Virus record (IMG/VR): IMGVR_UViG_3300025110_000007
Coordinates: 26,221-90,220 of that record
Length of the DNA stretch: 64,000 nucleotides
Reading direction: 5' to 3' (one strand)
Source: a virus
Every line of letters starts with the position of its first letter. Positions within the stretch are counted from its first letter, which is position 1. The notes beneath the pieces were generated by a model. That model did no database searches. It was not told the origin of the DNA and saw only the letters and a program-made list of their open reading frames with translations. This document shows, in pieces, positions 1 to 64,000 of this stretch. Both the position numbers and the translations under genes were made by a program.

Positions 1-2
1 TC

Positions 3-416
3 GACGACGCATTGGGCGTGGTCTGCCTTGCTTTCAACAGCGAGCGCATCGTCAGAGGAGGAGGCTCGTCTTACATGAACGCCGCCCTCAACCTGCGCTC
101 CCGTGCCGCTGAAATCGGCGGTCGGGCACAGATGGCTATCGAAGCCTTTGCCAACGCCTTGGAGAGCATCCCTGCTACCATTGCGCAGAACGCAGGTCAC
201 GACCCGCTGGACACCATCCTTGAGTTGAGGAACGAACATCTGCAAGGCAACTTTGATTACGGCCCCGATATTTACAACGGCGGTACAATCTCAATGGAAG
301 GGGCGAATGTATGGGAACCGTACGAACTTGTGAAGCAGGCTATTCAGTCAGCAAGCGAGGTCAGCATTAGCATCCTACGCATCGATGACATCATTGGACG
401 GAAGTCTGAGGATTGA
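3..416 (+). CDS. Group II chaperonin (thermosome) subunit, C-terminal part, cut by window edge
   Basis: This is the last ~137 codons of a thermosome/TCP-1-family chaperonin; the frame is open to the left edge, so the start lies outside the window. Visible family hallmarks, in order, are a DDAL segment, the GGG loop, GGRAQMAIEAFANALE, the IPATIAQNAG-DPLD segment of the equatorial domain, and the closing KQAIQSASE...ILRIDDIIG, which matches archaeal thermosome C-termini almost position by position. Group II chaperonins are ATP-driven double-ring folding machines of archaea and the eukaryotic cytosol, which points to an archaeal host. The Gly-Met-rich tail of some cellular thermosomes is absent; the protein ends RKSED. 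It is the only long gene on the plus strand and converges on the next gene, overlapping it by 26 nt. Family assignment is very secure; that it is virus-borne rather than host DNA beside a provirus is inference. Confidence 0.93.
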   Translation, partial: DDALGVVCLAFNSERIVRGGGSSYMNAALNLRSRAAEIGGRAQMAIEAFANALESIPATIAQNAGHDPLDTILELRNEHLQGNFDYGPDIYNGGTISMEGANVWEPYELVKQAIQSASEVSISILRIDDIIGRKSED

Positions 417-1371
417 CATCTCCTGCCGCTTGTTGCTCTTGGAGCATTTGTTCGTAGCGTATTTGGTCTTCCGATGGTCCGGCCATATGTAATTCTGAAA
501 TGTCGCTTCTGAGTTCAGGGTCTGGGTGGAAAAATTCAGCCCCTTGGTACATGGAGTCGCCCATGTCGTCAAGTCTTTGTTCGGGAGTCGTGAAACCAGT
601 TGGACTACTGCTGTCAGGTGTCAGACTGTAAGCGCCGAATTCGTGAGCCATTGAATGCAAGATAGGATAAGCACTTTGTGCTTGTTCGACATCCAAATCT
701 GTCAATAATTCAGGTATGATTGAGCCATGAGGGTCGACATTTACACCTGCTCTTACCAACACATCGGTTGCGGTCTTTGGTCTATTCCATCGCATCCTTG
801 GTCCACTGAACTTCCCTTGAGGGGGATATTGTTGGGTCAATCGTGCAATGTTCTCTTTCTGTTCTCGCTTCAATGCTTCGATGTTGCTTTGCTGTTTCGC
901 CCATTGTTCAACTTCATCCTCGATAAGAGAGTGTACATTTTCATGAGCACCGATGTTGGCTATTTTCTCAGCACCCTTGTCAAAGTCTTCTTCAAAAATT
1001 TTGCCTAATTCTGGGTACAAATGCGTACCAACATAAGAGCCATCCTCCCGCAATCGTGGCACTGAGCCTCCTCGGTAGTATCTTCCGTCTACACCATCTT
1101 CGGGCGCAGGGAAATTAGGCCTGTCCTTTGGCCCGGCCCGAAAAGTCAATTTCGTATTGAACGGTTTCTTTTCGTCTTCGGTCGCTGGACGGTCGCTCAA
1201 TTCTGGGAAATTAGCGACTCTTCCTCTGACATGCATTAAAGGTCTTTCATACATCGGACCAGCATATCCTGTCATGTCTTCGCCTGCTCTTGCGAAATGA
1301 CCGCCGTGTTTATATCCCAAATGAAAATCCGACTTGAGGATTGACCAAGCGACATCAAGTGGCCTGACCAT
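391..1371 (-). CDS. Tagged protein with an HExxH motif, possible virion metalloprotease
   Basis: A 326-residue protein of unknown family. Residues 3-13 (RPLDVAWSILK) are one copy of the short helical peptide found at the start of many proteins in this window, so this is probably a member of the same cargo set. A HENVH sequence at residues 143-147 fits the HExxH zinc-metalloprotease signature and sits in a predicted helix (GAHENVHSLIEDEVEQW); a later MAHEFGAY near residue 252 could supply a further ligand, but I cannot identify the family, so protease activity is a suggestion only. The middle is charged and likely coiled coil; the tail is Gln-rich. It is the last leftward gene, 15 nt after the HMG-CoA-lyase-like gene, and overlaps the convergent chaperonin gene by 26 nt. 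No clear ribosome site precedes the chosen ATG, but that start puts the tag at the N-terminus, as in its sibling at 62786-63406. Confidence 0.85.
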   Translation of the reverse strand: MVRPLDVAWSILKSDFHLGYKHGGHFARAGEDMTGYAGPMYERPLMHVRGRVANFPELSDRPATEDEKKPFNTKLTFRAGPKDRPNFPAPEDGVDGRYYRGGSVPRLREDGSYVGTHLYPELGKIFEEDFDKGAEKIANIGAHENVHSLIEDEVEQWAKQQSNIEALKREQKENIARLTQQYPPQGKFSGPRMRWNRPKTATDVLVRAGVNVDPHGSIIPELLTDLDVEQAQSAYPILHSMAHEFGAYSLTPDSSSPTGFTTPEQRLDDMGDSMYQGAEFFHPDPELRSDISELHMAGPSEDQIRYEQMLQEQQAAGDVNPQTSVQ

Positions 1372-1386
1372 GTACAGGCGTAGCCC

Positions 1387-2226
1387 TCAATGTCTAATCA
1401 AATTATCCTCTTGACCTTTGAGAATGTCCTTCACGACATCCAGAGCAGGGCGTAAGTCGGCTTCCTTAATGCCGCAGTTGAATCCCCATACATTGAGATG
1501 GCGCACCAAGGCTTCGGTCGATAGGTTAGCCCCACTGCCCTTGGCAAAGGGACAGCCGCCAAGACCACCGATGCTTGAGTCGAACTGCTTGATACCACTC
1601 ATCAGGCCGCTTCTGACAAGACTCAGGGCACTTGCTTCGTCACCCTTGTGGTGCAAGTGAAGAGCAGGGGTCAAACCCTCATCTTGGGCCATTTCAGCCC
1701 ACAGCGCCACTTCTTGACGAGTGCCACAGCCTACTGTGTCAGAAAATACAACAGTTGTCCCGAACATCTTAGCGTCCCGTAAGCACAGCCGCATCATTGA
1801 TGAAGAAACTTCACCACTGTGTGGCGAGCCAAATGCCATAGAAAGGTACACTCGTACTTTCTCCTTGGGTACCTTGTCCATGAATGTCTTGTACATCAGA
1901 ACAATCTCTGAGCGAGTCTTACCCATGTTTTGGATGTTGAATGTTTCACATGGACTGAACACGATGTTGATTTTATCGACGCCTGATTGCTGTGCACGAA
2001 GGAAGCCTCGCTTGTTCATGACAAGTCCAGCGCCTTTGTTGTACACGGCCTCTGCGTCAGCCATCTGTGGCAGAACCTTTGGGTGAGCAAATGAAACTTC
2101 TTCGATGTCGGTGATGCCAGAGGCGTACAGTTCCTTTATCAGAAGCCTTTTGGTTTTTGTACTGACCACAGTGCCCAAAGCCTGCAACCCATCTCTTGGT
2201 CCGACTTCATAGACACTAATGTTCAT
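1387..2226 (-). CDS. HMG-CoA lyase-family enzyme (DRE-TIM metallolyase)
   Basis: A 279-residue TIM-barrel enzyme of the HMG-CoA lyase / DRE-TIM metallolyase family, which cleaves 3-hydroxy-3-methylglutaryl-CoA to acetyl-CoA and acetoacetate in leucine breakdown. Visible signatures are VGPRDGLQ near the N-terminus (metal-binding Asp and active-site Arg), EEVSFAHPKVLPQMADAE, SDTVGCGT, an HLH pair in the position of the two metal-ligand histidines, and GLGGCPFAKGSGANLSTE with the catalytic loop Cys and metal-ligand Asn. The Asp that usually follows the HxH pair is His here. Length is slightly under the usual ~300. The ATG at 2226 overlaps the stop of the upstream 51-codon membrane gene (ATGA), so the two are translationally coupled; a longer reading frame starting at 2256 is less likely. 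Presence in a virus is unusual and suggests a host-derived metabolic gene. Exact substrate is uncertain, because related bacterial lyases act on other acyl-CoAs or aldol substrates. Confidence 0.9.
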   Translation of the reverse strand: MNISVYEVGPRDGLQALGTVVSTKTKRLLIKELYASGITDIEEVSFAHPKVLPQMADAEAVYNKGAGLVMNKRGFLRAQQSGVDKINIVFSPCETFNIQNMGKTRSEIVLMYKTFMDKVPKEKVRVYLSMAFGSPHSGEVSSSMMRLCLRDAKMFGTTVVFSDTVGCGTRQEVALWAEMAQDEGLTPALHLHHKGDEASALSLVRSGLMSGIKQFDSSIGGLGGCPFAKGSGANLSTEALVRHLNVWGFNCGIKEADLRPALDVVKDILKGQEDNLIRH

Positions 2227-2378
2227 TGCTGACCCTTCCGCAACCCGTCCATACACATTTCTTGCAATTCAGCACTGTCAGTGAAGAATACAACATCGGA
2301 GCCTAAGTCATCTGTGACATACCAAGTGAACAAAAATCCGCAGATAAAACTCAAGATAAAAAACAGCCAAAGACCCAT
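2223..2378 (-). CDS. Small single-span membrane protein, 51 aa
   Basis: A short frame of 51 codons starting ATG at 2378. The first ~21 residues (MGLWLFFILSFICGFLFTWY) form a strongly hydrophobic segment that could be a membrane anchor, followed by an acidic, soluble tail (VTDDLGSDVV...). Its stop overlaps the start of the HMG-CoA-lyase-like gene by 4 nt (ATGA), the same junction type used through the whole operon, which is the main support that it is real. An AT-rich element about 30 nt upstream suggests that it begins its own transcript, nearly leaderless. Function unknown. Confidence 0.65.
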   Translation of the reverse strand: MGLWLFFILSFICGFLFTWYVTDDLGSDVVFFTDSAELQEMCMDGLRKGQQ

Positions 2379-2396
2379 GTGCAGGGACAGCGCGGT

Positions 2397-2413
2397 GTAA
2401 AAATTAAATCTTC
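2397..2413. promoter_or_regulatory. AT-rich candidate bidirectional TATA element
   Basis: A run of A/T bases (TAAAAATTAAAT on plus) stands out in an otherwise balanced intergenic space. Read leftward it lies ~27 nt before the ATG at 2378; read rightward it lies ~27 nt before the ATG at 2432. This fits an archaeal TATA box driving near-leaderless transcripts in one or both directions. No BRE was defined; this is a pattern call only. Confidence 0.35.
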
Positions 2414-2431
2414 CGGTTCATACGGCCCACC

Positions 2432-2530
2432 ATGGACCGCTCCGACAAGGTCCTACTCCCACTCGCATTATTGGTTGTCATCGGCTGGGTCATCGGTCTG
2501 GTCATGCATCACGCATGGCTTGAGAAATGA
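2432..2530 (+). CDS. Possible tiny membrane peptide, 32 aa
   Basis: A 33-codon plus-strand frame (MDRSDKVLLPLALLVVIGWV...) with one clear hydrophobic span flanked by charged ends, typical of a single-pass membrane microprotein. It follows the AT-rich element at 2397-2413 at a distance that suits a leaderless archaeal transcript. It overlaps the end of the opposite gene by 29 nt and has no Shine-Dalgarno site, so it may be chance. Confidence 0.3.
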   Translation: MDRSDKVLLPLALLVVIGWVIGLVMHHAWLEK

Positions 2531-2765
2531 GCATGCGGGACAGCGCCCCGTAGCGTTTGGCCTTCAACCGCTTCTTCGCTTTCTTGGCCGACTCCTTCTG
2601 CCCTAAAGGACCAAAGCCACCATGCTTGCGGACATAGCCACACTGAGGGCATTCGTGATACACCACATGCTTACCATTAGCGTACCGTCCGCTAACAGAC
2701 AAAGGTAGGGCTGTTGTACCACAGCACTCGCAGGTCTGCATCAAAGATTCGACAAGAGCGCCCAT
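2502..2765 (-). CDS. Small zinc-ribbon protein with basic tail
   Basis: An 87-residue protein with CECC near the N-terminus and HECPQCGYV about 25 residues later, forming a likely four-ligand zinc ribbon, followed by a Lys/Arg-rich stretch (KKAKKRLKAKRYG) that suggests nucleic-acid contact. The ATG at 2765 overlaps the upstream stop by one base (TGATG) with a GGTGAG site just before it; a TTG one codon earlier is the alternative. It is the last gene of the long leftward structural operon. Function unknown; zinc binding is inferred from spacing only. Confidence 0.8.
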   Translation of the reverse strand: MGALVESLMQTCECCGTTALPLSVSGRYANGKHVVYHECPQCGYVRKHGGFGPLGQKESAKKAKKRLKAKRYGALSRMLISQAMRDA

Positions 2766-3895
2766 CAACTCACCGTGTGCAGGTCCAACTTAGCCCACGC
2801 TGAACCAGTGTACACGAACTTAGCATACTGGTTGATGGTCACATTTTGATTGAGCGTTCCTGAATCGAAGTGCAAGTTGTGTGACCCAGCCGCATGATAC
2901 ACCTCAACCGTATGGCCGTGTGGGAATGTACCTGTTGGATTGAGTGTGATTGCGGCTCCGGTTGTAATAATCCAAATGTTCGGTCCTGTGATGGTGACTG
3001 ATTGATTAGAACTGGTTGTTAGAACCTTGACTTCATTTGGAGCCAACCGCCATGTGGCACGGGCAGGACTACCACCAATGCTACGCACGGCGCTGTACAT
3101 AAGCACCGAATGTCCATCAGGGCTGTGTGTCTGCCACATACCTCCGAAGGGCGAAGCACCAAACCCACCTGCTGATGGTGATGAATAGATACCATCGATG
3201 TCGGAACTGTCGTCAAATGCGTTGGATGCTGTGACATTGCCCGCCGCTCCCTTTGTCATGTGATGCAGGTACAAAGGACTTGGACGAATGAAAGTACGCT
3301 TATCGTACACTGTTGGCGTGTTAAGAGAGGCAGTCAATGCACCTCCAGCAGATACCTCGTAAAGGAGGATTGCTAACACAGTTGTCTTTCTGTTATCTGG
3401 ACCCGGTAGGTTGAGGAAGGTATTGGGAACTTGAGGCGTTTCACTGGCCGTGTCGGCAAGGGTACCGAACTCATACTTGATGTTCGCCTTGCCACTGTCG
3501 GCCGCCACATAAATGACACAATAGGCTTTCTTTGCCACCGAACCATGAGGAGAAGGAAGACTACCGGAGTGATTACTGGTCGTACCGATAGTTGTGGCCG
3601 TGGAAGTCGCACCCGGACCACCTGCGAATTGATACACAATTCCGTCGAGGACAGCATAGCCTCCTGATACTGTGAGTCCACCACCTGAGCCAACAGCCAC
3701 ATGGCCTTCTGTTCCACTGCCCGTAGCGTTCCTCGTGCCACCATAGCCGCCGTCAGCCACTCTGAGAATGCCGTTGCCGTGTAGGGCCTCGTATGGGTTG
3801 GTAAGTGAGGGGCTTGTCAATCCGTCACCGTCACGCAGGCCTGTGGCACTGCTAAACCCTGTTGCGCTCGTATGTCCTGCTAATGGATTACTCAT
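2765..3895 (-). CDS. Probable tail fibre or receptor-binding structural protein
   Basis: A 376-residue protein rich in Gly, Ser, Thr and Ala, with low charge and many short beta-prone segments, as usual for virus fibre proteins. The N-terminal ~70 residues are repetitive (SATGFSSATGLRDGDG, then Gly/Thr-rich), and the C-terminus has alternating hydrophobic segments ending in YTGSAWAKLDL, a style seen at the ends of many phage fibres. GAGGTGA lies just before the ATG. It sits at the distal end of the tail module, next to other fibre-like genes. No specific family was recognised; an enzyme or adhesin role cannot be excluded. Confidence 0.8.
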   Translation of the reverse strand: MSNPLAGHTSATGFSSATGLRDGDGLTSPSLTNPYEALHGNGILRVADGGYGGTRNATGSGTEGHVAVGSGGGLTVSGGYAVLDGIVYQFAGGPGATSTATTIGTTSNHSGSLPSPHGSVAKKAYCVIYVAADSGKANIKYEFGTLADTASETPQVPNTFLNLPGPDNRKTTVLAILLYEVSAGGALTASLNTPTVYDKRTFIRPSPLYLHHMTKGAAGNVTASNAFDDSSDIDGIYSSPSAGGFGASPFGGMWQTHSPDGHSVLMYSAVRSIGGSPARATWRLAPNEVKVLTTSSNQSVTITGPNIWIITTGAAITLNPTGTFPHGHTVEVYHAAGSHNLHFDSGTLNQNVTINQYAKFVYTGSAWAKLDLHTVS

Positions 3896-3896
3896 T

Positions 3897-4250
3897 TTAG
3901 TTCACCTCGATTATGGTTGCGAACCGGAGTTCGTTGTTGCTGGTCTTGCTGACCGATTGGAATGTGTACCTGAACAACACTGTTGTGTCAGTAGCGTCAG
4001 ATGGGTTTTGATATTGGATGCATACCTCACGCAGGGGCAATGTGAAGGTCGAAGACAATGGTAAGATGGCCTCGACATAGATAGTATGGTCGTCCACGAT
4101 ACGAGTCGTAGGTACGGCTGTGTAAGCAGGGCGTCCTGCTCCACCGTCCTCGGAAGTAGCAACCGTTCCATCGAAACCAAACACGACTTGATTGATTCGG
4201 CTATTTAATTGGTCGACCAAGAATCTGTTTCCGTCTGTTAGCAATGGCAT
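3897..4250 (-). CDS. Tail-module protein of unknown function, 117 aa
   Basis: A 117-residue protein (MPLLTDGNRFLVDQL...) with alternating beta-rich segments such as HTIYVEAILPL and TTVLFRYTFQSV. The ATG at 4250 follows the upstream stop by one base and has GGAGAGGATGAC before it; the longer open frame to 4370 would overlap the upstream gene by ~120 nt and is rejected. The gene lies between the 469-residue protein and the fibre-like protein, suggesting a baseplate or fibre-attachment role, but I see no defining motif. Confidence 0.8.
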   Translation of the reverse strand: MPLLTDGNRFLVDQLNSRINQVVFGFDGTVATSEDGGAGRPAYTAVPTTRIVDDHTIYVEAILPLSSTFTLPLREVCIQYQNPSDATDTTVLFRYTFQSVSKTSNNELRFATIIEVN

Positions 4251-4251
4251 G

Positions 4252-5661
4252 TCATCCTCTCCTTGTGATTGTTTCTTGACGCTTAGGGTTTTGAATCTTG
4301 AGTAAAGCCACTTGCTTGGCCTGAGCCTCACTTGCGTTGCCGCCGATAATACTGCGGGTACCGTGACCAATCAAAAAGCCAGCGGAGTCAACAATCGTAT
4401 TCCCAAGGTCCCATTTGGTTGAAATCTTGAATCGTGCGCTGGCTGAGAACTCTTTTGTTTCGATTTGTCGACTGTGCTCATCTCCTACCTCATCAAGTGA
4501 CACAATGTCACCTTGCTGGAACCTCTGGAGTAGGTCTTCAATTCCACTGTCGAGCGAACCTATCTTGAAATCAGTCATCTTCTCAATCAGATGGTGTCGG
4601 GCCTGCAACACATGGTAGATGTCATCATCTCCGTGCGCTTGGTAGCGTACCTTTTCAGCAGGCTGTAGTGAAGAAGACCTGACAACTTTGTTCAGTGTGA
4701 TTGAGCCAGTTGCATTAGCGGCACTGGATAAGAAACGCTGTCCGATTGCTTTGGCACTTGCTCGTGAAACAGCAGTGGGAGCGAATATGCCACCGGGTAC
4801 TTCTATGATACCGTTCTTTTGAGCATTGAGGTCGCCCACAACCACAGTATTGTCGTCGTTGTTTGCCCGAACTTTACCTCTTACAGTCACGCTGTTAGGC
4901 AAACTCTTACTCTTCGTACTGCTTTTGCCATCCGTGACCATCTGCCCTGTCAAATAATGCATTTTATTGCTTTGAAGTTGATGTTGATAAGACAAATTGC
5001 CAAACCTGTCTCCAACAAGGCGGTGACCGTCATGTCTGCTTACGAAACGCATGGCTGTGACCCCATCAACACCGTTGAAATCCTTCGCAACAAAGGTTCC
5101 ACTACCACGAGAGCGGGCAATCTCGACTGAGTTGAGTGAACTGGTCTGATTGTCGCCTATTCGGGCGGCAAGGTCGCTCGCACGGAGCCCAATACTTGCT
5201 TTCTGAGTGATTTGTACCTCTGTGCCATCAAAACCAAGGTCGGATAGCGATTTTCCCTTTAAATTAGGCAAAATAAACCGTGTTCCCTTGGTAGCAGACT
5301 CAATTTGGCTCATTGTAAGAGCCTGAGAGACATTATCTGCATTTACAAGCAGTGCAGGAGGCGAATCTCCTGCGCTAAGTGAGTCGTCCGAGTGAAATAG
5401 CGAACCGGTGTAGCGATGACTGTCTGTTTTCTTGTGCACCAGTTCAATTGTGTCTTCTTGCTCCACCAAAGTGTACCTACGGTCATGCGCAGGTGCAAAA
5501 TCTGATTGAACAGGCTTCGCTACCTGTCTTTTTGCTGATGTTTGGGTGTACACACCGTGCTTGACGCCATTATCAACAAACCGTGGCTTACGAACTCGCT
5601 TCATAATTGCACTTTGTGCCGCATCAGAACGACCAGTTGACAAATTCTTACCAAGCGCCAT
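4252..5661 (-). CDS. Tail or baseplate structural protein, 469 aa
   Basis: A 469-residue protein of no recognised family. The first ~60 residues are basic (KRVRKPRFVDNGVKHG, KRQVAK). The middle is mixed alpha/beta with a beta-rich stretch (SVTVRGKVRANNDDNTVVVG followed by Gly-rich turns) that recalls tail hub or late-control-D-type proteins. The C-terminus is basic. A GGTGGAAT site precedes the ATG. Position after the giant protein and the small tagged genes and before fibre genes suggests a baseplate component; this is positional inference only. Confidence 0.75.
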   Translation of the reverse strand: MALGKNLSTGRSDAAQSAIMKRVRKPRFVDNGVKHGVYTQTSAKRQVAKPVQSDFAPAHDRRYTLVEQEDTIELVHKKTDSHRYTGSLFHSDDSLSAGDSPPALLVNADNVSQALTMSQIESATKGTRFILPNLKGKSLSDLGFDGTEVQITQKASIGLRASDLAARIGDNQTSSLNSVEIARSRGSGTFVAKDFNGVDGVTAMRFVSRHDGHRLVGDRFGNLSYQHQLQSNKMHYLTGQMVTDGKSSTKSKSLPNSVTVRGKVRANNDDNTVVVGDLNAQKNGIIEVPGGIFAPTAVSRASAKAIGQRFLSSAANATGSITLNKVVRSSSLQPAEKVRYQAHGDDDIYHVLQARHHLIEKMTDFKIGSLDSGIEDLLQRFQQGDIVSLDEVGDEHSRQIETKEFSASARFKISTKWDLGNTIVDSAGFLIGHGTRSIIGGNASEAQAKQVALLKIQNPKRQETITRRG

Positions 5662-5690
5662 CAGTCATTCCACCGTAGGTCTGCTTTTCA

Positions 5691-5921
5691 TCACAGTCCA
5701 TCCATGAGAACAACATCACCATGAGGTGAAATTTTTACATTGCCCATCTTGTCAATGATTTTCTTACACTCAGGCTTTGAGCGTTTGCAGGCTTTACAAC
5801 AATCCTCCAAAGAAGCCGCTCCACCTTCCTTTTTCAAACAAGCAATGATTTTTGCTTTCGCCTCTTCTAAATCTCCGTCATCCTCTTTTAGCAAATTCCA
5901 TGCTTCGTCCATTGGGTTCAA
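5691..5921 (-). CDS. Tagged 76-aa protein, possible winged-helix domain
   Basis: A small protein whose first residues, MNPMDEAWNLLKED, are the recurrent helical tag of this window. The rest (AKIIACLKKEGGAASLEDCCKACKRSKPEC...) has the helix-turn-helix-then-wing look of a small winged-helix domain and contains five Cys, so DNA binding is possible but unproven. I chose TTG at 5921: it overlaps the upstream stop as TTGA, has GAGGTG six bases before it, and yields the same first four residues as the next gene upstream. A GTG at 5930 is the alternative. Confidence 0.85.
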   Translation of the reverse strand: MNPMDEAWNLLKEDDGDLEEAKAKIIACLKKEGGAASLEDCCKACKRSKPECKKIIDKMGNVKISPHGDVVLMDGL

Positions 5922-6235
5922 CAGTTCCACCTCTTTAATGACGCTCCCTTGGGCGTCAACTTGCCCTTCTTACTGGTTGGTCCTTTGACACCAGTCATAC
6001 GAGCACAGAATGATTTTCTTCGCTTGGCGGACTTACTACCCGGCTTCAATTTGCTGGGTTTTTTGGTCACAGGAGGCTTGAGATTAGCACCTGTTTTACG
6101 CTTAGCGGCGGCACGACCTTTAGCGTTCAGTCCGCCCTTTTTGTTGTGCTTGTTAGGATTGTACCCGTGAAACGGTTTGCTTTTCTTTTTCTTAGCGGCT
6201 TTTAATACAGCCCACGCTTCGTCCATAGGGTTCAT
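5918..6235 (-). CDS. Tagged, highly basic small virion protein (DUF6321-like C-terminus)
   Basis: A 105-residue protein in three parts: the tag MNPMDEAWAVLK, a central stretch extremely rich in Lys with few acidic residues (KAAKKKKSKPF, KGRAAAKRKTG), and a C-terminus RRKSFCARMTGVKG...LKRWNC that I recognise from many phage small proteins (DUF6321-type, function unknown). Charge and size suggest a DNA-associated protein packed inside the head. The ATG has GGAGGGGTGA before it and overlaps the upstream stop as ATGA. The family name is from memory and should be checked with a profile search. Confidence 0.88.
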   Translation of the reverse strand: MNPMDEAWAVLKAAKKKKSKPFHGYNPNKHNKKGGLNAKGRAAAKRKTGANLKPPVTKKPSKLKPGSKSAKRRKSFCARMTGVKGPTSKKGKLTPKGASLKRWNC

Positions 6236-6441
6236 TCTTCACCCCTCCATGCATCACATGTGCACTTACTGTTGCACTCAAAATCGAATAACTTGCACTT
6301 GCCCATGCCTTCTCCTTTAGCGACCCAGTGTCGGCAGTTGCCACATCGTTCGTTTTGGTTATCTGCTGGACAACGATAATTTGGAGCGTCCTCCTTTGCT
6401 TTAAGTAGCGTCCAAGCCATGTTCAAAGCGTCGGCATCCAT
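6232..6441 (-). CDS. Tagged Cys-rich small protein (HiPIP-like or zinc)
   Basis: A 69-residue protein beginning with a tag variant (ALNMAWTLLKAKED), then a Cys-rich domain: CPADNQNERCGNCRHW...GKCKLFDF...C. The CGNCRH-x-GxC arrangement is common in small phage proteins and resembles high-potential iron-sulfur proteins, though zinc binding is equally possible. I chose ATG at 6441 because GGAGTGA lies five bases before it; a GTG at 6450 overlapping the previous stop is the alternative. It is directly downstream of the giant gene. Confidence 0.82.
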   Translation of the reverse strand: MDADALNMAWTLLKAKEDAPNYRCPADNQNERCGNCRHWVAKGEGMGKCKLFDFECNSKCTCDAWRGEE

Positions 6442-6446
6442 GTTGC

Positions 6447-9400
6447 TCACTCCGTGCTGTGGTCACCGCTATTAAAAGATGTATCGCCTTTACTGCCCTT
6501 TGGGTGTAATGTTTGACTGTGACGGGGCTCAACAGAGTAGTCTTCCTTTCTTGCGGCATCGCTTCTGAAATGCTCCAGTGTGTTCTCACTCATTGTGATA
6601 CGGGCTACTGGTTGCGTGATGTCAGTCTTGTCATAACCAGACACATCGACTCCGAGAATCTTAGGTCCTTGGCTCACTGCGGCACTGTTAGCAGGGTTGA
6701 CACTGTACACAGGTGCGTACGGTGGACTGCTTGGTGTACCTGTACGAGCAGAGGCCGCATCGCTGGTATAGATACCATACTTCCCACCTGCTGTGGCGGC
6801 GTAAAATGTACCGCCTGCTTGAGGTGCTCCTGACTTTACTGCCATGTTAGAACGGAACAACTGTACATGTGAGTTATCTAAAACAAAGGCTGGTCTAACC
6901 AAAAACTCAATTTCAGAGTCAGCGTGGTTTATGTTCTCAGTCACCGAAGTGTGATTACTATCTTGGTATGGATTGGAGGAAGAAGTTGCTCCGGCCTCGC
7001 CCCAGCCAGTCACATCGAGTGCACCTGCTCTGCGCTTCCAATTCATAACATAGGTACCACCAAGAGCCCAGAATGAGTGTGCATCAGACACCTTGATGAT
7101 GCCTTTTACAGGTTGCCCTGTCCAGTCCAGTGCAGTCATATCGAGGTGACCAAGTGTACGATTGCCGACATTCATGGCTCCTCTGAGTGTCGTTCGCTGA
7201 CCAACATCTCTGTTGCTGTGTAGGCTGTGCGCTTCTGTCGACATAACCACATACTCACGGCTCACACCGTCGTTGAGTTCTCCGAGTGTGTCAACATCCA
7301 ATCCAATCCGCACACCGTCACCGCCGACAGGCTCTGCAAGCATGGTGTCCGTGGTGATTGATTCAGTCGTTTCATTGACCATTGCAGTCGGCTTGAGAAG
7401 CCCATCATCGTCAGCGAGGTCGAGGCGTGCACTGATACCACGGTCTGTTTCACCGGCTTGCAATACATCGTTTCTCGGGCGAACTAAGCCCTTACCAACG
7501 GTAGGCTCAGCAGTCGGTTGAGACAGCACCAGCCCTGTCGGCTCAACGGTTTCAGAAATATCCATGAGGAGGCTTTCGTTGAAATGTGTAGGCCACCGTA
7601 CACCACGCCCATCCCCTCGGTCACCTACTCGCATAGCGTTCGTTGGGTTGAACCAATCCACGATAGCCATAGCCGCTACATCGTTATTGGCTGTGTTGGA
7701 ATTGCCACTCTGTCGGTCAGTACTGGTGGCAAAGAGGCCATTCGCTTCTGGTCGATTGCCACTGCCGCCGTCTTCGTATGCATCTTCTGGGTCCCACGCA
7801 GGAGAAATACCGAAGCCACGCACTGGGAAGCGACGGACATCTTCTCCACGAGTGTTGCCCCACCAGTCAACCATGTAGTAGCGGTGTGCTTGAGCAATCT
7901 CTGCAATTTCTAAGCCCGCCCTGTCACCTGCGTACATCCTTCGTACACTGGACGAGTTGCGGATTGTACGAACAGGACAGCCAAAAGCACGAGTCATTCT
8001 GCGTCCGTCGCTGTATCTGACTTGGCGGCCCAATTGGTCTTGATTGAGCAATGCACTAATTTGAGTAAGTCGTTCCAAAACACCCGTGTAAGTTGCAGGA
8101 TAATCAGTGCCGCCTACCCAACCGTCATCTTTGTTATCTTGCTGGATGAATGGTCCATGGTAATAACCAAGCAAAGCATTGGCGTTAGCCACTTCCAAGT
8201 AGCCTCGGACATAAGGCGACCAGCGTGGGCGATTGTACGGTTGACGCAAAGCAAAGCGATAGCCAAAGCAAGTATTTCGGGCATTATCAGATGCTGTCGT
8301 CATCTGTGCGTATGTTCGCTCTTCAAGACCAGTGTTGTCATGGAAACTCACACAGTCAACTCCGAATAACTTCCCACCCCATCCAATGAGTGTTTCAAGG
8401 AAACCATCTAAACGACTGGAGCCTGCTCCTCCTCTGGAACCACCCGGCCAATAGCCTGCGAAATTGTATTTGTCCGAACCAATAGTGCCTCCTTGATGCG
8501 AAAGATTACCGTCACCATCCATGTCAGCACCACTTTTAGTGGTACCAGTTCCACCTGTACCTGCCGCACCGGGCGGTATAATCCACCTCATTCCAAATGT
8601 GAACGGACCTTTAGAGGCCGCATAGAAGAAATCATTGTAGTGAATTGTTTCAAAGTGTTCAGGGACATTGTTGAGTCCTTTCTTGAGAACAGGTGTATCT
8701 GTTGCTCCGTTCTTGTCGTAAAAGCCTCTGCTGTTGTCATCGGAGTAGTAAGTGAAAGGACGGCCCAAGTTCGGATGCCACATACACAAATACGCATCAG
8801 CAAGATGTAGGCTGTTTGTATCACGAGTACCATTCATGGTTTGTGGCATAACCCGAGTTGTCATGCTGACAAGCGAATTAGTGAAAATTTCATCTGCCTT
8901 CCGGTTGTCATAAGGCCCGCTTAAACGAATAATTGTGTCATTGGTTAAGTTGTCAAAGAATAGAGGAGTGACTTCCGTGACACCTTGGAACTGTGTAGGC
9001 GTCCCAAGAGTAGCGTGGGCCAATGTTCCTGTTCGGTTTGTGTAGGTAGCCGTCTGCCTTTCCCCGTTAGCATCTGTGTATTCCAAAACCTCTCCGTAGT
9101 ATGCTTTGACTGGGAACAGTTCAGCATTATCCACATTGACTGTACTGCCTCCAGCAGATGAGGCTGTGACCTTAGCATTGGGGTTCAAAGAGCGAACACG
9201 ATAGTGCTCTGCGTAAATGTCAGGGTAGCATGTAGGATAACCAGCAAGTGTAATCTGAGCACCTACTGCGCCAAAGGTAGCCCTGTTCATCTGATAGTAG
9301 TGGTCAGGTGTATGCCACTCCAAATGTCTGAAATGTGTAGCGGCTGATGCAGTTGCTCCGTCCTTGTGCAACTGTGCCCACCACGGCACTGTGAGCGTAA

Positions 9401-12400
9401 ATCCGGGTGTAGTCTGAATGAACATGTTGGGGTGGTAGGGCAAGGTGCGTCTGCTAAATGCAGGTGATGTAGTCTCTTCTACACCAAGAGCGTTGTAGTT
9501 GGCCAATGGAGGCAGGTTTGTGAATTGGCTGGAGGCATCAGGCTCAAGGTCGAGCATAATTTCATTGAGCATAATTTCACAACCTCTGACATCCGCCATG
9601 GTTGCCTCTGCCAAAATCAAGGTATAGGCACCATTTGTGTTGCTCCCGTCATCGTGAGCGATGGCGACCACGGTGTTCACCTGTTGCCCTGTCAATTCTG
9701 TGACCTTAGTACCAGATTCGGATGGGGCCTTCACTGCGTCTGAATGGTTGCTGTGATAACCAGAGAATTGTTGCTTGAACACATTTGGCTGAATAATAAT
9801 CTGATATGCTCCGACTTCCATAGGGTCAGGGAAATGGTCGTTGAGAGTGTAGGAACCAGCCGCCTCTAACACAATGGAGTGGCCTCCCTGTGAATTAGTC
9901 GTGCCTGCACTACCTTTCGATGCGGCTATCCCGTAGCCGTCGAATTTGACTTTGGTTTCAGTCAAGAGAGTGAATGCCCCGCCGTGTATGTCAGAAGGTC
10001 CGTATGGTGCAGACGCACCTGAGAACCAAACCAGAGGGTCACGAGGATTAAGGCGTTCAAGTAAGTCGTTGCCGCTGTATTCAGCGGACATGTCCTCCTC
10101 AAAGGTTGATGATGTAGTAATTCGACTTGCTTGACCAAGATTGTAAAGTCGTTGATACGCAGGGTGAGCATAGTGCCCCGGCATCAAAGCCATTGTTGGT
10201 GTGACATAATGATGGCCCATGCGTGGAATAGGCATAGGCGTCATCTTGGGTGCACTCAGAGCAGTGTGTGGAGTCCCGTTGACGGCAGTCCAGTCAATGG
10301 TCTTCATGTCTGGGCTGGCCCCGCTGTATTCACTGTGGTCCCGCAACCGTCGAGAAGCAAAGAAACGAGTGCTACCAGCAGGCATGAAGTATGATGGTAC
10401 AACCTTGAGTCCGGTTTTACCAGTCACGAAAGAAACAAAGTCTGGACTGTACACAACGCCTGTGAATTTATTCGTCCCTGTGTTGGTGTAAGAGGCTAAA
10501 ACACCCTTGTTGGTCGTAGGGTCGTACACTCGTAAGAACCAGCGACCGCCGCTTGATTCTCCGTTATCTTTCCATGTGTCATCTTCCGGTGTACTACCAA
10601 CTGTGATTTCAGTACCTGAGTAGCCACTGTAAGTCAGTTCATCAACATCATAGCGGTGTGTCATTGTGACACCGACACGAGTCACATGGAATTGTAAAGA
10701 GCGGTCATGGGGTTCGTATGCTGTGTTCAAAGGAGCGTTGTCAGTGTGTGACTCCCAGCCCTTTGAAGAACTGGCAGGGAACGCCAAACGGTCATCAGAA
10801 AGGTCCGTACCGTCTTGCGACAGGTGTTCCCAACCATTGTTCTCCCAAGTAGGCCAAAGCCTCGGCCCATCGTAGGTTTCTTTGAATGTATCAGTTATAG
10901 ATGGCTGTGCTTGAGCAGGGTGCATCAAACCACCAGAGCCCATGGTTTCGTTTTGGTAAGCCTGTATTCGGTCAAAGCCCGGTCGAACAATGATGTTGCC
11001 GGGAATTTCATCAGCGTTTGGTAGTCGAATCTTCATGTTGGGTGATATACCAGACCCAGCGATAGCGGGGGACAAGCCCTCTATGTCACGGTCACTTACA
11101 TGTCTGAAATCCATGATGACTGTGCCCAAAGGACTGCCACCCTCAAGACGGTGTTCTTGGCCTGTGTCATCAACAACTTGCATGCTTTCAAATTGCAAGT
11201 GCTCGTTGGGTATAATCAGAGCGTTTTCCTTTTCGTTGATGTGCTTCTGTGCCAATTGAGGATGGCTCAGTTCCTGTGCTTGGATGATTGGGAACATAGC
11301 ACTGTTCGTCGACTCAAAAGAGAATCGACAATTGCCCAGAATCTTTTCCCCAACTGTCTTGTAAGACCCGCCGTCTTTGCGAACAGTCCAAGGTATCATA
11401 CCAAGGCCACGAGCATTTGATGCAGGCATGGTTAAGTTGCCTCCGTCCATTCGTTTCCATACTATGTGCTCTTCTGTAAAGTTGCGAGCCGCACTTTTTG
11501 TATCGTAGTACTTGTACAATCCTGCTGATGTTTCGTAGTATTCTGTACGAGAAGTGATTCCTGTGCACTCCTGTACCAAAGTATCTGCCAGAGTATGCAG
11601 TTGGTTGGTAGACATAATAGATTTGTCCCAAAACAAATCTCCTGTTGGGCTTTGACAGGGGTCTGCCCTGCTAACATGGCTGGTCGAGGTGACCCTTGCA
11701 TTTGGATAAGCAACTGTATCGACATTCGGATAGGCTGTGAAATCTGTGCTTGCTCTAATGTTTGCTTCGACATGAGGCCCTGCTGTGGCAGGAGCATTGT
11801 ACCGGCTCTTGTTGTGAACCTTGTTTATGCTCCAAGCCTGTGTACCTGCTCTCAAGATGTTGCCGTCTGCTTTGACAGAAAGCCAGTCACCAGATGCAAT
11901 GATGCCATCTCTGTCTGTTTTGGCTATGAGAGGTAGTTCACTTTCATGGCTGACTGCTACCAAGTGACGGCTGGATAAGCCATGTACACAAAAATCATTG
12001 GCTAACGATGAAGGCGTGTCTGTTATACCGATAGGTGGAGATGATGCCAAGCAGGTTTCAGCGGAGCCATAAGGAGCAAAGCCCAAGAACGGATGCCAAG
12101 CCCCGAGTCCAGCAGGGAATTTGGTTCCACCAATTGAGGTACCGTTGTAGGAATTCAGATACGAATATGCCTCTCCTGCCCACCCAACTGCCCCTATGGG
12201 TTTGGTACGGTCAACTGCGTCCATAAAGCCGTTGAAGTGCACCTGTGTCATGTGTTCACGAGATTGAGTCGTGTTGTTGTATTGATGTGTGCCCGCTTTA
12301 GTCCAAACATAAACGACAGCAGGTCCGTTGTCACCGTTCACTTGAGCGGCCGCTATTGCCGCTTTAGTTGTAGGGTCAACCAGATTCGTACTATTTGTGA

Positions 12401-15400
12401 TACCATTTTTACCAAGAGTAAATGTTGCACCAGTATAGGAAACATAAGGTGCAAAGGCCGATTTAGTGCCGTTGCTTATACGCAACCAACCGTATGCTGG
12501 TAGTGTAGTTGGTAGGGTTCCTGCGGCTTGCAAAGTAGCGGCGGCTCCATCTTCTGCGGTGTAGCCGTCTGGTTGCACATCGAGAGCCACCCAACCATAG
12601 CGGTCTTGCTTGCCTGCATGTTGCATAGTCGGCAAGAAAGTACCACCAATAGCCTTGAGGGGGTCTATACCGGGGAATGTGTTGATACCTGCGGCAAGTA
12701 CAGCGGCCAGTTCTTCTGCGTTCTGACAGCGTGTGGCGTCGATGACAAAGATATTGCCACCAATGTCTCCATTGGAATAGGCTTTGGCAAGTGCACTACT
12801 CACACGGAAAACGGATGGATTACGAGTATCTCCACTACCTGTTGCCAATCGATTGGTTGATGACGGGTTTTTTACATTGCGGATAATGTGGTTATCTAAG
12901 AAATGACCACCGGGGTGATAGCCTCCATCCATGTGCCAAAGGCTGTTAGACGCTCTGGTGTTGGCTATGGCTCCTATGAAAGTACCTGCGTAATTCTTGA
13001 ATACATCATCGAAAGGATGTGCGTATGCAACAGGACTACTTGGACCAAAGTGCGTATCATAATATCGCCCCTTTCCTGCCCCTTGTCCATAGAAGCGAGA
13101 ATTAGGCATACCCTTAGTCGGTTCCCAATTAAGAATCCAGTTGTAGCCTGATATGTTGCTGGCTTGATACTCTTTCGTAGGTGGTAGGTTAGCAGAGAAG
13201 CCGTAAAGCGTACTGCCGCCATGAGAAATTAGATTGGGTAGGAACGATTCTCCGGCAGGGTGAGTGCTCGGTACTGCGCTGTACCCGTTTCCTGTTGTGA
13301 CTATGTCAGACAACTGTGGTTCATACGATTGGAAGTTGTGAGGAACTGCTTGCCCCGGACCAAAAACCAGATATGTGGTAGCATCATTTGTGGCTGATGT
13401 GGTCGAGTAGCGTGCGTGAGGATGAGAAAAGCGCAGTACGATTGGGCTTGGGCGGTTGCAATTGACTGTCTTCCCACCGCCTGTGTATGTGACTCCTGTT
13501 GAAGAAGCGTTCGTGTTATTTCCAGCATCCAAGTCAGGACTCAGCATAGCGTCCTTGTTAAAGAAAGGCGGATAATGTTGTCCATTGTGTTGATTAAGAT
13601 ACGGTGTACCGGGGAACATAGCCAACATAGCGTTGGTATCGATGAGTGCATAGGAACCAGCGGCCTCACCTACATTCTGCATACCAGCAGAGCCAGTCGG
13701 CCCAGATGAGTATGGGTGAGTGTAAAATTCCTCATAATCGTTTTGTGTTCCATCGTTGATGTCAAGAGTGACTCCAGAGAAACCACCACCAAAGTACAGA
13801 GGTACCCACCTGTCAACACTGGAACGACCGCCACGGAAGTATAGGAATGGCTCCCCGTGATGGCTACCTGTTGTGCGAATACCGTCACAGTCATGGAATT
13901 TCAAAAGATTAGCGTGGGCTACAAGTATATCGTCAGCGGCAAGGTTGGTGACAAAGTCAGCCGAATGATTGAGCAAATCCAATTTGTTTTCAGCGGCTCC
14001 TGCTTTGCTGACTGCTCTGGCCCAGTCTGTGTCACCTCTCCAAAAGACAACCTCTTCGCTCCAAGCATTAGAGTCGTCAGATGCGGGAGTCATGGCGAGG
14101 TAAAGATACTCGTTAGATGGAAGCACCAAGTGGTCAGGTGTGGTGCTTGTATCTTTGGAAGCAATGTTGACCATCACAGTGTTGATGCACGGCGTGATTC
14201 GGTCACCGGGCAGGCGAATGTAAGTGTCTCCTCTGAGATTGTCACGCCACTGCTTGACATTGACAGAATCGTTAAGGCTGTCAACAAGTACAGGGGTTGC
14301 AGTGTTAGCGTTAGGTCCACGATACTTTGTAGTGATATGAAGAACAGTGGCAGGGATGTAGCCTACATCCAGTCTGACACCAGCCAAAATCTCTGCTTCG
14401 GTCAAACCGCCCAAGTGATTTGTCCCTGTTGCCAGATTGCTTGCCGCCGCTTGAATGCCCCAATCCTTGCCGACGGACGATTGGAATAGGTGTCGCAGAG
14501 GTGTGACTTTGTGTTTGGAACTGTGTGCCTTGATGCGTATAGCATCGGGCGCTACACCCCACTCTCCCAAAGTCTTCCCGTCTGGAGCCAAGTAAGATGT
14601 ACAGTCGAATGAAGTGGCACTCACATCTTCGGTGTTCGGGTCTTCCATGTTGATGGCATGATTGACTGCCGCCGCAATCACTTCGTCAGTGAGGAGCGAA
14701 GTGAAGTTGATACGAGGGCTAAAGATTCGTGTGACTGCGCTGGAATAATCTGAACTAATGTTCTTAACCCCGTACAGGTAATGAACACCAGAAGCACCAG
14801 CCTTGGCGTAATGAGAGCGGCTCGTGTAGTAGTATGTTTCTCCATTGTTTGCTGTGCCAGCAACATCGTTTAATTGGATAAGTCCACTGTCGGGTAGGCC
14901 AAGATAACCCAGAATATCAGTGTGTGCTAAATTGCTACCAGTGCCGTAAGGAGCGGCTAAAATAATTTTGAAATTGTCATTTGAGCCGTCTTTTTGGAAG
15001 GTAGCAGATATGCCCACAGCAGGTGAATTGTAAGTGTTCCAAAGATTGCCACGGAATGATTGTTTTGTACCACCAGTGTACTGGCCACAAACATCACCTT
15101 TGCCGCTGATGTGTTTTCCTATGGTAAAGCCACCCTGTCCGACATCACGGTCATCAAAGTGAATAATGACCTCGTTGTCCAATGTAGGCGGCAAACGAGT
15201 CAAAGAGTTGCCCAAAGCCTCACCATATTGCTTGTACGCCATTCTGATGGTGTGACTATCTCCCCTGTGGTCAACCATGCGAATGCCGTATAATTGCCCT
15301 GTACCCATCTTGTCAGGTCGAATGTCATCATCTGGTATGTAGCCACCGCCACTTTGGTTGACAAGACCGTGTTGCTTGGTACCAGCGGCTAAATCTTTGT

Positions 15401-18400
15401 CGCCGTAAATGTAATCGTAGCGGGTGGAAACACCATCTCTTCCCATTCCCCACTTACCAGCATCAGGTGCCCAACCCGGAATGCCTGCTTGCGTCAATCC
15501 GCCGAAGTTGATTCGGGCCTTTGCTTGTGTTCCTACTCGCAGACCTTCGACGAGAACCTTCCCATCTGACTTGGGCTCAAAACTGGAATTGAGGATAGTG
15601 TTGCTACTGCGACCAGTGGCGTGCTCATCTGTTGAGTGAGCATTGATTGCGCCCGAGCCATGTACTTCTGGACCAAAGTCAAGTGTGTTTTGATAATCCG
15701 CATCGACTTCCTCCATTGGGATGTATTCTCGGAGAGTAGTGATTGGAGCGAACGGCCGACCGAACTTGTTGATTGGCATTGGTGCAGGGTGCATGTTTTC
15801 GCCGTCCATCTCATCTGGCTGGCACCAGTAGTTGCGGAAGCGTCCTCCGTGACCAATAAGATACTCCGGTCTGTACGGAGCCTGTCCGTTGGAATTATCC
15901 ATCCATGCGCAGAAGTTGCGACCCGACGCACCGGGCACGGTTGAATGAACTACGATTGAGTAGCCTTTCTTGCCTTCTGCACTATTGACAACCCGGCCAA
16001 GGTGAGCACGCATGTACCCCATGTGCGTACCTCGGTCATGACTGCCGAAAGCCGTATCAGAATTCCAGAAGGGAGCAGGGTCGTGTGTCGAACCAGTAGC
16101 GGCAAAGTCTGCTTTTTGATGTGGGGCGGTAGGGTCTTTGCGAGGATTGGTGCTGGTTGCTGAATGACCTTTGCCAAAATCAAACCTGTCTGCCTCACCC
16201 AAAAATTGGTCAGCCGGTCGTCGAGCGTGAGTTCGACCTGTCTTTGCTCCAGCCTGATTGATACGGCGGACAACCTCTCTTGCGGCCGCTTCGATGTCAG
16301 TGATACCTTGGCGGACCCCTATTTCTCCAAAGTCAAGAGTGAGGCGGCGTACAAAATCCATTTGATTCCAATGTGGTAAATGTTGCAGGCGACTTTCTTC
16401 ATGTCCAGACAAATCAAGAGTCGAAGACCGAATACCTTTCATTGACAAAAAGGCAGGAACTACTCGTGTACCATCAGGAGTATCGAACAATGTTGATACC
16501 TCGTCAGAGGAGGAGTCAATTTGCAAGTGGGTGTCTTCTGGTGCACCGTATTCCGTGACTGCATCATTTGTTCTTCGCATAGTTGCAATGACATCGGGTA
16601 CATGATTATGATAACCTGTTGCATGTGTGGCAATTGTGACATTGAGTTGCCCTGAATTCATGTGCGCCATAGCCGCCTCCATAAATTCGGACTTAGCAGT
16701 TGAGGCCGTTTCTTTGTGCTGACTTGGAAAACCGTTAGCCACATCAACGGGTGTTTTGACCTCGGCTGTTGCGGGACTACTTTGAACTTGCATCCAAAGG
16801 TCTTGGAAAGCAATGAACTCACGGTCATGAGCGACATCGTAAAGCAACACACGGGCATAGTCTTCTGTACACTGATACGGGTCCAGATAAGCCACGGTAG
16901 GAGCCAAAGTAGCACTGAGCCCCAGTGCTTCGTAATTCAACTCAATCGTTTTGTTGATATGTTGTACGAAGTTGCGGCTCGTTTCTAAGCAAGAATTACC
17001 AATCAGGAAATTTTCCATGGGTATGCTCTCACGAGGCGTAGTTGCAAAATCACCTTCACCGCCAAGGAAACCTGACCAAACTTGACCTTCGTTCAAAGTA
17101 CCTCGGCTTTTACAGAAAAGTCCCTCCACTGAGTGCGGGTTGGTGTATTGCATGTTCATCCAAACAGTATCTCCATCCCTGAGTCCACCGGGGCAAAATG
17201 GGTTAGCCCATTTACTGTTGAGCAATTGTGTATCTAATGTAGTAGGTACGGTGGAACCAGTAGCACGGAAATCAACAAGCAAAATTTCAGTACCTGCACT
17301 CGGATTGAAACCGCTATCAATTGAAATCAGAGAAAGGACATTGCCAGTGCGTGTTTTGTAATGAGCGTATTTGTAAGCACTTGCAGTGTTATCGTAGTAC
17401 CGAACCCGATATGCATGTGTGCTGTGAGAGGTGGTTGCTGGCCATGTTTCGGATGATTCAAGAGTAAGATTCGGACTACTGAAAGCCTCAACAATGCCAC
17501 GGGCTCTTTTGTTTTGTACATGAGGTAGGTGTGGGTTTGTGGTTGGTCCTGAACGGAACTCAACAGCAGAGACATACTGTTTCAACCCATAATCTATGTT
17601 GCCACCCTGTGTCATTACATTTGCACGGTCGTAATAGAACTCAGAACGCTGTTCAAACCCTGCGCTTGATAGTGTTGGATTGTCAGCAATTGATGCGTAA
17701 TTCATGTTTTGAATGCCTTGAGCAGGGGAAATTCGACTGCCTACTTGGTAATCACGAAGGAAGTTAGAAGAGAACGCCCATGCATCATCCGCCGCCGCAT
17801 TGCCTGCAACGGTCAGATAATTGTTGGTTGTATCAATTGCGCTGTAAATCACCCACTCGCCATTCTTTGTAAAGGCAGAACGGAACCTGAGTGCGCCTCC
17901 GATGCCCCCTATGACAACAGGAGCGGCCGAGGGTATTGGGAAAAGGCTTGCGTCTTTCACATAGATGCGTCTGTTAGCACTGTCGTACTCAGCACTGATG
18001 GTTGTACCACGCTTGTGTTTCTTTTGAGATACAGGAAGAGAAAACGCACTGTTGACTTGTGGGTCTTCTGGTGCCACGCTCTTTGGTCTTCGACCAACAG
18101 GGTTAGGGGCCCATGTAGGGGCAGTGTAGGTTGCATCAAGATGCAACTTCATGCTGTTATCAGGACCGGGGAACACACCCGCATCAGGGTCATCGAAAAA
18201 GAAATCCTCAAACAGGGGGAACTCAATCATGGCTCGTGTACTGGCATACTGTGTGCCCAACTGATAATCGTGTTGTACAGTGTCCAGTGTTTGGAAAAGT
18301 CTGTCGTTGACGGTCGTGCCATCAGGAGCAATGGACTCTGCGTTAAATTTGTCATCCACCTGCAAATAGCCACCGATTGCAATTGCTGTCCCTGTCTTCC

Positions 18401-21400
18401 AATCTGCAAACGAGGCGGCTTCTGTACCATCAAAGAGAATGAATTTACCTGAGCCTAAATGCGTTGAGCCAGAAGCAAATGTGAATACGCTTCCTGTCTT
18501 TGATGCGTATTCGGCTGAGGCAAACAACTGATTGTCTGCCCCTTCGATTCCGGGCTTTTGCAGGAAGATTTTTCCTATCTTTGGAAAGCAGTAAGTTCCC
18601 CACGATGCAAGGTCAGTGGCGTTATTATTGAGCGGTACGACTGTAATGGTTGTGCTACCAAGCGCACTTACCTTCGTCGTACAGTCCCGACGAGTCGACC
18701 AGCCAACACGGGCTGTTGGACTCGGGTCCCAAGTCGGCTTAGTATTGACCGCTCCTTGCCCTACTCCACCCATAGTCATCGTGACTACTGGGCTACCGGG
18801 CATAATTTCCTTGACAATGTGTGAATCAGGAGCACCGTCACCCTTGACATTGACAGAATTGGATAAAGCGTCTGCAACCAAACCGTGTGCTCGCAGGACT
18901 GTGTCGCTCTCACCATTGCTGTCGAAGTCAATGACCTTCCCACGACCGACAACATACTGGACAATGACCGTGTTGGGTTCTGAATCGTCTTTGTTTGTCA
19001 GCATCTTTGTCAGTTGGCTGAACCTACGACGGTCAGATGGCTGTACGACAACACGGGTTCGACCGCTCTTTGTACGATGACCTATGATGTCAAACACTTC
19101 ATTGACAGCAGTACTTTGATTTGTTGAACTGACGGCCTGCATTAGAGGTTGATGAAACAATTCCTCATTATCTGCTACTGTTCCGGCAATACCTGCGCTG
19201 ATACCAATGGCTGTGGAAGATATGCTTGTAATTGCACCAAGCAACAAGCCCTTTTGAGTGTACACATTGAGTCCTACTCCAAATTTGGTAGTAGCGTCAA
19301 CACCATCGACTGTGATTGAAGTAGCACTTGCCGAATAACCTCCGCCATTGTTGACGAGTACGCCTGTACGAGGACGCATGTCTTTCTTGAACTCCGCTTG
19401 GAAGTTTCCAGATGCTTCTAAATTTGGCGTGATTTGTTCATTATCCGATGCTGAAATTAGCAATTTATGGAAAAATGATTTGTGGACGGTGTTATCGTAA
19501 AGCGCAGATGCAATCACCTGCGGTGCTTTTTGTACAGAATCAGACGAATGTAGTGGAAGGTAGTTGTCAGGGGTTAGAGACACATCTAATTGCGTTTCTG
19601 CGATAGTACCTTCCGAATCATCGCCTACAAGCCCGCCGTCCTCGATGTAAAATGATGAATCAGATTCAAATTCCAACACGCCGCCCGGTGCATAGAGAAC
19701 TGCTGTTCCAGCAGATATGTCTGAATGAATGAGGTCAACCATCTTAACGCCTGATGCCAACTGCGTGTTGCCGCTTGGAATTGTTTTTTCGACTAAAAGA
19801 ACACTGCCACGCAACGACACATTGACAATTGCCCCCGTGACTGCGGCAGTTTGGAATGCCGATGTAGGAGCAGAGGAAAATGTCAGCGTCTTTGCGCTGT
19901 GGTCGAGTGTGGCCGTAATAGACGAGGCACCTGCCACCTCTCCTGCTATGCTGATGTAATCAGCACGAATGGTAGTGCCTGTTTTGCCAAAGGCTTCTGT
20001 GCTTTGAAATTTAATTACATTGGAAGAATAATTGTGAGTCAGTCGTCCTGTGGCGGCATGTTTCATACCCGTACCTGCAAAGTCGATTGCATTGTAATGT
20101 ACCTGTACGAATGGAGCGTAGTCGTATGTTGAAAGGCTGGGCACATTAAGAATCGCCACCCTTGACTCAGTAGACGGAGTCATGTGACGAGTGTGTGCAT
20201 CACCCGTGGGAGAAGTGTCGCCCATGTTTCTCAAAGCAAATGGCTCTGCGTCAAAACCATCCCCACCTATGGCAAGAAGGGCTCGCTGAGTATCGTCGAT
20301 GCCAGCCATTCCGTTTTCAACAGCCTGAGTTGGAACAGAGGAAAAGGTCAATCCTGAAACATCGTATGGTCCAAACAAGTCATTGAACACAACAGGACTA
20401 CCGGGTGGGACAGAGTCTGACAAATCAGCGTACTGTGCGGCAAAAGATGCTTCCATTACCTGCGCAACAGCGTCAACACTCTGCTCAACATAAGCGGCCT
20501 TGGGCGTTGGCATCGTACCCATGAACGGGTGACCGGGGATATGATTGAGTGTGTGTCGACCTGTGTGGCCTATGAGGAAATTGTCGGCCATACGAGTGGT
20601 TGCAGAGAACTTTGAATAGCCGTTATCTGTTGTTGCCATTGTTAGGGCAAACAGCAATCCGTGATTTTCAAAGTCACTTTCGTCGATGAGAACTTGTCCT
20701 TGGCGATGAGAGAACTGTGTGCCTGTACCAGCAATCTGATACGGCTCTCCTGTACCTCCATCAACCAAGCAATCGCCTGTGACAATGGCTCCAATGCCTG
20801 CACCGTGTGCCATAAGCAGACCTCTGCGGCCTGTACTGGCGTTGCTTGCATAATCCAAGTGAATACTTTCGACGGTCATTGTACCAGCAGACGCATCCAC
20901 TGCGGTGATTCGTACACGCTCAGGTGCTTCTCGGTTGGGAATGCCTGTGCTTTGATTGTACCCAAGTGGATTGATGAGCAGGTTGAATGGTACATGTGGT
21001 ACACTGACAGTTGTCGATGACCCGCTGGTAAAGCGTTTAACACTGTACGAGCCGTTTGATTGGGGAGATGTGGTCAGGTCCACCGAAGTCAGACCGCTTT
21101 GTCCAGTGAACTCGTCGACCAAGGTCTGTGCCAATGTGGTACCGATTGAAATGGATGATGATGCTCCTGTCGAAGCCGATAAAGAAGGTAGCGTAATACT
21201 GGTAGCAATGGGTTCAACAGGTTCTTCAAATCTCCAAAGACCAAGAGTTGAGTCGTTCTTGACAGGCAAAGACAAATCGTGACCAGCATCGGATGCTCCT
21301 CTGCTCCAGTGCACGGCCTCGATAGTGCCACGATATTCCCCTCCTGTACCACCAATGCTGAGTTGCGTAGGATGAAGAGCCAGTTCGTGTTCTTCGTCAA

Positions 21401-21947
21401 GCGTTTTCGATGCGATGACATCTCCGTTGATGTGGAGCGAAAGTATTGTGCGGTCAAAAGTCAGTGTCACTTGAAGCAGTTCCCGGTGCCCGAGGTTAAG
21501 CCCGGTCAGGTCATTCTTGCTGTCGTCCTGTGCGTTGAATGTATCGTGTACATCGAGGCCAGCACGAGGGAAGGTGACACCATCCCAGTAAGCAACATCG
21601 CCATCCAAACCAGAAACGGCTTGTGCACTGCTCAATGTGAATGTGTTTTCAGCATCGTTGGCTATGTTGCGCAACTTGACTTGAGCGTGTGCAGGTCCGG
21701 GGCTCGATGGGCTCCCTACGATGATGCGACAGACATTTTCCTGTTCCCACACTATGCCCCCAGAGTCTGGAATAATCCAAGCCTCGATAGTAAAGGCAGA
21801 CAACGCAGATGGTGTTTTTTGATGCGTCAAGTCACTACCTGTGTGTAGTTCTCCAAAGTTGTTCTTGAATGTCATCTGAGGAACAATGACACCATCGGTA
21901 ATACCATTGAAGAAAAGGGCGTGACTTGGTTCGATTGATACAGTCAT
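6447..21947 (-). CDS. Giant virion protein, 5166 aa, with N-terminal LamG-like domain; probable tail fibre/adhesin
   Basis: One uninterrupted frame of 15.5 kb. The first ~230 residues look like a LamG/concanavalin-type jelly roll: FTIEAWI, then TILSLHINGDVIASKTL, then LSIGGTGGEYRGTIEAVHWSRG. This is a fold used for carbohydrate recognition. The rest is rich in Gly, Ser, Thr, Asn, His and aromatics, low in coiled coil, with many beta-prone segments and a few recurring phrases (a D-S-x-N-S-V-N-V-K type element near residues 1030 and 2560). I found no catalytic motif that I could defend. A tape-measure role is unlikely, since long helices are lacking. Position after the tube, chaperones and paired distal proteins suggests a fibre or host-surface adhesin. 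GGGGTG precedes the ATG; GTG at 21953, overlapping the upstream stop, is an alternative. Its length implies heavy translational cost, so it is almost certainly a virion part. Confidence 0.88.
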   Translation of the reverse strand: MTVSIEPSHALFFNGITDGVIVPQMTFKNNFGELHTGSDLTHQKTPSALSAFTIEAWIIPDSGGIVWEQENVCRIIVGSPSSPGPAHAQVKLRNIANDAENTFTLSSAQAVSGLDGDVAYWDGVTFPRAGLDVHDTFNAQDDSKNDLTGLNLGHRELLQVTLTFDRTILSLHINGDVIASKTLDEEHELALHPTQLSIGGTGGEYRGTIEAVHWSRGASDAGHDLSLPVKNDSTLGLWRFEEPVEPIATSITLPSLSASTGASSSISIGTTLAQTLVDEFTGQSGLTSVDLTTSPQSNGSYSVKRFTSGSSTTVSVPHVPFNLLINPLGYNQSTGIPNREAPERVRITAVDASAGTMTVESIHLDYASNASTGRRGLLMAHGAGIGAIVTGDCLVDGGTGEPYQIAGTGTQFSHRQGQVLIDESDFENHGLLFALTMATTDNGYSKFSATTRMADNFLIGHTGRHTLNHIPGHPFMGTMPTPKAAYVEQSVDAVAQVMEASFAAQYADLSDSVPPGSPVVFNDLFGPYDVSGLTFSSVPTQAVENGMAGIDDTQRALLAIGGDGFDAEPFALRNMGDTSPTGDAHTRHMTPSTESRVAILNVPSLSTYDYAPFVQVHYNAIDFAGTGMKHAATGRLTHNYSSNVIKFQSTEAFGKTGTTIRADYISIAGEVAGASSITATLDHSAKTLTFSSAPTSAFQTAAVTGAIVNVSLRGSVLLVEKTIPSGNTQLASGVKMVDLIHSDISAGTAVLYAPGGVLEFESDSSFYIEDGGLVGDDSEGTIAETQLDVSLTPDNYLPLHSSDSVQKAPQVIASALYDNTVHKSFFHKLLISASDNEQITPNLEASGNFQAEFKKDMRPRTGVLVNNGGGYSASATSITVDGVDATTKFGVGLNVYTQKGLLLGAITSISSTAIGISAGIAGTVADNEELFHQPLMQAVSSTNQSTAVNEVFDIIGHRTKSGRTRVVVQPSDRRRFSQLTKMLTNKDDSEPNTVIVQYVVGRGKVIDFDSNGESDTVLRAHGLVADALSNSVNVKGDGAPDSHIVKEIMPGSPVVTMTMGGVGQGAVNTKPTWDPSPTARVGWSTRRDCTTKVSALGSTTITVVPLNNNATDLASWGTYCFPKIGKIFLQKPGIEGADNQLFASAEYASKTGSVFTFASGSTHLGSGKFILFDGTEAASFADWKTGTAIAIGGYLQVDDKFNAESIAPDGTTVNDRLFQTLDTVQHDYQLGTQYASTRAMIEFPLFEDFFFDDPDAGVFPGPDNSMKLHLDATYTAPTWAPNPVGRRPKSVAPEDPQVNSAFSLPVSQKKHKRGTTISAEYDSANRRIYVKDASLFPIPSAAPVVIGGIGGALRFRSAFTKNGEWVIYSAIDTTNNYLTVAGNAAADDAWAFSSNFLRDYQVGSRISPAQGIQNMNYASIADNPTLSSAGFEQRSEFYYDRANVMTQGGNIDYGLKQYVSAVEFRSGPTTNPHLPHVQNKRARGIVEAFSSPNLTLESSETWPATTSHSTHAYRVRYYDNTASAYKYAHYKTRTGNVLSLISIDSGFNPSAGTEILLVDFRATGSTVPTTLDTQLLNSKWANPFCPGGLRDGDTVWMNMQYTNPHSVEGLFCKSRGTLNEGQVWSGFLGGEGDFATTPRESIPMENFLIGNSCLETSRNFVQHINKTIELNYEALGLSATLAPTVAYLDPYQCTEDYARVLLYDVAHDREFIAFQDLWMQVQSSPATAEVKTPVDVANGFPSQHKETASTAKSEFMEAAMAHMNSGQLNVTIATHATGYHNHVPDVIATMRRTNDAVTEYGAPEDTHLQIDSSSDEVSTLFDTPDGTRVVPAFLSMKGIRSSTLDLSGHEESRLQHLPHWNQMDFVRRLTLDFGEIGVRQGITDIEAAAREVVRRINQAGAKTGRTHARRPADQFLGEADRFDFGKGHSATSTNPRKDPTAPHQKADFAATGSTHDPAPFWNSDTAFGSHDRGTHMGYMRAHLGRVVNSAEGKKGYSIVVHSTVPGASGRNFCAWMDNSNGQAPYRPEYLIGHGGRFRNYWCQPDEMDGENMHPAPMPINKFGRPFAPITTLREYIPMEEVDADYQNTLDFGPEVHGSGAINAHSTDEHATGRSSNTILNSSFEPKSDGKVLVEGLRVGTQAKARINFGGLTQAGIPGWAPDAGKWGMGRDGVSTRYDYIYGDKDLAAGTKQHGLVNQSGGGYIPDDDIRPDKMGTGQLYGIRMVDHRGDSHTIRMAYKQYGEALGNSLTRLPPTLDNEVIIHFDDRDVGQGGFTIGKHISGKGDVCGQYTGGTKQSFRGNLWNTYNSPAVGISATFQKDGSNDNFKIILAAPYGTGSNLAHTDILGYLGLPDSGLIQLNDVAGTANNGETYYYTSRSHYAKAGASGVHYLYGVKNISSDYSSAVTRIFSPRINFTSLLTDEVIAAAVNHAINMEDPNTEDVSATSFDCTSYLAPDGKTLGEWGVAPDAIRIKAHSSKHKVTPLRHLFQSSVGKDWGIQAAASNLATGTNHLGGLTEAEILAGVRLDVGYIPATVLHITTKYRGPNANTATPVLVDSLNDSVNVKQWRDNLRGDTYIRLPGDRITPCINTVMVNIASKDTSTTPDHLVLPSNEYLYLAMTPASDDSNAWSEEVVFWRGDTDWARAVSKAGAAENKLDLLNHSADFVTNLAADDILVAHANLLKFHDCDGIRTTGSHHGEPFLYFRGGRSSVDRWVPLYFGGGFSGVTLDINDGTQNDYEEFYTHPYSSGPTGSAGMQNVGEAAGSYALIDTNAMLAMFPGTPYLNQHNGQHYPPFFNKDAMLSPDLDAGNNTNASSTGVTYTGGGKTVNCNRPSPIVLRFSHPHARYSTTSATNDATTYLVFGPGQAVPHNFQSYEPQLSDIVTTGNGYSAVPSTHPAGESFLPNLISHGGSTLYGFSANLPPTKEYQASNISGYNWILNWEPTKGMPNSRFYGQGAGKGRYYDTHFGPSSPVAYAHPFDDVFKNYAGTFIGAIANTRASNSLWHMDGGYHPGGHFLDNHIIRNVKNPSSTNRLATGSGDTRNPSVFRVSSALAKAYSNGDIGGNIFVIDATRCQNAEELAAVLAAGINTFPGIDPLKAIGGTFLPTMQHAGKQDRYGWVALDVQPDGYTAEDGAAATLQAAGTLPTTLPAYGWLRISNGTKSAFAPYVSYTGATFTLGKNGITNSTNLVDPTTKAAIAAAQVNGDNGPAVVYVWTKAGTHQYNNTTQSREHMTQVHFNGFMDAVDRTKPIGAVGWAGEAYSYLNSYNGTSIGGTKFPAGLGAWHPFLGFAPYGSAETCLASSPPIGITDTPSSLANDFCVHGLSSRHLVAVSHESELPLIAKTDRDGIIASGDWLSVKADGNILRAGTQAWSINKVHNKSRYNAPATAGPHVEANIRASTDFTAYPNVDTVAYPNARVTSTSHVSRADPCQSPTGDLFWDKSIMSTNQLHTLADTLVQECTGITSRTEYYETSAGLYKYYDTKSAARNFTEEHIVWKRMDGGNLTMPASNARGLGMIPWTVRKDGGSYKTVGEKILGNCRFSFESTNSAMFPIIQAQELSHPQLAQKHINEKENALIIPNEHLQFESMQVVDDTGQEHRLEGGSPLGTVIMDFRHVSDRDIEGLSPAIAGSGISPNMKIRLPNADEIPGNIIVRPGFDRIQAYQNETMGSGGLMHPAQAQPSITDTFKETYDGPRLWPTWENNGWEHLSQDGTDLSDDRLAFPASSSKGWESHTDNAPLNTAYEPHDRSLQFHVTRVGVTMTHRYDVDELTYSGYSGTEITVGSTPEDDTWKDNGESSGGRWFLRVYDPTTNKGVLASYTNTGTNKFTGVVYSPDFVSFVTGKTGLKVVPSYFMPAGSTRFFASRRLRDHSEYSGASPDMKTIDWTAVNGTPHTALSAPKMTPMPIPRMGHHYVTPTMALMPGHYAHPAYQRLYNLGQASRITTSSTFEEDMSAEYSGNDLLERLNPRDPLVWFSGASAPYGPSDIHGGAFTLLTETKVKFDGYGIAASKGSAGTTNSQGGHSIVLEAAGSYTLNDHFPDPMEVGAYQIIIQPNVFKQQFSGYHSNHSDAVKAPSESGTKVTELTGQQVNTVVAIAHDDGSNTNGAYTLILAEATMADVRGCEIMLNEIMLDLEPDASSQFTNLPPLANYNALGVEETTSPAFSRRTLPYHPNMFIQTTPGFTLTVPWWAQLHKDGATASAATHFRHLEWHTPDHYYQMNRATFGAVGAQITLAGYPTCYPDIYAEHYRVRSLNPNAKVTASSAGGSTVNVDNAELFPVKAYYGEVLEYTDANGERQTATYTNRTGTLAHATLGTPTQFQGVTEVTPLFFDNLTNDTIIRLSGPYDNRKADEIFTNSLVSMTTRVMPQTMNGTRDTNSLHLADAYLCMWHPNLGRPFTYYSDDNSRGFYDKNGATDTPVLKKGLNNVPEHFETIHYNDFFYAASKGPFTFGMRWIIPPGAAGTGGTGTTKSGADMDGDGNLSHQGGTIGSDKYNFAGYWPGGSRGGAGSSRLDGFLETLIGWGGKLFGVDCVSFHDNTGLEERTYAQMTTASDNARNTCFGYRFALRQPYNRPRWSPYVRGYLEVANANALLGYYHGPFIQQDNKDDGWVGGTDYPATYTGVLERLTQISALLNQDQLGRQVRYSDGRRMTRAFGCPVRTIRNSSSVRRMYAGDRAGLEIAEIAQAHRYYMVDWWGNTRGEDVRRFPVRGFGISPAWDPEDAYEDGGSGNRPEANGLFATSTDRQSGNSNTANNDVAAMAIVDWFNPTNAMRVGDRGDGRGVRWPTHFNESLLMDISETVEPTGLVLSQPTAEPTVGKGLVRPRNDVLQAGETDRGISARLDLADDDGLLKPTAMVNETTESITTDTMLAEPVGGDGVRIGLDVDTLGELNDGVSREYVVMSTEAHSLHSNRDVGQRTTLRGAMNVGNRTLGHLDMTALDWTGQPVKGIIKVSDAHSFWALGGTYVMNWKRRAGALDVTGWGEAGATSSSNPYQDSNHTSVTENINHADSEIEFLVRPAFVLDNSHVQLFRSNMAVKSGAPQAGGTFYAATAGGKYGIYTSDAASARTGTPSSPPYAPVYSVNPANSAAVSQGPKILGVDVSGYDKTDITQPVARITMSENTLEHFRSDAARKEDYSVEPRHSQTLHPKGSKGDTSFNSGDHSTE

Positions 21948-21949
21948 AC

Positions 21950-23197
21950 TCACACCCCTATGACATGGTCAGCACTCATCAGTTGTAAATCATATCGGTA
22001 GGTACCATCGGCTCCTTCCTTCTTGATGTGTAATTTGGTAGGTACAACCGACAGACCGCCTTGATTGCCGACTGCGCTTTTACCTGCAAGTGTAGCCCAT
22101 GCCTCTCCAAAATAATCTATCAGTCCGTCAACAAGATTTGAGAGCAGACCTGTTGAGCGACCATCTTCATCCTCACCGACTGTGTTTGAAACCCGCATAG
22201 GCAAGGTAGCAGGTCGAGAGTTATTACGGGAATCCTTTTCAGCAGGCGTCAATTTACCATAGGTCAAGAACAGATTACGCACAACAGGAGTGATGTCGTT
22301 CGACTGTACGAGTGAGTGGTAAGGGATTTGTATTCCCCGTAGCAGGTCAGACTCTTTACGAGAATTGGAAATTAAACCCAGTAGGTCTTGTGCCTTGTCG
22401 CCTGCACTCTTACCAAAAGAGTAGCGAGAAGGCAGACCGGATGACAAAATCGACGGGGAAAAATCATTGTTGAAATCAGGGTCAAGAGGAGTTCTTGCAT
22501 AATTTTCGTTTTGGAATTTATCTTCAATGCGTACAATTTGTTGACCGTTGGCATGCTGTGATGTCGTCACAGTGAACGCATCTGCGACACGCTTTGCACC
22601 CGGAACACCAAAGTGTCCATTTGCTGTGATATTGGTTGTCAGTTCAAGTGCGTCTTTAATGATGAGGGCCAGTGTTGAGGCAGGGTTGCCATTTGTAGCA
22701 CCTGCCTCCACATTCCCAATGGGTACATCAATGTGCACATCACCCAGTTCAGCCCACTGCTTTGTTCCAACAACAGTAGGTACAGCCGAACCTCCGGCCC
22801 TGTTTGAAACAGTTGAGTTGAAATCAAGAACAATGAAGGTGAAATTACCACGAGGTGAATTATTTCGCCAATACATAGGCAGGAATCGAATTGATTTACC
22901 CGCCAAGAGATTGGTTGCTGGGCCAGCCTCTATGGTCGATGCAACCCAATTGCTGGTTATAATTTCTCTATACGCAAGACGAGGCGACTGTACAACTCCA
23001 GCATCATCATCGTCTTCCAAAAGACCAGAGATGTTCATTGTGACTTGCGGCAAGTTTGTGTCAACACCTACTCGCTGTGATGAAATCGGTAGTGGGAAAA
23101 CAGTGACTCCACGAGAAACGGCGACCGCTATGTCTGTCGCACTCGTATTGATTGTGAAGTTATTCCCCTCACCAAAAACAAATCGAACAGGAATCAT
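21950..23197 (-). CDS. Distal tail protein, paralogue B (415 aa)
   Basis: A 415-residue structural protein paralogous to the next gene upstream. Shared landmarks in the same order: a beta-rich N-terminus, KSAGDKAQDLLGLISNSR versus KSAGDKVQDIFGIVGNSQ, then GIQIPYHSLV versus GVQIPYDSTV, then a segment with R/N-F-F/L-L-T. The stop overlaps the giant gene's alternative start. GAGGTGAT three bases before the ATG is one of the best ribosome sites in the window. Position after the candidate tape measure suggests a distal tail or baseplate ring role; no named family was recognised. Confidence 0.85.
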   Translation of the reverse strand: MIPVRFVFGEGNNFTINTSATDIAVAVSRGVTVFPLPISSQRVGVDTNLPQVTMNISGLLEDDDDAGVVQSPRLAYREIITSNWVASTIEAGPATNLLAGKSIRFLPMYWRNNSPRGNFTFIVLDFNSTVSNRAGGSAVPTVVGTKQWAELGDVHIDVPIGNVEAGATNGNPASTLALIIKDALELTTNITANGHFGVPGAKRVADAFTVTTSQHANGQQIVRIEDKFQNENYARTPLDPDFNNDFSPSILSSGLPSRYSFGKSAGDKAQDLLGLISNSRKESDLLRGIQIPYHSLVQSNDITPVVRNLFLTYGKLTPAEKDSRNNSRPATLPMRVSNTVGEDEDGRSTGLLSNLVDGLIDYFGEAWATLAGKSAVGNQGGLSVVPTKLHIKKEGADGTYRYDLQLMSADHVIGV

Positions 23198-23206
23198 AGC
23201 ATCACC

Positions 23207-24865
23207 TCATAGAATAGCGTCGACCGCTAACATTTTCATGGTAAAATCGTACACATTGGATTGGCCGCTGTGCTCAAATTCAAAGTCTGTGACGATGGCC
23301 TTAATACCGCTTTTTCTATAATCTGAGAAAAACGGTTGGAATTTGGCATGGGCTGGTGTGGTGTTAATGACTGACATCTTTTGATTTGTTGAAACCTTGC
23401 CAGTGGTCAAGAAAAAATTGCGTTGGGCGAATGTTTCAGAAGAACTCTTACTGACAGTCGAATCATACGGTATCTGAACGCCGTAAATGTAGTCGCCTGC
23501 ATTGTCCTGTGTGTAGCCTCTTAGCCCACTTAAATTCTGTATGAGTGTACCAACGGCTCCTTGCAATGCGTTTGGGTTGGCGTAGTTAGAGGCAAAGTTC
23601 TGGCTATTGCCTACGATGCCAAATATGTCTTGCACCTTGTCACCAGCAGATTTGACTTTGTTTCCAGCCCTGCCCCCGGTGAAACCTGTAAATTCATACT
23701 GAACTTGAGAAGGTAAAGTCGTATTCACAGCACCGCTGATTGCGCCAAGTTCTATGTCGGTCAACTGTGTGACAGTGACTAATGTTTGTTGAGTTCCCTT
23801 TCCTGTGGAAATGACGGTGGAAAAAACACTCGACAACTCCGTGGAATCACCACTGTTGAATCCACGAGAAGATACACCACCGACAGGGTCGGGCGTGACG
23901 CTGGTCAGAGCCTTACTTACAATGTAAGCCAAAATCTCAGATGGGCTCGTTGCCGTGCCGACATCCCGTGAAGCACCGTTAGTGTGAGTAGGTTGTGTTT
24001 GGTCGAGCATGTGGCGAATAGGAATCCCAATCACAGGGCCAGTCGAATAACCATCACTGTACGACAGGGGGGTATTGTGAAGTTCAACCACATCATGCTG
24101 TGCAGGAGTCGTGGAGACAGAATACAGAGTGATTGAATCTGATGTGACTGCCTTGACCTGACCGTAGGTGCCTTCGTTGAACTTACCTACGACTGGTGCA
24201 TAATTTTGTTCAGCAGTCAGTTCAATCCACTCTCTTGGGTCTGCTCCGCTTACAGTGATTGTTTTGGTCGAAGCATTGAACGATGCCACGACCATATTGG
24301 TTTCTCGCTTACGGTTAGCATAGGCATGCGGCTCTTTGACGGAGCCTCCTCGCTTAGCATCGAATATGAATTTGACATCCCTGCGTCCGTACGGCTCATC
24401 GGTCTTGTGCCAGTAAGCCACCGGCATTGTGAAATGTTTGTCATGAAGCGAGGCCAGAAACCGAGCGTTAGCGTTGGTTGGTGATGTTGGGGGTAAGGTA
24501 GGAAGTATTGAACCTCCTGCGTTCTGAAATTGGGAGAAGGCAAAGTTAGGACTGCTTGTATCTCCTTGAAAAATAGGGCCTCCGGGTGTACCGCCGGGGG
24601 GATTATTGAAAGGGGTTTCTGCACCAAAATCAAACTTAGCCGTGGAAAATTCAGCCTTTTCTTGGCCCCTGTCGTCGATGAAGGTGCCGCTCATCTCGAT
24701 AAGAACATGTGACATGTTGAGGTCAATGCTCCCTTTCAAACCGTCAGTAAAGGGTGTAGGCCATACAGAAGACTGCTTGTCGACAACTATCTCGACTGTG
24801 TGCGCTGTCAAGTCGATGGTTTCACCATCTTCTCGGACCAGTCGGATTGGGAGTCGGTCTGCCAT
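23207..24865 (-). CDS. Distal tail protein, paralogue A (552 aa)
   Basis: A 552-residue relative of the neighbouring 415-residue protein, with the same KSAGDKVQD...NSQ and GVQIPYDSTV landmarks and extra sequence in the first half. The N-terminus (LPIRLVREDGETIDLTAHTV) reads like a beta-sandwich tail protein. GAGGAA precedes the ATG at 24865, and the upstream stop ends one base before it. The pair probably arose by tandem duplication and may build adjacent rings or a hetero-oligomer at the tail tip; this is inferred from order and similarity. Confidence 0.85.
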   Translation of the reverse strand: MADRLPIRLVREDGETIDLTAHTVEIVVDKQSSVWPTPFTDGLKGSIDLNMSHVLIEMSGTFIDDRGQEKAEFSTAKFDFGAETPFNNPPGGTPGGPIFQGDTSSPNFAFSQFQNAGGSILPTLPPTSPTNANARFLASLHDKHFTMPVAYWHKTDEPYGRRDVKFIFDAKRGGSVKEPHAYANRKRETNMVVASFNASTKTITVSGADPREWIELTAEQNYAPVVGKFNEGTYGQVKAVTSDSITLYSVSTTPAQHDVVELHNTPLSYSDGYSTGPVIGIPIRHMLDQTQPTHTNGASRDVGTATSPSEILAYIVSKALTSVTPDPVGGVSSRGFNSGDSTELSSVFSTVISTGKGTQQTLVTVTQLTDIELGAISGAVNTTLPSQVQYEFTGFTGGRAGNKVKSAGDKVQDIFGIVGNSQNFASNYANPNALQGAVGTLIQNLSGLRGYTQDNAGDYIYGVQIPYDSTVSKSSSETFAQRNFFLTTGKVSTNQKMSVINTTPAHAKFQPFFSDYRKSGIKAIVTDFEFEHSGQSNVYDFTMKMLAVDAIL

Positions 24866-24866
24866 T

Positions 24867-25331
24867 TCAAATTCCTCTGTTCATACCGCTGTTTTGCCTT
24901 GAGCCACCCATCTTTGTGCGCAACTCCTTGGACACCATGGCGCTGAGTTCCTTGGCTAATTTTTGCTTATCAGAGCGGTCGGTGACTCCACTCACATCAA
25001 TCTTGAGTGTACTGATGTTGACATTGTGGTTTGTGTCAGTAGGCGTGGCTGGTCGTGTTGGAGCAACAGGGTCAGGCTGTTGACTTGGTCGCATGGCTTC
25101 CATACGACTTTCTTCCAACGCACTCTGAACATTGCGCATTGGCTCTATATTCTGCATCTGGCGCAGGGATTCACGAAGGTCACGGGTGCGTGTATGTGAC
25201 ACATTCATGACCTTGTTGAATTCTCGGATTTGCTTTCTAAGCCCTTCCATATTTTTGTGAGCCGCCTCGGAATACTCTGAGAACTTCTTGACCGAGTCAA
25301 CAGTCCGAGGGTCAATGTTTTCGTCCACCAT
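24867..25331 (-). CDS. Short coiled-coil protein, candidate mini tape measure
   Basis: A 154-residue protein. Residues ~10-75 are a likely coiled coil (SEYSEAAHKNMEGLRKQIRE, RTRDLRESLRQMQN), then a Pro/Thr-rich linker, then NVNISTLKIDVSGVTDRSDK and KELSAMVSKELRTKMGG. The final block resembles the C-terminal end of tape-measure proteins. It sits exactly where a tape measure is expected, after two likely tail-assembly chaperones and before distal tail proteins, but is several times shorter than usual. At ~1.5 Å per residue it would specify a tail of only about 20 nm. GGAGTGAT precedes the ATG. A tail-completion role is the alternative. Confidence 0.82.
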   Translation of the reverse strand: MVDENIDPRTVDSVKKFSEYSEAAHKNMEGLRKQIREFNKVMNVSHTRTRDLRESLRQMQNIEPMRNVQSALEESRMEAMRPSQQPDPVAPTRPATPTDTNHNVNISTLKIDVSGVTDRSDKQKLAKELSAMVSKELRTKMGGSRQNSGMNRGI

Positions 25332-25337
25332 GCTTCA

Positions 25338-25604
25338 TCACTCCAAGGGTGGGATATAATCGTACCCCAAGTACACAGAGTCGGTTTGAGTTGCCTTCTC
25401 CTTTTTGCGCATAGCCACAGCCCAAGCAATCAGTTGCCGAGCATCATCCGGTGTCAATTCTCTCACTTCATTCAGCCCCATGTTGTAGTGTGTCATCATC
25501 AGATATTCGTTCCCTTCTCTTTGTAAGCGAAGCCACTCGTCCGTCTGCTTTCCAGCGACGAACTCATTTATGCTGGCGACTTCGCCTCCCGAAAACTCAG
25601 CCAT
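25338..25604 (-). CDS. Second tail-assembly chaperone-like protein
   Basis: An 88-residue, mainly helical protein (DEWLRLQREGNEYLMMTHYN, then DDARQLIAWAVAMRKKEKA). Its start region overlaps the end of the previous gene by 37 nt, the largest overlap in the operon, in the -1 frame relative to it, which is the layout of gpG/gpGT-type tail chaperone pairs made by ribosomal frameshifting. The overlap has no canonical slippery heptamer; the nearest candidate is a short T run (GAGTTTTC). It also has its own ATG preceded by AGGTCAT, so independent translation is possible. Position between the tube and the short coiled-coil protein supports the chaperone call. Confidence 0.78.
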   Translation of the reverse strand: MAEFSGGEVASINEFVAGKQTDEWLRLQREGNEYLMMTHYNMGLNEVRELTPDDARQLIAWAVAMRKKEKATQTDSVYLGYDYIPPLE

Positions 25605-25834
25605 TCTATGACCTGAACTGGGTCAGGTACAAATGATTGCAATTCGATACCTTCCTCAACACTGAGTTGGCTCAGGGCTATGGGTTCACTAAATTGAAGC
25701 CACTTGCCAAAGGCAACCATCCAGTATTCTGCTAAGTCGATGTCATCCCGTGCAAACAATGGGGCTAATCCTTGAACATCAAAAAAGGTCGGCGTAGCGA
25801 CCGTGACTTCAACTGACTTGCCCTGTATTTCCAT
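25568..25834 (-). CDS. First tail-assembly chaperone-like protein
   Basis: An 88-residue protein from ATG 25834 (MEIQGKSVEVTVATPTFFDV...) that fits the size and position of gpG-type tail-assembly chaperones, which keep the tape measure soluble and recruit tube subunits. I chose the ATG one base after the upstream stop, with GGTGA ahead. Longer starts (GTG 25873, ATG 25864) would overlap the previous gene by up to 38 nt but have a GTGAGT site, so the start is uncertain. The family call rests on size, fold style and gene order only. Confidence 0.78.
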   Translation of the reverse strand: MEIQGKSVEVTVATPTFFDVQGLAPLFARDDIDLAEYWMVAFGKWLQFSEPIALSQLSVEEGIELQSFVPDPVQVIEWLSFREAKSPA

Positions 25835-25835
25835 A

Positions 25836-26090
25836 TTATGTTTCTTCACCGGTTTGGGTGTCATCGTACTCACTCACTGTGTCGTTTGAGGTAGCCTCTT
25901 CTGAGGGGACCTCCGAAGCATCACCCTCTGGCTCCGAAGAGGCAGAGATGTGTTCTCCAAATGGGTTGTCTGAGGCTTTGCCAGCCTCTGGGTCGAATGT
26001 ATCTTTGAGAGGGGCCTTTTTCTTAGATGTTTTTGCCTTAACCACAACATCGCCTCGGGGGTGAAGTTGGGAAGGGGTCTTCATTGGCAT
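25836..26090 (-). CDS. Small acidic, low-complexity protein in the tail module
   Basis: An 84-residue protein: a basic N-terminal third (VVVKAKTSKKKAPLK) followed by a disordered acidic tail rich in Glu, Ser, Asp and Thr. No family was recognised. It lies between the tail tube gene and the chaperone-like genes, so it may be a tail assembly factor or tube-associated peptide. GAGGCGAG precedes the ATG. Confidence 0.72.
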   Translation of the reverse strand: MPMKTPSQLHPRGDVVVKAKTSKKKAPLKDTFDPEAGKASDNPFGEHISASSEPEGDASEVPSEEATSNDTVSEYDDTQTGEET

Positions 26091-26099
26091 AGGCTCGCC

Positions 26100-28139
26100 T
26101 CAACAATGGAACAGGGTATCTGTGCTAATTACTTTTATGTGCTTTGGGTGCACCTTAATCTTGCTGTGGAGTAGTCCCTTATCATCAGGTACAGGGATGG
26201 GAGCCTGTGTGATGACATAGTCGTCAATCAACAACCGCATCTGCTGGGCTCCGTTGCTGGCAGATGTGCTGGGCTTAGTGAAGAGCATCTCGATGATTGA
26301 ACTGTCTGAGTTCACGGTGCCACTGACTTCACGATGTGTGCGGAGTTCATGCCATAGAAGCGGGTCACGAATAATGACATCCATTTCCAACTCAAATTCT
26401 TCACGGCCTTCACGAATGATGGAAGCGTTTCTGGTACCACCGTATGGGACTTGTTTGATGGACCGATTAGCAGAGTCAACGGTTTCTGGCACAGGCGTAC
26501 CACCTACAACATGGAACGGCTCAACACCTGTCTTACCTCTCAATTCAAACGAAGAGATGTAGCCGATGTCTTGGTCGTATGCTTTGATGCTACTGTTGTA
26601 AAACATGAATGGCTTCTCAGAACCCTTGGCTATGCCTGCTTCTTTGCGCCCCTTCGCATCTGTTGCTGTGTTTTGGAACAACCTGTGAGCGGTGTACCTG
26701 TCACCTGCGTTGCTACTTTCCAAACGACCTGTGTCGGTGTAGCAAGAAAGCGCATCGAAGATGCACCGGTACTTAACCTCAGCATCAGTAGTGGCCGTCA
26801 ATTCCCACTCAACAACTTTGCATCCACGGAAGATACGGGTCAGTTGCTTTGAATCAGTTGAGGAGCCGGGTGCGTTGCTGTTTTCTAAGGGGTACGAACC
26901 TACATCACGATTGCGAATGCTGTGCTCTATGCAGAAAGAAGGAACTGTTTCGGCAGAAAACAAGAGCCTACTGACGGGATTTTGGATGCGCCCTGCATCA
27001 TTTACATGAGGGCTTCCTGTGGAGTTATCAGAAGCAAATCTGAATGCATAGATACCGTCAGATGTAGTGTGTTCGTAATGAAGTGCATCATCAAGATAGC
27101 ACCGATAATCACTGCTCCCAAGGTCTTCAATAGCAAGCACCCTGCGTATTTCACTGGTGACTGTTTGGTCGAAATGATGGCTCTCACTTGTGATGCCTGA
27201 ACTGCCATGGGCAGGTGGCCAAAATTGCGAAGATGTCCCTTCGACACCCTTGTAATAGACAGTTGGTGCGAGAGTAGCATCTTGGAAAAGAATGTAGTCA
27301 CCCACTGCCAGAGTGTGACCATTGAAATCCAAACCATTGACATCAGCGTAGGTCTGTCCGGGGACGACTGTGGCTACCAATGTGTTGGCCTTGCTATACC
27401 CGTTGGCAAGCAATGAGGTGTCGTTGATGGTTTCTCTGCCGAGGCTGTAATACAACCAACGAGGATTGTGAAGAGGCATCTCTATTTGACCGCCTCTGTG
27501 ATGCACTCGTCCTGTTTGTTGCAGAGCCGCTTGTCGACCAAGACCTATGATGTGATGTCGAAGGAGTTCAACCTCAGTGTCGGGCAATTTCATGTGCGAA
27601 GCCAAGCCAATGAACTGGTCAATGGTCGATACCTCTTTGCTCGTAGTAGCGGCGCTGTTCATTGCAAAAGCAGTGTCTCCACTGTAAATCGAAGGCAGTC
27701 CCAACGAATGGATGAAGAGTGAGTCACCAGTGTTGCTGGACCGAGCACTTGTTGCGTGTTCCAGTGCAGGAACAATTTTGATTTGTGTTTCTGTACCAGA
27801 AAGCGTATGGTCCACAATTGAATACACCTTGCTGTCAAAACCGTCAGAATAAAAATCAACGAATTGCTGGGCTCCTCCTCCGACACCAGAGGGGTGGAAG
27901 GTCAACTTTTGACCAATAAGCATGCCAAGGGGTACCTTGAGGATGGTTTTTCCAGATTCAAAGATAGTGACATTGTCAGAGCCTACATTGGTCTTGAACG
28001 CCAGCGTAGTATAATCAGGAGTGCTGGCCGACCAAGTCGTCTGCCATGTACACGGTTGCCCTGACTGAATGTACAGTCCTGTTTCGTGTCCCATAAGGAC
28101 TTCCGACACATCACCCTTGTACGCTTGGCTGGCAGACAT
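26100..28139 (-). CDS. Major tail tube protein (large form)
   Basis: A 679-residue protein following the tail terminator gene, the normal place for the tail tube protein. Strand-rich segments resemble tube proteins: CKVVEWELTATTDAEVKYRC, then a MFYNSSIKAYDQDIGYISSFEL block typical of the tube-forming domain, then REEFELEMDVIIRDPLLWHEL. It is about twice the usual length, so the N-terminal ~400 residues probably form decoration domains. GTGATAAC sits directly before the ATG at 28139; a start at 28151 is less likely. The call rests on order and fold-like patterns rather than on a recognised signature. Confidence 0.82.
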   Translation of the reverse strand: MSASQAYKGDVSEVLMGHETGLYIQSGQPCTWQTTWSASTPDYTTLAFKTNVGSDNVTIFESGKTILKVPLGMLIGQKLTFHPSGVGGGAQQFVDFYSDGFDSKVYSIVDHTLSGTETQIKIVPALEHATSARSSNTGDSLFIHSLGLPSIYSGDTAFAMNSAATTSKEVSTIDQFIGLASHMKLPDTEVELLRHHIIGLGRQAALQQTGRVHHRGGQIEMPLHNPRWLYYSLGRETINDTSLLANGYSKANTLVATVVPGQTYADVNGLDFNGHTLAVGDYILFQDATLAPTVYYKGVEGTSSQFWPPAHGSSGITSESHHFDQTVTSEIRRVLAIEDLGSSDYRCYLDDALHYEHTTSDGIYAFRFASDNSTGSPHVNDAGRIQNPVSRLLFSAETVPSFCIEHSIRNRDVGSYPLENSNAPGSSTDSKQLTRIFRGCKVVEWELTATTDAEVKYRCIFDALSCYTDTGRLESSNAGDRYTAHRLFQNTATDAKGRKEAGIAKGSEKPFMFYNSSIKAYDQDIGYISSFELRGKTGVEPFHVVGGTPVPETVDSANRSIKQVPYGGTRNASIIREGREEFELEMDVIIRDPLLWHELRTHREVSGTVNSDSSIIEMLFTKPSTSASNGAQQMRLLIDDYVITQAPIPVPDDKGLLHSKIKVHPKHIKVISTDTLFHC

Positions 28140-28143
28140 GTTA

Positions 28144-28584
28144 TCACGCACCCACTGGGTCAGCCAGTACTACGACCTCAACTTGAAAAGTGTGCCGGAA
28201 GAGTTTCTTCGTCCGGTCGCTCAAATCTGTTCTGGTCTTGAAAAGCATACGGTCAAAGTTGACGCCGTCGCCTTTCCTGTCAGCGTGTATCAAACGGCGC
28301 AGTTCATCTTCCATAAGGCGCAGGTGAGCACGGGACTTTGCTGTACGGATGTCAACAGTGATGTTGATACGGGTCATGACAAAATTGTACAGGAGGTCAG
28401 GCACATCTTCGTTGTGCGCTGTTTCGTACAGAAGAACGAAGTCCGAGCGTTGCAAGTCCTGTCGCTTACCTCGTTCAGGCGTAGCGTCAGCAATGTCGAG
28501 GATGACTGGCTTGATGTTTTTTGTGTTGGCCCTGTTCCACTTCTCAAGTGTTTCGATAACGAGGTCGAGTGCTTCCTTTGCCAT
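28144..28584 (-). CDS. Tail terminator / completion protein
   Basis: A 146-residue alpha/beta protein (FVLLYETAHNEDVPDLL, then NFVMTRINITVDIRT, then HTFQVEVVVLADPVGA) located between the connector and the tube gene, where tail terminator proteins of the gpU/gp10-like kind occur. Such proteins cap the tube after it reaches length and dock to the head. The length and the strand-helix-strand order fit. GAGGGT precedes the ATG. Family confirmation would need a structure or profile comparison. Confidence 0.78.
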   Translation of the reverse strand: MAKEALDLVIETLEKWNRANTKNIKPVILDIADATPERGKRQDLQRSDFVLLYETAHNEDVPDLLYNFVMTRINITVDIRTAKSRAHLRLMEDELRRLIHADRKGDGVNFDRMLFKTRTDLSDRTKKLFRHTFQVEVVVLADPVGA

Positions 28585-28593
28585 ACATAACCC

Positions 28594-30237
28594 TCACTCA
28601 AACACAACGACTTCTTTGTAGCGAGTCAAAATTGAATTGGCTTCCTTCTTCCACATCTCTGCCTTTTGTGCAAGCGTGATGTTCTGACTGCCTTCTGGGA
28701 TGAGTACGCTTCTGTCGTCAGCCATGATGAGGTCGACGGCGACGAGTTTAGTTGCCGCTTCTTCGATTGCCTTTTCCAAGTACCGCTCGCCATAGATGTA
28801 GGATGCTTTGATTGCGTTGAACTCAAAGAACGGGTACGAGTTGTTGAAGTAAATGATACCCATTTCGTGGTCGAGCCACCAGTCCTTGAGTCGACCTTGG
28901 TCACCACCAGCATCAGAAAACGCCCCAATGTCTGATTGGAATTTATGCTGTGTCCAATCAAAGGTGTCATCGTCACTGAATGTACCATGCAACAAAATAC
29001 CTTGGCTGAGCACTGTGCCGCTGTTAGCACGATAGCCGATGATGCAGACCCCTCCTTCGGGGTTCACTCCTCTGACTATACCATAGTCAAGGAAAGAGGA
29101 CGAGTCAGTAAATGTAATGGTAAAGGCACCTGCTCCCGGCGTAGCATCAATCGTTCCTGATGCTTCAACAGAAGTGGTCTGTGAAATCGCCAAATTAGTC
29201 GAGTCGCTCACAGCAATCGAAGCAGACTCACCTCCCTTGGTCTGGCGCATGCTTGTAATTTTCAACTTGCCGTTGCCGTAATCTGAGTTGGCTGTGGCTA
29301 AGAACTCATGATTGACAAACATACTGCGTGAGCCTGTTGATGTCGAAGCATCGGGGAGTGTGAAGGTCGTGCCGTCAGGACTTGCAAAGGACGCTGTTGT
29401 GTCAAATGCAACAGTGCCTCTTCCAGTGCGGTCCTCGTGGTTTATCAAATCCGCAAGATTCTGAGCGGCTGTGACTTTGTCGAATGTGGCATCCCATTGC
29501 TGGGTGCCTGTACCTACTGCCAACTTGGCAAAGCCTCCTCCTCCGGGTGACATGTACACAGCATCGCTTGCAAGTGCTGTGTAATCAACAATTTCAAGAC
29601 GGGCCTCTGCTGAACCAATCTCACGATAGTTCTCGCCCTGCCACATCTCAATGCGCAAGACTTGCTGAACATTGCGGAAGAGCAGTGGGGCTGTACCAAC
29701 ATAGTCAGTAAAGTACCGTCGACGGTACGGCTTGTAGGTGTCGAAGTTGATGTACTCGGCGGCCACAATATAGGGTCGCCAAGCATTGTGAGTGTAATTG
29801 TCGATACGGTCCTGTACTTCTTTGATACGCTGTTCGACATGTGCTTTGGTCACGCCACGGCGCTTGGCTGTGAATGACGCTGTGTTTTGTACATAGGTGT
29901 TCTTTGCCACTGTGTATGTAGCGGCAGTGACTGTGCCACTTTCAAAGGGCAACTTGACACCTGTGGTGTGCGAAGTAGGCGCAGATATTTTCTTTTCAAA
30001 ACCCAACGGGTCATCATCAGAATAGACGAAGATAGTATCACCTGCACTAAACCCGTGTTCACGGAAGTCATTACCTGTGACAAACACGCCGTCTGTTGCA
30101 GAGTCTGCGCCTACGAGAACAGCCTCTCCCGGTCCAACACCAAGAAGGTCTGCTACCTTCTGTGCGTTTGTGTACACAATCTCCTCTGGATGCAGAGGAC
30201 GGGTTTCGACCTCACCGGGACTGAATACTGCTGGCAT
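28594..30237 (-). CDS. Head-tail connector/adaptor with inserted beta domain
   Basis: A 547-residue protein. Helical pieces near residues 130-155 (VEQRIKEVQDRIDNYTHNAW) and at the C-terminus (YLEKAIEEAATKLVAVDLIM, then the final ~50 residues) resemble the helical bundle of HK97 gp6-like adaptors, which form the ring beneath the portal. Between them are ~300 residues of Gly/Thr/Ser-rich beta sequence, which could be a surface-exposed insertion. The adaptor call is supported by its place between head genes and the tail terminator. GTGTGAT precedes the ATG. Confidence 0.8.
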   Translation of the reverse strand: MPAVFSPGEVETRPLHPEEIVYTNAQKVADLLGVGPGEAVLVGADSATDGVFVTGNDFREHGFSAGDTIFVYSDDDPLGFEKKISAPTSHTTGVKLPFESGTVTAATYTVAKNTYVQNTASFTAKRRGVTKAHVEQRIKEVQDRIDNYTHNAWRPYIVAAEYINFDTYKPYRRRYFTDYVGTAPLLFRNVQQVLRIEMWQGENYREIGSAEARLEIVDYTALASDAVYMSPGGGGFAKLAVGTGTQQWDATFDKVTAAQNLADLINHEDRTGRGTVAFDTTASFASPDGTTFTLPDASTSTGSRSMFVNHEFLATANSDYGNGKLKITSMRQTKGGESASIAVSDSTNLAISQTTSVEASGTIDATPGAGAFTITFTDSSSFLDYGIVRGVNPEGGVCIIGYRANSGTVLSQGILLHGTFSDDDTFDWTQHKFQSDIGAFSDAGGDQGRLKDWWLDHEMGIIYFNNSYPFFEFNAIKASYIYGERYLEKAIEEAATKLVAVDLIMADDRSVLIPEGSQNITLAQKAEMWKKEANSILTRYKEVVVFE

Positions 30238-30243
30238 CGAACA

Positions 30244-32670
30244 TCACACGCCCTTGTAGTACAAGTCGTGTTGGATTCCTTTTAGAAGTTGCGTTCCAAG
30301 TGACATTGGGAAACCTGTTTCAACATTATCAGGATTCATTGCTTCGTTGATGAGTCTTGCAATCCTTTCTTCGTCGGTTTCTGGCTCTGGCGGAGGTGGT
30401 GCATTTTGTCCTTGAGTAAAGTCGATGGCAGGAGTGTTTGCTTCATACTTTTCATCACGCCGTTGACCTCTTTCGTTGAGGCGTTGTATCTTTGCATCAG
30501 GTTGGACTGCTCCGACTCTGTCGAGTGTGCTGTCAAAGGCTCGTGCTTCTGCACTCTGCTCTGCCGTGACTGGCATGACTGCTCCACGAGCCTGACTTGG
30601 AAGACCTTGGATTGGTGCGTCCGGGTCGAATCCTCCACGCTTTGCTCCGGCTCTAAGTTCGGATGGTGCGTTTTCCATGTCCACAACATTACCTCGCTGG
30701 AAGTCCCGAGCAAGACCAGCAAGACCAGCAGTAGGTGCAGGAGTACCAGCCGCTCTGCGAGCACCCGACCTTCCTTCTATGATGGCTTGTAGTGACAATT
30801 CAGCAGTGTTTTTCTCCTGAATTTTTCGCTGTAAATCTGCTTCCATTCGTTCTTGCATGGGGTTCTTACGACCTCTCTGTCGCAGTTGTGCTGTTTTTTC
30901 GCCTTGTTCTGCAATCAGTTCGCGCTGAGCATTTACCGCTTCTCTCAATCGTTGAACCGTGCTCCTTGCCTCATCAATGTTCACTCCGCCTTCAAGTCCA
31001 GCACGGGATTGCATAGCCTCTTCGACTGTCCTGTCGTATTCACTTTGTACAATACCGGTTAGGTCATCAGGCCTTTCTGCCTCGGCTCTTTGGTGAATCA
31101 TCATAGCAGATTGAAGAGCGTCTTCAATAGGGTCGTCTGTTCGTTCTGTACCAAAACCGAATTGGGTGGCAGGGGTACCGAACATTTCATCAGCCTTATC
31201 TTGAGTCATCAAAGGTCGCTCTGCTCCGGCCTCATATCCTCCTTGCTCTTCAAATCTCTTCTCTTCTGATTCGGCAAATTCACGACGGGCCCTGTCATCA
31301 GCCAAATCAATTGCATCAAGCCGGTTTAAAGCGAAATTCCTGAATCGTTCAAATTCTTTTGGATTTGCCTGTGCCTTGTCTGCACCAAATGTGTTTAGGA
31401 TTCGTTGGTCCAACCGTGAAGACTGTGTTTCAGAATCAGGCTTGCGTTGAACTACACCTTGTACATCGACCTTTTCTCCTTGTCCTACGGTGAGTTCTTG
31501 GAGGTCTTCTGCACTCATTCCCAAATTAGGACTGCTTGCCTGTTGCATGAGTTCTCGCAACTGTTGTTCCATTCTTTGTTGAACAGGGTTTTCAGCCCCT
31601 TGTCGACCTAATTCAGCAGTTCTTTCTTTTTCTGCTTCTATGCCTTCTTGTAATTGACGAATTCGCGGGCCAAGGTCTTGTTGCACCATATCGTCATCAT
31701 CACTCATTCGGTCTATTTCTCCAAACGCCGTCGCTAAGGTAGGATTTCCTTCGGGAATAGCATCGGGGAAATGCTCCCGCATCATTTCCACAGCAAGTTG
31801 TTCTTGCTGACTTGGGACAGTGACTTGAGGGAAATTGCGCTTTACTTGTGCAAGTGCTTCCTCGGGTGTTGTTGGTATGCTCTTGTCTGTGACAGCCAGC
31901 CCTTGTGAGTTGATGATATGAGCCAGTACTTCAGGGTCTTCCCGCATAGAATGCAAAGCCATGGCAACTTCCATGAATTCTCTTTGTTGCTTATCCTCTT
32001 CGGTCGTAATACCTGTACGCTCCATCAGACGGGTATAACCAAAAAGTTGAGCGGCCCTATCAGGGTTTGCATTAATATATCTACGAAGTAATCTACTCAT
32101 AGGTATTGTATCTCGTGGCCCATTTTTTGAACGGAATAAATCATTTGTACCCGACGGGTCCTGTACAAGCATGTTGTGGCTAATGCCTGCGCCTTCTGCT
32201 CCTCCCTCTTGATTTTCGATAACGATTCTTTTCAATTTACCGTTTTCGGTCAGCACCTTACGAGCCTTTGCTCCAAGGCCGTACTTGAAGCCGGGTGGGA
32301 TAGCAACAGACTCGGCGTCTGGTTGCATTGATGCAGACGGTTGTGCTTCGGTAGGAGGAGATGCCGAAGTACCACTAAGAGCAATGTTTGGTAGTACTTC
32401 CTCAGTGAACTTCTTTCCTTCACGGATGTTGGCAGTCTGCTGTCTGCGCTTCTTTTCGGTTTCTCTTGCAACTTCTTCACCCAACTCCGCCGCCCTTTGT
32501 TCGGGAGTTTTCTTTGCCTGTTCGGCTAAAGATTCTGGTGTTATACCCATGCGGTCAAGAATATCTTGTTTAATCCGCTCTCTTTCTTCCTTGCTACTAC
32601 TGCCTGAAAAATTACGCATAGCCTCATCGTCTTTGTCGCCCATTCCTTTGCGTACAAGTATTCTGCTCAT
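30244..32670 (-). CDS. 808-aa coiled-coil protein with C-terminal tag-like motif
   Basis: A very charged, Gln/Glu/Arg-rich protein, largely coiled coil or disordered. An internal repeat is visible: ENPVQQRMEQQLRELMQQ near residue 360 and KNPMQERMEADLQRKIQEK near residue 600, each preceded by a similar Glu/Arg-rich helix. The last ~20 residues contain FPMSLGTQLLKGI, a degenerate copy of the recurrent tag. It sits between small zinc and decoration genes and the connector. A tape measure would be expected after the tube, so an internal head or scaffold-associated role is my preferred guess. The ATG is preceded by TGGAGCGTGA. Confidence 0.82.
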   Translation of the reverse strand: MSRILVRKGMGDKDDEAMRNFSGSSSKEERERIKQDILDRMGITPESLAEQAKKTPEQRAAELGEEVARETEKKRRQQTANIREGKKFTEEVLPNIALSGTSASPPTEAQPSASMQPDAESVAIPPGFKYGLGAKARKVLTENGKLKRIVIENQEGGAEGAGISHNMLVQDPSGTNDLFRSKNGPRDTIPMSRLLRRYINANPDRAAQLFGYTRLMERTGITTEEDKQQREFMEVAMALHSMREDPEVLAHIINSQGLAVTDKSIPTTPEEALAQVKRNFPQVTVPSQQEQLAVEMMREHFPDAIPEGNPTLATAFGEIDRMSDDDDMVQQDLGPRIRQLQEGIEAEKERTAELGRQGAENPVQQRMEQQLRELMQQASSPNLGMSAEDLQELTVGQGEKVDVQGVVQRKPDSETQSSRLDQRILNTFGADKAQANPKEFERFRNFALNRLDAIDLADDRARREFAESEEKRFEEQGGYEAGAERPLMTQDKADEMFGTPATQFGFGTERTDDPIEDALQSAMMIHQRAEAERPDDLTGIVQSEYDRTVEEAMQSRAGLEGGVNIDEARSTVQRLREAVNAQRELIAEQGEKTAQLRQRGRKNPMQERMEADLQRKIQEKNTAELSLQAIIEGRSGARRAAGTPAPTAGLAGLARDFQRGNVVDMENAPSELRAGAKRGGFDPDAPIQGLPSQARGAVMPVTAEQSAEARAFDSTLDRVGAVQPDAKIQRLNERGQRRDEKYEANTPAIDFTQGQNAPPPPEPETDEERIARLINEAMNPDNVETGFPMSLGTQLLKGIQHDLYYKGV

Positions 32671-32675
32671 TCATG

Positions 32676-32969
32676 TCACGCTCCAGATTCATCGTGTGTT
32701 CCAAGGTTGAAGTCCATTTTTTGACCACAGGTTCGACATTTGTCGACCCAACAGAAGTACAGCATGCCGCACGCCTTACACCGTGTACCTGAGCCAATGT
32801 TCATAACATCTGCGGCTTTACTGGTACGAACCCGTTGCTTTTGGGTGATGCCCTCTAACGGACGCTCTGTGTTAAACACTGAGCCACTGCCGTAAGATTC
32901 TGCAAGGCGGATGCCACGCTTCTGCAAGCGTTCGATTTCTTCCAAGCCAAGGTTGTTTTGTGACTCCAT
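32676..32969 (-). CDS. Small zinc-ribbon protein, head module
   Basis: A 97-residue protein with an N-terminal helix (LGLEEIERLQKRGIRLAESY) and a C-terminal CKAC...CRTC zinc ribbon, the two pairs spaced ~14 residues. Function unknown. It sits between capsid accessory genes and the coiled-coil protein. GAGGCGAT precedes the ATG. Zinc binding is inferred from Cys spacing. Confidence 0.82.
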   Translation of the reverse strand: MESQNNLGLEEIERLQKRGIRLAESYGSGSVFNTERPLEGITQKQRVRTSKAADVMNIGSGTRCKACGMLYFCWVDKCRTCGQKMDFNLGTHDESGA

Positions 32970-32978
32970 TCAATCGCC

Positions 32979-33197
32979 TCAGACTGTGTAGGTGAGGAGG
33001 AAGTAATGGTTGCCAAGTGACATGAAAGGCTCGATAGTGACAAGAGCGGTAGTGTTTGCGGCGGCTACACCAAGAGCACCTGTGCCACCAGTGGCACGAA
33101 TGTCTGCTTGGATGAGCGCAGTTGCCGTACCATCAGCCATAGCACGAGGGCTATAAGGGCCGATGACTCGGGTTCCATATCCACTGAGTACTGCCAT
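32979..33197 (-). CDS. Small hydrophobic beta-rich head protein, 72 aa
   Basis: A 72-residue, nearly uncharged protein rich in Ala, Gly and Thr (ATALIQADIRATGGTGALGV), ending in a beta-prone tail (YFLLTYTV). With its two larger neighbours it forms a cluster of small low-charge proteins directly downstream of the capsid gene, where decoration or head-fibre proteins are usual. GAGGTGA lies six bases before the ATG. No family was recognised. Confidence 0.8.
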   Translation of the reverse strand: MAVLSGYGTRVIGPYSPRAMADGTATALIQADIRATGGTGALGVAAANTTALVTIEPFMSLGNHYFLLTYTV

Positions 33198-33208
33198 CGT
33201 TGGTCACC

Positions 33209-33517
33209 TCAAGAGCGGCGACCAATTGCAATGAATGTACCTGCGGCTGTGCCGCCGCCACCTGTTTGAAGTGGGTCCAGAATTGTAATCGTGGTTCCAC
33301 TAACAGCGATTTGGTTGTTCATGTTGAGCACAATTTCTGCGGCACTGTTTCCCGCTTCGGGTAAAGAAACGCTAATTGCGGCACTGTTTGTGCCAGCAAA
33401 GTCAATGCTTGAGAGTTGAGAACTCAAATTGATAGTCGTATCACCTGCTTCATAAGAACCTGTGATTACCATTCGGTCACCGAAAACGGTTGGTCGGGGG
33501 TCAATTGTAATAGCCAT
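33209..33517 (-). CDS. Probable capsid decoration or head protein, 102 aa
   Basis: A 102-residue beta-rich protein (MAITIDPRPTVFGDRMVITG, then TTINLSSQ and NNQIAVSGTTITILDPL) with a Gly-rich turn near the end. It is typical of small immunoglobulin-like or barrel decoration proteins that cap the capsid lattice. The ATG overlaps the upstream stop by one base (TAATG) and has AGGAGATG ahead. The call is from position and composition only. Confidence 0.8.
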   Translation of the reverse strand: MAITIDPRPTVFGDRMVITGSYEAGDTTINLSSQLSSIDFAGTNSAAISVSLPEAGNSAAEIVLNMNNQIAVSGTTITILDPLQTGGGGTAAGTFIAIGRRS

Positions 33518-33936
33518 TATTGTTCATCTCCTGTTGTTGATTCTGGTTGTGCCTCTGCGGGTTCTTCTGCGACTGGCGCAGGTTCTTCCGGCTCTGGTAC
33601 AGGCTCTGGTGCGGGTTCTGGGTTAAGAACATTTTCGACCATGCCAAGGAGGGTTGCTTTGGTTGCATACTTGCCAACCGTTGCACCGTTGTCCTTTAGC
33701 CAAGCCGTGATGTCCTTTCGTGTCCATCCCTCATCAGGTAAGCCATCTTCACCGAGGTCTGTGGTCACAGGTTCTGGATTGTCGCCTTCGATTCTCCACC
33801 ATTTGGCAGAGAACCGGTGACGGTATTGATTCAAGAACTCCTGTGTCACTTCCAAGGGTTGGTGACGGATTGCCACCAATCGTGTACAAGGAACCCTTCG
33901 TTCATAGAAGGGGCCAAGTGAAGTCACCGTAGGCAA
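33517..33936 (-). CDS. HeH/LEM-like domain protein with acidic Pro/Glu tail
   Basis: A 139-residue protein in three parts: an N-terminal region with WWRIEGDNPEPV, a central helix-extended-helix segment (WTRKDITAWLKDNGATVGKY, followed by ATKATLLGMV) that resembles the HeH/LEM or SAP-like domains common in phage head genes, and a disordered Pro/Glu/Ala tail (PEPAPEPVPEPEEPAPVAEE). Such domains can bind DNA or partner proteins. The start is TTG with GAGGTG five bases upstream; no better ATG exists. It lies just downstream of the capsid genes. Confidence 0.8.
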   Translation of the reverse strand: MPTVTSLGPFYERRVPCTRLVAIRHQPLEVTQEFLNQYRHRFSAKWWRIEGDNPEPVTTDLGEDGLPDEGWTRKDITAWLKDNGATVGKYATKATLLGMVENVLNPEPAPEPVPEPEEPAPVAEEPAEAQPESTTGDEQ

Positions 33937-33945
33937 TTAACCACC

Positions 33946-34338
33946 TCAGTTATACATCACCAAAACGCTCGATGTGTTAGCCGAGCCACTTAGGTATTGT
34001 AGAGTAATGGTTAGGCTTGATACGCTTGCGCCCACTGATACAGCGGCAGTGCCGGTATCGGTTGTAAATGCACCCAAGATGGAAGTAATTCCACCTGATA
34101 GGATGATTGTTTCGCCGTCTGCTCCGCCAGTGACGCTGATAAGTGCCATCTTTGGTGCTGGGTCGTAGCCGTTTGCTCCATCGCTGTTAGAAGCGTTGAA
34201 GGTTCCCGGTCCACCGCCGGGGTATGCGACATCTGCCGCTCCGTCTAACCACTCTGTGGTGCTTTGAGAGCCTGCTCGTAGTTCCCATGCTCCAACGAGT
34301 GTTGCTGTTGCTGTTCCTGCTAATGATAATTCTTGCAT
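33946..34338 (-). CDS. Probable capsid decoration protein, 130 aa
   Basis: A 130-residue low-charge protein rich in Gly, Ala, Ser and Thr with regular beta-prone segments (TATATLVGAWELRAG, AVSVGASVSSLTITLQYL), the first gene after the major capsid protein. This is the classic position for a decoration or head-stabilising protein. GGAGATG precedes the ATG. No family signature was identified. Confidence 0.82.
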   Translation of the reverse strand: MQELSLAGTATATLVGAWELRAGSQSTTEWLDGAADVAYPGGGPGTFNASNSDGANGYDPAPKMALISVTGGADGETIILSGGITSILGAFTTDTGTAAVSVGASVSSLTITLQYLSGSANTSSVLVMYN

Positions 34339-34375
34339 AATTTTTCATCTCCATGTTGTTTGTTCACCATCAATC

Positions 34376-35560
34376 TCAAGACAAGTCTCGGATTGAACCA
34401 TGACCTCCAAAGAAAGTTGTCCAGACTTCACCCATTGTTCGGTAAAGTCCCTCTTGACCGAGGCGGTTAATGGCGAATGGGTCACCGGTTTCAATACCAG
34501 ACTCGTAGTACTGAGTTGGTTTTGCAACACTAAAGTGAAGGTAGTCAGTGTCCAAGAAGTACATTCGGCTGATGCCGTCTGCTGAAACATCCTTAGATGG
34601 AATGATTGGGACGCCGTTGTAGGTAGCGACGATGAATCCGGCTTCGATACCGGGAACACCCTTGACGCCACCCATGGTTGGGGTCACACGCTTTTCTTCC
34701 ATGAACCGCTGTTGGCTCTGGAGGAGTTGTTGCAGGCGCATCAAAGTGTCATATCCTGTGAGGATGACCTTTGGATTGCCACCACGGACCCAAATCTTCT
34801 GGAAGATGTCGTCGATGTGGTCGAGGCTGAGAACACGCTCAGTCAATCCAGCGTCGGAAGCGACATTGACTTCTGCGTCGGACCAAGTGTTTGCACTTCG
34901 GTCGATGCTGTAAATGTCAAGGTCAGATGCGGCGCTCACATGCGCAGTGTGAGTAGTGGAAGAGCCACCGCTCACGGTTGCGGCATATCCAGTACCGGTG
35001 CTGTCCATGGTGCTTGCGGCGGTGATTCGGTCCAAGGACTCGTAATCGTTGCCAGCAGGAGTGTCAACATCTTGCAAAAGCATCTTGTTGATTTCCTCTG
35101 CGTGGTGCTTGCCCATTTCCTCTTTGAGGACGGAGCGGATGTCACCAAGACCGTCATCCTTGTCGTTAAGGAAGATTGCAACTTCGCTCATGTCGAAGGT
35201 GTGTGCAATGGTCTTTGGCTTTGCGGCAATGTGTTGGAAGGTAGGCTTGGTGGTTTCTGGAAGTGTTCCATTCTCAGCAATGCCGCCACCCTTGGTTGAG
35301 TCAGGGCGAGCGGTCACGACACGCCATCCAGAGCGGTCCCAAGGCTTCTTGGGCAAGATGCTGAATGCGTTGAATTCTTGGTTGAGTTGGGACCACACTT
35401 TGCGTCCGTAGATTGCTTGGTAGGTACCAGCAGTCGTCGAGAGCATTGGTGCGTCAGCCTTCAGAAGTTCGCTACCGGAGTATGCGTAGCCCATGTTTGA
35501 GCCTGCACCGTAGTAGTAGCGTTCCATATCGTTAATTGTTCGTAGGTAATTTCGTGCCAT
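34376..35560 (-). CDS. Major capsid protein, HK97 fold
   Basis: A 394-residue protein directly downstream of the protease/scaffold gene. Features that fit the HK97 fold include an N-terminal region likely removed or rearranged during maturation, a long spine-helix candidate (DIRSVLKEEMGKHHAEEINK), a central A-domain region with VILTGYDTLMRLQQLLQ, and a P-loop-like GVPIIPSKDV near the end followed by MYFLDTDYLHF. This run of target-site helix then PSKD is typical of archaeal and bacterial tailed-virus capsid proteins. It has the strongest ribosome site in the window (GAGGAGGAATAATAT before ATG), consistent with the need for hundreds of copies. A processing site for the viral protease was not located. 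Confidence 0.92.
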   Translation of the reverse strand: MARNYLRTINDMERYYYGAGSNMGYAYSGSELLKADAPMLSTTAGTYQAIYGRKVWSQLNQEFNAFSILPKKPWDRSGWRVVTARPDSTKGGGIAENGTLPETTKPTFQHIAAKPKTIAHTFDMSEVAIFLNDKDDGLGDIRSVLKEEMGKHHAEEINKMLLQDVDTPAGNDYESLDRITAASTMDSTGTGYAATVSGGSSTTHTAHVSAASDLDIYSIDRSANTWSDAEVNVASDAGLTERVLSLDHIDDIFQKIWVRGGNPKVILTGYDTLMRLQQLLQSQQRFMEEKRVTPTMGGVKGVPGIEAGFIVATYNGVPIIPSKDVSADGISRMYFLDTDYLHFSVAKPTQYYESGIETGDPFAINRLGQEGLYRTMGEVWTTFFGGHGSIRDLS

Positions 35561-35573
35561 ATATTATTCCTCC

Positions 35574-36431
35574 TCATTCAAATGCTTTCCCCGCAAGACT
35601 GTGGACTTCGTCCCAAGACATGTTTGCGAGGTCTTCGGTTGAAGGGACATTGATGGTTGGTGCGGCGGCCGACTTGCGGATGCTTGCACCTTCGGCGGAG
35701 CCGAGGTTGTCGATGCGACTGCTCAAGGAGGCGATTGCCTTCTCGATAGAAGCAAGTGGTTGGCGTGCGTCAAATTCTTGAGCACGGCGGGATTCGACCT
35801 CTGCGGTCTGTTCCTTGGCGAGTCGGTCAGCGAACACAGTTCCAAGAGAGGACTTGAGTTGCTTTTCGATGGATGCGGCCTTGTAGGCTTCGTATGCCAT
35901 CTCGACTTGAGCGGAGGTAAGGTCGGCTGGGTGAAGGTAGCCCTTTGCAACATCTGCTTTGGAGCCACTGTTCAAGGCGGAGATTGCACCAGTCGATGGG
36001 TTGCCACCTTCTTGGGCACGGCCTTTGACTTGTCCAGCGAAGTATTCAGCACCGTCAACGGACGATGGGTTGTCGAAGCCACCAAGTTGTGCCTTCTCCA
36101 AGTTGTCGAAATGAGAGCGTGCCCCAGCGGTATCAACACCAGCAGATTTGAGGGTGTTTTCCATCCAGTTGAGGTAGTCAGATGAGATGACATCGCTGTA
36201 TTCGGATTTTGCGGCCATGTCGTGGTCGCCACCGTACATTTTGTCTTCCTTGTCCTTGTCTTCGGACATTTCTTTGCCCTTGTCTTCGGAAGGTTTATCT
36301 TCATCTTTTTCTTCTTTCTTATCATCCTTCATGGCTTCAAATGGGTTTTCGCCCTTCTCCATTCCATCAAGTCGCATGTTGATTCTGTCCAGTACGGACG
36401 ATAGTTCATTCATTGTTGTGTCTTCTGTCAT
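35574..36431 (-). CDS. Internally initiated scaffolding protein (same frame as protease)
   Basis: Inside the protease gene, and in the same frame, an ATG at 36431 (MTEDTTMNELSSVLDRIN...) is preceded eight bases upstream by AAAGGAGGA, a near-perfect Shine-Dalgarno and one of the strongest in the window. The site lies exactly at the boundary between the protease and scaffold halves. This would give a 285-residue free scaffold, as phage lambda makes Nu3 within gene C. Sequence shows the site; separate synthesis is inferred. Confidence 0.6.
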   Translation of the reverse strand: MTEDTTMNELSSVLDRINMRLDGMEKGENPFEAMKDDKKEEKDEDKPSEDKGKEMSEDKDKEDKMYGGDHDMAAKSEYSDVISSDYLNWMENTLKSAGVDTAGARSHFDNLEKAQLGGFDNPSSVDGAEYFAGQVKGRAQEGGNPSTGAISALNSGSKADVAKGYLHPADLTSAQVEMAYEAYKAASIEKQLKSSLGTVFADRLAKEQTAEVESRRAQEFDARQPLASIEKAIASLSSRIDNLGSAEGASIRKSAAAPTINVPSTEDLANMSWDEVHSLAGKAFE

Positions 36432-36962
36432 ATTCGTGTCCTCCTTTAGAATTCTAAAGGTTGCTTCTGGGTTGATTCCCTTTTCGCAAATCGTCACTTC
36501 GTGGAGTTCTAACTTGGAGATTTCAGTGTAATCTCCATGCTTTGAATCGGATTTGTTGACACGCTTGAAAGCCTGTCCTCCGATACTGAACCCCCGTAGG
36601 GCACCCTTGCGAATTTCATTGGCCACTTCTCGGGCCTTTTCGATGTCATCACGAAGTTTGATGACAACAAAGAGTCCGGCATCATCAACGCCGGATTTCC
36701 AAAGTCGTCCACTGCTATCAGTGTAAGAGTCGATAACCGACCCGACTTGGATGTTGGAATGTGCGAGTTGCACATTGCGGAAGTCTTCTGCTTTCATGAA
36801 CCCGCCAAATGCATCCTTTAGTGCATCACGGGTGATGAGGTCGCCTTGCTTGTCGACCATTTCGACGGAAGCATATCCTGCGACAACAAGGTCTTGACCG
36901 CTCTTCAAAATAGAAATACTACCTTCTTGGGAGAAGGGAGTGGTTCTGAGTGAAGTCGCCAT
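35574..36962 (-). CDS. Prohead protease fused to scaffolding domain
   Basis: A 462-residue protein. Residues ~15-165 are an HK97-type (U35/S78) prohead protease: VAGYASVEMVDKQGDLITRD, the catalytic His in LAHSNIQVGSVID (~H68), the catalytic Ser in LRGFSIGGQAF (~S126), then LELHEVTICEKGINPEA. The second half is a scaffold: an acidic Lys/Glu/Asp-rich linker, long helices, and a C-terminal NMSWDEVHSLAGKAFE helix that may bind the capsid protein. GGGGT precedes the ATG at 36962; 36968 is an alternative. A strong ribosome site before Met ~178 suggests that the scaffold half is also made alone. The protease digests the scaffold and trims capsid proteins during head maturation. Confidence 0.93.
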   Translation of the reverse strand: MATSLRTTPFSQEGSISILKSGQDLVVAGYASVEMVDKQGDLITRDALKDAFGGFMKAEDFRNVQLAHSNIQVGSVIDSYTDSSGRLWKSGVDDAGLFVVIKLRDDIEKAREVANEIRKGALRGFSIGGQAFKRVNKSDSKHGDYTEISKLELHEVTICEKGINPEATFRILKEDTNMTEDTTMNELSSVLDRINMRLDGMEKGENPFEAMKDDKKEEKDEDKPSEDKGKEMSEDKDKEDKMYGGDHDMAAKSEYSDVISSDYLNWMENTLKSAGVDTAGARSHFDNLEKAQLGGFDNPSSVDGAEYFAGQVKGRAQEGGNPSTGAISALNSGSKADVAKGYLHPADLTSAQVEMAYEAYKAASIEKQLKSSLGTVFADRLAKEQTAEVESRRAQEFDARQPLASIEKAIASLSSRIDNLGSAEGASIRKSAAAPTINVPSTEDLANMSWDEVHSLAGKAFE

Positions 36963-36996
36963 GACCATTACCCCACGATAGACCTGTCATACTATA

Positions 36997-39900
36997 TCAA
37001 GAGGTATGATACACGGCTTTCTCGTCTGTGAGTTCTAAATCGGGGCTCAGTGTGCCGTTTTCCTTGACTTCTTTTTTGTCTTCGGCCTCCTCCTTCTTAT
37101 CTCGCTCGACATCACGCACATCGTAATCGGGCATGGTTTTGTTATCGGTGATGTTCGTAGGGCCACTGGGTGACTCGATAGGTGTGGCGTAATCGATACC
37201 AAGTCCTTTCGTACCAGAATTAGATGCGCCCACTGCACCTACACCGCTCTTAGCGAGCAAACGCATGGCGACCTCAAGTCCCTTGACCATGACTGCTTTC
37301 TTTTTCCAGTCGGTACCTTTGACCTTCTTTGGTTCAATCAGCGGCTCGGCATCATCTTCTGATTCGTGAACCTCTGCCTTCTCTTCGATTTCCATGTTGG
37401 CTTTCAACAAGATACCAACGATTGGTGACCAGAATGGTCGCTGACTTTCAGAAAGCCGAATCAAATAACCGTTATCACTGCGTGGTGTATGAACAGACCA
37501 GCCTGCTTGTGTCTGTGTGGCTTTGTACAGAACAGACCCTTGTTCCATCTGAATGTGAACATTGCTTCCCTTTCTGAAAATTTCAACGCCGTGCTGGTAT
37601 GGTTCGGCCTTAGCCAAAATTCCAAGAGAATCACTGCTGACCAGAGGCTCGCCTTCCGCCTCACCTTCAATCTTGGATGCGTGTACAGTGAACAACTTCT
37701 GCTGTTCTGACGCCTGTGTTTCTGTGACATTGGTCACATCGACCTTCACCAAGTCACCGACATTGTATTTGTCTTCGCTTTCAAAAGCCGCTCCTACATC
37801 CATGTAGTCGTCACCTTCGTACTTGACTCTGCGGTCACCCAAGTCTTCACCGTGCGCAACAGGCCCGGTTCCAAGTCGGTATGTGTAAGGCCCGTCACCT
37901 CGGCGGTCAAGGACCATGAGTACAACTTCTGTACCGCTTTGCAACATGACCCACTTTGGATGACGAGGTTCGCCCTTCATGTAGGCTGACTTGGCGTCAC
38001 GCATGAGAATGCGGTCAGTGTCAAGAGCCTTGACTGCGGAAGCAAGTCCGTCGTCATCAGTGAGTTTTGTGTCGGATGCGCTTGGTACATGCACCATCTC
38101 ATGACTTTCCATGGCTCCACGGAGAATCTTGATGCGCTCTTGTACCGGCATTTCAAATGCGTTTTCGTCATCGTATTCTATGACATCGAAGATGTGCAAC
38201 ACATCCTTGCCACGAATGACATCGACAATGTATTGTTTGTCGCTCACCTTCTTGAAAGCGTCTTTCTCCTCTTCCGACAGGGTTGCCTTGGAGAAAATCT
38301 CACCTTCTTTGTGACCAACGAAAAACCGCTCACCTTCTGGGAATGCACTGACAATCCAGTCGCCAGTGAAACCACGCAAGTGCTCCAAGTCATCCAGTTC
38401 AAAGATACGGTGCATGGGCTGTAAAGACGGCAAGCCCTCTGGCATGTCCTTCCTGATGACATCAGGATTTGTGAGCGAGGCAAGAAGCGAAGGACCGTCC
38501 ATCTTGTTGTGAACTGAGGAGGCATCACTATTATGTGTTCGCCTTGAAGAATTGATTCGCATAGAATGAGGCATACTGTCCAGACTGTGAGCACCCTCGT
38601 GCACTGGACCGAATGCAGAATGATGTTCTGGTGGAGCAAGGGCCAGCACCGAGGGCAATGTCGGAGTAATCAATTGCATCTTTTCTGGGTTGTCCTTCTC
38701 GTACGCTGTCATTTCTCCTGTGGCATGGTCGATGTGAAGACCAAGTGGTACGGTGTGGTTGCGGCTACCCTCATGGTATCTGAGCGAAGGAGAATTGTAA
38801 ATGGCCATGGCGGCATTTGTGTCGTGGCTACCAAGCGGACCTATACTTTGTCGTTCTAACACATGGTCTTCTTGCATACTGTGAGTCTTTCGCTCGTGTT
38901 GTTCATCAACTGGTCGAGCAAGAAAGCCGTCGAGTGCAGAAAGATATTTGCTGACGATTCTCTTGTCATGCTTAGTTCGCTTATCAGACATAGTGTAAGA
39001 AGCAGGAGTGCCCAATTCTGGTTCACCTACATTTCTGCGGCGTTTGTTTTCTCTTTCAATGGATTGTCGAGAAAGCGGATGGTCTGAGGCAGGGAGAGGA
39101 TGGTAAGAAATAAAGTGGTCATCCATCGCTTGCTTATTGCCTACAAGCCCGAAAAACCTCGACATTGTTTGGAAAATTTTACTTCTTCGGTTATGTCTGT
39201 CTGTCCAACCTTCGTGTTGTGCATGAAGCGGGTGAATTTCTTTTCCAAACCTATGAGGGCCTAAAAGTTGAAGGTTTTCCAAGGGTACTTTGTCATTAGG
39301 GGTGTTTGGATAATGCGACCTATTGACAACTCCATCACTTGTCATGCGGAAACTCAATTCGTCTTTCAGATAAGTCGCCAGACTGTCACCGAACTTTTGA
39401 CCGTACACTTCATCCGACATTCCACCCATTCTTCGTATGGTTTCGTCGACTGGGCTGACGATAAATCTCCTGCCAATCTTGTTGTCTTCCTTATTTTTTC
39501 TCATAAGTTGCTTTTTGAGGCGCTTTGCATGCGCTATGATGCTGTCGTCAACCATGTTTGTACGAACCATCAACCCGTCCTCGTTCTCCATCATTTCTGT
39601 CAAGCCCAAATTTTCAAGCCATGTGCCCTCATCAACAGAAGGGTCCACTCTGTACTTTGCTGAGTGCAACATATTGACAAGTAAGTTCTCATGGGACACG
39701 CCTGCACCCGGATTTTTTTCTGCTCTTTGCCCAACAACGGGCATCATGGCCCCAATTTTGTGACTTCCATGTGGAGCAACATTGAGGAAGGTATTCCCTT
39801 GCATCATCAACCAAGCGACCGCTGTGTCAGGTCGTGGGTTTCCAAATTCATCCTTGAACATTTCAAAGGGGTCAAAACCTTGCTCACGACATTTCTGCAA

Positions 39901-42759
39901 GACATGCATAGCCGCTTGTTCAATAGCCTCAATGTGACTGTTGACTCTTGTTTGAAAATTACTTTCACTGTCCAGATGTGTATTACGAGATTTGATTTCT
40001 TTACCACGCTTGTCATAACGCTTTTGAAGTTCGTCCTCAGTCACAATACCAAGTTCGTTCTCAATGTTGAGCAAATCTTGCTCGTGATGGTGTATTTCCT
40101 CTTTCAATTCATTCATAGATTCGATTTGTACCGCATCAGGGTTAGGCAAATCTTGAAGTTCATGCAATTTTTCTCGGGCCTCATGAAGTTGGATTGACAC
40201 GGCATCGTGGTCATCATGACTATGTTGTTCAGATTCAGTTTCTTCAACTTCATCGACACTCTCAGGCAGTTCGCCTGATTGCCGTGCCTCAAGATAACGC
40301 TTGAGGCCAGCGAGGTCCCCTTCAACAAGCGATTCGCCTCCGTAAATCTCATCATGGCGTTGTCTTGCCAATTCTTTTTGCGTTTGAAGGCTTTGCAAGC
40401 CTTGTTCGACATTCCGAACTGTTGCCTCGGGAATAAGAGGGTTTGCCTTTACTTGTTGCAGAGAACTGAGGTACTGTTGAAGCAACTCTTCTTTCTCAAA
40501 AACGAACTCAGGACTACCCAAAGGAAGCGGTCCCGCTTCTTTTTTCATACGCTTTCTGTACAGCAACCGCTCATAATCTTCTCTTGACCCAGTACTAAAT
40601 TGAGCGGCAGGGGCATCGACTGGTATTTGCCGAGCATCGTGGGCTCTGACTGCTTGGGGGTTCGTCGAGGGCAAACCTGCCCCTATGACTGTGGCTATCT
40701 TGTGGTGAGGAAGTGCTCTTTGCTCTTCCTTGAATGCGGAAGTGTTTCTTTCAATGACACCTTTGCTGGCTCCCAAAAATGGATTGTGTGGCACATGCAG
40801 AGGTGCAAGCGATGAATTAAACCGTTTATTTTTGATTCGTTCTGCTGTTTTGATGTCACCCGCTGACATAGCATTGTTGAACAGAGTGTGTCCTTCATTA
40901 GCATGTAGTCCAGCGAATGTCGATTGTGTACGGGTGGTGTGGTTATTACCATGGCCTATGTTGAAAACAGGACCCGGATTAAGTCCTGTATGTATTGGAT
41001 TGGCTGGTTGAAAAATAAAGGTTTCAGGTCCAAATTTACCGAACCTCATAGGTTCAACTGCCCTATCAGGCATACCAAAACCAGACCGCAGACTATCTGT
41101 CCGAAGATAAGCATATCCACCTTGGTCGAACACAGGCCCTTTGAGAGATGCGATGTCGGTTTCATCAGGTCGGCTGTTGTCACCAAAGTGACTTGCTGTT
41201 TCACCTTCAACCAAATTCGTTGCATGCTCGATGTGTTTTCTGGTTTCATGAGCCTTGCCCATGCCACCTGTTTTCATGTGCGCCTGCGACCAATGATGGC
41301 TCAGTGATTCAGGCTCATTCATTGTGTACTCTTCTGCGTGTGCACCTTCACCTTCGTGCGCAACATGAGGCTGGGAGTGAAAGGCAAAAGCATTTCTTGC
41401 GGCATGGTCCTTGGTGAATTTACTTATTTCATCCTCAAACCTAAGCAAGTATTGTTTGATTTCATCTGGAGTCCAATCAACTGAATTAGGGTTCCACAGT
41501 TCCCCGTACAACGGATGCTGTCCTTGCTCATAGAACTTGTAAGAATCCCCTCTTCTCCGGGTTGAAGCAGGGTCAATACCTGCCGCTAAAAGCATATCAT
41601 TTCTTCCAAATCGAGTTGGGGCTGGACTCTTTGCTGTATTTCTTGGTCGCAATTGACCACCCGTTGGGAGATGATACCCGTGTTTGTGAGGTTGTTTGAA
41701 GTTAGCCCTTTCGGCGTTGTAATTAGTGAGGCGTTGGTGTAAATCAAAAGCCCGTTCTTTGAATTGCGAGAGGAAATACTCATTGTTGTATCTCAAATTA
41801 GGCGTCTTAATCAACTTTGCAAACACTGGGTTAGCGGCATAATTCGGGTGCCCTGTCCAATGTTGAAAGATGGGGGAATAACGCTGTACGAAATTACGCT
41901 TGGCTCGGGGTATGGAGTAATTCTCTAAACCCGGTATGGTTTGATGCTCAAGACTATCCATATCATTGTCGGCCATGTGCTGATACACTTGTACACGCTG
42001 TGCAGGCGTAAGCCATTCCATTCCGTACAAATAGTCCTCTTCACCCATACCTATGCGTCTTCCGCTCTCTTCGTCAATCTCGTCGCTTTGCCAACTCTTG
42101 ACGGCCTGCTTCATGTGTTCTTCTCGCAATGTTTTCTCAAGGGCTTCGCCTTTGGGGCTATTTAGAAAATCCAGTAAGCCCGGTTGTTTCTTCATCAATC
42201 CTTTGAGAAAATTGTAGTAATGAGCCTCATACAAATCGTGATTGCTCTGGTTTTGTGGCAACGCACCTAAACCATCAGGTTTTGTAATGTGTTGAGTGCC
42301 TTGATGCTCCTTTTCCCAAGCGTACTCTTTCTCTTTGTGCTTTTTGGAAACACCATCTGTGAAAAAGGATTCAAGCAGACGAACCCACATAGGTGCAATA
42401 TCGAGTTCTGGATGGGCCTCATGCAAGGGGTCAAAATCAAGCGGTGACACATCTGGAAAGTGCTCTGCGCCCGTACCACGAAGTTCTTCCTTACGACCGA
42501 TTGGAAGGTCGTTGAAGTTTTGAATGCGGTCTTTGGGCCAATGACTACCTCTGTGGACAGGGTCTTCCAAAGGCATTATTCGTTCTGCGTGAGGGTGGGC
42601 ACCCAGCATCGTTTGCTGAAAATCGCCCGGAGTTTCTGCCGCAGATGTTTCAGGTGGCTGACCGTCAAAAAGGGTATCTCTTTGTTCTTCTGTCTGACCA
42701 ACCGACACTGCTTGGTTAGCCTCATCTTCTGCATCTTTCAGCAGAATATCTTCGGACAA
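36997..42759 (-). CDS. 1920-aa virion protein with degenerate DNA-ligase-like domain
   Basis: A very large His/Glu/Arg-rich protein between the portal-side genes and the protease, the place where head-injected proteins are often encoded. The first ~1400 residues show no family that I recognise; residues ~880-990 are coiled coil. Residues ~1470-1680 resemble the nucleotidyltransferase and OB domains of ATP-dependent DNA ligases: FPEGERFFV in place of KxDG, FDVIEYDDENAFEMPVQERI like motif III, and RILMRDAKSAYMKGEPRHPK then WVML like motifs IV-V. The adenylated Lys is missing and motif V lacks its Lys, so it is probably inactive. Near residue ~1860, LEVAMRLLAKSG resembles the recurrent tag. The start is TTG with GGTGA ahead; the next Met is 50 codons in. 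Confidence 0.88.
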   Translation of the reverse strand: MSEDILLKDAEDEANQAVSVGQTEEQRDTLFDGQPPETSAAETPGDFQQTMLGAHPHAERIMPLEDPVHRGSHWPKDRIQNFNDLPIGRKEELRGTGAEHFPDVSPLDFDPLHEAHPELDIAPMWVRLLESFFTDGVSKKHKEKEYAWEKEHQGTQHITKPDGLGALPQNQSNHDLYEAHYYNFLKGLMKKQPGLLDFLNSPKGEALEKTLREEHMKQAVKSWQSDEIDEESGRRIGMGEEDYLYGMEWLTPAQRVQVYQHMADNDMDSLEHQTIPGLENYSIPRAKRNFVQRYSPIFQHWTGHPNYAANPVFAKLIKTPNLRYNNEYFLSQFKERAFDLHQRLTNYNAERANFKQPHKHGYHLPTGGQLRPRNTAKSPAPTRFGRNDMLLAAGIDPASTRRRGDSYKFYEQGQHPLYGELWNPNSVDWTPDEIKQYLLRFEDEISKFTKDHAARNAFAFHSQPHVAHEGEGAHAEEYTMNEPESLSHHWSQAHMKTGGMGKAHETRKHIEHATNLVEGETASHFGDNSRPDETDIASLKGPVFDQGGYAYLRTDSLRSGFGMPDRAVEPMRFGKFGPETFIFQPANPIHTGLNPGPVFNIGHGNNHTTRTQSTFAGLHANEGHTLFNNAMSAGDIKTAERIKNKRFNSSLAPLHVPHNPFLGASKGVIERNTSAFKEEQRALPHHKIATVIGAGLPSTNPQAVRAHDARQIPVDAPAAQFSTGSREDYERLLYRKRMKKEAGPLPLGSPEFVFEKEELLQQYLSSLQQVKANPLIPEATVRNVEQGLQSLQTQKELARQRHDEIYGGESLVEGDLAGLKRYLEARQSGELPESVDEVEETESEQHSHDDHDAVSIQLHEAREKLHELQDLPNPDAVQIESMNELKEEIHHHEQDLLNIENELGIVTEDELQKRYDKRGKEIKSRNTHLDSESNFQTRVNSHIEAIEQAAMHVLQKCREQGFDPFEMFKDEFGNPRPDTAVAWLMMQGNTFLNVAPHGSHKIGAMMPVVGQRAEKNPGAGVSHENLLVNMLHSAKYRVDPSVDEGTWLENLGLTEMMENEDGLMVRTNMVDDSIIAHAKRLKKQLMRKNKEDNKIGRRFIVSPVDETIRRMGGMSDEVYGQKFGDSLATYLKDELSFRMTSDGVVNRSHYPNTPNDKVPLENLQLLGPHRFGKEIHPLHAQHEGWTDRHNRRSKIFQTMSRFFGLVGNKQAMDDHFISYHPLPASDHPLSRQSIERENKRRRNVGEPELGTPASYTMSDKRTKHDKRIVSKYLSALDGFLARPVDEQHERKTHSMQEDHVLERQSIGPLGSHDTNAAMAIYNSPSLRYHEGSRNHTVPLGLHIDHATGEMTAYEKDNPEKMQLITPTLPSVLALAPPEHHSAFGPVHEGAHSLDSMPHSMRINSSRRTHNSDASSVHNKMDGPSLLASLTNPDVIRKDMPEGLPSLQPMHRIFELDDLEHLRGFTGDWIVSAFPEGERFFVGHKEGEIFSKATLSEEEKDAFKKVSDKQYIVDVIRGKDVLHIFDVIEYDDENAFEMPVQERIKILRGAMESHEMVHVPSASDTKLTDDDGLASAVKALDTDRILMRDAKSAYMKGEPRHPKWVMLQSGTEVVLMVLDRRGDGPYTYRLGTGPVAHGEDLGDRRVKYEGDDYMDVGAAFESEDKYNVGDLVKVDVTNVTETQASEQQKLFTVHASKIEGEAEGEPLVSSDSLGILAKAEPYQHGVEIFRKGSNVHIQMEQGSVLYKATQTQAGWSVHTPRSDNGYLIRLSESQRPFWSPIVGILLKANMEIEEKAEVHESEDDAEPLIEPKKVKGTDWKKKAVMVKGLEVAMRLLAKSGVGAVGASNSGTKGLGIDYATPIESPSGPTNITDNKTMPDYDVRDVERDKKEEAEDKKEVKENGTLSPDLELTDEKAVYHTS

Positions 42760-42771
42760 ACGCTCACCGCC

Positions 42772-43122
42772 TCAAGAGCGGTCGTTTGCTTTCTTGTCGC
42801 CGCCGTCGGTCAAGTGCCCTGCGAGCGTTGAGATTGCAGTAGGGTAGTGAGGATTCTTATCGAGAACATTTGATTTCTCAGAGATAGCGCCCTTGTTGGC
42901 AATATCTTCGACAGCGATAGTTCGCTGATTGGTGCTGAAATACTGATTCTGTACACCTGTGTCGCCACCGACTTGAGTATGGAATTGAACATCGTTAAGG
43001 TCAGTTCCTTCTTTCTGTGCGAAAGGAACGCCTTGTTCTTTGAGCAAACGCTGTTCAACATCTTTAGCGGCTTTCAACAGTTGGTCAACTTTAGGGTCAC
43101 GAGGTTCGTATCTTGGTCGCAT
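42772..43122 (-). CDS. Small head-module protein, 116 aa
   Basis: A 116-residue protein (MRPRYEPRDPKVDQLLKAAK...) with a charged helical N-terminus and a polar remainder containing VGGDTGVQNQYFSTNQRTIA. No family was recognised. The ATG at 43122 has GGAGTGATAAC directly before it and follows the upstream stop by four bases; longer frames to 43344 would overlap the upstream gene and are rejected. Probably a minor head or assembly protein, by position. Confidence 0.8.
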   Translation of the reverse strand: MRPRYEPRDPKVDQLLKAAKDVEQRLLKEQGVPFAQKEGTDLNDVQFHTQVGGDTGVQNQYFSTNQRTIAVEDIANKGAISEKSNVLDKNPHYPTAISTLAGHLTDGGDKKANDRS

Positions 43123-43126
43123 GTTA

Positions 43127-43504
43127 TCACTCCATTCCTGAATTGTTGCCGACTGCGCCTTGGCTCTTGGCTTCGGCGGCAAGTCGATGAATATCTCCCC
43201 AGTCCATTTCGTGGAACTCTTGGTTCGATGCTGGCATGTGGATGCCGTCGACGACTGCGTCAGACTTGAGGAGGTCGTTATGTGAATCTCCTCGGAACAA
43301 ATCTGGCATAACATCAGCAGGCATTGCGCTTCGTCGTGACACAAATCCTGCCTTCTTCAACAAAGCCGCAGGGTCTTGCATCAAACCCTTGAGCACTTCA
43401 TTTTCTGCTTTCAATATCTGCAAGTTGCTGTCCATGGTTTCCATTTTGGAAATCAATGCACTCATCAACTTCTCAGCGACATTTTCCTCTCCTTGGTCGC
43501 TCAT
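43127..43504 (-). CDS. Coiled-coil protein with scaffold-like C-terminal helix
   Basis: A 125-residue protein. Residues ~8-45 are a coiled coil (KLMSALISKMETMDSNLQIL), and the C-terminal part has EMDWGDIHRLAAEAKS, which matches the capsid-end peptide of the scaffold (NMSWDEVHSLAGKAFE) in pattern M-x-W-x-(D/E)-(V/I)-H-x-L-A-x-x-A. It may be an accessory scaffold or adaptor that binds the same partner as the main scaffold. GAGTGAT precedes the ATG. Confidence 0.82.
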   Translation of the reverse strand: MSDQGEENVAEKLMSALISKMETMDSNLQILKAENEVLKGLMQDPAALLKKAGFVSRRSAMPADVMPDLFRGDSHNDLLKSDAVVDGIHMPASNQEFHEMDWGDIHRLAAEAKSQGAVGNNSGME

Positions 43505-43513
43505 TTAAATCAC

Positions 43514-43864
43514 TCACAGCGTACGGTTGTTGCGGCCTTGCATAATCGGACCACGACGGTTTGTTCGGATGGTACCGGGCAAAACACGAGTGGTTGCCTC
43601 GTGAACGCCTTGTACCTTGTTGAATTTGCGCACAGGTACTCCTCCGACATAGATGTCGTTGACGCCCTGTGGTGTGACGCTGTTATCCGACTTGGTAATG
43701 GCAGAGTGTACATCGTTTGAAAGGTATTCTGCATACTTCAAGACTTCACTAATGTGAGTACCTGCGTTATACGAATCTTGTTCTTCAAGTGCCTTGTAAA
43801 AAGCGTCAACATGACCTCGCAATTTGCGAGCCATTGGGTCCAATTTCTTTAGGTCCATGTCCAT
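43514..43864 (-). CDS. Small helical head protein, 116 aa
   Basis: A 116-residue protein with helices (LRGHVDAFYKALEEQDSY, then HISEVLKYAEYLSNDVHSAI) and a basic C-terminus. No family was recognised. I chose ATG 43864 because GGGAGT lies six bases upstream; a TTG at 43897 overlapping the portal stop as TTGA is the alternative. It lies immediately after the portal gene, suggesting a minor capsid or portal-associated role. Confidence 0.8.
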   Translation of the reverse strand: MDMDLKKLDPMARKLRGHVDAFYKALEEQDSYNAGTHISEVLKYAEYLSNDVHSAITKSDNSVTPQGVNDIYVGGVPVRKFNKVQGVHEATTRVLPGTIRTNRRGPIMQGRNNRTL

Positions 43865-43893
43865 GCGATTACTCCCTTTGTCTTTAAGTTTGC

Positions 43894-45612
43894 TCAAAAA
43901 CCACTGGTACTGTCACGGGCTTGTTGAAGTGGTGAGGCGGGTGGGCCTCGTTGCTGAACACTTCCTATTGGTGAGCCTGAGCCCGCTGTTTGGAAGTTTT
44001 GAGGGCTGGCTGGTCCACGGTTGCGAAGACCTACACCTTGTCCTCCGGGGTTCATTGCGGCCATACCTGCATTCGCTTGTCCTGCCAACGCCCCTGCGAG
44101 TTGTGGAGGAATGTTTCGTGTAGGTAAGGCACCGGGCTGACCCATACCGCCCATTGGGGGGCCTCCGCCTTGAGGAGCGCCGGGTGGCATTTCCTGCTTC
44201 TTGTAGATGAATCGGATGTCACGGCCGCCCTCTTCAATGAGTTCAGCCTGATAACCAAGTTGAGCCATACGCTGTGCAATGTTGACTTCCATCTCATCAC
44301 GACGCAAGCGTGTGACTTCGTCTTCCTCTTCGTTGGGATAAAGCGTGAGTTTCCAATCGTGAACATCCATCTCTTCCATCAAACGAGGGAACAGGTTCTC
44401 AGTGTACACTTTGTGTCCGAACTCAACAGCACGGTTGGTGACAAGGACTTGAAGTCCTTCGTTGTTCAATCCGCCAGATTTACCAGTGTCCATCATGAAC
44501 ACATTGGACACACCATAGAAAGCGGCCAGACGAGTTCTCATCTCATCACGCACAGAGATGTATTGCATCTCTTCCAGCGTGTCCATGAACTTAACCCAAT
44601 TGACACCGCCTCGGCCACCTTGGCTTTCGACAGCAATCTTAGGAATGTAGTGCGGGTCACGCTCAAGTTTCTCATCAACGCCTTTCCAGAACGACTTCAT
44701 TGATTCAACATTGTCAGTCGTAATCGAAATAAGACCTCTTGGGACACGGCGTTTGGAATATGCAGTGTACATGTAATTGTCCATAGCCGTAAGTGTCATT
44801 GCCTGACGCCACAGTGTGGCAACAGGGCTACGGCCGTACAACTTTGAAGGCTGGTACTTGCTTACATGCAACACTTCGCCTTCCAAATAATACTGTGACT
44901 TACCTGCGCCTGCTGTGTTGACATGGTGAACATCTTCCAACTCATGGCCACATGTTTCACAATTCTTATCCTGTTCCGAATATCCTCGGACTTGGTCACG
45001 GTGGAGGGGGCACACCTTGTACCGTCCACCACGAACACCACGCTTGTCAGCAACAATACGCATGAAGATAGGGTCACCTCGCAGAAGTTCTTTGATTCTG
45101 TAAAATTGAACTTCGTTGGTTTCTGGGTCAACATAGTACTCTTTGACCATGATAAGGAACGCATCATCAACAATGTTGAGGTCGTACTCAATCTCACGCA
45201 GAACATCCATGAAACGCTGTTCCATTGAATTTCGTTGGTCGATAAGCCACTTAGGGTACACAAGATTGTTAGGGTCGGGTTTTGACAAATCCATGGATTC
45301 ACAATCAACACACTGTTCAACATCATGTTGGTGCTCTTTGTCACACACATTGCACTTCATGTGATACGCCTTCTCCCAATAGTAGCCTCTGCGGAAAATT
45401 TCCTGCTGGAGGGTTGTGATAACTGTGCGGAGAATGACATTTTCTGATGCTACTGAATACAAAGCGGGGATGGTGATGCCCTGTGCGATGACTGGCTCTT
45501 GAATACCGGTGGTCCACAGCGGCATCTGTGGCTCAGGGGTACGACGGCGTCGGAACCTCTCGGATAAATTACTCAATGCTGTACGGACTCTGCCTTTTTC
45601 TTCTGCCATCAT
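43894..45612 (-). CDS. Portal protein with two zinc-finger insertions
   Basis: A 572-residue portal protein, the dodecameric ring through which DNA is packaged. Portal-like features: the IPALYSVASENVILRTVI N-terminal helix region, the LHVSKYQPSKLYGRSPVATL stretch, the SMKSFWKGVDEKL region, and the LAAFYGVSNVFMMDTGKSGG followed by NNEGLQ typical of HK97-type portals, then a Gly/Pro/Gln-rich tail. Unusually it has two zinc-like inserts: C87-x2-C90...C101-x2-C104 and C201-x2-H204...C218-x2-C221. GAGGTG precedes ATG 45612, which overlaps the upstream stop as ATGA; the frame open to 45627 is rejected for lack of a site. It follows TerL by one gene, the expected order. Confidence 0.92.
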   Translation of the reverse strand: MMAEEKGRVRTALSNLSERFRRRRTPEPQMPLWTTGIQEPVIAQGITIPALYSVASENVILRTVITTLQQEIFRRGYYWEKAYHMKCNVCDKEHQHDVEQCVDCESMDLSKPDPNNLVYPKWLIDQRNSMEQRFMDVLREIEYDLNIVDDAFLIMVKEYYVDPETNEVQFYRIKELLRGDPIFMRIVADKRGVRGGRYKVCPLHRDQVRGYSEQDKNCETCGHELEDVHHVNTAGAGKSQYYLEGEVLHVSKYQPSKLYGRSPVATLWRQAMTLTAMDNYMYTAYSKRRVPRGLISITTDNVESMKSFWKGVDEKLERDPHYIPKIAVESQGGRGGVNWVKFMDTLEEMQYISVRDEMRTRLAAFYGVSNVFMMDTGKSGGLNNEGLQVLVTNRAVEFGHKVYTENLFPRLMEEMDVHDWKLTLYPNEEEDEVTRLRRDEMEVNIAQRMAQLGYQAELIEEGGRDIRFIYKKQEMPPGAPQGGGPPMGGMGQPGALPTRNIPPQLAGALAGQANAGMAAMNPGGQGVGLRNRGPASPQNFQTAGSGSPIGSVQQRGPPASPLQQARDSTSGF

Positions 45613-46922
45613 AGCACCTCTTTCCAACTCATGACTGTTTCTTTGTCAATGGTCCAGTCGCCCATTTTTTTATCGAGTTTTTCAGGGTCATCCTTCCAAT
45701 TCTCATGCTGAACAAACAACCGCAGTTGCTCCTTGTGAATAGAACTATCCTCTTCTAAGCACCGCAAAGCGGCTTTTGCTTGAAGTTCTTTCAATTGTAA
45801 GTGAGGAAGGACTCCGTTGAGTACTTTTCGCACATCGGCCTTGGACTGAAAGTTGAGTCTGTGTACCTTACGCTTGCTGTTTTTACCAACGGTTTCATCG
45901 AGGCTTAGAGTGCCACAGCCCAATGTTTTCTGCAAACGCTCACAGTGGTAGCGACCTCTGTCACCAGTGGCCACGGCTGATGCCCGTACTTCGCCACGCT
46001 TGGTGATGAAGATAGAACCATCAGCATCGAAGAAACCAGCGGCATAGGCCCATGGGTCTTTGACAATGATGCCGTCTGTGGACAAGACAACATATTCGCC
46101 CCTGCGAGGTGCCTTGATGATGTCGACTTCTTCACCGTACATGCTGAGGAGTTTGGACATGCGGTTAGAATCAACTCGGCTTGCTCCCTTCTCAATCATG
46201 TTTGATGTGATGTCACGGGCACGCATGTGTCCCTTTTCTGACAACTCTTGCTTGGCCATTTCAAGCCAGCCCTTCTGTTCCTTTGTGAGCGTGTCGATTT
46301 GATGAAGGCCACTGCGCCACATTTTCTTAGCGTCTTGCCGCTGTTCCATTGCTGTGACCCAAGCGTTTTGCTCTTCTGGTCCCCAAACATCTTCAAATTC
46401 ATCAAGCATCTTGAGAGCATCGTCAGCAGATTCCCAAAGCATACAGGCCCTGCGCAATGTGCTTTCTCTTGACTTACCAAAAAGCCGAAGCGATTTGAGA
46501 TTCCTGTCGCTCAAGCCAAGGTTTCGTATGGTATCATGATGATGATGTGCCCAAGGGACAGCGTCAAGTGTTTTCTGTACTTCTTTGGATTTGAGTTCTC
46601 TGACACTATCGATGGCTTTGTCGATGTCATCTTTCATATCTTTCATGTGCCTTCTGGCTCGCTTGAAATTCTTGACGACTTCTTCTGCTCCCTTGCCAAA
46701 GTGACTGATGAACCACGAGTCGCCATTGGCTGGGAAATCGTAGTTCTCAACAAAGATTTCAGGCTCAGGTTGAGGAAGAGTCTGCTTTGCGATGGTAATA
46801 GCATCGATTGGCTGGTGCTTTAGCAGAGGATGTGCTGTCAATGCTGATGCGACAAGGCTGGTCAATTCATCACCGACATCCAACTGATAATAGGATGAGC
46901 CGACTGACAGCGAAGACCACAT
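45609..46922 (-). CDS. Winged-helix plus LAGLIDADG-domain protein between terminase and portal
   Basis: A 437-residue protein. The N-terminal ~230 residues are charged and helical with no family that I know. A segment near 235-290 (GHMRARDITSNMIEKGASRV then SKLLSMYGEEVDIIK) looks like a winged helix. Residues ~295-400 are a single-motif LAGLIDADG nuclease domain: AYAAGFFDADGSIFITKRGE with the key acidic residue kept, then RLQKTLGCGTLSLDE and the LNFQSKADVRKVLNGV helix region. Homing enzymes usually sit in introns or inteins; here the protein is in frame with the head operon and overlaps the portal start as ATGA, so it appears domesticated. GGAGTG precedes ATG 46922. It could be a packaging-linked nuclease or a virion protein. 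Confidence 0.87.
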   Translation of the reverse strand: MWSSLSVGSSYYQLDVGDELTSLVASALTAHPLLKHQPIDAITIAKQTLPQPEPEIFVENYDFPANGDSWFISHFGKGAEEVVKNFKRARRHMKDMKDDIDKAIDSVRELKSKEVQKTLDAVPWAHHHHDTIRNLGLSDRNLKSLRLFGKSRESTLRRACMLWESADDALKMLDEFEDVWGPEEQNAWVTAMEQRQDAKKMWRSGLHQIDTLTKEQKGWLEMAKQELSEKGHMRARDITSNMIEKGASRVDSNRMSKLLSMYGEEVDIIKAPRRGEYVVLSTDGIIVKDPWAYAAGFFDADGSIFITKRGEVRASAVATGDRGRYHCERLQKTLGCGTLSLDETVGKNSKRKVHRLNFQSKADVRKVLNGVLPHLQLKELQAKAALRCLEEDSSIHKEQLRLFVQHENWKDDPEKLDKKMGDWTIDKETVMSWKEVL

Positions 46923-46973
46923 AATTTTCACTCCTGCGTTAGTACTTTATCAGCATTTGGGTCCCTAATTCGA

Positions 46974-48479
46974 CTACGCAACAAAAATGTCATCTCCACC
47001 AAAAGTCGGGTTCGGCATGCTCGGGGCTCCGAGCATCCAAGAATCAAATCCGGGCATGTCGTCTTCCTCAAGCAACACAATGTTGCCACGGAATTCTTTG
47101 GTACCCCAGTTAGCAAGAGCGAGGCCCATAGCCAAGTCATCGTGAGAACCGACCGATTCTAATCGACCGGCATTGGTCATACCAAATCGACTGAGTTGGG
47201 TTTCTAACATACGGGTATGCTCCCTGCTCTTCTCGTCGCCCCAAGGTGTTTTGATTTGCCCTTGTTCAAGAGCAAGAAGCAACGACATGAACATGCTTTC
47301 CTTGCGCTGACGAGTGGTCATGAAGGTTTTGATTGGAATATCATCACGCATGTCTTTGAGTTCAGCCTCAAACATACGCTGGAAGTTGTTGCCTTCAAGT
47401 TCGATGAGGTCTGGTTGGAACCTGTTGTTGAGAAGGAGCATGCGCTTTTTCTGTGCCATACCTCCGAGTCCCTTTTCGTTGACCACATGCACGATTTGCT
47501 TGGTGTTGTCACCGGGGACGACACGCAGAACAACCATAGCGGTGTAGTCAGCGTTCTTGTCGGAAGCAATTGCAGGGTCCCAGCCAATGAAATGCTGACC
47601 GAAGATACCAGTGGACTCGCCGTTTTCATCGTACTCGTGCTCGGCATAGTCGAGCAGGGACAGGTTTTCGTCACGAGCGGACTCAAGCAACGACATTGGG
47701 AACATACTGGATGTATCGTGGATAGGTTCGCAGAGATACTCACGAGCGAACCTGATAGCAGGCATTGAGTTCTCACGCATCTTAAGTGCGTCTAAATCCC
47801 AACGCTCAGGCCAAAGGGCTTCGCCTTTGTCGTTGATAGCGGGGTATGTTTCGACTTGGAAGGTTTCTTTCTGTTCCAGTTCAGAGTACAGGTCATCGTA
47901 CGAAAACGGTGTACCGACCATCATCATGCGACCAGTGTGGTGCAGAACAGGGAGCAGGACAGTATAGAACCAGTCAGCGGCACGCTGGAGTTCGCCTGCG
48001 GTCGTACCCCAGAGAATATCGTCACAGACAACCACATCAGGGTGGAAACCACGAGTAGCACCACCAACGGACTTTGCCATCATACGGCTACCGTTGGTGA
48101 ACTCAAAGTAAGATTTAGCCCAAGGCTTGCCAGTAGGCTTGAGATGCTTGAGGATTTCAGTGCCCTCGATGTTGCCTCTAATGAAACGCATGTGTTCCAG
48201 CGTCTGTTCAAGAGAGTGTGAGAAAATCATGATGTGTGTCTTAGGTTGGAATGCGGCAATCCAAAGCGCATAGGACATGAAGAACACAGACTTGCCGTGG
48301 TCACGGGACGCTTTGACACAGTAGTACTTGTTGCCATTCAGTCCCTGTTCCCATGATTGGTGATGGTGGGAATAGTCGAAGCCGAGCATTTCTGTAAAGA
48401 AGTACTTGAACGACTTGGCTGACATCTCCCTGTCGATTTGAAGGACAAGGTCTTGCACGGCTCCCGGTTCGTCAGACAT
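46974..48479 (-). CDS. terL: Terminase large subunit
   Basis: A 501-residue DNA-packaging motor that uses ATP to pump DNA into the prohead and cuts it with its nuclease domain. Visible motifs: Walker A ASRDHGKS at residues 57-64, Walker B VVVCDDI at ~149-155, the motor's motif III-like VGTPF near 200, and the RNase-H-like nuclease with HFIGWDPA (first Asp), LIELEGNN and GSHDDLAMGLAL (last Asp). The length is typical. No intein is present. GTGATACC precedes the ATG. It follows TerS (52960-53670) at some distance rather than adjacently. Confidence 0.95.
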   Translation of the reverse strand: MSDEPGAVQDLVLQIDREMSAKSFKYFFTEMLGFDYSHHHQSWEQGLNGNKYYCVKASRDHGKSVFFMSYALWIAAFQPKTHIMIFSHSLEQTLEHMRFIRGNIEGTEILKHLKPTGKPWAKSYFEFTNGSRMMAKSVGGATRGFHPDVVVCDDILWGTTAGELQRAADWFYTVLLPVLHHTGRMMMVGTPFSYDDLYSELEQKETFQVETYPAINDKGEALWPERWDLDALKMRENSMPAIRFAREYLCEPIHDTSSMFPMSLLESARDENLSLLDYAEHEYDENGESTGIFGQHFIGWDPAIASDKNADYTAMVVLRVVPGDNTKQIVHVVNEKGLGGMAQKKRMLLLNNRFQPDLIELEGNNFQRMFEAELKDMRDDIPIKTFMTTRQRKESMFMSLLLALEQGQIKTPWGDEKSREHTRMLETQLSRFGMTNAGRLESVGSHDDLAMGLALANWGTKEFRGNIVLLEEDDMPGFDSWMLGAPSMPNPTFGGDDIFVA

Positions 48480-48483
48480 GGTA

Positions 48484-49434
48484 TCACGACCCTTGAACTT
48501 CGCTTTGATTCATAATTTGATTGAGTTGTCCCGCCGTTTCTTGACCTTGGTTCATCGTAGCAAATAATTCCTTGACATTCTCAGGTTGAACCTGAGTCCC
48601 TCCGTCTTGATGGATGCCCATTTCATGGTCAGATACACCTTGGTGTAGGAGAGGTTGGTCGCCTTGAGTAATTTGCTTATTAGTCTCAGGACTCAATGGT
48701 GCTACTGACCCCATCGAGCCGAGTGTTGGTGATTTATTAGGGCCGAGAGCATTGAATCCGCTGGCGGCGTTGACCTTTGCTGATGCACCGGGGGCTTGGA
48801 TAAATTCGCCCAACTGAGCGGACATTTCGGGGTTGCCTTGAAGTTGTTCCACAAGAGCAGGATGTGTCCTTGCAAGTTGCAACCCGAGTTTCTGTGCTTC
48901 CTTAGCCTCTAATTCCGCTTGTGCCTGTGCTTGTAAATCTGCTCTTTCACGGTCGGCCATGAATTTTGCTCTTTTACTGGGGCGGAAGCCCCCAAAGTTA
49001 GGATTTTCCCCTGCACCGTACAAGCCACTTTCGTCACTAAACATGACAGGACTGTAAGAACCTCCTGCTTCGACCCTGCCCATTCTCTTTTGTCGCTGTG
49101 CGGCGAGTTGGGCATTCTCTTGTTTTTCACCCTCATCGAGTTTGGCACGGGCTCTGCGTGTGCGACTAACTGTCGAGCCAGCAAGTCCTCGCCCAGCGGC
49201 ACTACCTTGCATTCCGCCAGCGTACATTGAACCCGCAAGTCCACCAAGTGAACGGTGAGAGCCTGTCAATGCTCCGAGTACGCCAACTGCGCCACCCAAT
49301 TTACCGCCTACATACTCTCGCTTTGTAGGCCCACGATTCTCACCGCTTTGTTTTCCGCCGACATCCATTACATAGGACATGTTGCCTTTGGTGTCCATCT
49401 GCATTGCCTTACGCACTCCGATTTTCTTACTCAT
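48484..49434 (-). CDS. Gly/Ala-rich, basic head-region protein, 316 aa
   Basis: A 316-residue protein of unknown family. The N-terminus (MSKKIGVRKAMQMDTKGN) is followed by a Gly/Ala-rich small-residue segment (GGKLGGAVGVLGALTG, GGMQGSAAGRGLAG) that could be a glycine-zipper membrane-active region, then a charged coiled coil (ERADLQAQAQAELEAKEAQK), then a disordered tail. Such a layout suits an ejected or internal virion protein. ATG 49434 overlaps the upstream stop as ATGA; a longer frame from 49494 is rejected. Confidence 0.82.
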   Translation of the reverse strand: MSKKIGVRKAMQMDTKGNMSYVMDVGGKQSGENRGPTKREYVGGKLGGAVGVLGALTGSHRSLGGLAGSMYAGGMQGSAAGRGLAGSTVSRTRRARAKLDEGEKQENAQLAAQRQKRMGRVEAGGSYSPVMFSDESGLYGAGENPNFGGFRPSKRAKFMADRERADLQAQAQAELEAKEAQKLGLQLARTHPALVEQLQGNPEMSAQLGEFIQAPGASAKVNAASGFNALGPNKSPTLGSMGSVAPLSPETNKQITQGDQPLLHQGVSDHEMGIHQDGGTQVQPENVKELFATMNQGQETAGQLNQIMNQSEVQGS

Positions 49435-51524
49435 GCGTCCACGCTCCCGAATGTTGCCTTGATGACTTTGACTGTGCTGAGGTCGACTGACCAATCTTTG
49501 GCCACCCGCTCCCAGTCGCCTTGTGAGTGGTAAATGCCGTGAATGTCCATGTTAGCAAGGCTGAGTTGCTTAGCAATGACACCGACATGCGTTGAGTTGG
49601 AAAGAGAATAGGATTGGCTGGGCGTAATGGATTTGACAAAGGTGTCATTGACTGCGTCGTGCATCTGCACACGCTCCATGGTTTTGAGGAGGTCGCTGAC
49701 ATGTCGGTCGTTAGAAGTGGCAAACAAATTATCTTGTGCTTCTTTTAACCCTTGTTCATAGGAGTCTTGTTGTATCGACTGGTCAGGTCTATTCATAGCC
49801 TGTTGAAGTTGTGCATCAGCGGCCGCATGTGCGGCATCTGCCGTTTCTGATATTCTTGCACCTTTGGTGTGAATAAGTCCTCCCCAACCTTCACTCGGAA
49901 GGGAATGCTTAGCGTGGTCTGGGTGATTTCTGTGAGGTTCGACAAACATTTCTCCGGTTTCTCTGTGTTCTTCACCCGCATGTCCTTCTGTTTGTCTAAG
50001 TGCGTCTGCCAAATGCCGAACCTCTTCTTCGTGCTCGGGTGTAATTATGTGCTTGTGAGTCCCCCTGCCTCCACCGTACTGCCAGTCACTTTCTCTAAGT
50101 TCAGCAAAAGCCTGTTCGTTTGCTTCGTCTTTTGGAACTCCTTCTCTGACCTTGTTGAAAGCCATCATAAGAGGTATTGCCATAAGATGCCTTGCATGCG
50201 TCAAACGACCCTTTGTGGTCTTGCCACGAGTGCTGACCTGATTAAGCAGTTTTTTGTATTCATCACTTTCTGTATCAACGCCATGATGTGCGCCCAATGA
50301 TTGCATAGCCCTATGAAAGGGTCCATTGGAAACCCGGCCAATACTCATCAATCCATTCATGTAAATAGTGTGAGCCAGATTATCGAGGTTGTAAGGTTGA
50401 CCGTCTGGGAATTTTTCAGTGGGCTTTCCTACTGGTCTTATGCCCTTTGCTTTGAGTTCTCTTGCAAGATTTGCAGGCTTATTAGTGCCACCACCGGGGG
50501 TTGTATTGTAAGCGAACATACCCTGTGGCAACCAAGGCAAAGCATCCAACGGGTGGAAATTTTCGATAACGCCTGATTGTACTGAACCATCAACCATTTC
50601 ATGAGGAAGATGACCACTACCTTCAACGAATTCTTGGCCTTTACGCCTATTCATGGTTCGGATTTTCTGAAAAGTCATTATTTCCAAAGGAACCTTGATT
50701 GAGTTCATGTAAGACAATTTTCTGATGTCTGGTATGATGCTGGGGTCAACCGGCGGGGAACCAAAGAGTCCATCTCTTTCGATAGTGGCGTTGAAAAGTT
50801 CAGCCTGTCCTCTCGACTCTTCCCACATGTGATGCAGACCTGCATCAATCCAAGCACCTTTGTCCGAATGTTCCATGTCAACATTTCCTTGATTCAGTGA
50901 ATAGTTCAACAAAGGCAAAGTGCCATCTTCAAGCGGAGTTGCGCCACGAACCTGCCGCTCGTGTGCCTGCGAAACCTTGTCGTGGGGACCTATGTGGTTT
51001 CTTCGCCATTCTGCACTATTGATGTCAGGCAAATTAGTTCCGTATTTTTTGTTGTGTTTTCTAATTGCGTTAGAAAATATATTTTCGGCCACTAACATAC
51101 CCAGTTGTTTAGGATTCTTTCCTGCCAAACGCATATTCATTGACTTAAACATGTCACCATACTGGTTCCCCAAGTGACCAATCATCGCATCAAGAGGATG
51201 GGCCGTTTCTGGCCTACCCTGTGCTCGGCCTTTGTCCACATGCTCGCTAAGTTGACCTGTTTCAAAATCGTACCCAAACGGAGGATGATGGACATGGTTG
51301 CTACCGCTTTCATCTGCGTCGAACTGGTTATACCAACCGTGCAGAGGATGGGCAGGGTCTTGCGCTCCCGGCGGATTGTGCAAAAGGTCAGCAGGTCCCC
51401 AGTGACGGACAGGTGCATTTTTGTGATAGAGCCCAAACGACTTGCGAATAGGAGTAGGTTGATTGGTACTAAAACCAGCCCTGCGCTGACTCAGTTGCTC
51501 AGAAGAGTAGTGAATCTTGAACAT
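49431..51524 (-). CDS. 697-aa His-rich protein, unknown, probable internal virion protein
   Basis: A 697-residue protein rich in His, Asn and Gly, with no motif that I recognise. It has HPLHGWYNQFD and NHVHHPPFGYDF near the N-terminus and is mostly helical later (EEEVRHLADALRQTEGHA). Vocabulary and His-richness resemble the 1920-residue protein, but I could not align them. It lies between TerS-side genes and TerL. The ATG overlaps the upstream stop (TGATG) with GGGAGGA seven bases before. Function unknown. Confidence 0.85.
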   Translation of the reverse strand: MFKIHYSSEQLSQRRAGFSTNQPTPIRKSFGLYHKNAPVRHWGPADLLHNPPGAQDPAHPLHGWYNQFDADESGSNHVHHPPFGYDFETGQLSEHVDKGRAQGRPETAHPLDAMIGHLGNQYGDMFKSMNMRLAGKNPKQLGMLVAENIFSNAIRKHNKKYGTNLPDINSAEWRRNHIGPHDKVSQAHERQVRGATPLEDGTLPLLNYSLNQGNVDMEHSDKGAWIDAGLHHMWEESRGQAELFNATIERDGLFGSPPVDPSIIPDIRKLSYMNSIKVPLEIMTFQKIRTMNRRKGQEFVEGSGHLPHEMVDGSVQSGVIENFHPLDALPWLPQGMFAYNTTPGGGTNKPANLARELKAKGIRPVGKPTEKFPDGQPYNLDNLAHTIYMNGLMSIGRVSNGPFHRAMQSLGAHHGVDTESDEYKKLLNQVSTRGKTTKGRLTHARHLMAIPLMMAFNKVREGVPKDEANEQAFAELRESDWQYGGGRGTHKHIITPEHEEEVRHLADALRQTEGHAGEEHRETGEMFVEPHRNHPDHAKHSLPSEGWGGLIHTKGARISETADAAHAAADAQLQQAMNRPDQSIQQDSYEQGLKEAQDNLFATSNDRHVSDLLKTMERVQMHDAVNDTFVKSITPSQSYSLSNSTHVGVIAKQLSLANMDIHGIYHSQGDWERVAKDWSVDLSTVKVIKATFGSVDA

Positions 51525-52957
51525 CAAGCGGTCCTCCCGCTACCTCGACTAACGAAAATATGACCGGACGCACCAGAGGACCTCATTTCATCGGCCTCTT
51601 TGTTGTCTGTGCCACCTTGTGGCTGAGTGGTTTCTCCGTCACGGTGACCCGCTTCGCCTTCCTTGGAACTGCCTTTGCCTGACGGTGGGGCTTTGTTTGT
51701 GCTGTCCTTGTTCTTGATAGCCCGCTTGAGGTCACGCAGAAGGTTGCGCAACTGGCTGATGTGCAGATAGTTCTCTGCGGACTTGAGGAGCATCCCCATG
51801 TCTTTGAGTTCAGACTTGGACAGTTCTCCTGCAAGTCGTGGCATTTTTCCTGCTCCCATAGGACCGGGAGCGACGGGTGTGCGCTGTTCGATGTTGTGAG
51901 TCTGATAGGGCATTGAGATGTTGCCTACATTTCTGCGAGCGGCACGCTGACCGAGGTTTTGTCGGTATTTACCGGGGAACAACTTGGATGGCTGTTTGGT
52001 TTTGTCACCCAAGTGAGACATTTCGACAGCCAATTCAGATTCAGTCAGGCCACCATGTTCAGTTCTTGGGCTCAAAGTGCGGGACTGTCGCTTGCTTCGC
52101 ATAGATGTAGCAAGGTCAGGTCGACGGCCGCCGGGTGGTCCTTGGAACACCGGGTTGTCGATGTCTTGTTGATTTCTTTTGAGCAACTGGTGAGCGATGT
52201 CGAGCGGCTCACTGCGAGTAAATCCTGTTGCAGGATTGAAAGGAATGCCTTGATTGGTGTAGGCAAAATCATCATCAAACGCCAAACCAACATCTCCTGC
52301 ACCGACAGTGCCTATGCCCTTACCAGTCACCACATTTGATTGGCGTTCATTTTGTCCGGGGTGAATCCTTTCGTCGATGTGCTTTCCTGTTCCCCCGCAA
52401 TGGTAGCAACTAACGGTTTGCGGAACTGTGATTGGTTCACCTGTCACTGGATGATATGTGTGTTGCATGCGTTCAATCATACCTTGCCCATTGCAAACAT
52501 CACAAATTTGGTCCTGCTTCAACAAACGGAACGCTAAGTCCATCGGCTCACCTGTGGCCAATGTATTCTGACCAAACGGTGACATGGCTTGAGCGCCAAC
52601 ACTGAAACCAACATCGGGGCTACCAGTTCCCACGGAACCGGTGATGTCACTAAGTTCCGCTTGATTCGCCATAGGCGTTTCTTCCATACCCTCCTCTTCC
52701 ATTTCTTCTGGTACAGGCATGTCTGGAGGCATTTCAGGTTCAGGTTCTTCAACGCTGACTTTGAGATGGGGATTGTCGCTGACTTTTGTTTCAGCATCCT
52801 TTTCTTGCATGCGCTTGTCTTTGAGTTCATCCACCTTCTCAGGAGAACCCTTGCCGTGCTTGTACGAATCTTCGTCATCAGCAGTGTACAGGTGGTCAGA
52901 CTCGGAGCGAGGAGAGTACATACGGGTGTCAGTTCCCGTTCCCATTCCTGCTGGCAT
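51524..52957 (-). CDS. Twice-tagged protein with DnaJ-type zinc finger
   Basis: A 477-residue, largely disordered protein with two recurrent tags: GEPMDLAFRLLKQ near residue 140 and SEPLDIAHQLLKRNQ near residue 250. The first is followed at once by a DnaJ-like zinc finger: CDVCNGQG, about 30 residues, then CYHCGGTG. The first 120 residues are acidic and Pro/Glu-rich; the C-terminus contains helix ELKDMGMLLKSAENYLHISQ and a Gly-rich tail ending SRGSGRTA. AGGAGGAT lies just before the ATG. The likely role is a multi-part cargo or assembly protein; no enzymatic motif was seen. Confidence 0.87.
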   Translation of the reverse strand: MPAGMGTGTDTRMYSPRSESDHLYTADDEDSYKHGKGSPEKVDELKDKRMQEKDAETKVSDNPHLKVSVEEPEPEMPPDMPVPEEMEEEGMEETPMANQAELSDITGSVGTGSPDVGFSVGAQAMSPFGQNTLATGEPMDLAFRLLKQDQICDVCNGQGMIERMQHTYHPVTGEPITVPQTVSCYHCGGTGKHIDERIHPGQNERQSNVVTGKGIGTVGAGDVGLAFDDDFAYTNQGIPFNPATGFTRSEPLDIAHQLLKRNQQDIDNPVFQGPPGGRRPDLATSMRSKRQSRTLSPRTEHGGLTESELAVEMSHLGDKTKQPSKLFPGKYRQNLGQRAARRNVGNISMPYQTHNIEQRTPVAPGPMGAGKMPRLAGELSKSELKDMGMLLKSAENYLHISQLRNLLRDLKRAIKNKDSTNKAPPSGKGSSKEGEAGHRDGETTQPQGGTDNKEADEMRSSGASGHIFVSRGSGRTA

Positions 52958-52959
52958 GC

Positions 52960-53670
52960 TTAATCCTCCTGTGGTACAATGTCAGTCAAGTCGACATCCT
53001 CTTGGTTGAGGAGTGCGTTCTTGACTCGCATCCATGTTTCTGGACTTTCCTTAGCCATTTCAACTTTGAGGATGTTAATGGTGTTTGCGACCATTTTATC
53101 CTCGGGTTGAGTCCACTGGTTCTGGAAAGTGGTGAGGTCTTTGATTGATTCTCGGATTTCTTTACTGAGGCGCACCATGTCAGACACAGCACCGTCGTCG
53201 TGAATGCTCACTTCGTCCATGTACCTGCCCAATTTTTCATTGAGTCGCTCAGTATTGTGGCGCAGAACATTGACCTCTTCGCCCACCTTGATACTAACAA
53301 TAGCGGAAGCCCCTCGCTGTACGATTGGAGTGAAGTGTTCCTTCATGTGCTTGTACACAAGAGATTCAGAACAACCAATTTCCTCTGCGATTTCCTGAGT
53401 GGTCATACCCTCATCGAAATATGCCACTTCGTAAAGCGAACGGGAGTCATCTGTGCAGACAGCACATCTATGATTAGAGCCTTCAAGATTCTCACCTGCG
53501 TGATTGCGCATGTGTCGCTCAGAAGTGTTGGTTCTCCAGCCCTTATCACGGTCGAGAACACGCATATCGACAGTGCCTTGAGCAATCTGCAACTCAAGTT
53601 CGTCACGATTTTCATCCTGACAGAAAGAGCATGACATCTTCGTCTGCCGACCTGCCATAATGTTGGCCAT
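52960..53670 (-). CDS. terS: Terminase small subunit (zinc-containing)
   Basis: A 236-residue DNA-recognition partner of the packaging motor. It has CSFCQDE near the N-terminus with a following HMRNHAG, and CAVCTDD at ~69-72, a possible zinc pair; a helix-turn-helix MTTQEIAEEIGCSESLVYKH at ~89-108; and a long helical C-terminal half (VGEEVNVLRHNTERLNEKLG) for ring formation. The arrangement HTH-then-helical-oligomer fits TerS, as does the position at the head of the packaging operon. ATG 53670 lacks a clear ribosome site; ATG 53658 is the alternative. Confidence 0.82.
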   Translation of the reverse strand: MANIMAGRQTKMSCSFCQDENRDELELQIAQGTVDMRVLDRDKGWRTNTSERHMRNHAGENLEGSNHRCAVCTDDSRSLYEVAYFDEGMTTQEIAEEIGCSESLVYKHMKEHFTPIVQRGASAIVSIKVGEEVNVLRHNTERLNEKLGRYMDEVSIHDDGAVSDMVRLSKEIRESIKDLTTFQNQWTQPEDKMVANTINILKVEMAKESPETWMRVKNALLNQEDVDLTDIVPQED

Positions 53671-53717
53671 GCCACACCATGCGATAAGGCTTTAGGACAT
53701 TGCACAGAGGATTGGCC

Positions 53718-53996
53718 ATGGGCAGAATCAAAAAGATACCCATCAAAGTGGCCGGAATCCCTGTTTCTAAAGACACGGCAGTGTCGTTAGCCAAAGCCAC
53801 CAGAGATGTGGTGCTGAGGCGCAATGTGCCAGAAGAAACAATGCAGAAAAGAATGGCTACCTGTCAAGAATGCCCAAGTTGGACAGGGTACCGTTGCTCT
53901 GAGTGTGGCTGTGTCATGAAGACAAAGGCAAAATTGGCATCATCAACATGCCCCTTGGGCAAATGGGACAATTACATTCCTGATATTCGGGAGTAA
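53718..53996 (+). CDS. Small zinc-finger protein, DUF6171-like
   Basis: A 92-residue plus-strand protein divergent from TerS. Residues 1-40 are basic and helical; the C-terminal part is CQECPSW...CSECGCVMKTKAKLAS...CPLGKW, a zinc-ribbon pattern seen in many phage small proteins (DUF6171-type, function unknown). GAGGAT precedes the ATG. Only 47 nt separate it from TerS, so the two starts share a divergent promoter region. Its 3' end overlaps the opposite gene by 25 nt. Confidence 0.88.
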   Translation: MGRIKKIPIKVAGIPVSKDTAVSLAKATRDVVLRRNVPEETMQKRMATCQECPSWTGYRCSECGCVMKTKAKLASSTCPLGKWDNYIPDIRE

Positions 53997-54223
53997 ATGC
54001 CACCTGCCATGAGGACAGATACCATAAGTCCTGCCATCATGTAGGCAATGGTGTCAGAAGAAAGCGTCTGGCTTCCTGTAATGAGCACAAGACAGAGCGT
54101 CACCATGATGGCAAGGATTTGAACCATGACCATGTCAACAATGACTGTTTTCTTGGGTGCATAGATGTCACGAGTCGTCATTGCGATTGCATTTGAAAAG
54201 TAAAATTGTGGTGATGGATTCAT
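53972..54223 (-). CDS. Two-span small membrane protein, 83 aa
   Basis: An 83-residue protein (MNPSPQFYFSNAIAMTTRDI...) with two hydrophobic spans, roughly TVIVDMVMVQILAIMVTLCL and IAYMMAGLMVSVLMAGGIY, separated by a short polar turn. This hairpin topology is holin-like, but holins of archaeal viruses are poorly defined, so I do not assign that. ATG 54223 has GGAGGT ahead, and the gene abuts the Gln-rich protein gene. Confidence 0.8.
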   Translation of the reverse strand: MNPSPQFYFSNAIAMTTRDIYAPKKTVIVDMVMVQILAIMVTLCLVLITGSQTLSSDTIAYMMAGLMVSVLMAGGIYSRISGM

Positions 54224-54224
54224 A

Positions 54225-54848
54225 TCAGCGACCTCCAATGAAACTACGAGCGAAGTTGCCCGTAGTGGAGCCTACTTTTTGCATGAATCCTTCATCAGCC
54301 ATAGCGGCGGCAAGAGCGCCGCCCATCATTGACTGCTGGGCCATGGCAAGAATCTGCTGTTGTTGCATTTCTGCCTGCTGAATGTTCTGTTGACTCTGCG
54401 ATTGAAGAGTAGTGAACTGCCCTGTGATGTTCTCTGCACTCATTGTTTGCAAGTTGCTGGGCAGGGAGGTAATGTCGAGACTCATTTTTCCAGAATCTTC
54501 GTCGACAGTGAAGGACGCATTCTTGAGTATCTCCAAAACAGAGAAACTCACAATGTCATTAAGCATCTGTATGAGGGTTGCCATCTGTGGACCAGCGACA
54601 AATCGGTCCATAGGTGCAATTGAACGCATCAAAGCGAGTTGAATTTCTGCCTCAGATGGGGGTGTGATAGGCTGTTGCATCATCTGCGGGTTAATTCCTG
54701 CGCCCTGCATGAACGAAGCACCCATTCCTCCCTGTGCAAAAGCAGTATTCTGTTGCTGTTGAGCAAAGCCATAGGGTTGAGGGCTCGTGTTTTGGGCTAC
54801 GCCAAGGTTAAGCGCACCTGTGTTTTGTTGATTATTGCCAAATAACAT
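54225..54848 (-). CDS. Gln-rich virion-type protein, 207 aa
   Basis: A 207-residue protein with a disordered Gln/Asn/Gly-rich N-terminus (FGNNQQNTGALNLGVAQN, AQQQQNTAF), a central ordered helical domain (FVAGPQMATLIQMLNDIVSF), a beta segment, and a Gln-rich helix (QQNIQQAEMQQQQILAMAQQ). No family was recognised. AGGTGAT three bases before the ATG is a textbook archaeal site. Confidence 0.82.
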   Translation of the reverse strand: MLFGNNQQNTGALNLGVAQNTSPQPYGFAQQQQNTAFAQGGMGASFMQGAGINPQMMQQPITPPSEAEIQLALMRSIAPMDRFVAGPQMATLIQMLNDIVSFSVLEILKNASFTVDEDSGKMSLDITSLPSNLQTMSAENITGQFTTLQSQSQQNIQQAEMQQQQILAMAQQSMMGGALAAAMADEGFMQKVGSTTGNFARSFIGGR

Positions 54849-54856
54849 GGTATCAC

Positions 54857-55849
54857 CTATTGTAGAGGAAGCCCCTGTGCAGTCTGAGGTACCATCTGCT
54901 CTTCAACCTGTTGGCTTACCAAGGGCTCTGCTTGTTTTATGCCCATCTGCCCAACAGCATCGAGAATTGAAGGTGTGTAATCAGGGGCCTGTTGCCCTAA
55001 TTCCTGCTGAAATATGCGTAAATCAAAGACAACCATGGTCACATCATTCATTTTCGATACCGGATTCTGGTAATGGAGGATGGAAATACCCTGTGTTTTC
55101 TTAGAATCACGCTCTAATTCAGCGAAAAAGGGCTCATATTTGGTCAAAAATTGGGGTGTATTGTCCTTCTTTTTGACCATTGAAATGGGTACTGCGACTG
55201 TACTAACGCCTTTTTTGACCATTTCCTTCATACCTGCTTTGGAAGTAAGGCGTACTTTGTCATCTTCGTCCTCCCATTTGCACAAAAGGTGGTACAAATG
55301 AAGATGTTCTGGGCAATATGTCCCTCTCATTTGGCGTCCGTCTGTGATATTTTCACGAGCGATGAACGCTTGTACCTCACCAGTGACGGGATTGGTCCAG
55401 TATTGGTCCCAAAGACTCTCGCCTGTTTCCTCATCACAGATTTTAGCGTACAGATTGTCGTATTTGATGAGGGACACGCAGTCACAGCCATCAACAACGC
55501 ACCGTTCGTGTAATTTGTTGTATCGATATTTCATACCTACCCACCTGAGAGGATTGAAAACGCTACGCTTACTGGGTTTCAGCAATTTACGAGCCTGTTT
55601 TATGTCTTTTTTACGGGCCTTTCTTGGGTCAGGGTGGCGACTGGGGTAAAAATTGACCTTGGGGACCTCGATGTTATTCTTCACGGCTACCTCTTTCATA
55701 CCTTGCTGGGCACCTTGCATCTCCAAAAGTTGTTCGTGGGTCAAGTTGCCCTGCTTTGAAAGCGCCATCATCTGAGTTTCGGTTAGCGTGTGTAGCCCAC
55801 CGTTGCCTTGCTGAGGCACCATTCCATATCCAAATCGTCTATTTTGCAT
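54857..55849 (-). CDS. 330-aa protein with Cys/His zinc site
   Basis: A 330-residue protein. Near 117-125, CVVDGCDC, and near 180, YCPEHLHLYHLLCKW, probably make one zinc site around a ~55-residue domain. The N-terminus is basic (ARKKDIKQARKLLKPSKRSV) and the C-terminus Gln-rich. A region near 240-260 (TPQFLTKYEPFFAELERDS) is helical. No family was recognised. It stands between the GTPase and the Gln-rich protein. GGAGT precedes the ATG. Confidence 0.84.
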   Translation of the reverse strand: MQNRRFGYGMVPQQGNGGLHTLTETQMMALSKQGNLTHEQLLEMQGAQQGMKEVAVKNNIEVPKVNFYPSRHPDPRKARKKDIKQARKLLKPSKRSVFNPLRWVGMKYRYNKLHERCVVDGCDCVSLIKYDNLYAKICDEETGESLWDQYWTNPVTGEVQAFIARENITDGRQMRGTYCPEHLHLYHLLCKWEDEDDKVRLTSKAGMKEMVKKGVSTVAVPISMVKKKDNTPQFLTKYEPFFAELERDSKKTQGISILHYQNPVSKMNDVTMVVFDLRIFQQELGQQAPDYTPSILDAVGQMGIKQAEPLVSQQVEEQMVPQTAQGLPLQ

Positions 55850-55861
55850 GTTTCTTACTCC

Positions 55862-56578
55862 TTAACTCGACAACAGGTCCACCATGGTGTTTTCAACATT
55901 CCAGCCGATGCGAGTGGCCATCATGCCACGCCTTGTAGGTATGCCTGCTTTCTGCAACCGTATCAAATCTTCTCTGAACGGGTCGAAAATTTTGTGTTCA
56001 CCAAGTCGTTGTTGTTGCCAAAGCGTATTTGCTTGCTCGTCCCACCATGTATCGGCTTTGTTAGCAACAAGTAAAATGACTTTGGGACAGTATTTTTTAC
56101 CTTTGAGGCGGCTTCTTAGGTTGCGATAGCGGTATTGACGATAAATGAGTGCATCGACAAGATACTTGAATCCACCAACAGCCTCGATTGTTGTTTGCCC
56201 ACCGGCTGACGCCCTGTCATCGAACATGAAAACAACTGCTTCCACCTGCCTGTTGACCATATCATCCATCCACAGGTTCCAAAAACGCTCTTCGCCTGCC
56301 ACATCCGAAGAGTGAACTACACGGGTTTCTCCTTTCCACCTGACTCGCTTACGGCTGGGGGAAGGTAAGAGAAAACGACCAAGAATTTTTTTGTGAGTTG
56401 TGCGTTCTTCAACCGGTATGTGTTCCATCTCACCCGGAGTAGTCAAAAAACGGTCGAGCGTTGTCTTACCAACCATTGAAGGACCATACACTCCAACCTT
56501 TCTTGGAATCCAATAGTGGTACAATTCCTTAGCAAAGACAACACCACCGACCAAAGCCGAGCCTGCCGCCGCACTCAT
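55862..56578 (-). CDS. Ras-superfamily small GTPase
   Basis: A 238-residue small GTPase. Motifs: P-loop GPSMVGKT at residues 32-39, switch-II DVAGEE at 92-97, VVFMFDDRAS, and G4 NKAD at 173-176 giving guanine specificity; a later ATRIGWN may act as G5. The first ~23 residues (SAAAGSALVGGVVFAKELYH) are hydrophobic enough to be a membrane anchor. Together with the two membrane genes just upstream it may act at the host membrane. The ATG overlaps the upstream stop as ATGA. Small GTPases are rare in viruses; its nearest relatives (Arf/Rab/SRPRB-like or archaeal MglA/Rag types) need a search. Confidence 0.88.
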   Translation of the reverse strand: MSAAAGSALVGGVVFAKELYHYWIPRKVGVYGPSMVGKTTLDRFLTTPGEMEHIPVEERTTHKKILGRFLLPSPSRKRVRWKGETRVVHSSDVAGEERFWNLWMDDMVNRQVEAVVFMFDDRASAGGQTTIEAVGGFKYLVDALIYRQYRYRNLRSRLKGKKYCPKVILLVANKADTWWDEQANTLWQQQRLGEHKIFDPFREDLIRLQKAGIPTRRGMMATRIGWNVENTMVDLLSS

Positions 56579-56811
56579 TCAAACCAACCCATAACTTTGA
56601 GGCGGGCCCAGTCCACTGTGTTTTCCCAAAGGCTGTATTCGCCATGGTACTCCAGTGCACTGATGACAAGAACACTAATGGCTGACATTAGGATGGCTTT
56701 GACCCATCCCCATGTACGCTCGTATGCATTATCCAATGTGTTTGCCACATGAATAGCACGAAGGGTTGACTCCGTTGCATCATCGCTTGGTGTTTTGAAC
56801 AGCCAGCCCAC
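56575..56811 (-). CDS. Single-span membrane protein next to GTPase
   Basis: A 78-residue protein with a polar N-terminus (GWLFKTPSDDATESTLR), one hydrophobic span around VKAILMSAISVLVISAL, and an amphipathic Trp-rich C-terminus (SLWENTVDWARLKVMGWFE). I chose GTG at 56811 because GGAGTGA lies five bases upstream; a GTG at 56820 overlapping the previous stop would add three residues. Its stop overlaps the GTPase start (ATGA), so the two are co-translated. Function unknown. Confidence 0.75.
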   Translation of the reverse strand: MGWLFKTPSDDATESTLRAIHVANTLDNAYERTWGWVKAILMSAISVLVISALEYHGEYSLWENTVDWARLKVMGWFE

Positions 56812-56816
56812 AGGCT

Positions 56817-57389
56817 TCACTCCTTCTTTTTCTTGAATTTGCCATCAGGGGCACGGCTGACCTTTTCTTCATCGAAGGACACACCTAATTTTAGTGACTC
56901 GCCTGTTGCTGGTTGAAAGTCTGTTGTGCCAGAAGAGAAAGTCTGAGCGGTATCATTCTGAGCAACCAGCGACTGTGGTCCGCCCGGAACACCCCAACTC
57001 GGCGGCATCTTGCCGGGGTTGGTTTCCATCCAACGAAGTTCGTTTTCCAACTGCGCTTCCTGCATACGGAGTTCCATGTCTTGTCGACGGCGCTCAAAGT
57101 TCTGTTCCATACCCCGGTATCGCATCCGGCGTTCTCTTTCCATTTCAGAAGTGCGTGCTTTTTCGTCCATGCCTTGCTGGAAGAACATTTTGAAGAAGTA
57201 GTAGGCAATACCTTGTACAAAGAAACCACCCATGGCGTAAGTGAACGCATTCAGCGACACGCTCTCTAAATCTATCCAGATGCCAGCGTCGAAAATAGCG
57301 ACAGCAAGTCCGATATTCAGCGATTGCATGAGGATTAACCCCATCAATCTGATTTCACTTTGGTCTGTGGGTTGACTTACGCTTGACAT
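56817..57389 (-). CDS. Two-span membrane protein with coiled-coil cytoplasmic part
   Basis: A 190-residue protein with two likely spans in the first 70 residues (LMGLILMQSLNIGLAVAIFD; FTYAMGGFFVQGIAYYFF), then a Glu/Arg/Met-rich coiled coil (RTSEMERERRMRYRGMEQNF) and a polar tail ending in KFKKKKE. It could tether a soluble complex, including the adjacent GTPase, to the membrane. GAGAGGGT precedes the ATG, and a TATA-like TTTATG lies ~38 nt upstream, making it a likely first gene of its transcript. Confidence 0.82.
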   Translation of the reverse strand: MSSVSQPTDQSEIRLMGLILMQSLNIGLAVAIFDAGIWIDLESVSLNAFTYAMGGFFVQGIAYYFFKMFFQQGMDEKARTSEMERERRMRYRGMEQNFERRRQDMELRMQEAQLENELRWMETNPGKMPPSWGVPGGPQSLVAQNDTAQTFSSGTTDFQPATGESLKLGVSFDEEKVSRAPDGKFKKKKE

Positions 57390-57420
57390 AGGACCCTCTC
57401 ATAGTACCCCAAATTGCGAG

Positions 57421-57433
57421 AGAACATAAAGCC
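57421..57433 (-). promoter_or_regulatory. Candidate TATA box for the membrane/GTPase gene group
   Basis: Read leftward, GGCTTTATGTTC lies ~38 nt before the ATG at 57389, in the longest gap of this part of the operon. Expected start of transcription is near 57400, leaving a short leader that includes the GAGAGGGT ribosome site. This is a pattern call without a defined BRE. Confidence 0.35.
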
Positions 57434-57480
57434 TTCTGAGGTGGGCCAAGAACAGAGAGGGTGCTCAAGGCCCTTGAAAA

Positions 57481-58716
57481 TCAATCTTTTTTCTTGTCAC
57501 GCTTGCCCTCAGTCGAGGGACCGGGGCCTGCTTTTCCAGACCCAATGACGATGACCATACCGTGAGCAGGCTTCTTTTTCTTATCTGATGACTTGTCTTC
57601 GGCTTTCTTTTCGCAACCACACATCTTTTGCATTTTACCGCAGGAAGGACACGATGCTTTGCGTTCCATGTCGTTAATTGCAGATTTGAGAAGGAATTCA
57701 CCGAGGTCCATGTACTCACCAGTTAGTTTCTGCGAGGAGGCTCGACTATTTGGGTCTTGCCATTGAACATCAGCGTACGGGTCTGGCTGTTGTTGGTTCC
57801 AATTGACATCGTTCCAAATGTCCTGTCGAGCACCTTGGCCCACACCGACATTCTGTACTCCGCCGATGCCTCCACCGGCTTGGTCCAATTGATAGCCGCC
57901 TGTGCCTGACGCACCTGCGCCTGCACCTGCGTAGCCGGGTGACATGCCTGTCATTTGTGGGGGGTCTGTGGGATTGTTTTGCAAAAGTGACCCGCCCGCC
58001 GCTAAAAGGGCAAGTGCTGGGTCCAATCCAGCATTTTGAAGAGCATAGACTCTTCCGATGTTTCTGGCATTATTAGCAACCGCCTGACTGCCTCGCAGTC
58101 CTGCTTGTGTACCTGCTCGCCCCAATGCTCCCGTTCTGCCTGCTTGCCGTGCGGCTTGTCTGCCCATGCTCAAAGCATAAGGGGATTGTTGGGCGGCCAA
58201 TCTAAATTGTGCTTGTCGTGTTGCGTTGCTACCTGCTCCTGTAAGACTCCCAAGAGTCGGGCTTGCTACGCCTGTTCGATTAAACATTCTTCGGGCGTTT
58301 GCGGCCGCTATTTGTCCTTCCGGTATAGTACCAATGGCTTTACCTGCGTTTCTTTCGGCGGCATAGCGTGCGGCATTTTGAGCGGCGGCTTGCTTTGCCG
58401 CTTGCTTTGCCGCTTTGCGACCAAAGATTTTAGCGCCGAGTTTGCCGCCTAATTTGGCAGTCGCACCCACTCCGCCACCTGTACCTTGAGCAAAACCGGT
58501 GCCGAATTCAAGAGCATTACTGGCGAAAGAATCATCGCCTTCTGTGCCTACTACTCCAAGAACGGGGTCAGTGACTCGATTGTCTTTGACATTCTTGTAG
58601 CCTTGATATGCACCATAAGCACCCATAAGAGCAGGAATAGCAAGTGCAGGTAAAATTTTCTCAACCCGATGTCCTTCTTGAAGAACATCCCAAGCGGCAT
58701 CGGTAGGAGAAGTCAT
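57481..58716 (-). CDS. Twice-tagged Ala/Gly-rich basic protein with Cys cluster
   Basis: A 411-residue protein: N-terminal tag variant SPTDAAWDVLQEGH; a small-residue and basic Ala/Gly/Arg-rich middle (KAAKQAAKQAAAQNAARYAA) resembling membrane-active or DNA-coating regions; a Gly-rich linker; then GEYMDLGEFLLKSAIND, a second tag variant near residue 355; a Cys cluster CPSCGKMQKMCGC; and a Lys-rich tail. GGAGTG precedes ATG 58716, which overlaps the upstream stop as ATGA. Likely an internal or injected virion protein; no family was recognised. Confidence 0.85.
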   Translation of the reverse strand: MTSPTDAAWDVLQEGHRVEKILPALAIPALMGAYGAYQGYKNVKDNRVTDPVLGVVGTEGDDSFASNALEFGTGFAQGTGGGVGATAKLGGKLGAKIFGRKAAKQAAKQAAAQNAARYAAERNAGKAIGTIPEGQIAAANARRMFNRTGVASPTLGSLTGAGSNATRQAQFRLAAQQSPYALSMGRQAARQAGRTGALGRAGTQAGLRGSQAVANNARNIGRVYALQNAGLDPALALLAAGGSLLQNNPTDPPQMTGMSPGYAGAGAGASGTGGYQLDQAGGGIGGVQNVGVGQGARQDIWNDVNWNQQQPDPYADVQWQDPNSRASSQKLTGEYMDLGEFLLKSAINDMERKASCPSCGKMQKMCGCEKKAEDKSSDKKKKPAHGMVIVIGSGKAGPGPSTEGKRDKKKD

Positions 58717-58970
58717 TCGGAACACTCCTTTCCATGACTCATCTGGACATAAGCGTTGCTCACCATACGATACTGCTCCTGTGCTTCGACAAGGTCGGTG
58801 ATAAGATGGGGGTATTCGTCACACGCTTCTTCCAAAATATCAACAACGGAAGCGAGGTGCCTACGCAGTTCCAAAAATAATTTGGCCATGAGGATTCGGG
58901 GTATGCCCTCGTAGTCCTCCTTGTCCGCAGAAAATCCCCACTCGTCAAAGGGGTACTTGGTGGCCGTCAT
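58713..58970 (-). CDS. Small helical protein, 85 aa
   Basis: An 85-residue protein, mainly helical (RILMAKLFLELRRHLASVVD, EEACDEYPHLITDLVEAQEQ), acidic, with no motif. It is one of the few genes in this stretch without the tag. ATGA overlaps join it to genes on both sides, so it is certainly in the operon. Function unknown. Confidence 0.8.
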   Translation of the reverse strand: MTATKYPFDEWGFSADKEDYEGIPRILMAKLFLELRRHLASVVDILEEACDEYPHLITDLVEAQEQYRMVSNAYVQMSHGKECSE

Positions 58971-60229
58971 TTCTTGCCCTCCACAGCCCGATACATCGGT
59001 TTGACTGATTTGCCACGAGGAGCGTGTTGCTTGCCTTTCTTGTGAGCGGCTCGCTTCGTTTTGTTCTCCGTTGCTTTTTGCGAAGGCGACATGCTGTCAG
59101 CCACAGACTTGGGAGCATACCTGCCACGCTTGTGACGGGGCTTCTTCATCTCCTTCTTGTCGTCACCGACGAACTCCCACTTTTCTTTGGTCCACTCCGT
59201 GAGTGATTCTTGGCCTTTTGACTTAGCCTTGAGCAACCGCATAGCGATGTCCATTGGTTCGCCTGTTAATTTTCGTCGAGTATCTTCGTCAATATCAAAT
59301 TGCTGAGGTTGGCGAGGTTCATTGGTGATGTTCTGTTCACACGCAGTACAGTACATATTTTCATCTGCACCTTTAGGAAATTGTCTTATGCTTTGTGGGT
59401 CAACTATCGGCTGTAATCTTTCTCCGTGAAGTTGACAGTGTGTGTCAGGGCTATCATATACATTTTCAGTTCGCTCATTAAACACCTCCATGGCAATTTC
59501 TTGAGGTGTTTGTACCTTGTTGCCCTCTTCTTCTTGACCAGCCGCTATTTCATCCCAAGTGGATTGAGGAATACCAAACGCACCAAGCGGGTCGGGGTCA
59601 ACATAATTCTTCCAATTTGGGTCCTGCCAATATGGGTTATCCGGGTCATAAGGTGGGTCATTAGAACCTTTGAGCAACCGCATAGCGATGTCCATTGGTT
59701 CGCCTCTCTTGAAATCACTACCGCCAAGACCTGTGATATTGAGTCCTCTATTGGTTGGCCGACCATCCCACTCACGAGTATAGACAGTAGGTAATCTGTG
59801 CCTCAATGCAGGATGTTCACTTTCTATGATTTCCTGCGGTGCAATGGGATGCGCAGTTTGTTTCATACGACCATCCCTTGAGAAGCCCGTTCGGTAAGGG
59901 TCCAATATCTCCCCATCACCATGTACCACCGCTTTGTTTCCATACGGCATTGCGTTTTCAACATCATATTCTTGACGGTGTTGCTCATCACGGCTGTCAA
60001 AAACAGTCGCCCCTACCGCACCTTGATTGTCTTGCCCCGGATGATGCGTTGGTTCAATTGTTCCATCACCTTGACATGTTATGCAAGTAATGTAGTCGTA
60101 GTCTGTACCACCTTCTCCATCAAAGGGACCTTCATAAAAGCCGCCTTGGCCTCCGCATTGAGGACATTTGTAATCAAGAGTGTCTTCTTGTTTCAGCAAC
60201 CGCATAGCAATGTCCACTGGTTCAGTCAC
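58967..60229 (-). CDS. Multi-tagged protein with DnaJ-type zinc finger and basic phage C-terminus
   Basis: A 420-residue protein built on repeated tags: TEPVDIAMRLLKQ at the N-terminus, GEPMDIAMRLLKGS near 175, a weak TPQEIAMEVFNE near 240, and GEPMDIAMRLLKAKS near 325. The first tag is followed by CPQCGGQG...CITCQGDG, a DnaJ-like zinc finger; a second Cys pair CTACEQN lies near 295. The last ~85 residues are basic (KPRHKRGRYAPKS, KTKRAAHKKGKQHAPRGKSV) with a WTKEKWEFVG segment that I have seen in phage small proteins. GTG 60229 is chosen for GGTGG five bases upstream; GTG 60238 adds three residues. Two of the tag-coding stretches share 36 identical bases. Confidence 0.88.
   Translation of the reverse strand: MTEPVDIAMRLLKQEDTLDYKCPQCGGQGGFYEGPFDGEGGTDYDYITCITCQGDGTIEPTHHPGQDNQGAVGATVFDSRDEQHRQEYDVENAMPYGNKAVVHGDGEILDPYRTGFSRDGRMKQTAHPIAPQEIIESEHPALRHRLPTVYTREWDGRPTNRGLNITGLGGSDFKRGEPMDIAMRLLKGSNDPPYDPDNPYWQDPNWKNYVDPDPLGAFGIPQSTWDEIAAGQEEEGNKVQTPQEIAMEVFNERTENVYDSPDTHCQLHGERLQPIVDPQSIRQFPKGADENMYCTACEQNITNEPRQPQQFDIDEDTRRKLTGEPMDIAMRLLKAKSKGQESLTEWTKEKWEFVGDDKKEMKKPRHKRGRYAPKSVADSMSPSQKATENKTKRAAHKKGKQHAPRGKSVKPMYRAVEGKK
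59229..59264. repeat. Direct repeat encoding the tag (copy 1)
   Basis: A 36-base run identical to 59670-59705, encoding the same tag peptide in the minus frame. A third, diverged copy lies near 60186-60221. Identity at the nucleotide level suggests recent duplication or gene conversion. Confidence 0.85.
59670..59705. repeat. Direct repeat encoding the tag (copy 2)
   Basis: Exact 36-base partner of 59229-59264, lying about 440 bp away in the same gene. The flanks differ at once on both sides, so the repeated unit is essentially the tag itself. Confidence 0.85.
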
Positions 60230-60665
60230 GGTAGCCACCGCCAGCCTTCTTGTACTTTACAGCCACAAGTTGTGCTTTGCGAGCAGACCACTGACCGGGC
60301 TTGCCGCCCTTAGAGCCTGCTTTGACACGGGCGACGATTTTCTTTCGCATACCGGGCTTGGTGTAGTTGCCAGCGGCGTTGACTTTCTTGAGAACAGGCA
60401 CCATTTTGAGGGTGCCTCGCTCTTTGAAGTGGCGGGCTCTGTTCGTATGAGGGTCTTCTGCTACGAGTGTGTGGTCTTTGGTGTGACTCATGTCTGGCCC
60501 ACCTTTGCCATCGATGCCTCGCTGACGGCGCTCACGCTTGAGGTCGGTGTGGTACTTGACTCTGTCAGGGCTGGTTTCGTAATCAGTATCGTACTCAGAT
60601 TTGTGCCGCTTCGCTTCTGGACTCGTGGCGTGCTTGAGAACTTCCCAAAAGTCGTCGTTGACCAT
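60222..60665 (-). CDS. Basic phage small protein (DUF5872-like) with tag-like start
   Basis: A 147-residue protein. The N-terminus, NDDFWEVLKHAT, keeps the aromatic-x-x-L-K core of the recurrent tag. Next comes YDTDYETSPDRVKYHTDLKR with GPDMSHTKDH and RARHFKERG, a pattern seen in many marine phage proteins. The end, GKPGQWSARKAQLVAVKYKK, matches the DUF5872-type domain that I recall from phages and giant viruses (basic, probably DNA-associated). GAGTGATAAC precedes the ATG. It overlaps the next gene by 8 nt. Confidence 0.88.
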   Translation of the reverse strand: MVNDDFWEVLKHATSPEAKRHKSEYDTDYETSPDRVKYHTDLKRERRQRGIDGKGGPDMSHTKDHTLVAEDPHTNRARHFKERGTLKMVPVLKKVNAAGNYTKPGMRKKIVARVKAGSKGGKPGQWSARKAQLVAVKYKKAGGGYRD

Positions 60666-60669
60666 GTTA

Positions 60670-61038
60670 TCACTCTTGGTTTTCTCTTAGGCTCTCCATG
60701 CTCAAGTCAAGAGGCTCGGTATCTGGAAGTGGAACGCCGGGAAGACGGCCCGAAGGATGGGCAAGATTAGCAATTGGATTGTTCCGTACCATGCTTTCTG
60801 CACTGTCCGCCATGTAATTTGAGATTTTAGGGGCTTGTTGTGCTTGAAGTCGCTTGCGTGCTTCTGCGTTGGCCGCTTCAATCTCCGCTCGTTTTTGTTC
60901 TTCTGCTTGTTGTGCTATCAGATTTCTGATATTGGATTGGTACCTTGCGTTCCTTTCTTCGGACGGCATGTCATTAGTGATGTCATGCATGTCCCTCTTC
61001 AACAAAGCCCATGCGCTGTCAAACGGTTCATCGGCCAT
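60670..61038 (-). CDS. Tagged coiled-coil protein, 122 aa
   Basis: A 122-residue protein with tag DEPFDSAWALLKRDMH at the N-terminus, a Glu/Ala/Arg coiled coil (EEQKRAEIEAANAEARKRLQ), and a second tag-like EPLDLSMESLRENQ at the very C-terminus. So both ends could dock to the same partner. I chose ATG 61038, which puts the tag at the start; the longer frame to 61110 overlaps the small zinc-ribbon gene. No strong ribosome site. Confidence 0.82.
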   Translation of the reverse strand: MADEPFDSAWALLKRDMHDITNDMPSEERNARYQSNIRNLIAQQAEEQKRAEIEAANAEARKRLQAQQAPKISNYMADSAESMVRNNPIANLAHPSGRLPGVPLPDTEPLDLSMESLRENQE

Positions 61039-61060
61039 GGTGCGGCTATGACCGCTCCGC

Positions 61061-61198
61061 TCATGAATCTTTCCACATGCACTCGCATTGAGGACAGTGC
61101 CAAGCAACACTTCTCAAACTGCCGCCCGCTTTGGAGTACAGACGGTGAGTAGGTTGTTGCTTACAAAGGGGACAGGGAGGACTTTTTGTTCGGCCCAT
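61061..61198 (-). CDS. 45-aa zinc-ribbon microprotein
   Basis: A 46-codon frame with CPLCKQQ and HCPQCECMW, a compact four-Cys ribbon flanked by basic residues (MGRTKSPPCPLCKQQPTHRL). AGTGATTCAC leads the ATG, and a clear TATA box lies ~50 nt upstream, so it is likely the first gene of a transcript. Too short for most gene finders. Function unknown. Confidence 0.68.
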   Translation of the reverse strand: MGRTKSPPCPLCKQQPTHRLYSKAGGSLRSVAWHCPQCECMWKDS

Positions 61199-61244
61199 GT
61201 GAATCACTGTAAAAAGGTGGAGGGCAGGGGCTGAAACGGAAGGT

Positions 61245-61254
61245 GATATATACC
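61245..61254 (-). promoter_or_regulatory. TATA box before the 45-aa zinc-ribbon gene
   Basis: GGTATATATC on the minus strand is the best TATA-box match noticed in the window. A start of transcription ~27 nt downstream would give a ~24-nt leader with the GTGAT ribosome site of the gene at 61198. It follows directly after T-tracts that may end the upstream transcript. Confidence 0.55.
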
Positions 61255-61258
61255 TGCA

Positions 61259-61280
61259 CTAAAAAAGCCCAAAAAGCGCA
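61259..61280 (-). terminator. Candidate U-tract terminator
   Basis: Read leftward, two T-runs (five and six T) occur ~70-85 nt after the stop at 61347. Archaeal termination commonly uses such U-tracts. Placed between the end of one operon and a strong TATA box, they fit a transcription boundary. Confidence 0.5.
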
Positions 61281-61346
61281 GAAACACAGAAAAGTACCCC
61301 GGCCCTCCAAACCTACCGACGAAGGTTAGGGGTATAAAGATTCGGG

Positions 61347-62372
61347 TCAGCGGCGACGGTTGCGACGACTGTTGGGCCCTCGGCCCCTACCGCCTCGGCG
61401 GGTGTTGAGTGCTCTGCGCTGTACAGGCTTTGGAACACGAGCGGCTTCCTCGGTCTTTCTATTACCAAGTGCCTGCATTGCGGCGTCCATTGGGCTGGCA
61501 GTGGATGGCTGTGCAGACTGTGCGGCCAATGACCTTGCTCGGTTGGCTTGTGCCTCGAATTGTCGTCGCCCAGCATCAGGGTCAGGCTGAACGCCCTCTG
61601 GGAATTCAGGGAAATCAGCAAGACTTTGGCCTAACTGTTGCATTTGTGGCATTGTTTCTGGCCTTGAGTCATCAGCGAATTCAGTATCGTCAACAGGTTC
61701 TTGTGTTTGAATCCTGTTTTTGAAAGAGAATGGGTCATAACTATGAGAACGGCCATAATTGCGAGGATTTTGGACGATAGGGCCATATTCTTCTCCGACA
61801 TTACCATAGTAGTCCCTGCGCCTGTTTCTTGCAGGTCCTCCCATTCGCATGTTAAAATCATAATTTTGTGCAAACCTTTTCTGTGCCTCCGGGTTGTCTG
61901 CTTGTAGGCCTTGCAGTGTCTTTGGGAAAAAGCCAGCGTCCATTGATGAAGTCACTTCGGGAGGCTGAACGGTCATTGGGTCAGGCATGCTGTCATCAAA
62001 AACCGGCAACTCAGGGTCATCATCATGGCGTACTTCGTCAATTAACATTTCATTTTTCACAGAGTCAGGAAGGTCCTTGTATGCCGCTGGGTCGTAGCCC
62101 TCTTCGTGTGGCTGTCCGAATTCGTTAAGCCTGCCCCGCTGTGCCGCCATTATTCGCTCAGCCATCGGCTGACCAGCGGTACCGCTCGTCTGACCATCAC
62201 CAAACCTTTGGAAAGGCTCAATCCCTGCGAGTGCCGCAGGAATACCGGAGCGACCACGGGCCGCTTGGATTCTCTCAGGTGTTGCAGGAAGCCCACCAGT
62301 GCGGGCCGCTTGGCGCAGGTCTTCCAGCGTCACTTCTTTGAGAAGCATCCAAGCGTTGTCAATAGGGTTCAA
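61347..62372 (-). CDS. Tagged protein with Arg-rich C-terminus, 341 aa
   Basis: A 341-residue, mostly disordered protein. It starts MNPIDNAWMLLKEV (tag), has a second, weaker tag SPMDAAMQALGNRK near residue 300, and ends in an Arg/Gly tail (TRRGGRGRGPNSRRNRRR), which suggests nucleic-acid or capsid-interior binding. I chose TTG 62372: it makes the tag N-terminal like its siblings and has GTGAT upstream; the frame to 62462 would overlap the preceding gene. It is the last gene before the 61.3 kb transcription boundary. Confidence 0.84.
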   Translation of the reverse strand: MNPIDNAWMLLKEVTLEDLRQAARTGGLPATPERIQAARGRSGIPAALAGIEPFQRFGDGQTSGTAGQPMAERIMAAQRGRLNEFGQPHEEGYDPAAYKDLPDSVKNEMLIDEVRHDDDPELPVFDDSMPDPMTVQPPEVTSSMDAGFFPKTLQGLQADNPEAQKRFAQNYDFNMRMGGPARNRRRDYYGNVGEEYGPIVQNPRNYGRSHSYDPFSFKNRIQTQEPVDDTEFADDSRPETMPQMQQLGQSLADFPEFPEGVQPDPDAGRRQFEAQANRARSLAAQSAQPSTASPMDAAMQALGNRKTEEAARVPKPVQRRALNTRRGGRGRGPNSRRNRRR

Positions 62373-62376
62373 AAAA

Positions 62377-62745
62377 TCACATTCCGGGTTGTCGTTGCTG
62401 AGCAAGGTCTTGTCCAAGCATTCGCATGGCCTCTCTTTGAGCATCTTTCTTCTGGGCAACATTCATGCCCAAAGCAGAAGCATTGTCTGCTTCCAGTTCC
62501 TCTTCCTCGGGACTATCGAATTCAGAGTCAACTGGCTTTCGCTTAGCCCGTTCGGTTTCGTCAAAGACCATCCGACGCTCTGCTTGTCGCTGACCAGTAC
62601 GGCTTATGCCCCGAGCATCCCGTCGAGTCATATCTCCGTACGGCTGATTCGTAGGGTAGCCTGCCAAACCTGTGAACTGTGCCCTGTCACGGTCCATTCT
62701 ATCTTGACCTTTGAGTATTTGCCAAGCGATTCCTTCGGGGGTCAT
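62377..62745 (-). CDS. Tagged charged protein, 122 aa
   Basis: A 122-residue protein starting MTPEGIAWQILKGQ (tag variant), followed by a highly charged, probably disordered or coiled region (RDARGISRTGQRQAERRM, SEFDSPEEEELEAD). I chose ATG 62745 so that the tag is N-terminal; GTG 62766 is the alternative. No other motif was seen. Confidence 0.8.
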   Translation of the reverse strand: MTPEGIAWQILKGQDRMDRDRAQFTGLAGYPTNQPYGDMTRRDARGISRTGQRQAERRMVFDETERAKRKPVDSEFDSPEEEELEADNASALGMNVAQKKDAQREAMRMLGQDLAQQRQPGM

Positions 62746-62785
62746 GGGCTTCCGAGGGAGGCTCACAACATAAGCGTGTCGGCTG

Positions 62786-63406
62786 TCAAAGAAGGTCTTC
62801 GTATGAGAACGGCTTACTCTCTATGACTTCTCCTTCTGGCTCAAAATCCGGGTTCCGAGCATCAAGCAAAGGTCCATGGAATTGCGGGTCGACATAACGC
62901 CTACCAGAAGGAATACCAGCGTCAGTCACCGGCAAACTTTGCATATACCGAGTGTCGTATGGAAGCCCACGCTTAGGATTTTTTCCGTAATTCAAATGCT
63001 CTCTTTTGTACCTTTCAACATTAAATTGCTTATCCTGATTGGTGTAGCCTTGAATGTTTCTGCGGGCTGTTCCGTCAGGGTCGAAAGTCAAGTAGCGTGC
63101 CGGGTAAATGGCACTTTGACCTGTGTGATGGTCAGTGCTTCCTTCCAAACCTTTTTCGTGAGCATCAAACATCAATTTCCCATCAGCGGTTCGATAACTG
63201 TTCTCTCTTGAAAAGCGAACAGGTACACCAACTGTACCACGCTCATGGTCAGCAATAGTCTGCATCATTGACTGTGCTTCGGCCCAAGACATCCCATCAG
63301 CAACGGGAGGGAACTGCGCATCAACAGCCTCTCGGAAGTCCTGCCTCCGCCTGCCAGCACCCCTCGCCTTAAGCAAGGACCATGCTACATCAAGCGGGCT
63401 GACCAT
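62786..63406 (-). CDS. Tagged protein, 206 aa, first gene of the leftward series
   Basis: A 206-residue protein with N-terminal tag VSPLDVAWSLLKAR, nearly identical to the start of the protein at 391-1371 (VRPLDVAWSILKS), though the bodies differ. The body contains MSWAEAQSMMQTIADHERG and PYDTRYMQSLPVTDAGIPSG; no family was recognised. I chose ATG 63406 because a TATA-like element at 63441-63450 would start transcription between it and the upstream ATG at 63430. Confidence 0.8.
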   Translation of the reverse strand: MVSPLDVAWSLLKARGAGRRRQDFREAVDAQFPPVADGMSWAEAQSMMQTIADHERGTVGVPVRFSRENSYRTADGKLMFDAHEKGLEGSTDHHTGQSAIYPARYLTFDPDGTARRNIQGYTNQDKQFNVERYKREHLNYGKNPKRGLPYDTRYMQSLPVTDAGIPSGRRYVDPQFHGPLLDARNPDFEPEGEVIESKPFSYEDLL

Positions 63407-63440
63407 GTGGTGACGAAGGCCACCAGCCATAAAAATTGTT

Positions 63441-63450
63441 TGTAAAATTT
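63441..63450 (-). promoter_or_regulatory. Candidate TATA element at the head of the leftward operon
   Basis: TAAAATTTTA stands between the GC-rich tract and the first tagged gene. Transcription would begin near 63418, giving a very short leader before ATG 63406. Part of a wider AT-rich spot. Confidence 0.4.
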
Positions 63451-63479
63451 TAGGACCCTAAGTCGCTCACGAAATTTTG

Positions 63480-64000
63480 CTGGAGCGCCGTGTGTGGCTT
63501 AAGGAGTGCAAAGGGTCGGTGCAAAGGTATCTCTCCTTGTAGTGTAAAGGGTCAGTGTAAAGCCTCGCAGTGCATCGTTCTATAGACACACAGGGCCACC
63601 CCACACGAGGGCGGTCCTGTCGCACGCATGGGGGCAACCACCACGCAGTAGGCCGTTCTATAGACACACGGGAGAGCCGCCCTCGTGTACGGGGTAGAGC
63701 CGCCCCGCCGTGTGGTAGGGGGAGCCGCCCCACACGGGAAAGGGGCCGCAGTCACACGAATAGGGGAGCCCCCTCACACGCAGGGGCCACGCCACACGGG
63801 GGCCACGCCACGCCCAGCCGCCTGTCACGCCACGCCCGTAGGGGAGGGCCGCCCTATCGTGCGAAGGGCTCTCAGTCACACGAATAGGGGAGCCCCCTGT
63901 CATGTGAATGGGCTGTCCCTGTGGTGTGGTGCAAAGCCCACTCACGCACGCCACGCCACGCATGGGGTGAGCCGCTTGTGTGGGGGGCCAAGCCCCACAC
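63480..64000. repeat. GC-rich degenerate repeat tract, non-coding
   Basis: About 520 bp of markedly GC-rich sequence made of imperfect interspersed units. Repeated words: GTTCTATAGACACAC at ~63575 and ~63655; CAGTCACACGAATAGGGGAG at ~63750 and ~63872; GAGCCGCCC-type units at ~63675, 63697 and 63722 with a degraded form at ~63845; many CCACGCC and CACACGGG. GGGGAGCCCC segments could form short hairpins. Open frames here are Arg/Pro-rich artefacts that shift between copies. It may be a replication or packaging-related region, or a structured RNA; no gene is seen. It reaches the window edge, so its full extent is unknown. Confidence 0.8.

Follow-up and report, generated by a model that had tools for sequence, protein, structure and literature searches.

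A recurrent peptide tag on unrelated late proteins of a magrovirus-like virus as a probable cleavable head-loading signal

A peptide of ~10 residues found on dozens of unrelated proteins of magrovirus-like tailed viruses most likely loads them into the virus head, for entry into the host together with the DNA. The best reading, to which we assign a probability of roughly two in three, is that of a T4-like capsid-targeting sequence that carries its own cleavage site and would be cut by the prohead protease after a Lys residue. T4-like head loading had been proposed in an initial annotation of this DNA, and the proposal is partly supported. The mechanism class fits every test run, given the restriction of the tag to the late strand, its linkage to the capsid and protease, its near-absence in the host, the types of cargo, and its protease-site-like end, whereas we infer the docking partner, the cleavage, the location in the virion, and the injection.

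Results

The stretch analysed (the window, 64,000 nucleotides) belongs to the 90-kb genome of a magrovirus-like virus, and all features given below lie on its minus strand. The gene set of this virus includes an S78 protease, an HK97-type capsid protein, a portal, a terminase, PolB, and an ERCC4 nuclease, as checked against the magrovirus gene list (PMC10160649). Genome size, PolB, ERCC4 nuclease, S78 protease, and relationship to haloviruses are shared with the magroviruses, which infect Poseidoniales, as far as these are described in the sections available of that paper, where the tag is not mentioned (PMC10160649). Judged by its sequence, the virus is most likely a magrovirus. The one relative found among 84,980 species genomes, a contig with a 62% identical capsid protein, sits in the Poseidoniales single-cell genome AG-422-I20 and indirectly indicates Poseidoniales as the host. 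The nearest named relatives are HVTV-1 and HCTV-5 (Druskaviridae); a capsid protein identity of 35% and a total of 11 matches to this protein in phage records speak against close genome-wide kinship with Druskaviridae (HVTV-1).

The tag takes the form M-x-P-[FMIL]-[DE]-x-A-W-x-[LIV]-L-K at N-termini and G-E-P-M-D-x-A-[WFM]-x-L-L-K within proteins. A profile whose training set excluded the window genome and the two relatives nearest to it, used with a threshold of at least 13 bits, found 13 copies in nine called proteins of the window and none in reversed proteins, in early-strand proteins of the window genome, or in 20 shuffles. Two small overlapping genes absent from the gene calls (5691–5930 and 60670–61110) raise the total to 15 copies in 11 proteins and, since the gene caller omits short overlapping genes, copy counts are lower bounds. 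This confirms the initial annotation in that one peptide is repeated on otherwise different proteins, at the positions it gave.

At N-termini, the tag reads PLDVAWSILK (1333–1362; 28.9 bits) in the HExxH protein 391–1371, where six of seven aligned family members carry it and the seventh lacks the N-terminus; PMDEAWNLLK (5886–5915; 32.4 bits) in 5691–5930; PMDEAWAVLK (6200–6229; 35.0 bits) in 5918–6235, the basic body of which is DUF6321 (Pfam PF19846, E 1.2e-17); and PLDVAWSLLK (63368–63397; 31.6 bits) in 62786–63430. PFDSAWALLK (60997–61026; 31.0 bits) lies near the N-terminus of 60670–61110, with an in-frame Met four residues ahead of the motif Pro (MADEP), and 61347–62462 contains PIDNAWMLLK (62337–62366; 28.4 bits) and a weak second copy, PMDAAMQALG (61464–61493; 17.8 bits). 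N-terminal variants are ALNMAWTLLK (6400–6429; 19.5 bits) in the zinc-ribbon-like protein 6232–6450, PEGIAWQILK (62710–62739; 26.3 bits) in 62377–62766, and PTDAAWDVLQ (58678–58707; 17.3 bits) in 57481–58725, with nine of 12 family members of the last protein tagged. The first two are weaker variants, and relatives of 6232–6450 retain the tag (ALEHAWRIIK in two of them).

The internal tag reported in 51524–52957 is borne out by two copies, PMDLAFRLLK (52517–52546; 36.0 bits), which precedes a DnaJ-type zinc finger, and PLDIAHQLLK (52178–52207; 25.9 bits), and 15 of 16 members of this family are tagged. Proteins with two to four copies had also been claimed. Multi-copy proteins do exist, but the maximum in the window is three, in 58967–60238, which carries PVDIAMRLLK at its N-terminus (60191–60220; 29.3 bits) and PMDIAMRLLK twice within (59669–59698, 34.3 bits; 59228–59257, 35.9 bits), the latter copy before a basic C-terminal domain; residues 338–412 of this protein match phrog_14910. 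Relatives reach five copies, in an 829-aa protein of G008. The supposed degenerate copies were rejected, since those in both 30244 and 36997 reach about 6 bits, no better than chance by the profile test. As for 60222–60665, a basic phage-domain protein (phrog_17747, E 8e-28) listed as carrying the core only, the remnant DDFWEVLKHA (core FWEVLK) is present but scores below 5 bits; the homologous domain in the relative G022 stands after a genuine tag.

Across 20 genomes, about 180 copies occur on 146 proteins, which fall into 67 families and bear out the claim of unrelated bodies, whereas shuffled or reversed proteins yielded 0–1 copies. At the DNA level, the tag pattern gave 102 matches across 26 relatives (reversed control, 0) and, throughout IMG/VR, at least 119 stretches against one for the reversed pattern. 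A tag-only search of records of at least 30 kb found 43 bearing it, of which 31 encode a capsid protein of the window type and 11 match neither capsid nor portal; the six inspected among these 11 are relatives by tail or replication genes. A tblastn search of annotated phages with concatenated copies returned nothing below E 4, very short queries being insensitive and such absence unproven. The 23-aa family phrog_9713 matches 10 tag residues (E 5e-4 to 8e-4).

Tagged genes make up 143 of 914 genes on the late strand and one of 575 on the early strand (p = 3e-31). The single early-strand case, a 484-aa protein of G014 (MSPTEIINRLLK), is a false positive, because all 12 homologues lack the tag. 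Sampled host contigs contained no copies, and in 194 genomes of the host order the pattern matched about 0.2 times per Mb (~66 matches, against ~20 for the reversed pattern), compared with ~58 per Mb in viruses. A few of the host-order matches are repeats of one host peptide. The initial annotation had named an even spread of the tag to host or non-virion proteins as a refutation of its proposal; the test, run on host and non-late proteins, did not refute it, the tag being near-absent from the host and restricted to the late strand.

The cargo includes basic domains, zinc ribbons, the HExxH protein, a kinase-like family (judged by eye), and a protein with an ADP-ribosyltransferase-like fold, probably an ADP-ribosyltransferase. 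Internal tags divide modules that are found elsewhere as stand-alone, N-terminally tagged proteins, to which the segments after these tags align, often from the first post-tag residue. For the HExxH protein, an AlphaFold2 model with a helix at residues 4–17 was set aside (pLDDT 33), and a profile search with its family gave a single, meaningless match.

The end of the tag (LLK) matches an invariant hhK at domain borders of two head proteins, a correspondence that is new here. The major capsid protein (34376–35560; SU10/HK97 type; Pfam PF17236, E 2e-9; phrog_24667, E 4e-57) contains the candidate maturation site GSELLK/AD (35459–35476; slashes mark proposed cuts), where L33 and K34 do not vary across 28 aligned sequences, among them that of the virus in the Poseidoniales single-cell genome (SAG virus). 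In the S78 prohead protease, which is fused to a scaffold-like C-terminal part (35574–36968; Pfam PF04586, E 2.9e-10), candidate self-cleavage sites stand in front of the protease domain (SISILK/SG, 36903–36920; K22 invariant, preceding sequence variable) and at its end (RILK/ED, 36444–36455; K175 invariant). Conservation at domain borders suggests that these hhK sites of capsid and protease may be cleaved; they recur in the distant SAG virus, and at the corresponding positions HVTV-1 has a Lys alone. Moreover, GILLK/AN is conserved near the C-terminus of a 1920-aa head-module protein (37402–37416; K1786 invariant in 13 members). However, hhK alone is not diagnostic, because conserved hhK also occurs within folded parts of the portal and TerS. 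Counts of hhK[x] against its mirror (capsid 29:0, protease 33:0) are suggestive but come from non-independent family members, so conserved positions were used instead. The site at the tag end is not perfectly uniform, since M occupies the Lys position in nine of 168 distinct copies, with K one residue later (GEP..AWSSLMK, homologues of 51524–52957). An AlphaFold2 model of the capsid protein was set aside (pLDDT 36), and no solved structure similar to it by sequence was found.

A candidate docking helix is the C-terminal motif MSWDEVHSLA of the protease/scaffold protein (35577–35627), which 15 of 16 relatives share, the sixteenth sequence being truncated. The scaffold-like protein 43127–43504 carries the related C-terminal motif MDWGDIHRLA (43130–43213), with a related motif in 12 of the 12 listed relatives. 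The same protein contains a tag-like coiled-coil stretch, METMDSNLQILK (43409–43438; 17.9 bits; eight of 12 family members score), possibly a cleavage site or a coiled-coil look-alike.

Discussion

T4 internal head cargo includes basic proteins and the ADP-ribosyltransferase Alt, and the capsid-targeting reading is supported by the resemblance of the cargo found here, with its basic domains and ADP-ribosyltransferase-like fold, to known internal head proteins. It is also supported by the match of post-tag segments to stand-alone tagged proteins and by the higher amino-acid identity of tags (65%) than of bodies (47%) at similar synonymous change. The tag would form an amphipathic helix with M/F2, A5, W6, and L8/L9 on one face, by which the protein would dock to the core of the prohead during assembly, i.e., scaffold, protease, or inner capsid face. 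Within the finished prohead, the S78-family protease would be active and cut the tag after the Lys of h-L-K, and it probably makes the same cut in the capsid protein and at either edge of its catalytic domain. Once released, the cargo (basic DNA-binding proteins, zinc ribbons, and enzymes) would remain with the DNA and enter the archaeal cell at infection, and multi-tag proteins would be chains of tag–cargo units parted by the cut. A broader version, in which every tag of Poseidoniales viruses is both dock and cut site in a universal cleavable loading code, stands at even odds; such a tag would turn any late protein, or several in one reading frame, into a separate head passenger.

It is improbable, although the best placed of the alternatives, that the tag is a processing signal only, a protease linker of late polyproteins whose cargo is loaded by other means. 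The h-L-K end common to the capsid and protease sites and the location of internal copies between modules agree with a linker, but 113 of 194 copies lie within the first 30 residues, where it would trim just ~12 residues, and conservation is about equal in the L-L-K half and in the P-[MF]-D-x-A-W half, which does not occur at the capsid or protease sites. Slightly less probable again is docking of late proteins outside the head, at the tail, host membrane, cell-exit machinery, or a host factor. In its favour, no partner of the tag emerged here, and a tail-fibre-like giant gene has some of the tagged genes immediately downstream; however, the largest tag cluster is directly upstream of the terminase–portal–protease–capsid block, the two tagged genes of the SAG virus stand between portal and scaffold-like genes, and the h-L-K end matches the head-protease candidate sites. 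That the tag is chiefly a propeptide silencing toxic cargo until its removal in the prohead would suit the effector-like proteins (ADP-ribosyltransferase fold, HExxH, and kinase-like by eye), but seems very unlikely, as the same tag is present on small basic and zinc-ribbon proteins without evident toxicity and a 10-residue helix is an improbable inhibitor of unrelated folds. Recent duplication of one leader kept without function would yield alike N-termini, but this, or chance resemblance, can practically be dismissed in view of the excess identity of tags over bodies across genomes, the 67 families, and the lack of any copy among the shuffled sequences or the early-strand proteins of the window genome.

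The capsid-targeting reading has its closest counterpart in the T4 capsid-targeting sequence (IPI–IPIII and Alt; protease gp21), also a short N-terminal peptide on unrelated proteins. In T4, gp21 cuts at L/I-x-E sites, whereas the cut proposed here follows h-L-K and the protease is of the S78 family; because the gp21 site ends in Glu and the magrovirus tag in Lys, the tag is treated as an analogue, not a homologue. It also differs from the T4 sequence in having one consensus over 67 families, in its internal repeats, and in belonging to an archaeal virus. The T4 propeptides, of 10–19 N-terminal residues, target internal proteins and are then cut, the front half targeting and the end forming the prohead-protease site, with LIE-9 named (PMC9026906). 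Phage P1 delivers internal anti-restriction proteins, and a 30-residue N-terminal signal of DarB suffices for head loading of a reporter (PMC9024508). Dar N-termini apparently lack a consensus, as far as the account consulted goes (PMC9024508), whereas the magrovirus one is strict. In the giant phages SPN3US and phiKZ, a single prohead protease removes the propeptides of many internal (ejection) proteins, but these propeptides are mostly long and carry another motif, with no common short docking peptide described in the sections consulted (PMC10052503). HVTV-1 and HCTV-5 resemble the window virus in a broadly similar head gene order and in Lys at matching capsid and protease borders; they differ in another repeated domain (DEAPEGVQVQQG), and no tag copy occurs in the 41-kb head–tail region examined. 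No report of a capsid-targeting sequence in an archaeal virus was found in the literature.

Conclusions

The tag makes it possible to ask by sequence search which proteins are brought into the host by uncultured viruses of marine archaea. In any magrovirus contig, it marks candidate head cargo, including probable ADP-ribosyltransferases and metalloprotease-like and kinase-like proteins, and predicts exact mature N-termini that are checkable by metaproteomics. If the proposed mechanism is true, T4-like phages would not be alone in loading cargo by a short peptide that is then cleaved, and the heads of archaeal viruses could be supplied with foreign proteins by means of the tag. Moreover, if the loading code holds, the tag would reveal the arsenal injected into the Poseidoniales, which are among the commonest archaea of the ocean.

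Viral record and relatives

The record IMGVR_UViG_3300025110_000007 (IMG/VR) is 90,220 bases long, with the window corresponding to its bases 26221–90220. The replication genes (SNF2-type helicase, clamp-loader-like AAA protein, family B DNA polymerase, and ERCC4 nuclease) are on the plus strand in its first 26 kb, which the window does not include, and the late genes (terminase, portal, S78 prohead protease, SU10/HK97-type capsid protein, and tail genes) are on the minus strand of the window. In gene set and size the record agrees with the magroviruses (PMC10160649). The closest named viruses are the haloarchaeal HVTV-1 and HCTV-5, with capsid proteins ~35% identical and a broadly similar head gene order. 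A search of 84,980 species genomes of bacteria and archaea turned up a single relative, a contig in the single-cell genome AG-422-I20 (Poseidoniales), whose capsid protein is 62% identical; this magrovirus-like contig (L343/G070:C2; 106 kb, partly masked) provides direct evidence on the host of this group of viruses.

Several other genes deserve mention. In the 1920-residue head-module protein 36997–42759, one domain weakly matches ATP-dependent DNA ligase (NTase; E 3e-4, short of the Pfam cut-off); by eye, its motif-I lysine seems to be substituted (AFPEGER), and it is possibly an inactive ligase-like domain. An HMGL-like (pyruvate carboxyltransferase-type) enzyme amid the late genes (1387–2256) is a possible auxiliary metabolic gene, and the 5168-residue open frame at 6447–21953, whose N-terminal region looks by eye similar to laminin-G/concanavalin-like repeats, probably encodes a tail protein, for instance a fibre. 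A large protein (45609–46931) encoded between the terminase and portal genes has a C-terminal region of endonuclease type (phrog_5046, E 6e-10); in HVTV-1, HNH genes flank the terminase on both sides. The portal genes of some relatives (G027, G033, G034, G045, G049) hold one in-frame TGA, which may reflect recoding, an intron, or an assembly error.

Distribution of the tag

At the coordinates given in the initial annotation, 15 tag copies on 11 proteins were recovered. A profile trained without the window genome and its two nearest relatives (threshold 13 bits) still detected 13 of them in called genes, the other two (5691 and 60670, named by gene start) being in small overlapping genes dropped by the gene caller; it found none in reversed proteins, in 20 shuffles at 13 bits, or in early-strand proteins. 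The tag recurs in related viruses, where a profile search returned 181 copies at ≥13 bits in 20 genomes versus one in shuffled and none in reversed sequences, and a degenerate DNA pattern gave 102 matches in 26 relatives versus none when reversed. Across all IMG/VR, a stricter pattern matched at least 119 stretches (reversed pattern, 1). Of 43 records of ≥30 kb retrieved by the tag alone, 31 encode a capsid protein of this type and 11 have no capsid or portal match; six of the latter, when inspected, were relatives by tail or replication genes.

Tagged genes are essentially confined to the late strand (143/914 versus 1/575 on the early strand; Fisher p = 3e-31). The single early-strand tag was rejected as a false positive, since its homologues lack it. 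The largest cluster is upstream of the terminase, in genomes reaching that far, and a second one lies beyond the giant tail-fibre-like gene. The tag is not equally common in hosts, as the DNA pattern occurs ~0.2 times per Mb in 194 host-order genomes versus ~58 per Mb in viruses, and 90,000 residues scanned from the host contigs of the single-cell genome contained none.

Tag forms and cargo modules

Two forms can be distinguished, an N-terminal one, M-x-P-[FMIL]-[DE]-x-A-W-x-[LIV]-L-K (99 copies within 20 residues of the start; W in 92), and an internal one, G-E-P-M-D-[IL]-A-[WFM]-[RQS]-L-L-K (69 copies). After the Lys, A is commonest, followed by Q, G, and E; nine distinct copies have M instead of K, with the K one residue further on. 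Among homologues, amino-acid identity is 65% in the tag versus 47% in the bodies at similar synonymous change, which indicates selection on the tag as protein. In several relatives, homologues of 51524–52957 have one added residue ahead of the Lys of the internal tag (GEPMDDAWSSLMK). The untagged 58713–58970 begins with MTATKYPFDEWGF, a start that resembles the degenerate tag start MTYPFDEWGFISQILK of the relative G007 and is perhaps a decayed tag.

The 146 tagged proteins form 67 families, 44 of them singletons, with up to five copies per protein in the 20-genome set. In internally tagged proteins, the segment behind a tag frequently has a homologue elsewhere in the form of a stand-alone tagged protein; several of these alignments begin at or near the first post-tag residue in both partners (G013 protein 0 segment 1 with G022 protein 84, 40% identity, starting 1 to 1; G018 protein 41 with G009 protein 126, 4 to 4; G013 protein 0 segment 3 with G008 protein 5, 9 to 11). 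Thus, the tags bound transferable cargo units.

The bodies include basic domains (DUF6321 in 5918, phrog_14910, and the 7595 and 27331 types), zinc ribbons, a kinase-like family (judged by eye), one weak GNAT match, and the HExxH protein 391–1371, in which HE..H and a further HE downstream are invariant. The profile of the YHGT family matched only ADP-ribosyltransferases in the PDB (28/28 matches, weakly; best E 0.047); Alt of T4 is an ADP-ribosyltransferase. In the tagged YHGT sequences L128, L177, and their relatives, a second motif, RQTTLGE(F/Y)HPDFPSPYG, directly follows the tag and stays constant while the remaining body varies.

A candidate protease site

The tag ends in h-L-K, and similar residues occupy domain borders of the capsid protein and protease (a slash marks the border). 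In the capsid protein (GSELLK/ADAPMLST), all 28 aligned sequences, that of the distant single-cell virus among them, keep L33-K34 unchanged. In the protease (35574–36968), a leader of variable sequence is followed by an invariant hhK immediately ahead of the catalytic domain (SISILK/SG, IGILK/GAN, SISIVK/AD), and another such hhK stands immediately behind that domain (RILK/ED, SILK/ED). The single-cell virus has GTDLLK/AD, DFILK/QD, and YTILK/MD at the same three places, and its tags are MSAFNRAWDVIK/M and MSVFDTAWTVMK/D; HVTV-1 keeps the Lys at corresponding places (MSK/AD, PVFK/SK, VVSK/AD; by eye). Conserved hhK also occurs within the portal and TerS, so this motif alone proves nothing. Maturation of HK97-type heads cuts at such borders as a rule, and h-L-K, conserved there, is therefore, on conservation evidence, our best guess for the S78 protease site, one at the end of each tag. 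This apparent resemblance of the tag end to the capsid and protease borders is a new point.

Proposed head loading and known systems

A conserved motif, W-x-[ED]-[VI]-H-x-[LM]-A (as WDEVHxLA or WxDIHxLA), recurs at the C-termini of the scaffold-like 43127 (43127–43504) and the protease. It is probably a capsid- or core-binding helix and makes both C-termini the first candidate docking partners.

In T4, a similar peptide packs basic internal proteins and Alt (PMC9026906). The initial annotation had likened the tag to this capsid-targeting sequence; the likeness lies in the proposed mode of working, whereas consensus and protease family differ and targeting sufficiency is only predicted here, so the tag is not classed with it. 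DarB of P1 also has an N-terminal capsid signal, but Dar N-termini apparently lack a known consensus (PMC9024508). No paper in the literature collection searched joined archaeal viruses with capsid targeting. In the HVTV-1 head region (L322), proteins 115 and 116 have their own repeated element, VYVDSPDEAPEGVQVQQG..., which may serve the same purpose in another way.

Most likely, judging from these sequences, the tag helix would dock cargo onto the prohead core, from which a later cut by the S78 protease after the tag Lys would release it. That tagged proteins are loaded into the head is probable, and cleavage after the Lys seems equally so; since loading and cleavage support each other, we put the probability of both together at roughly 0.68.
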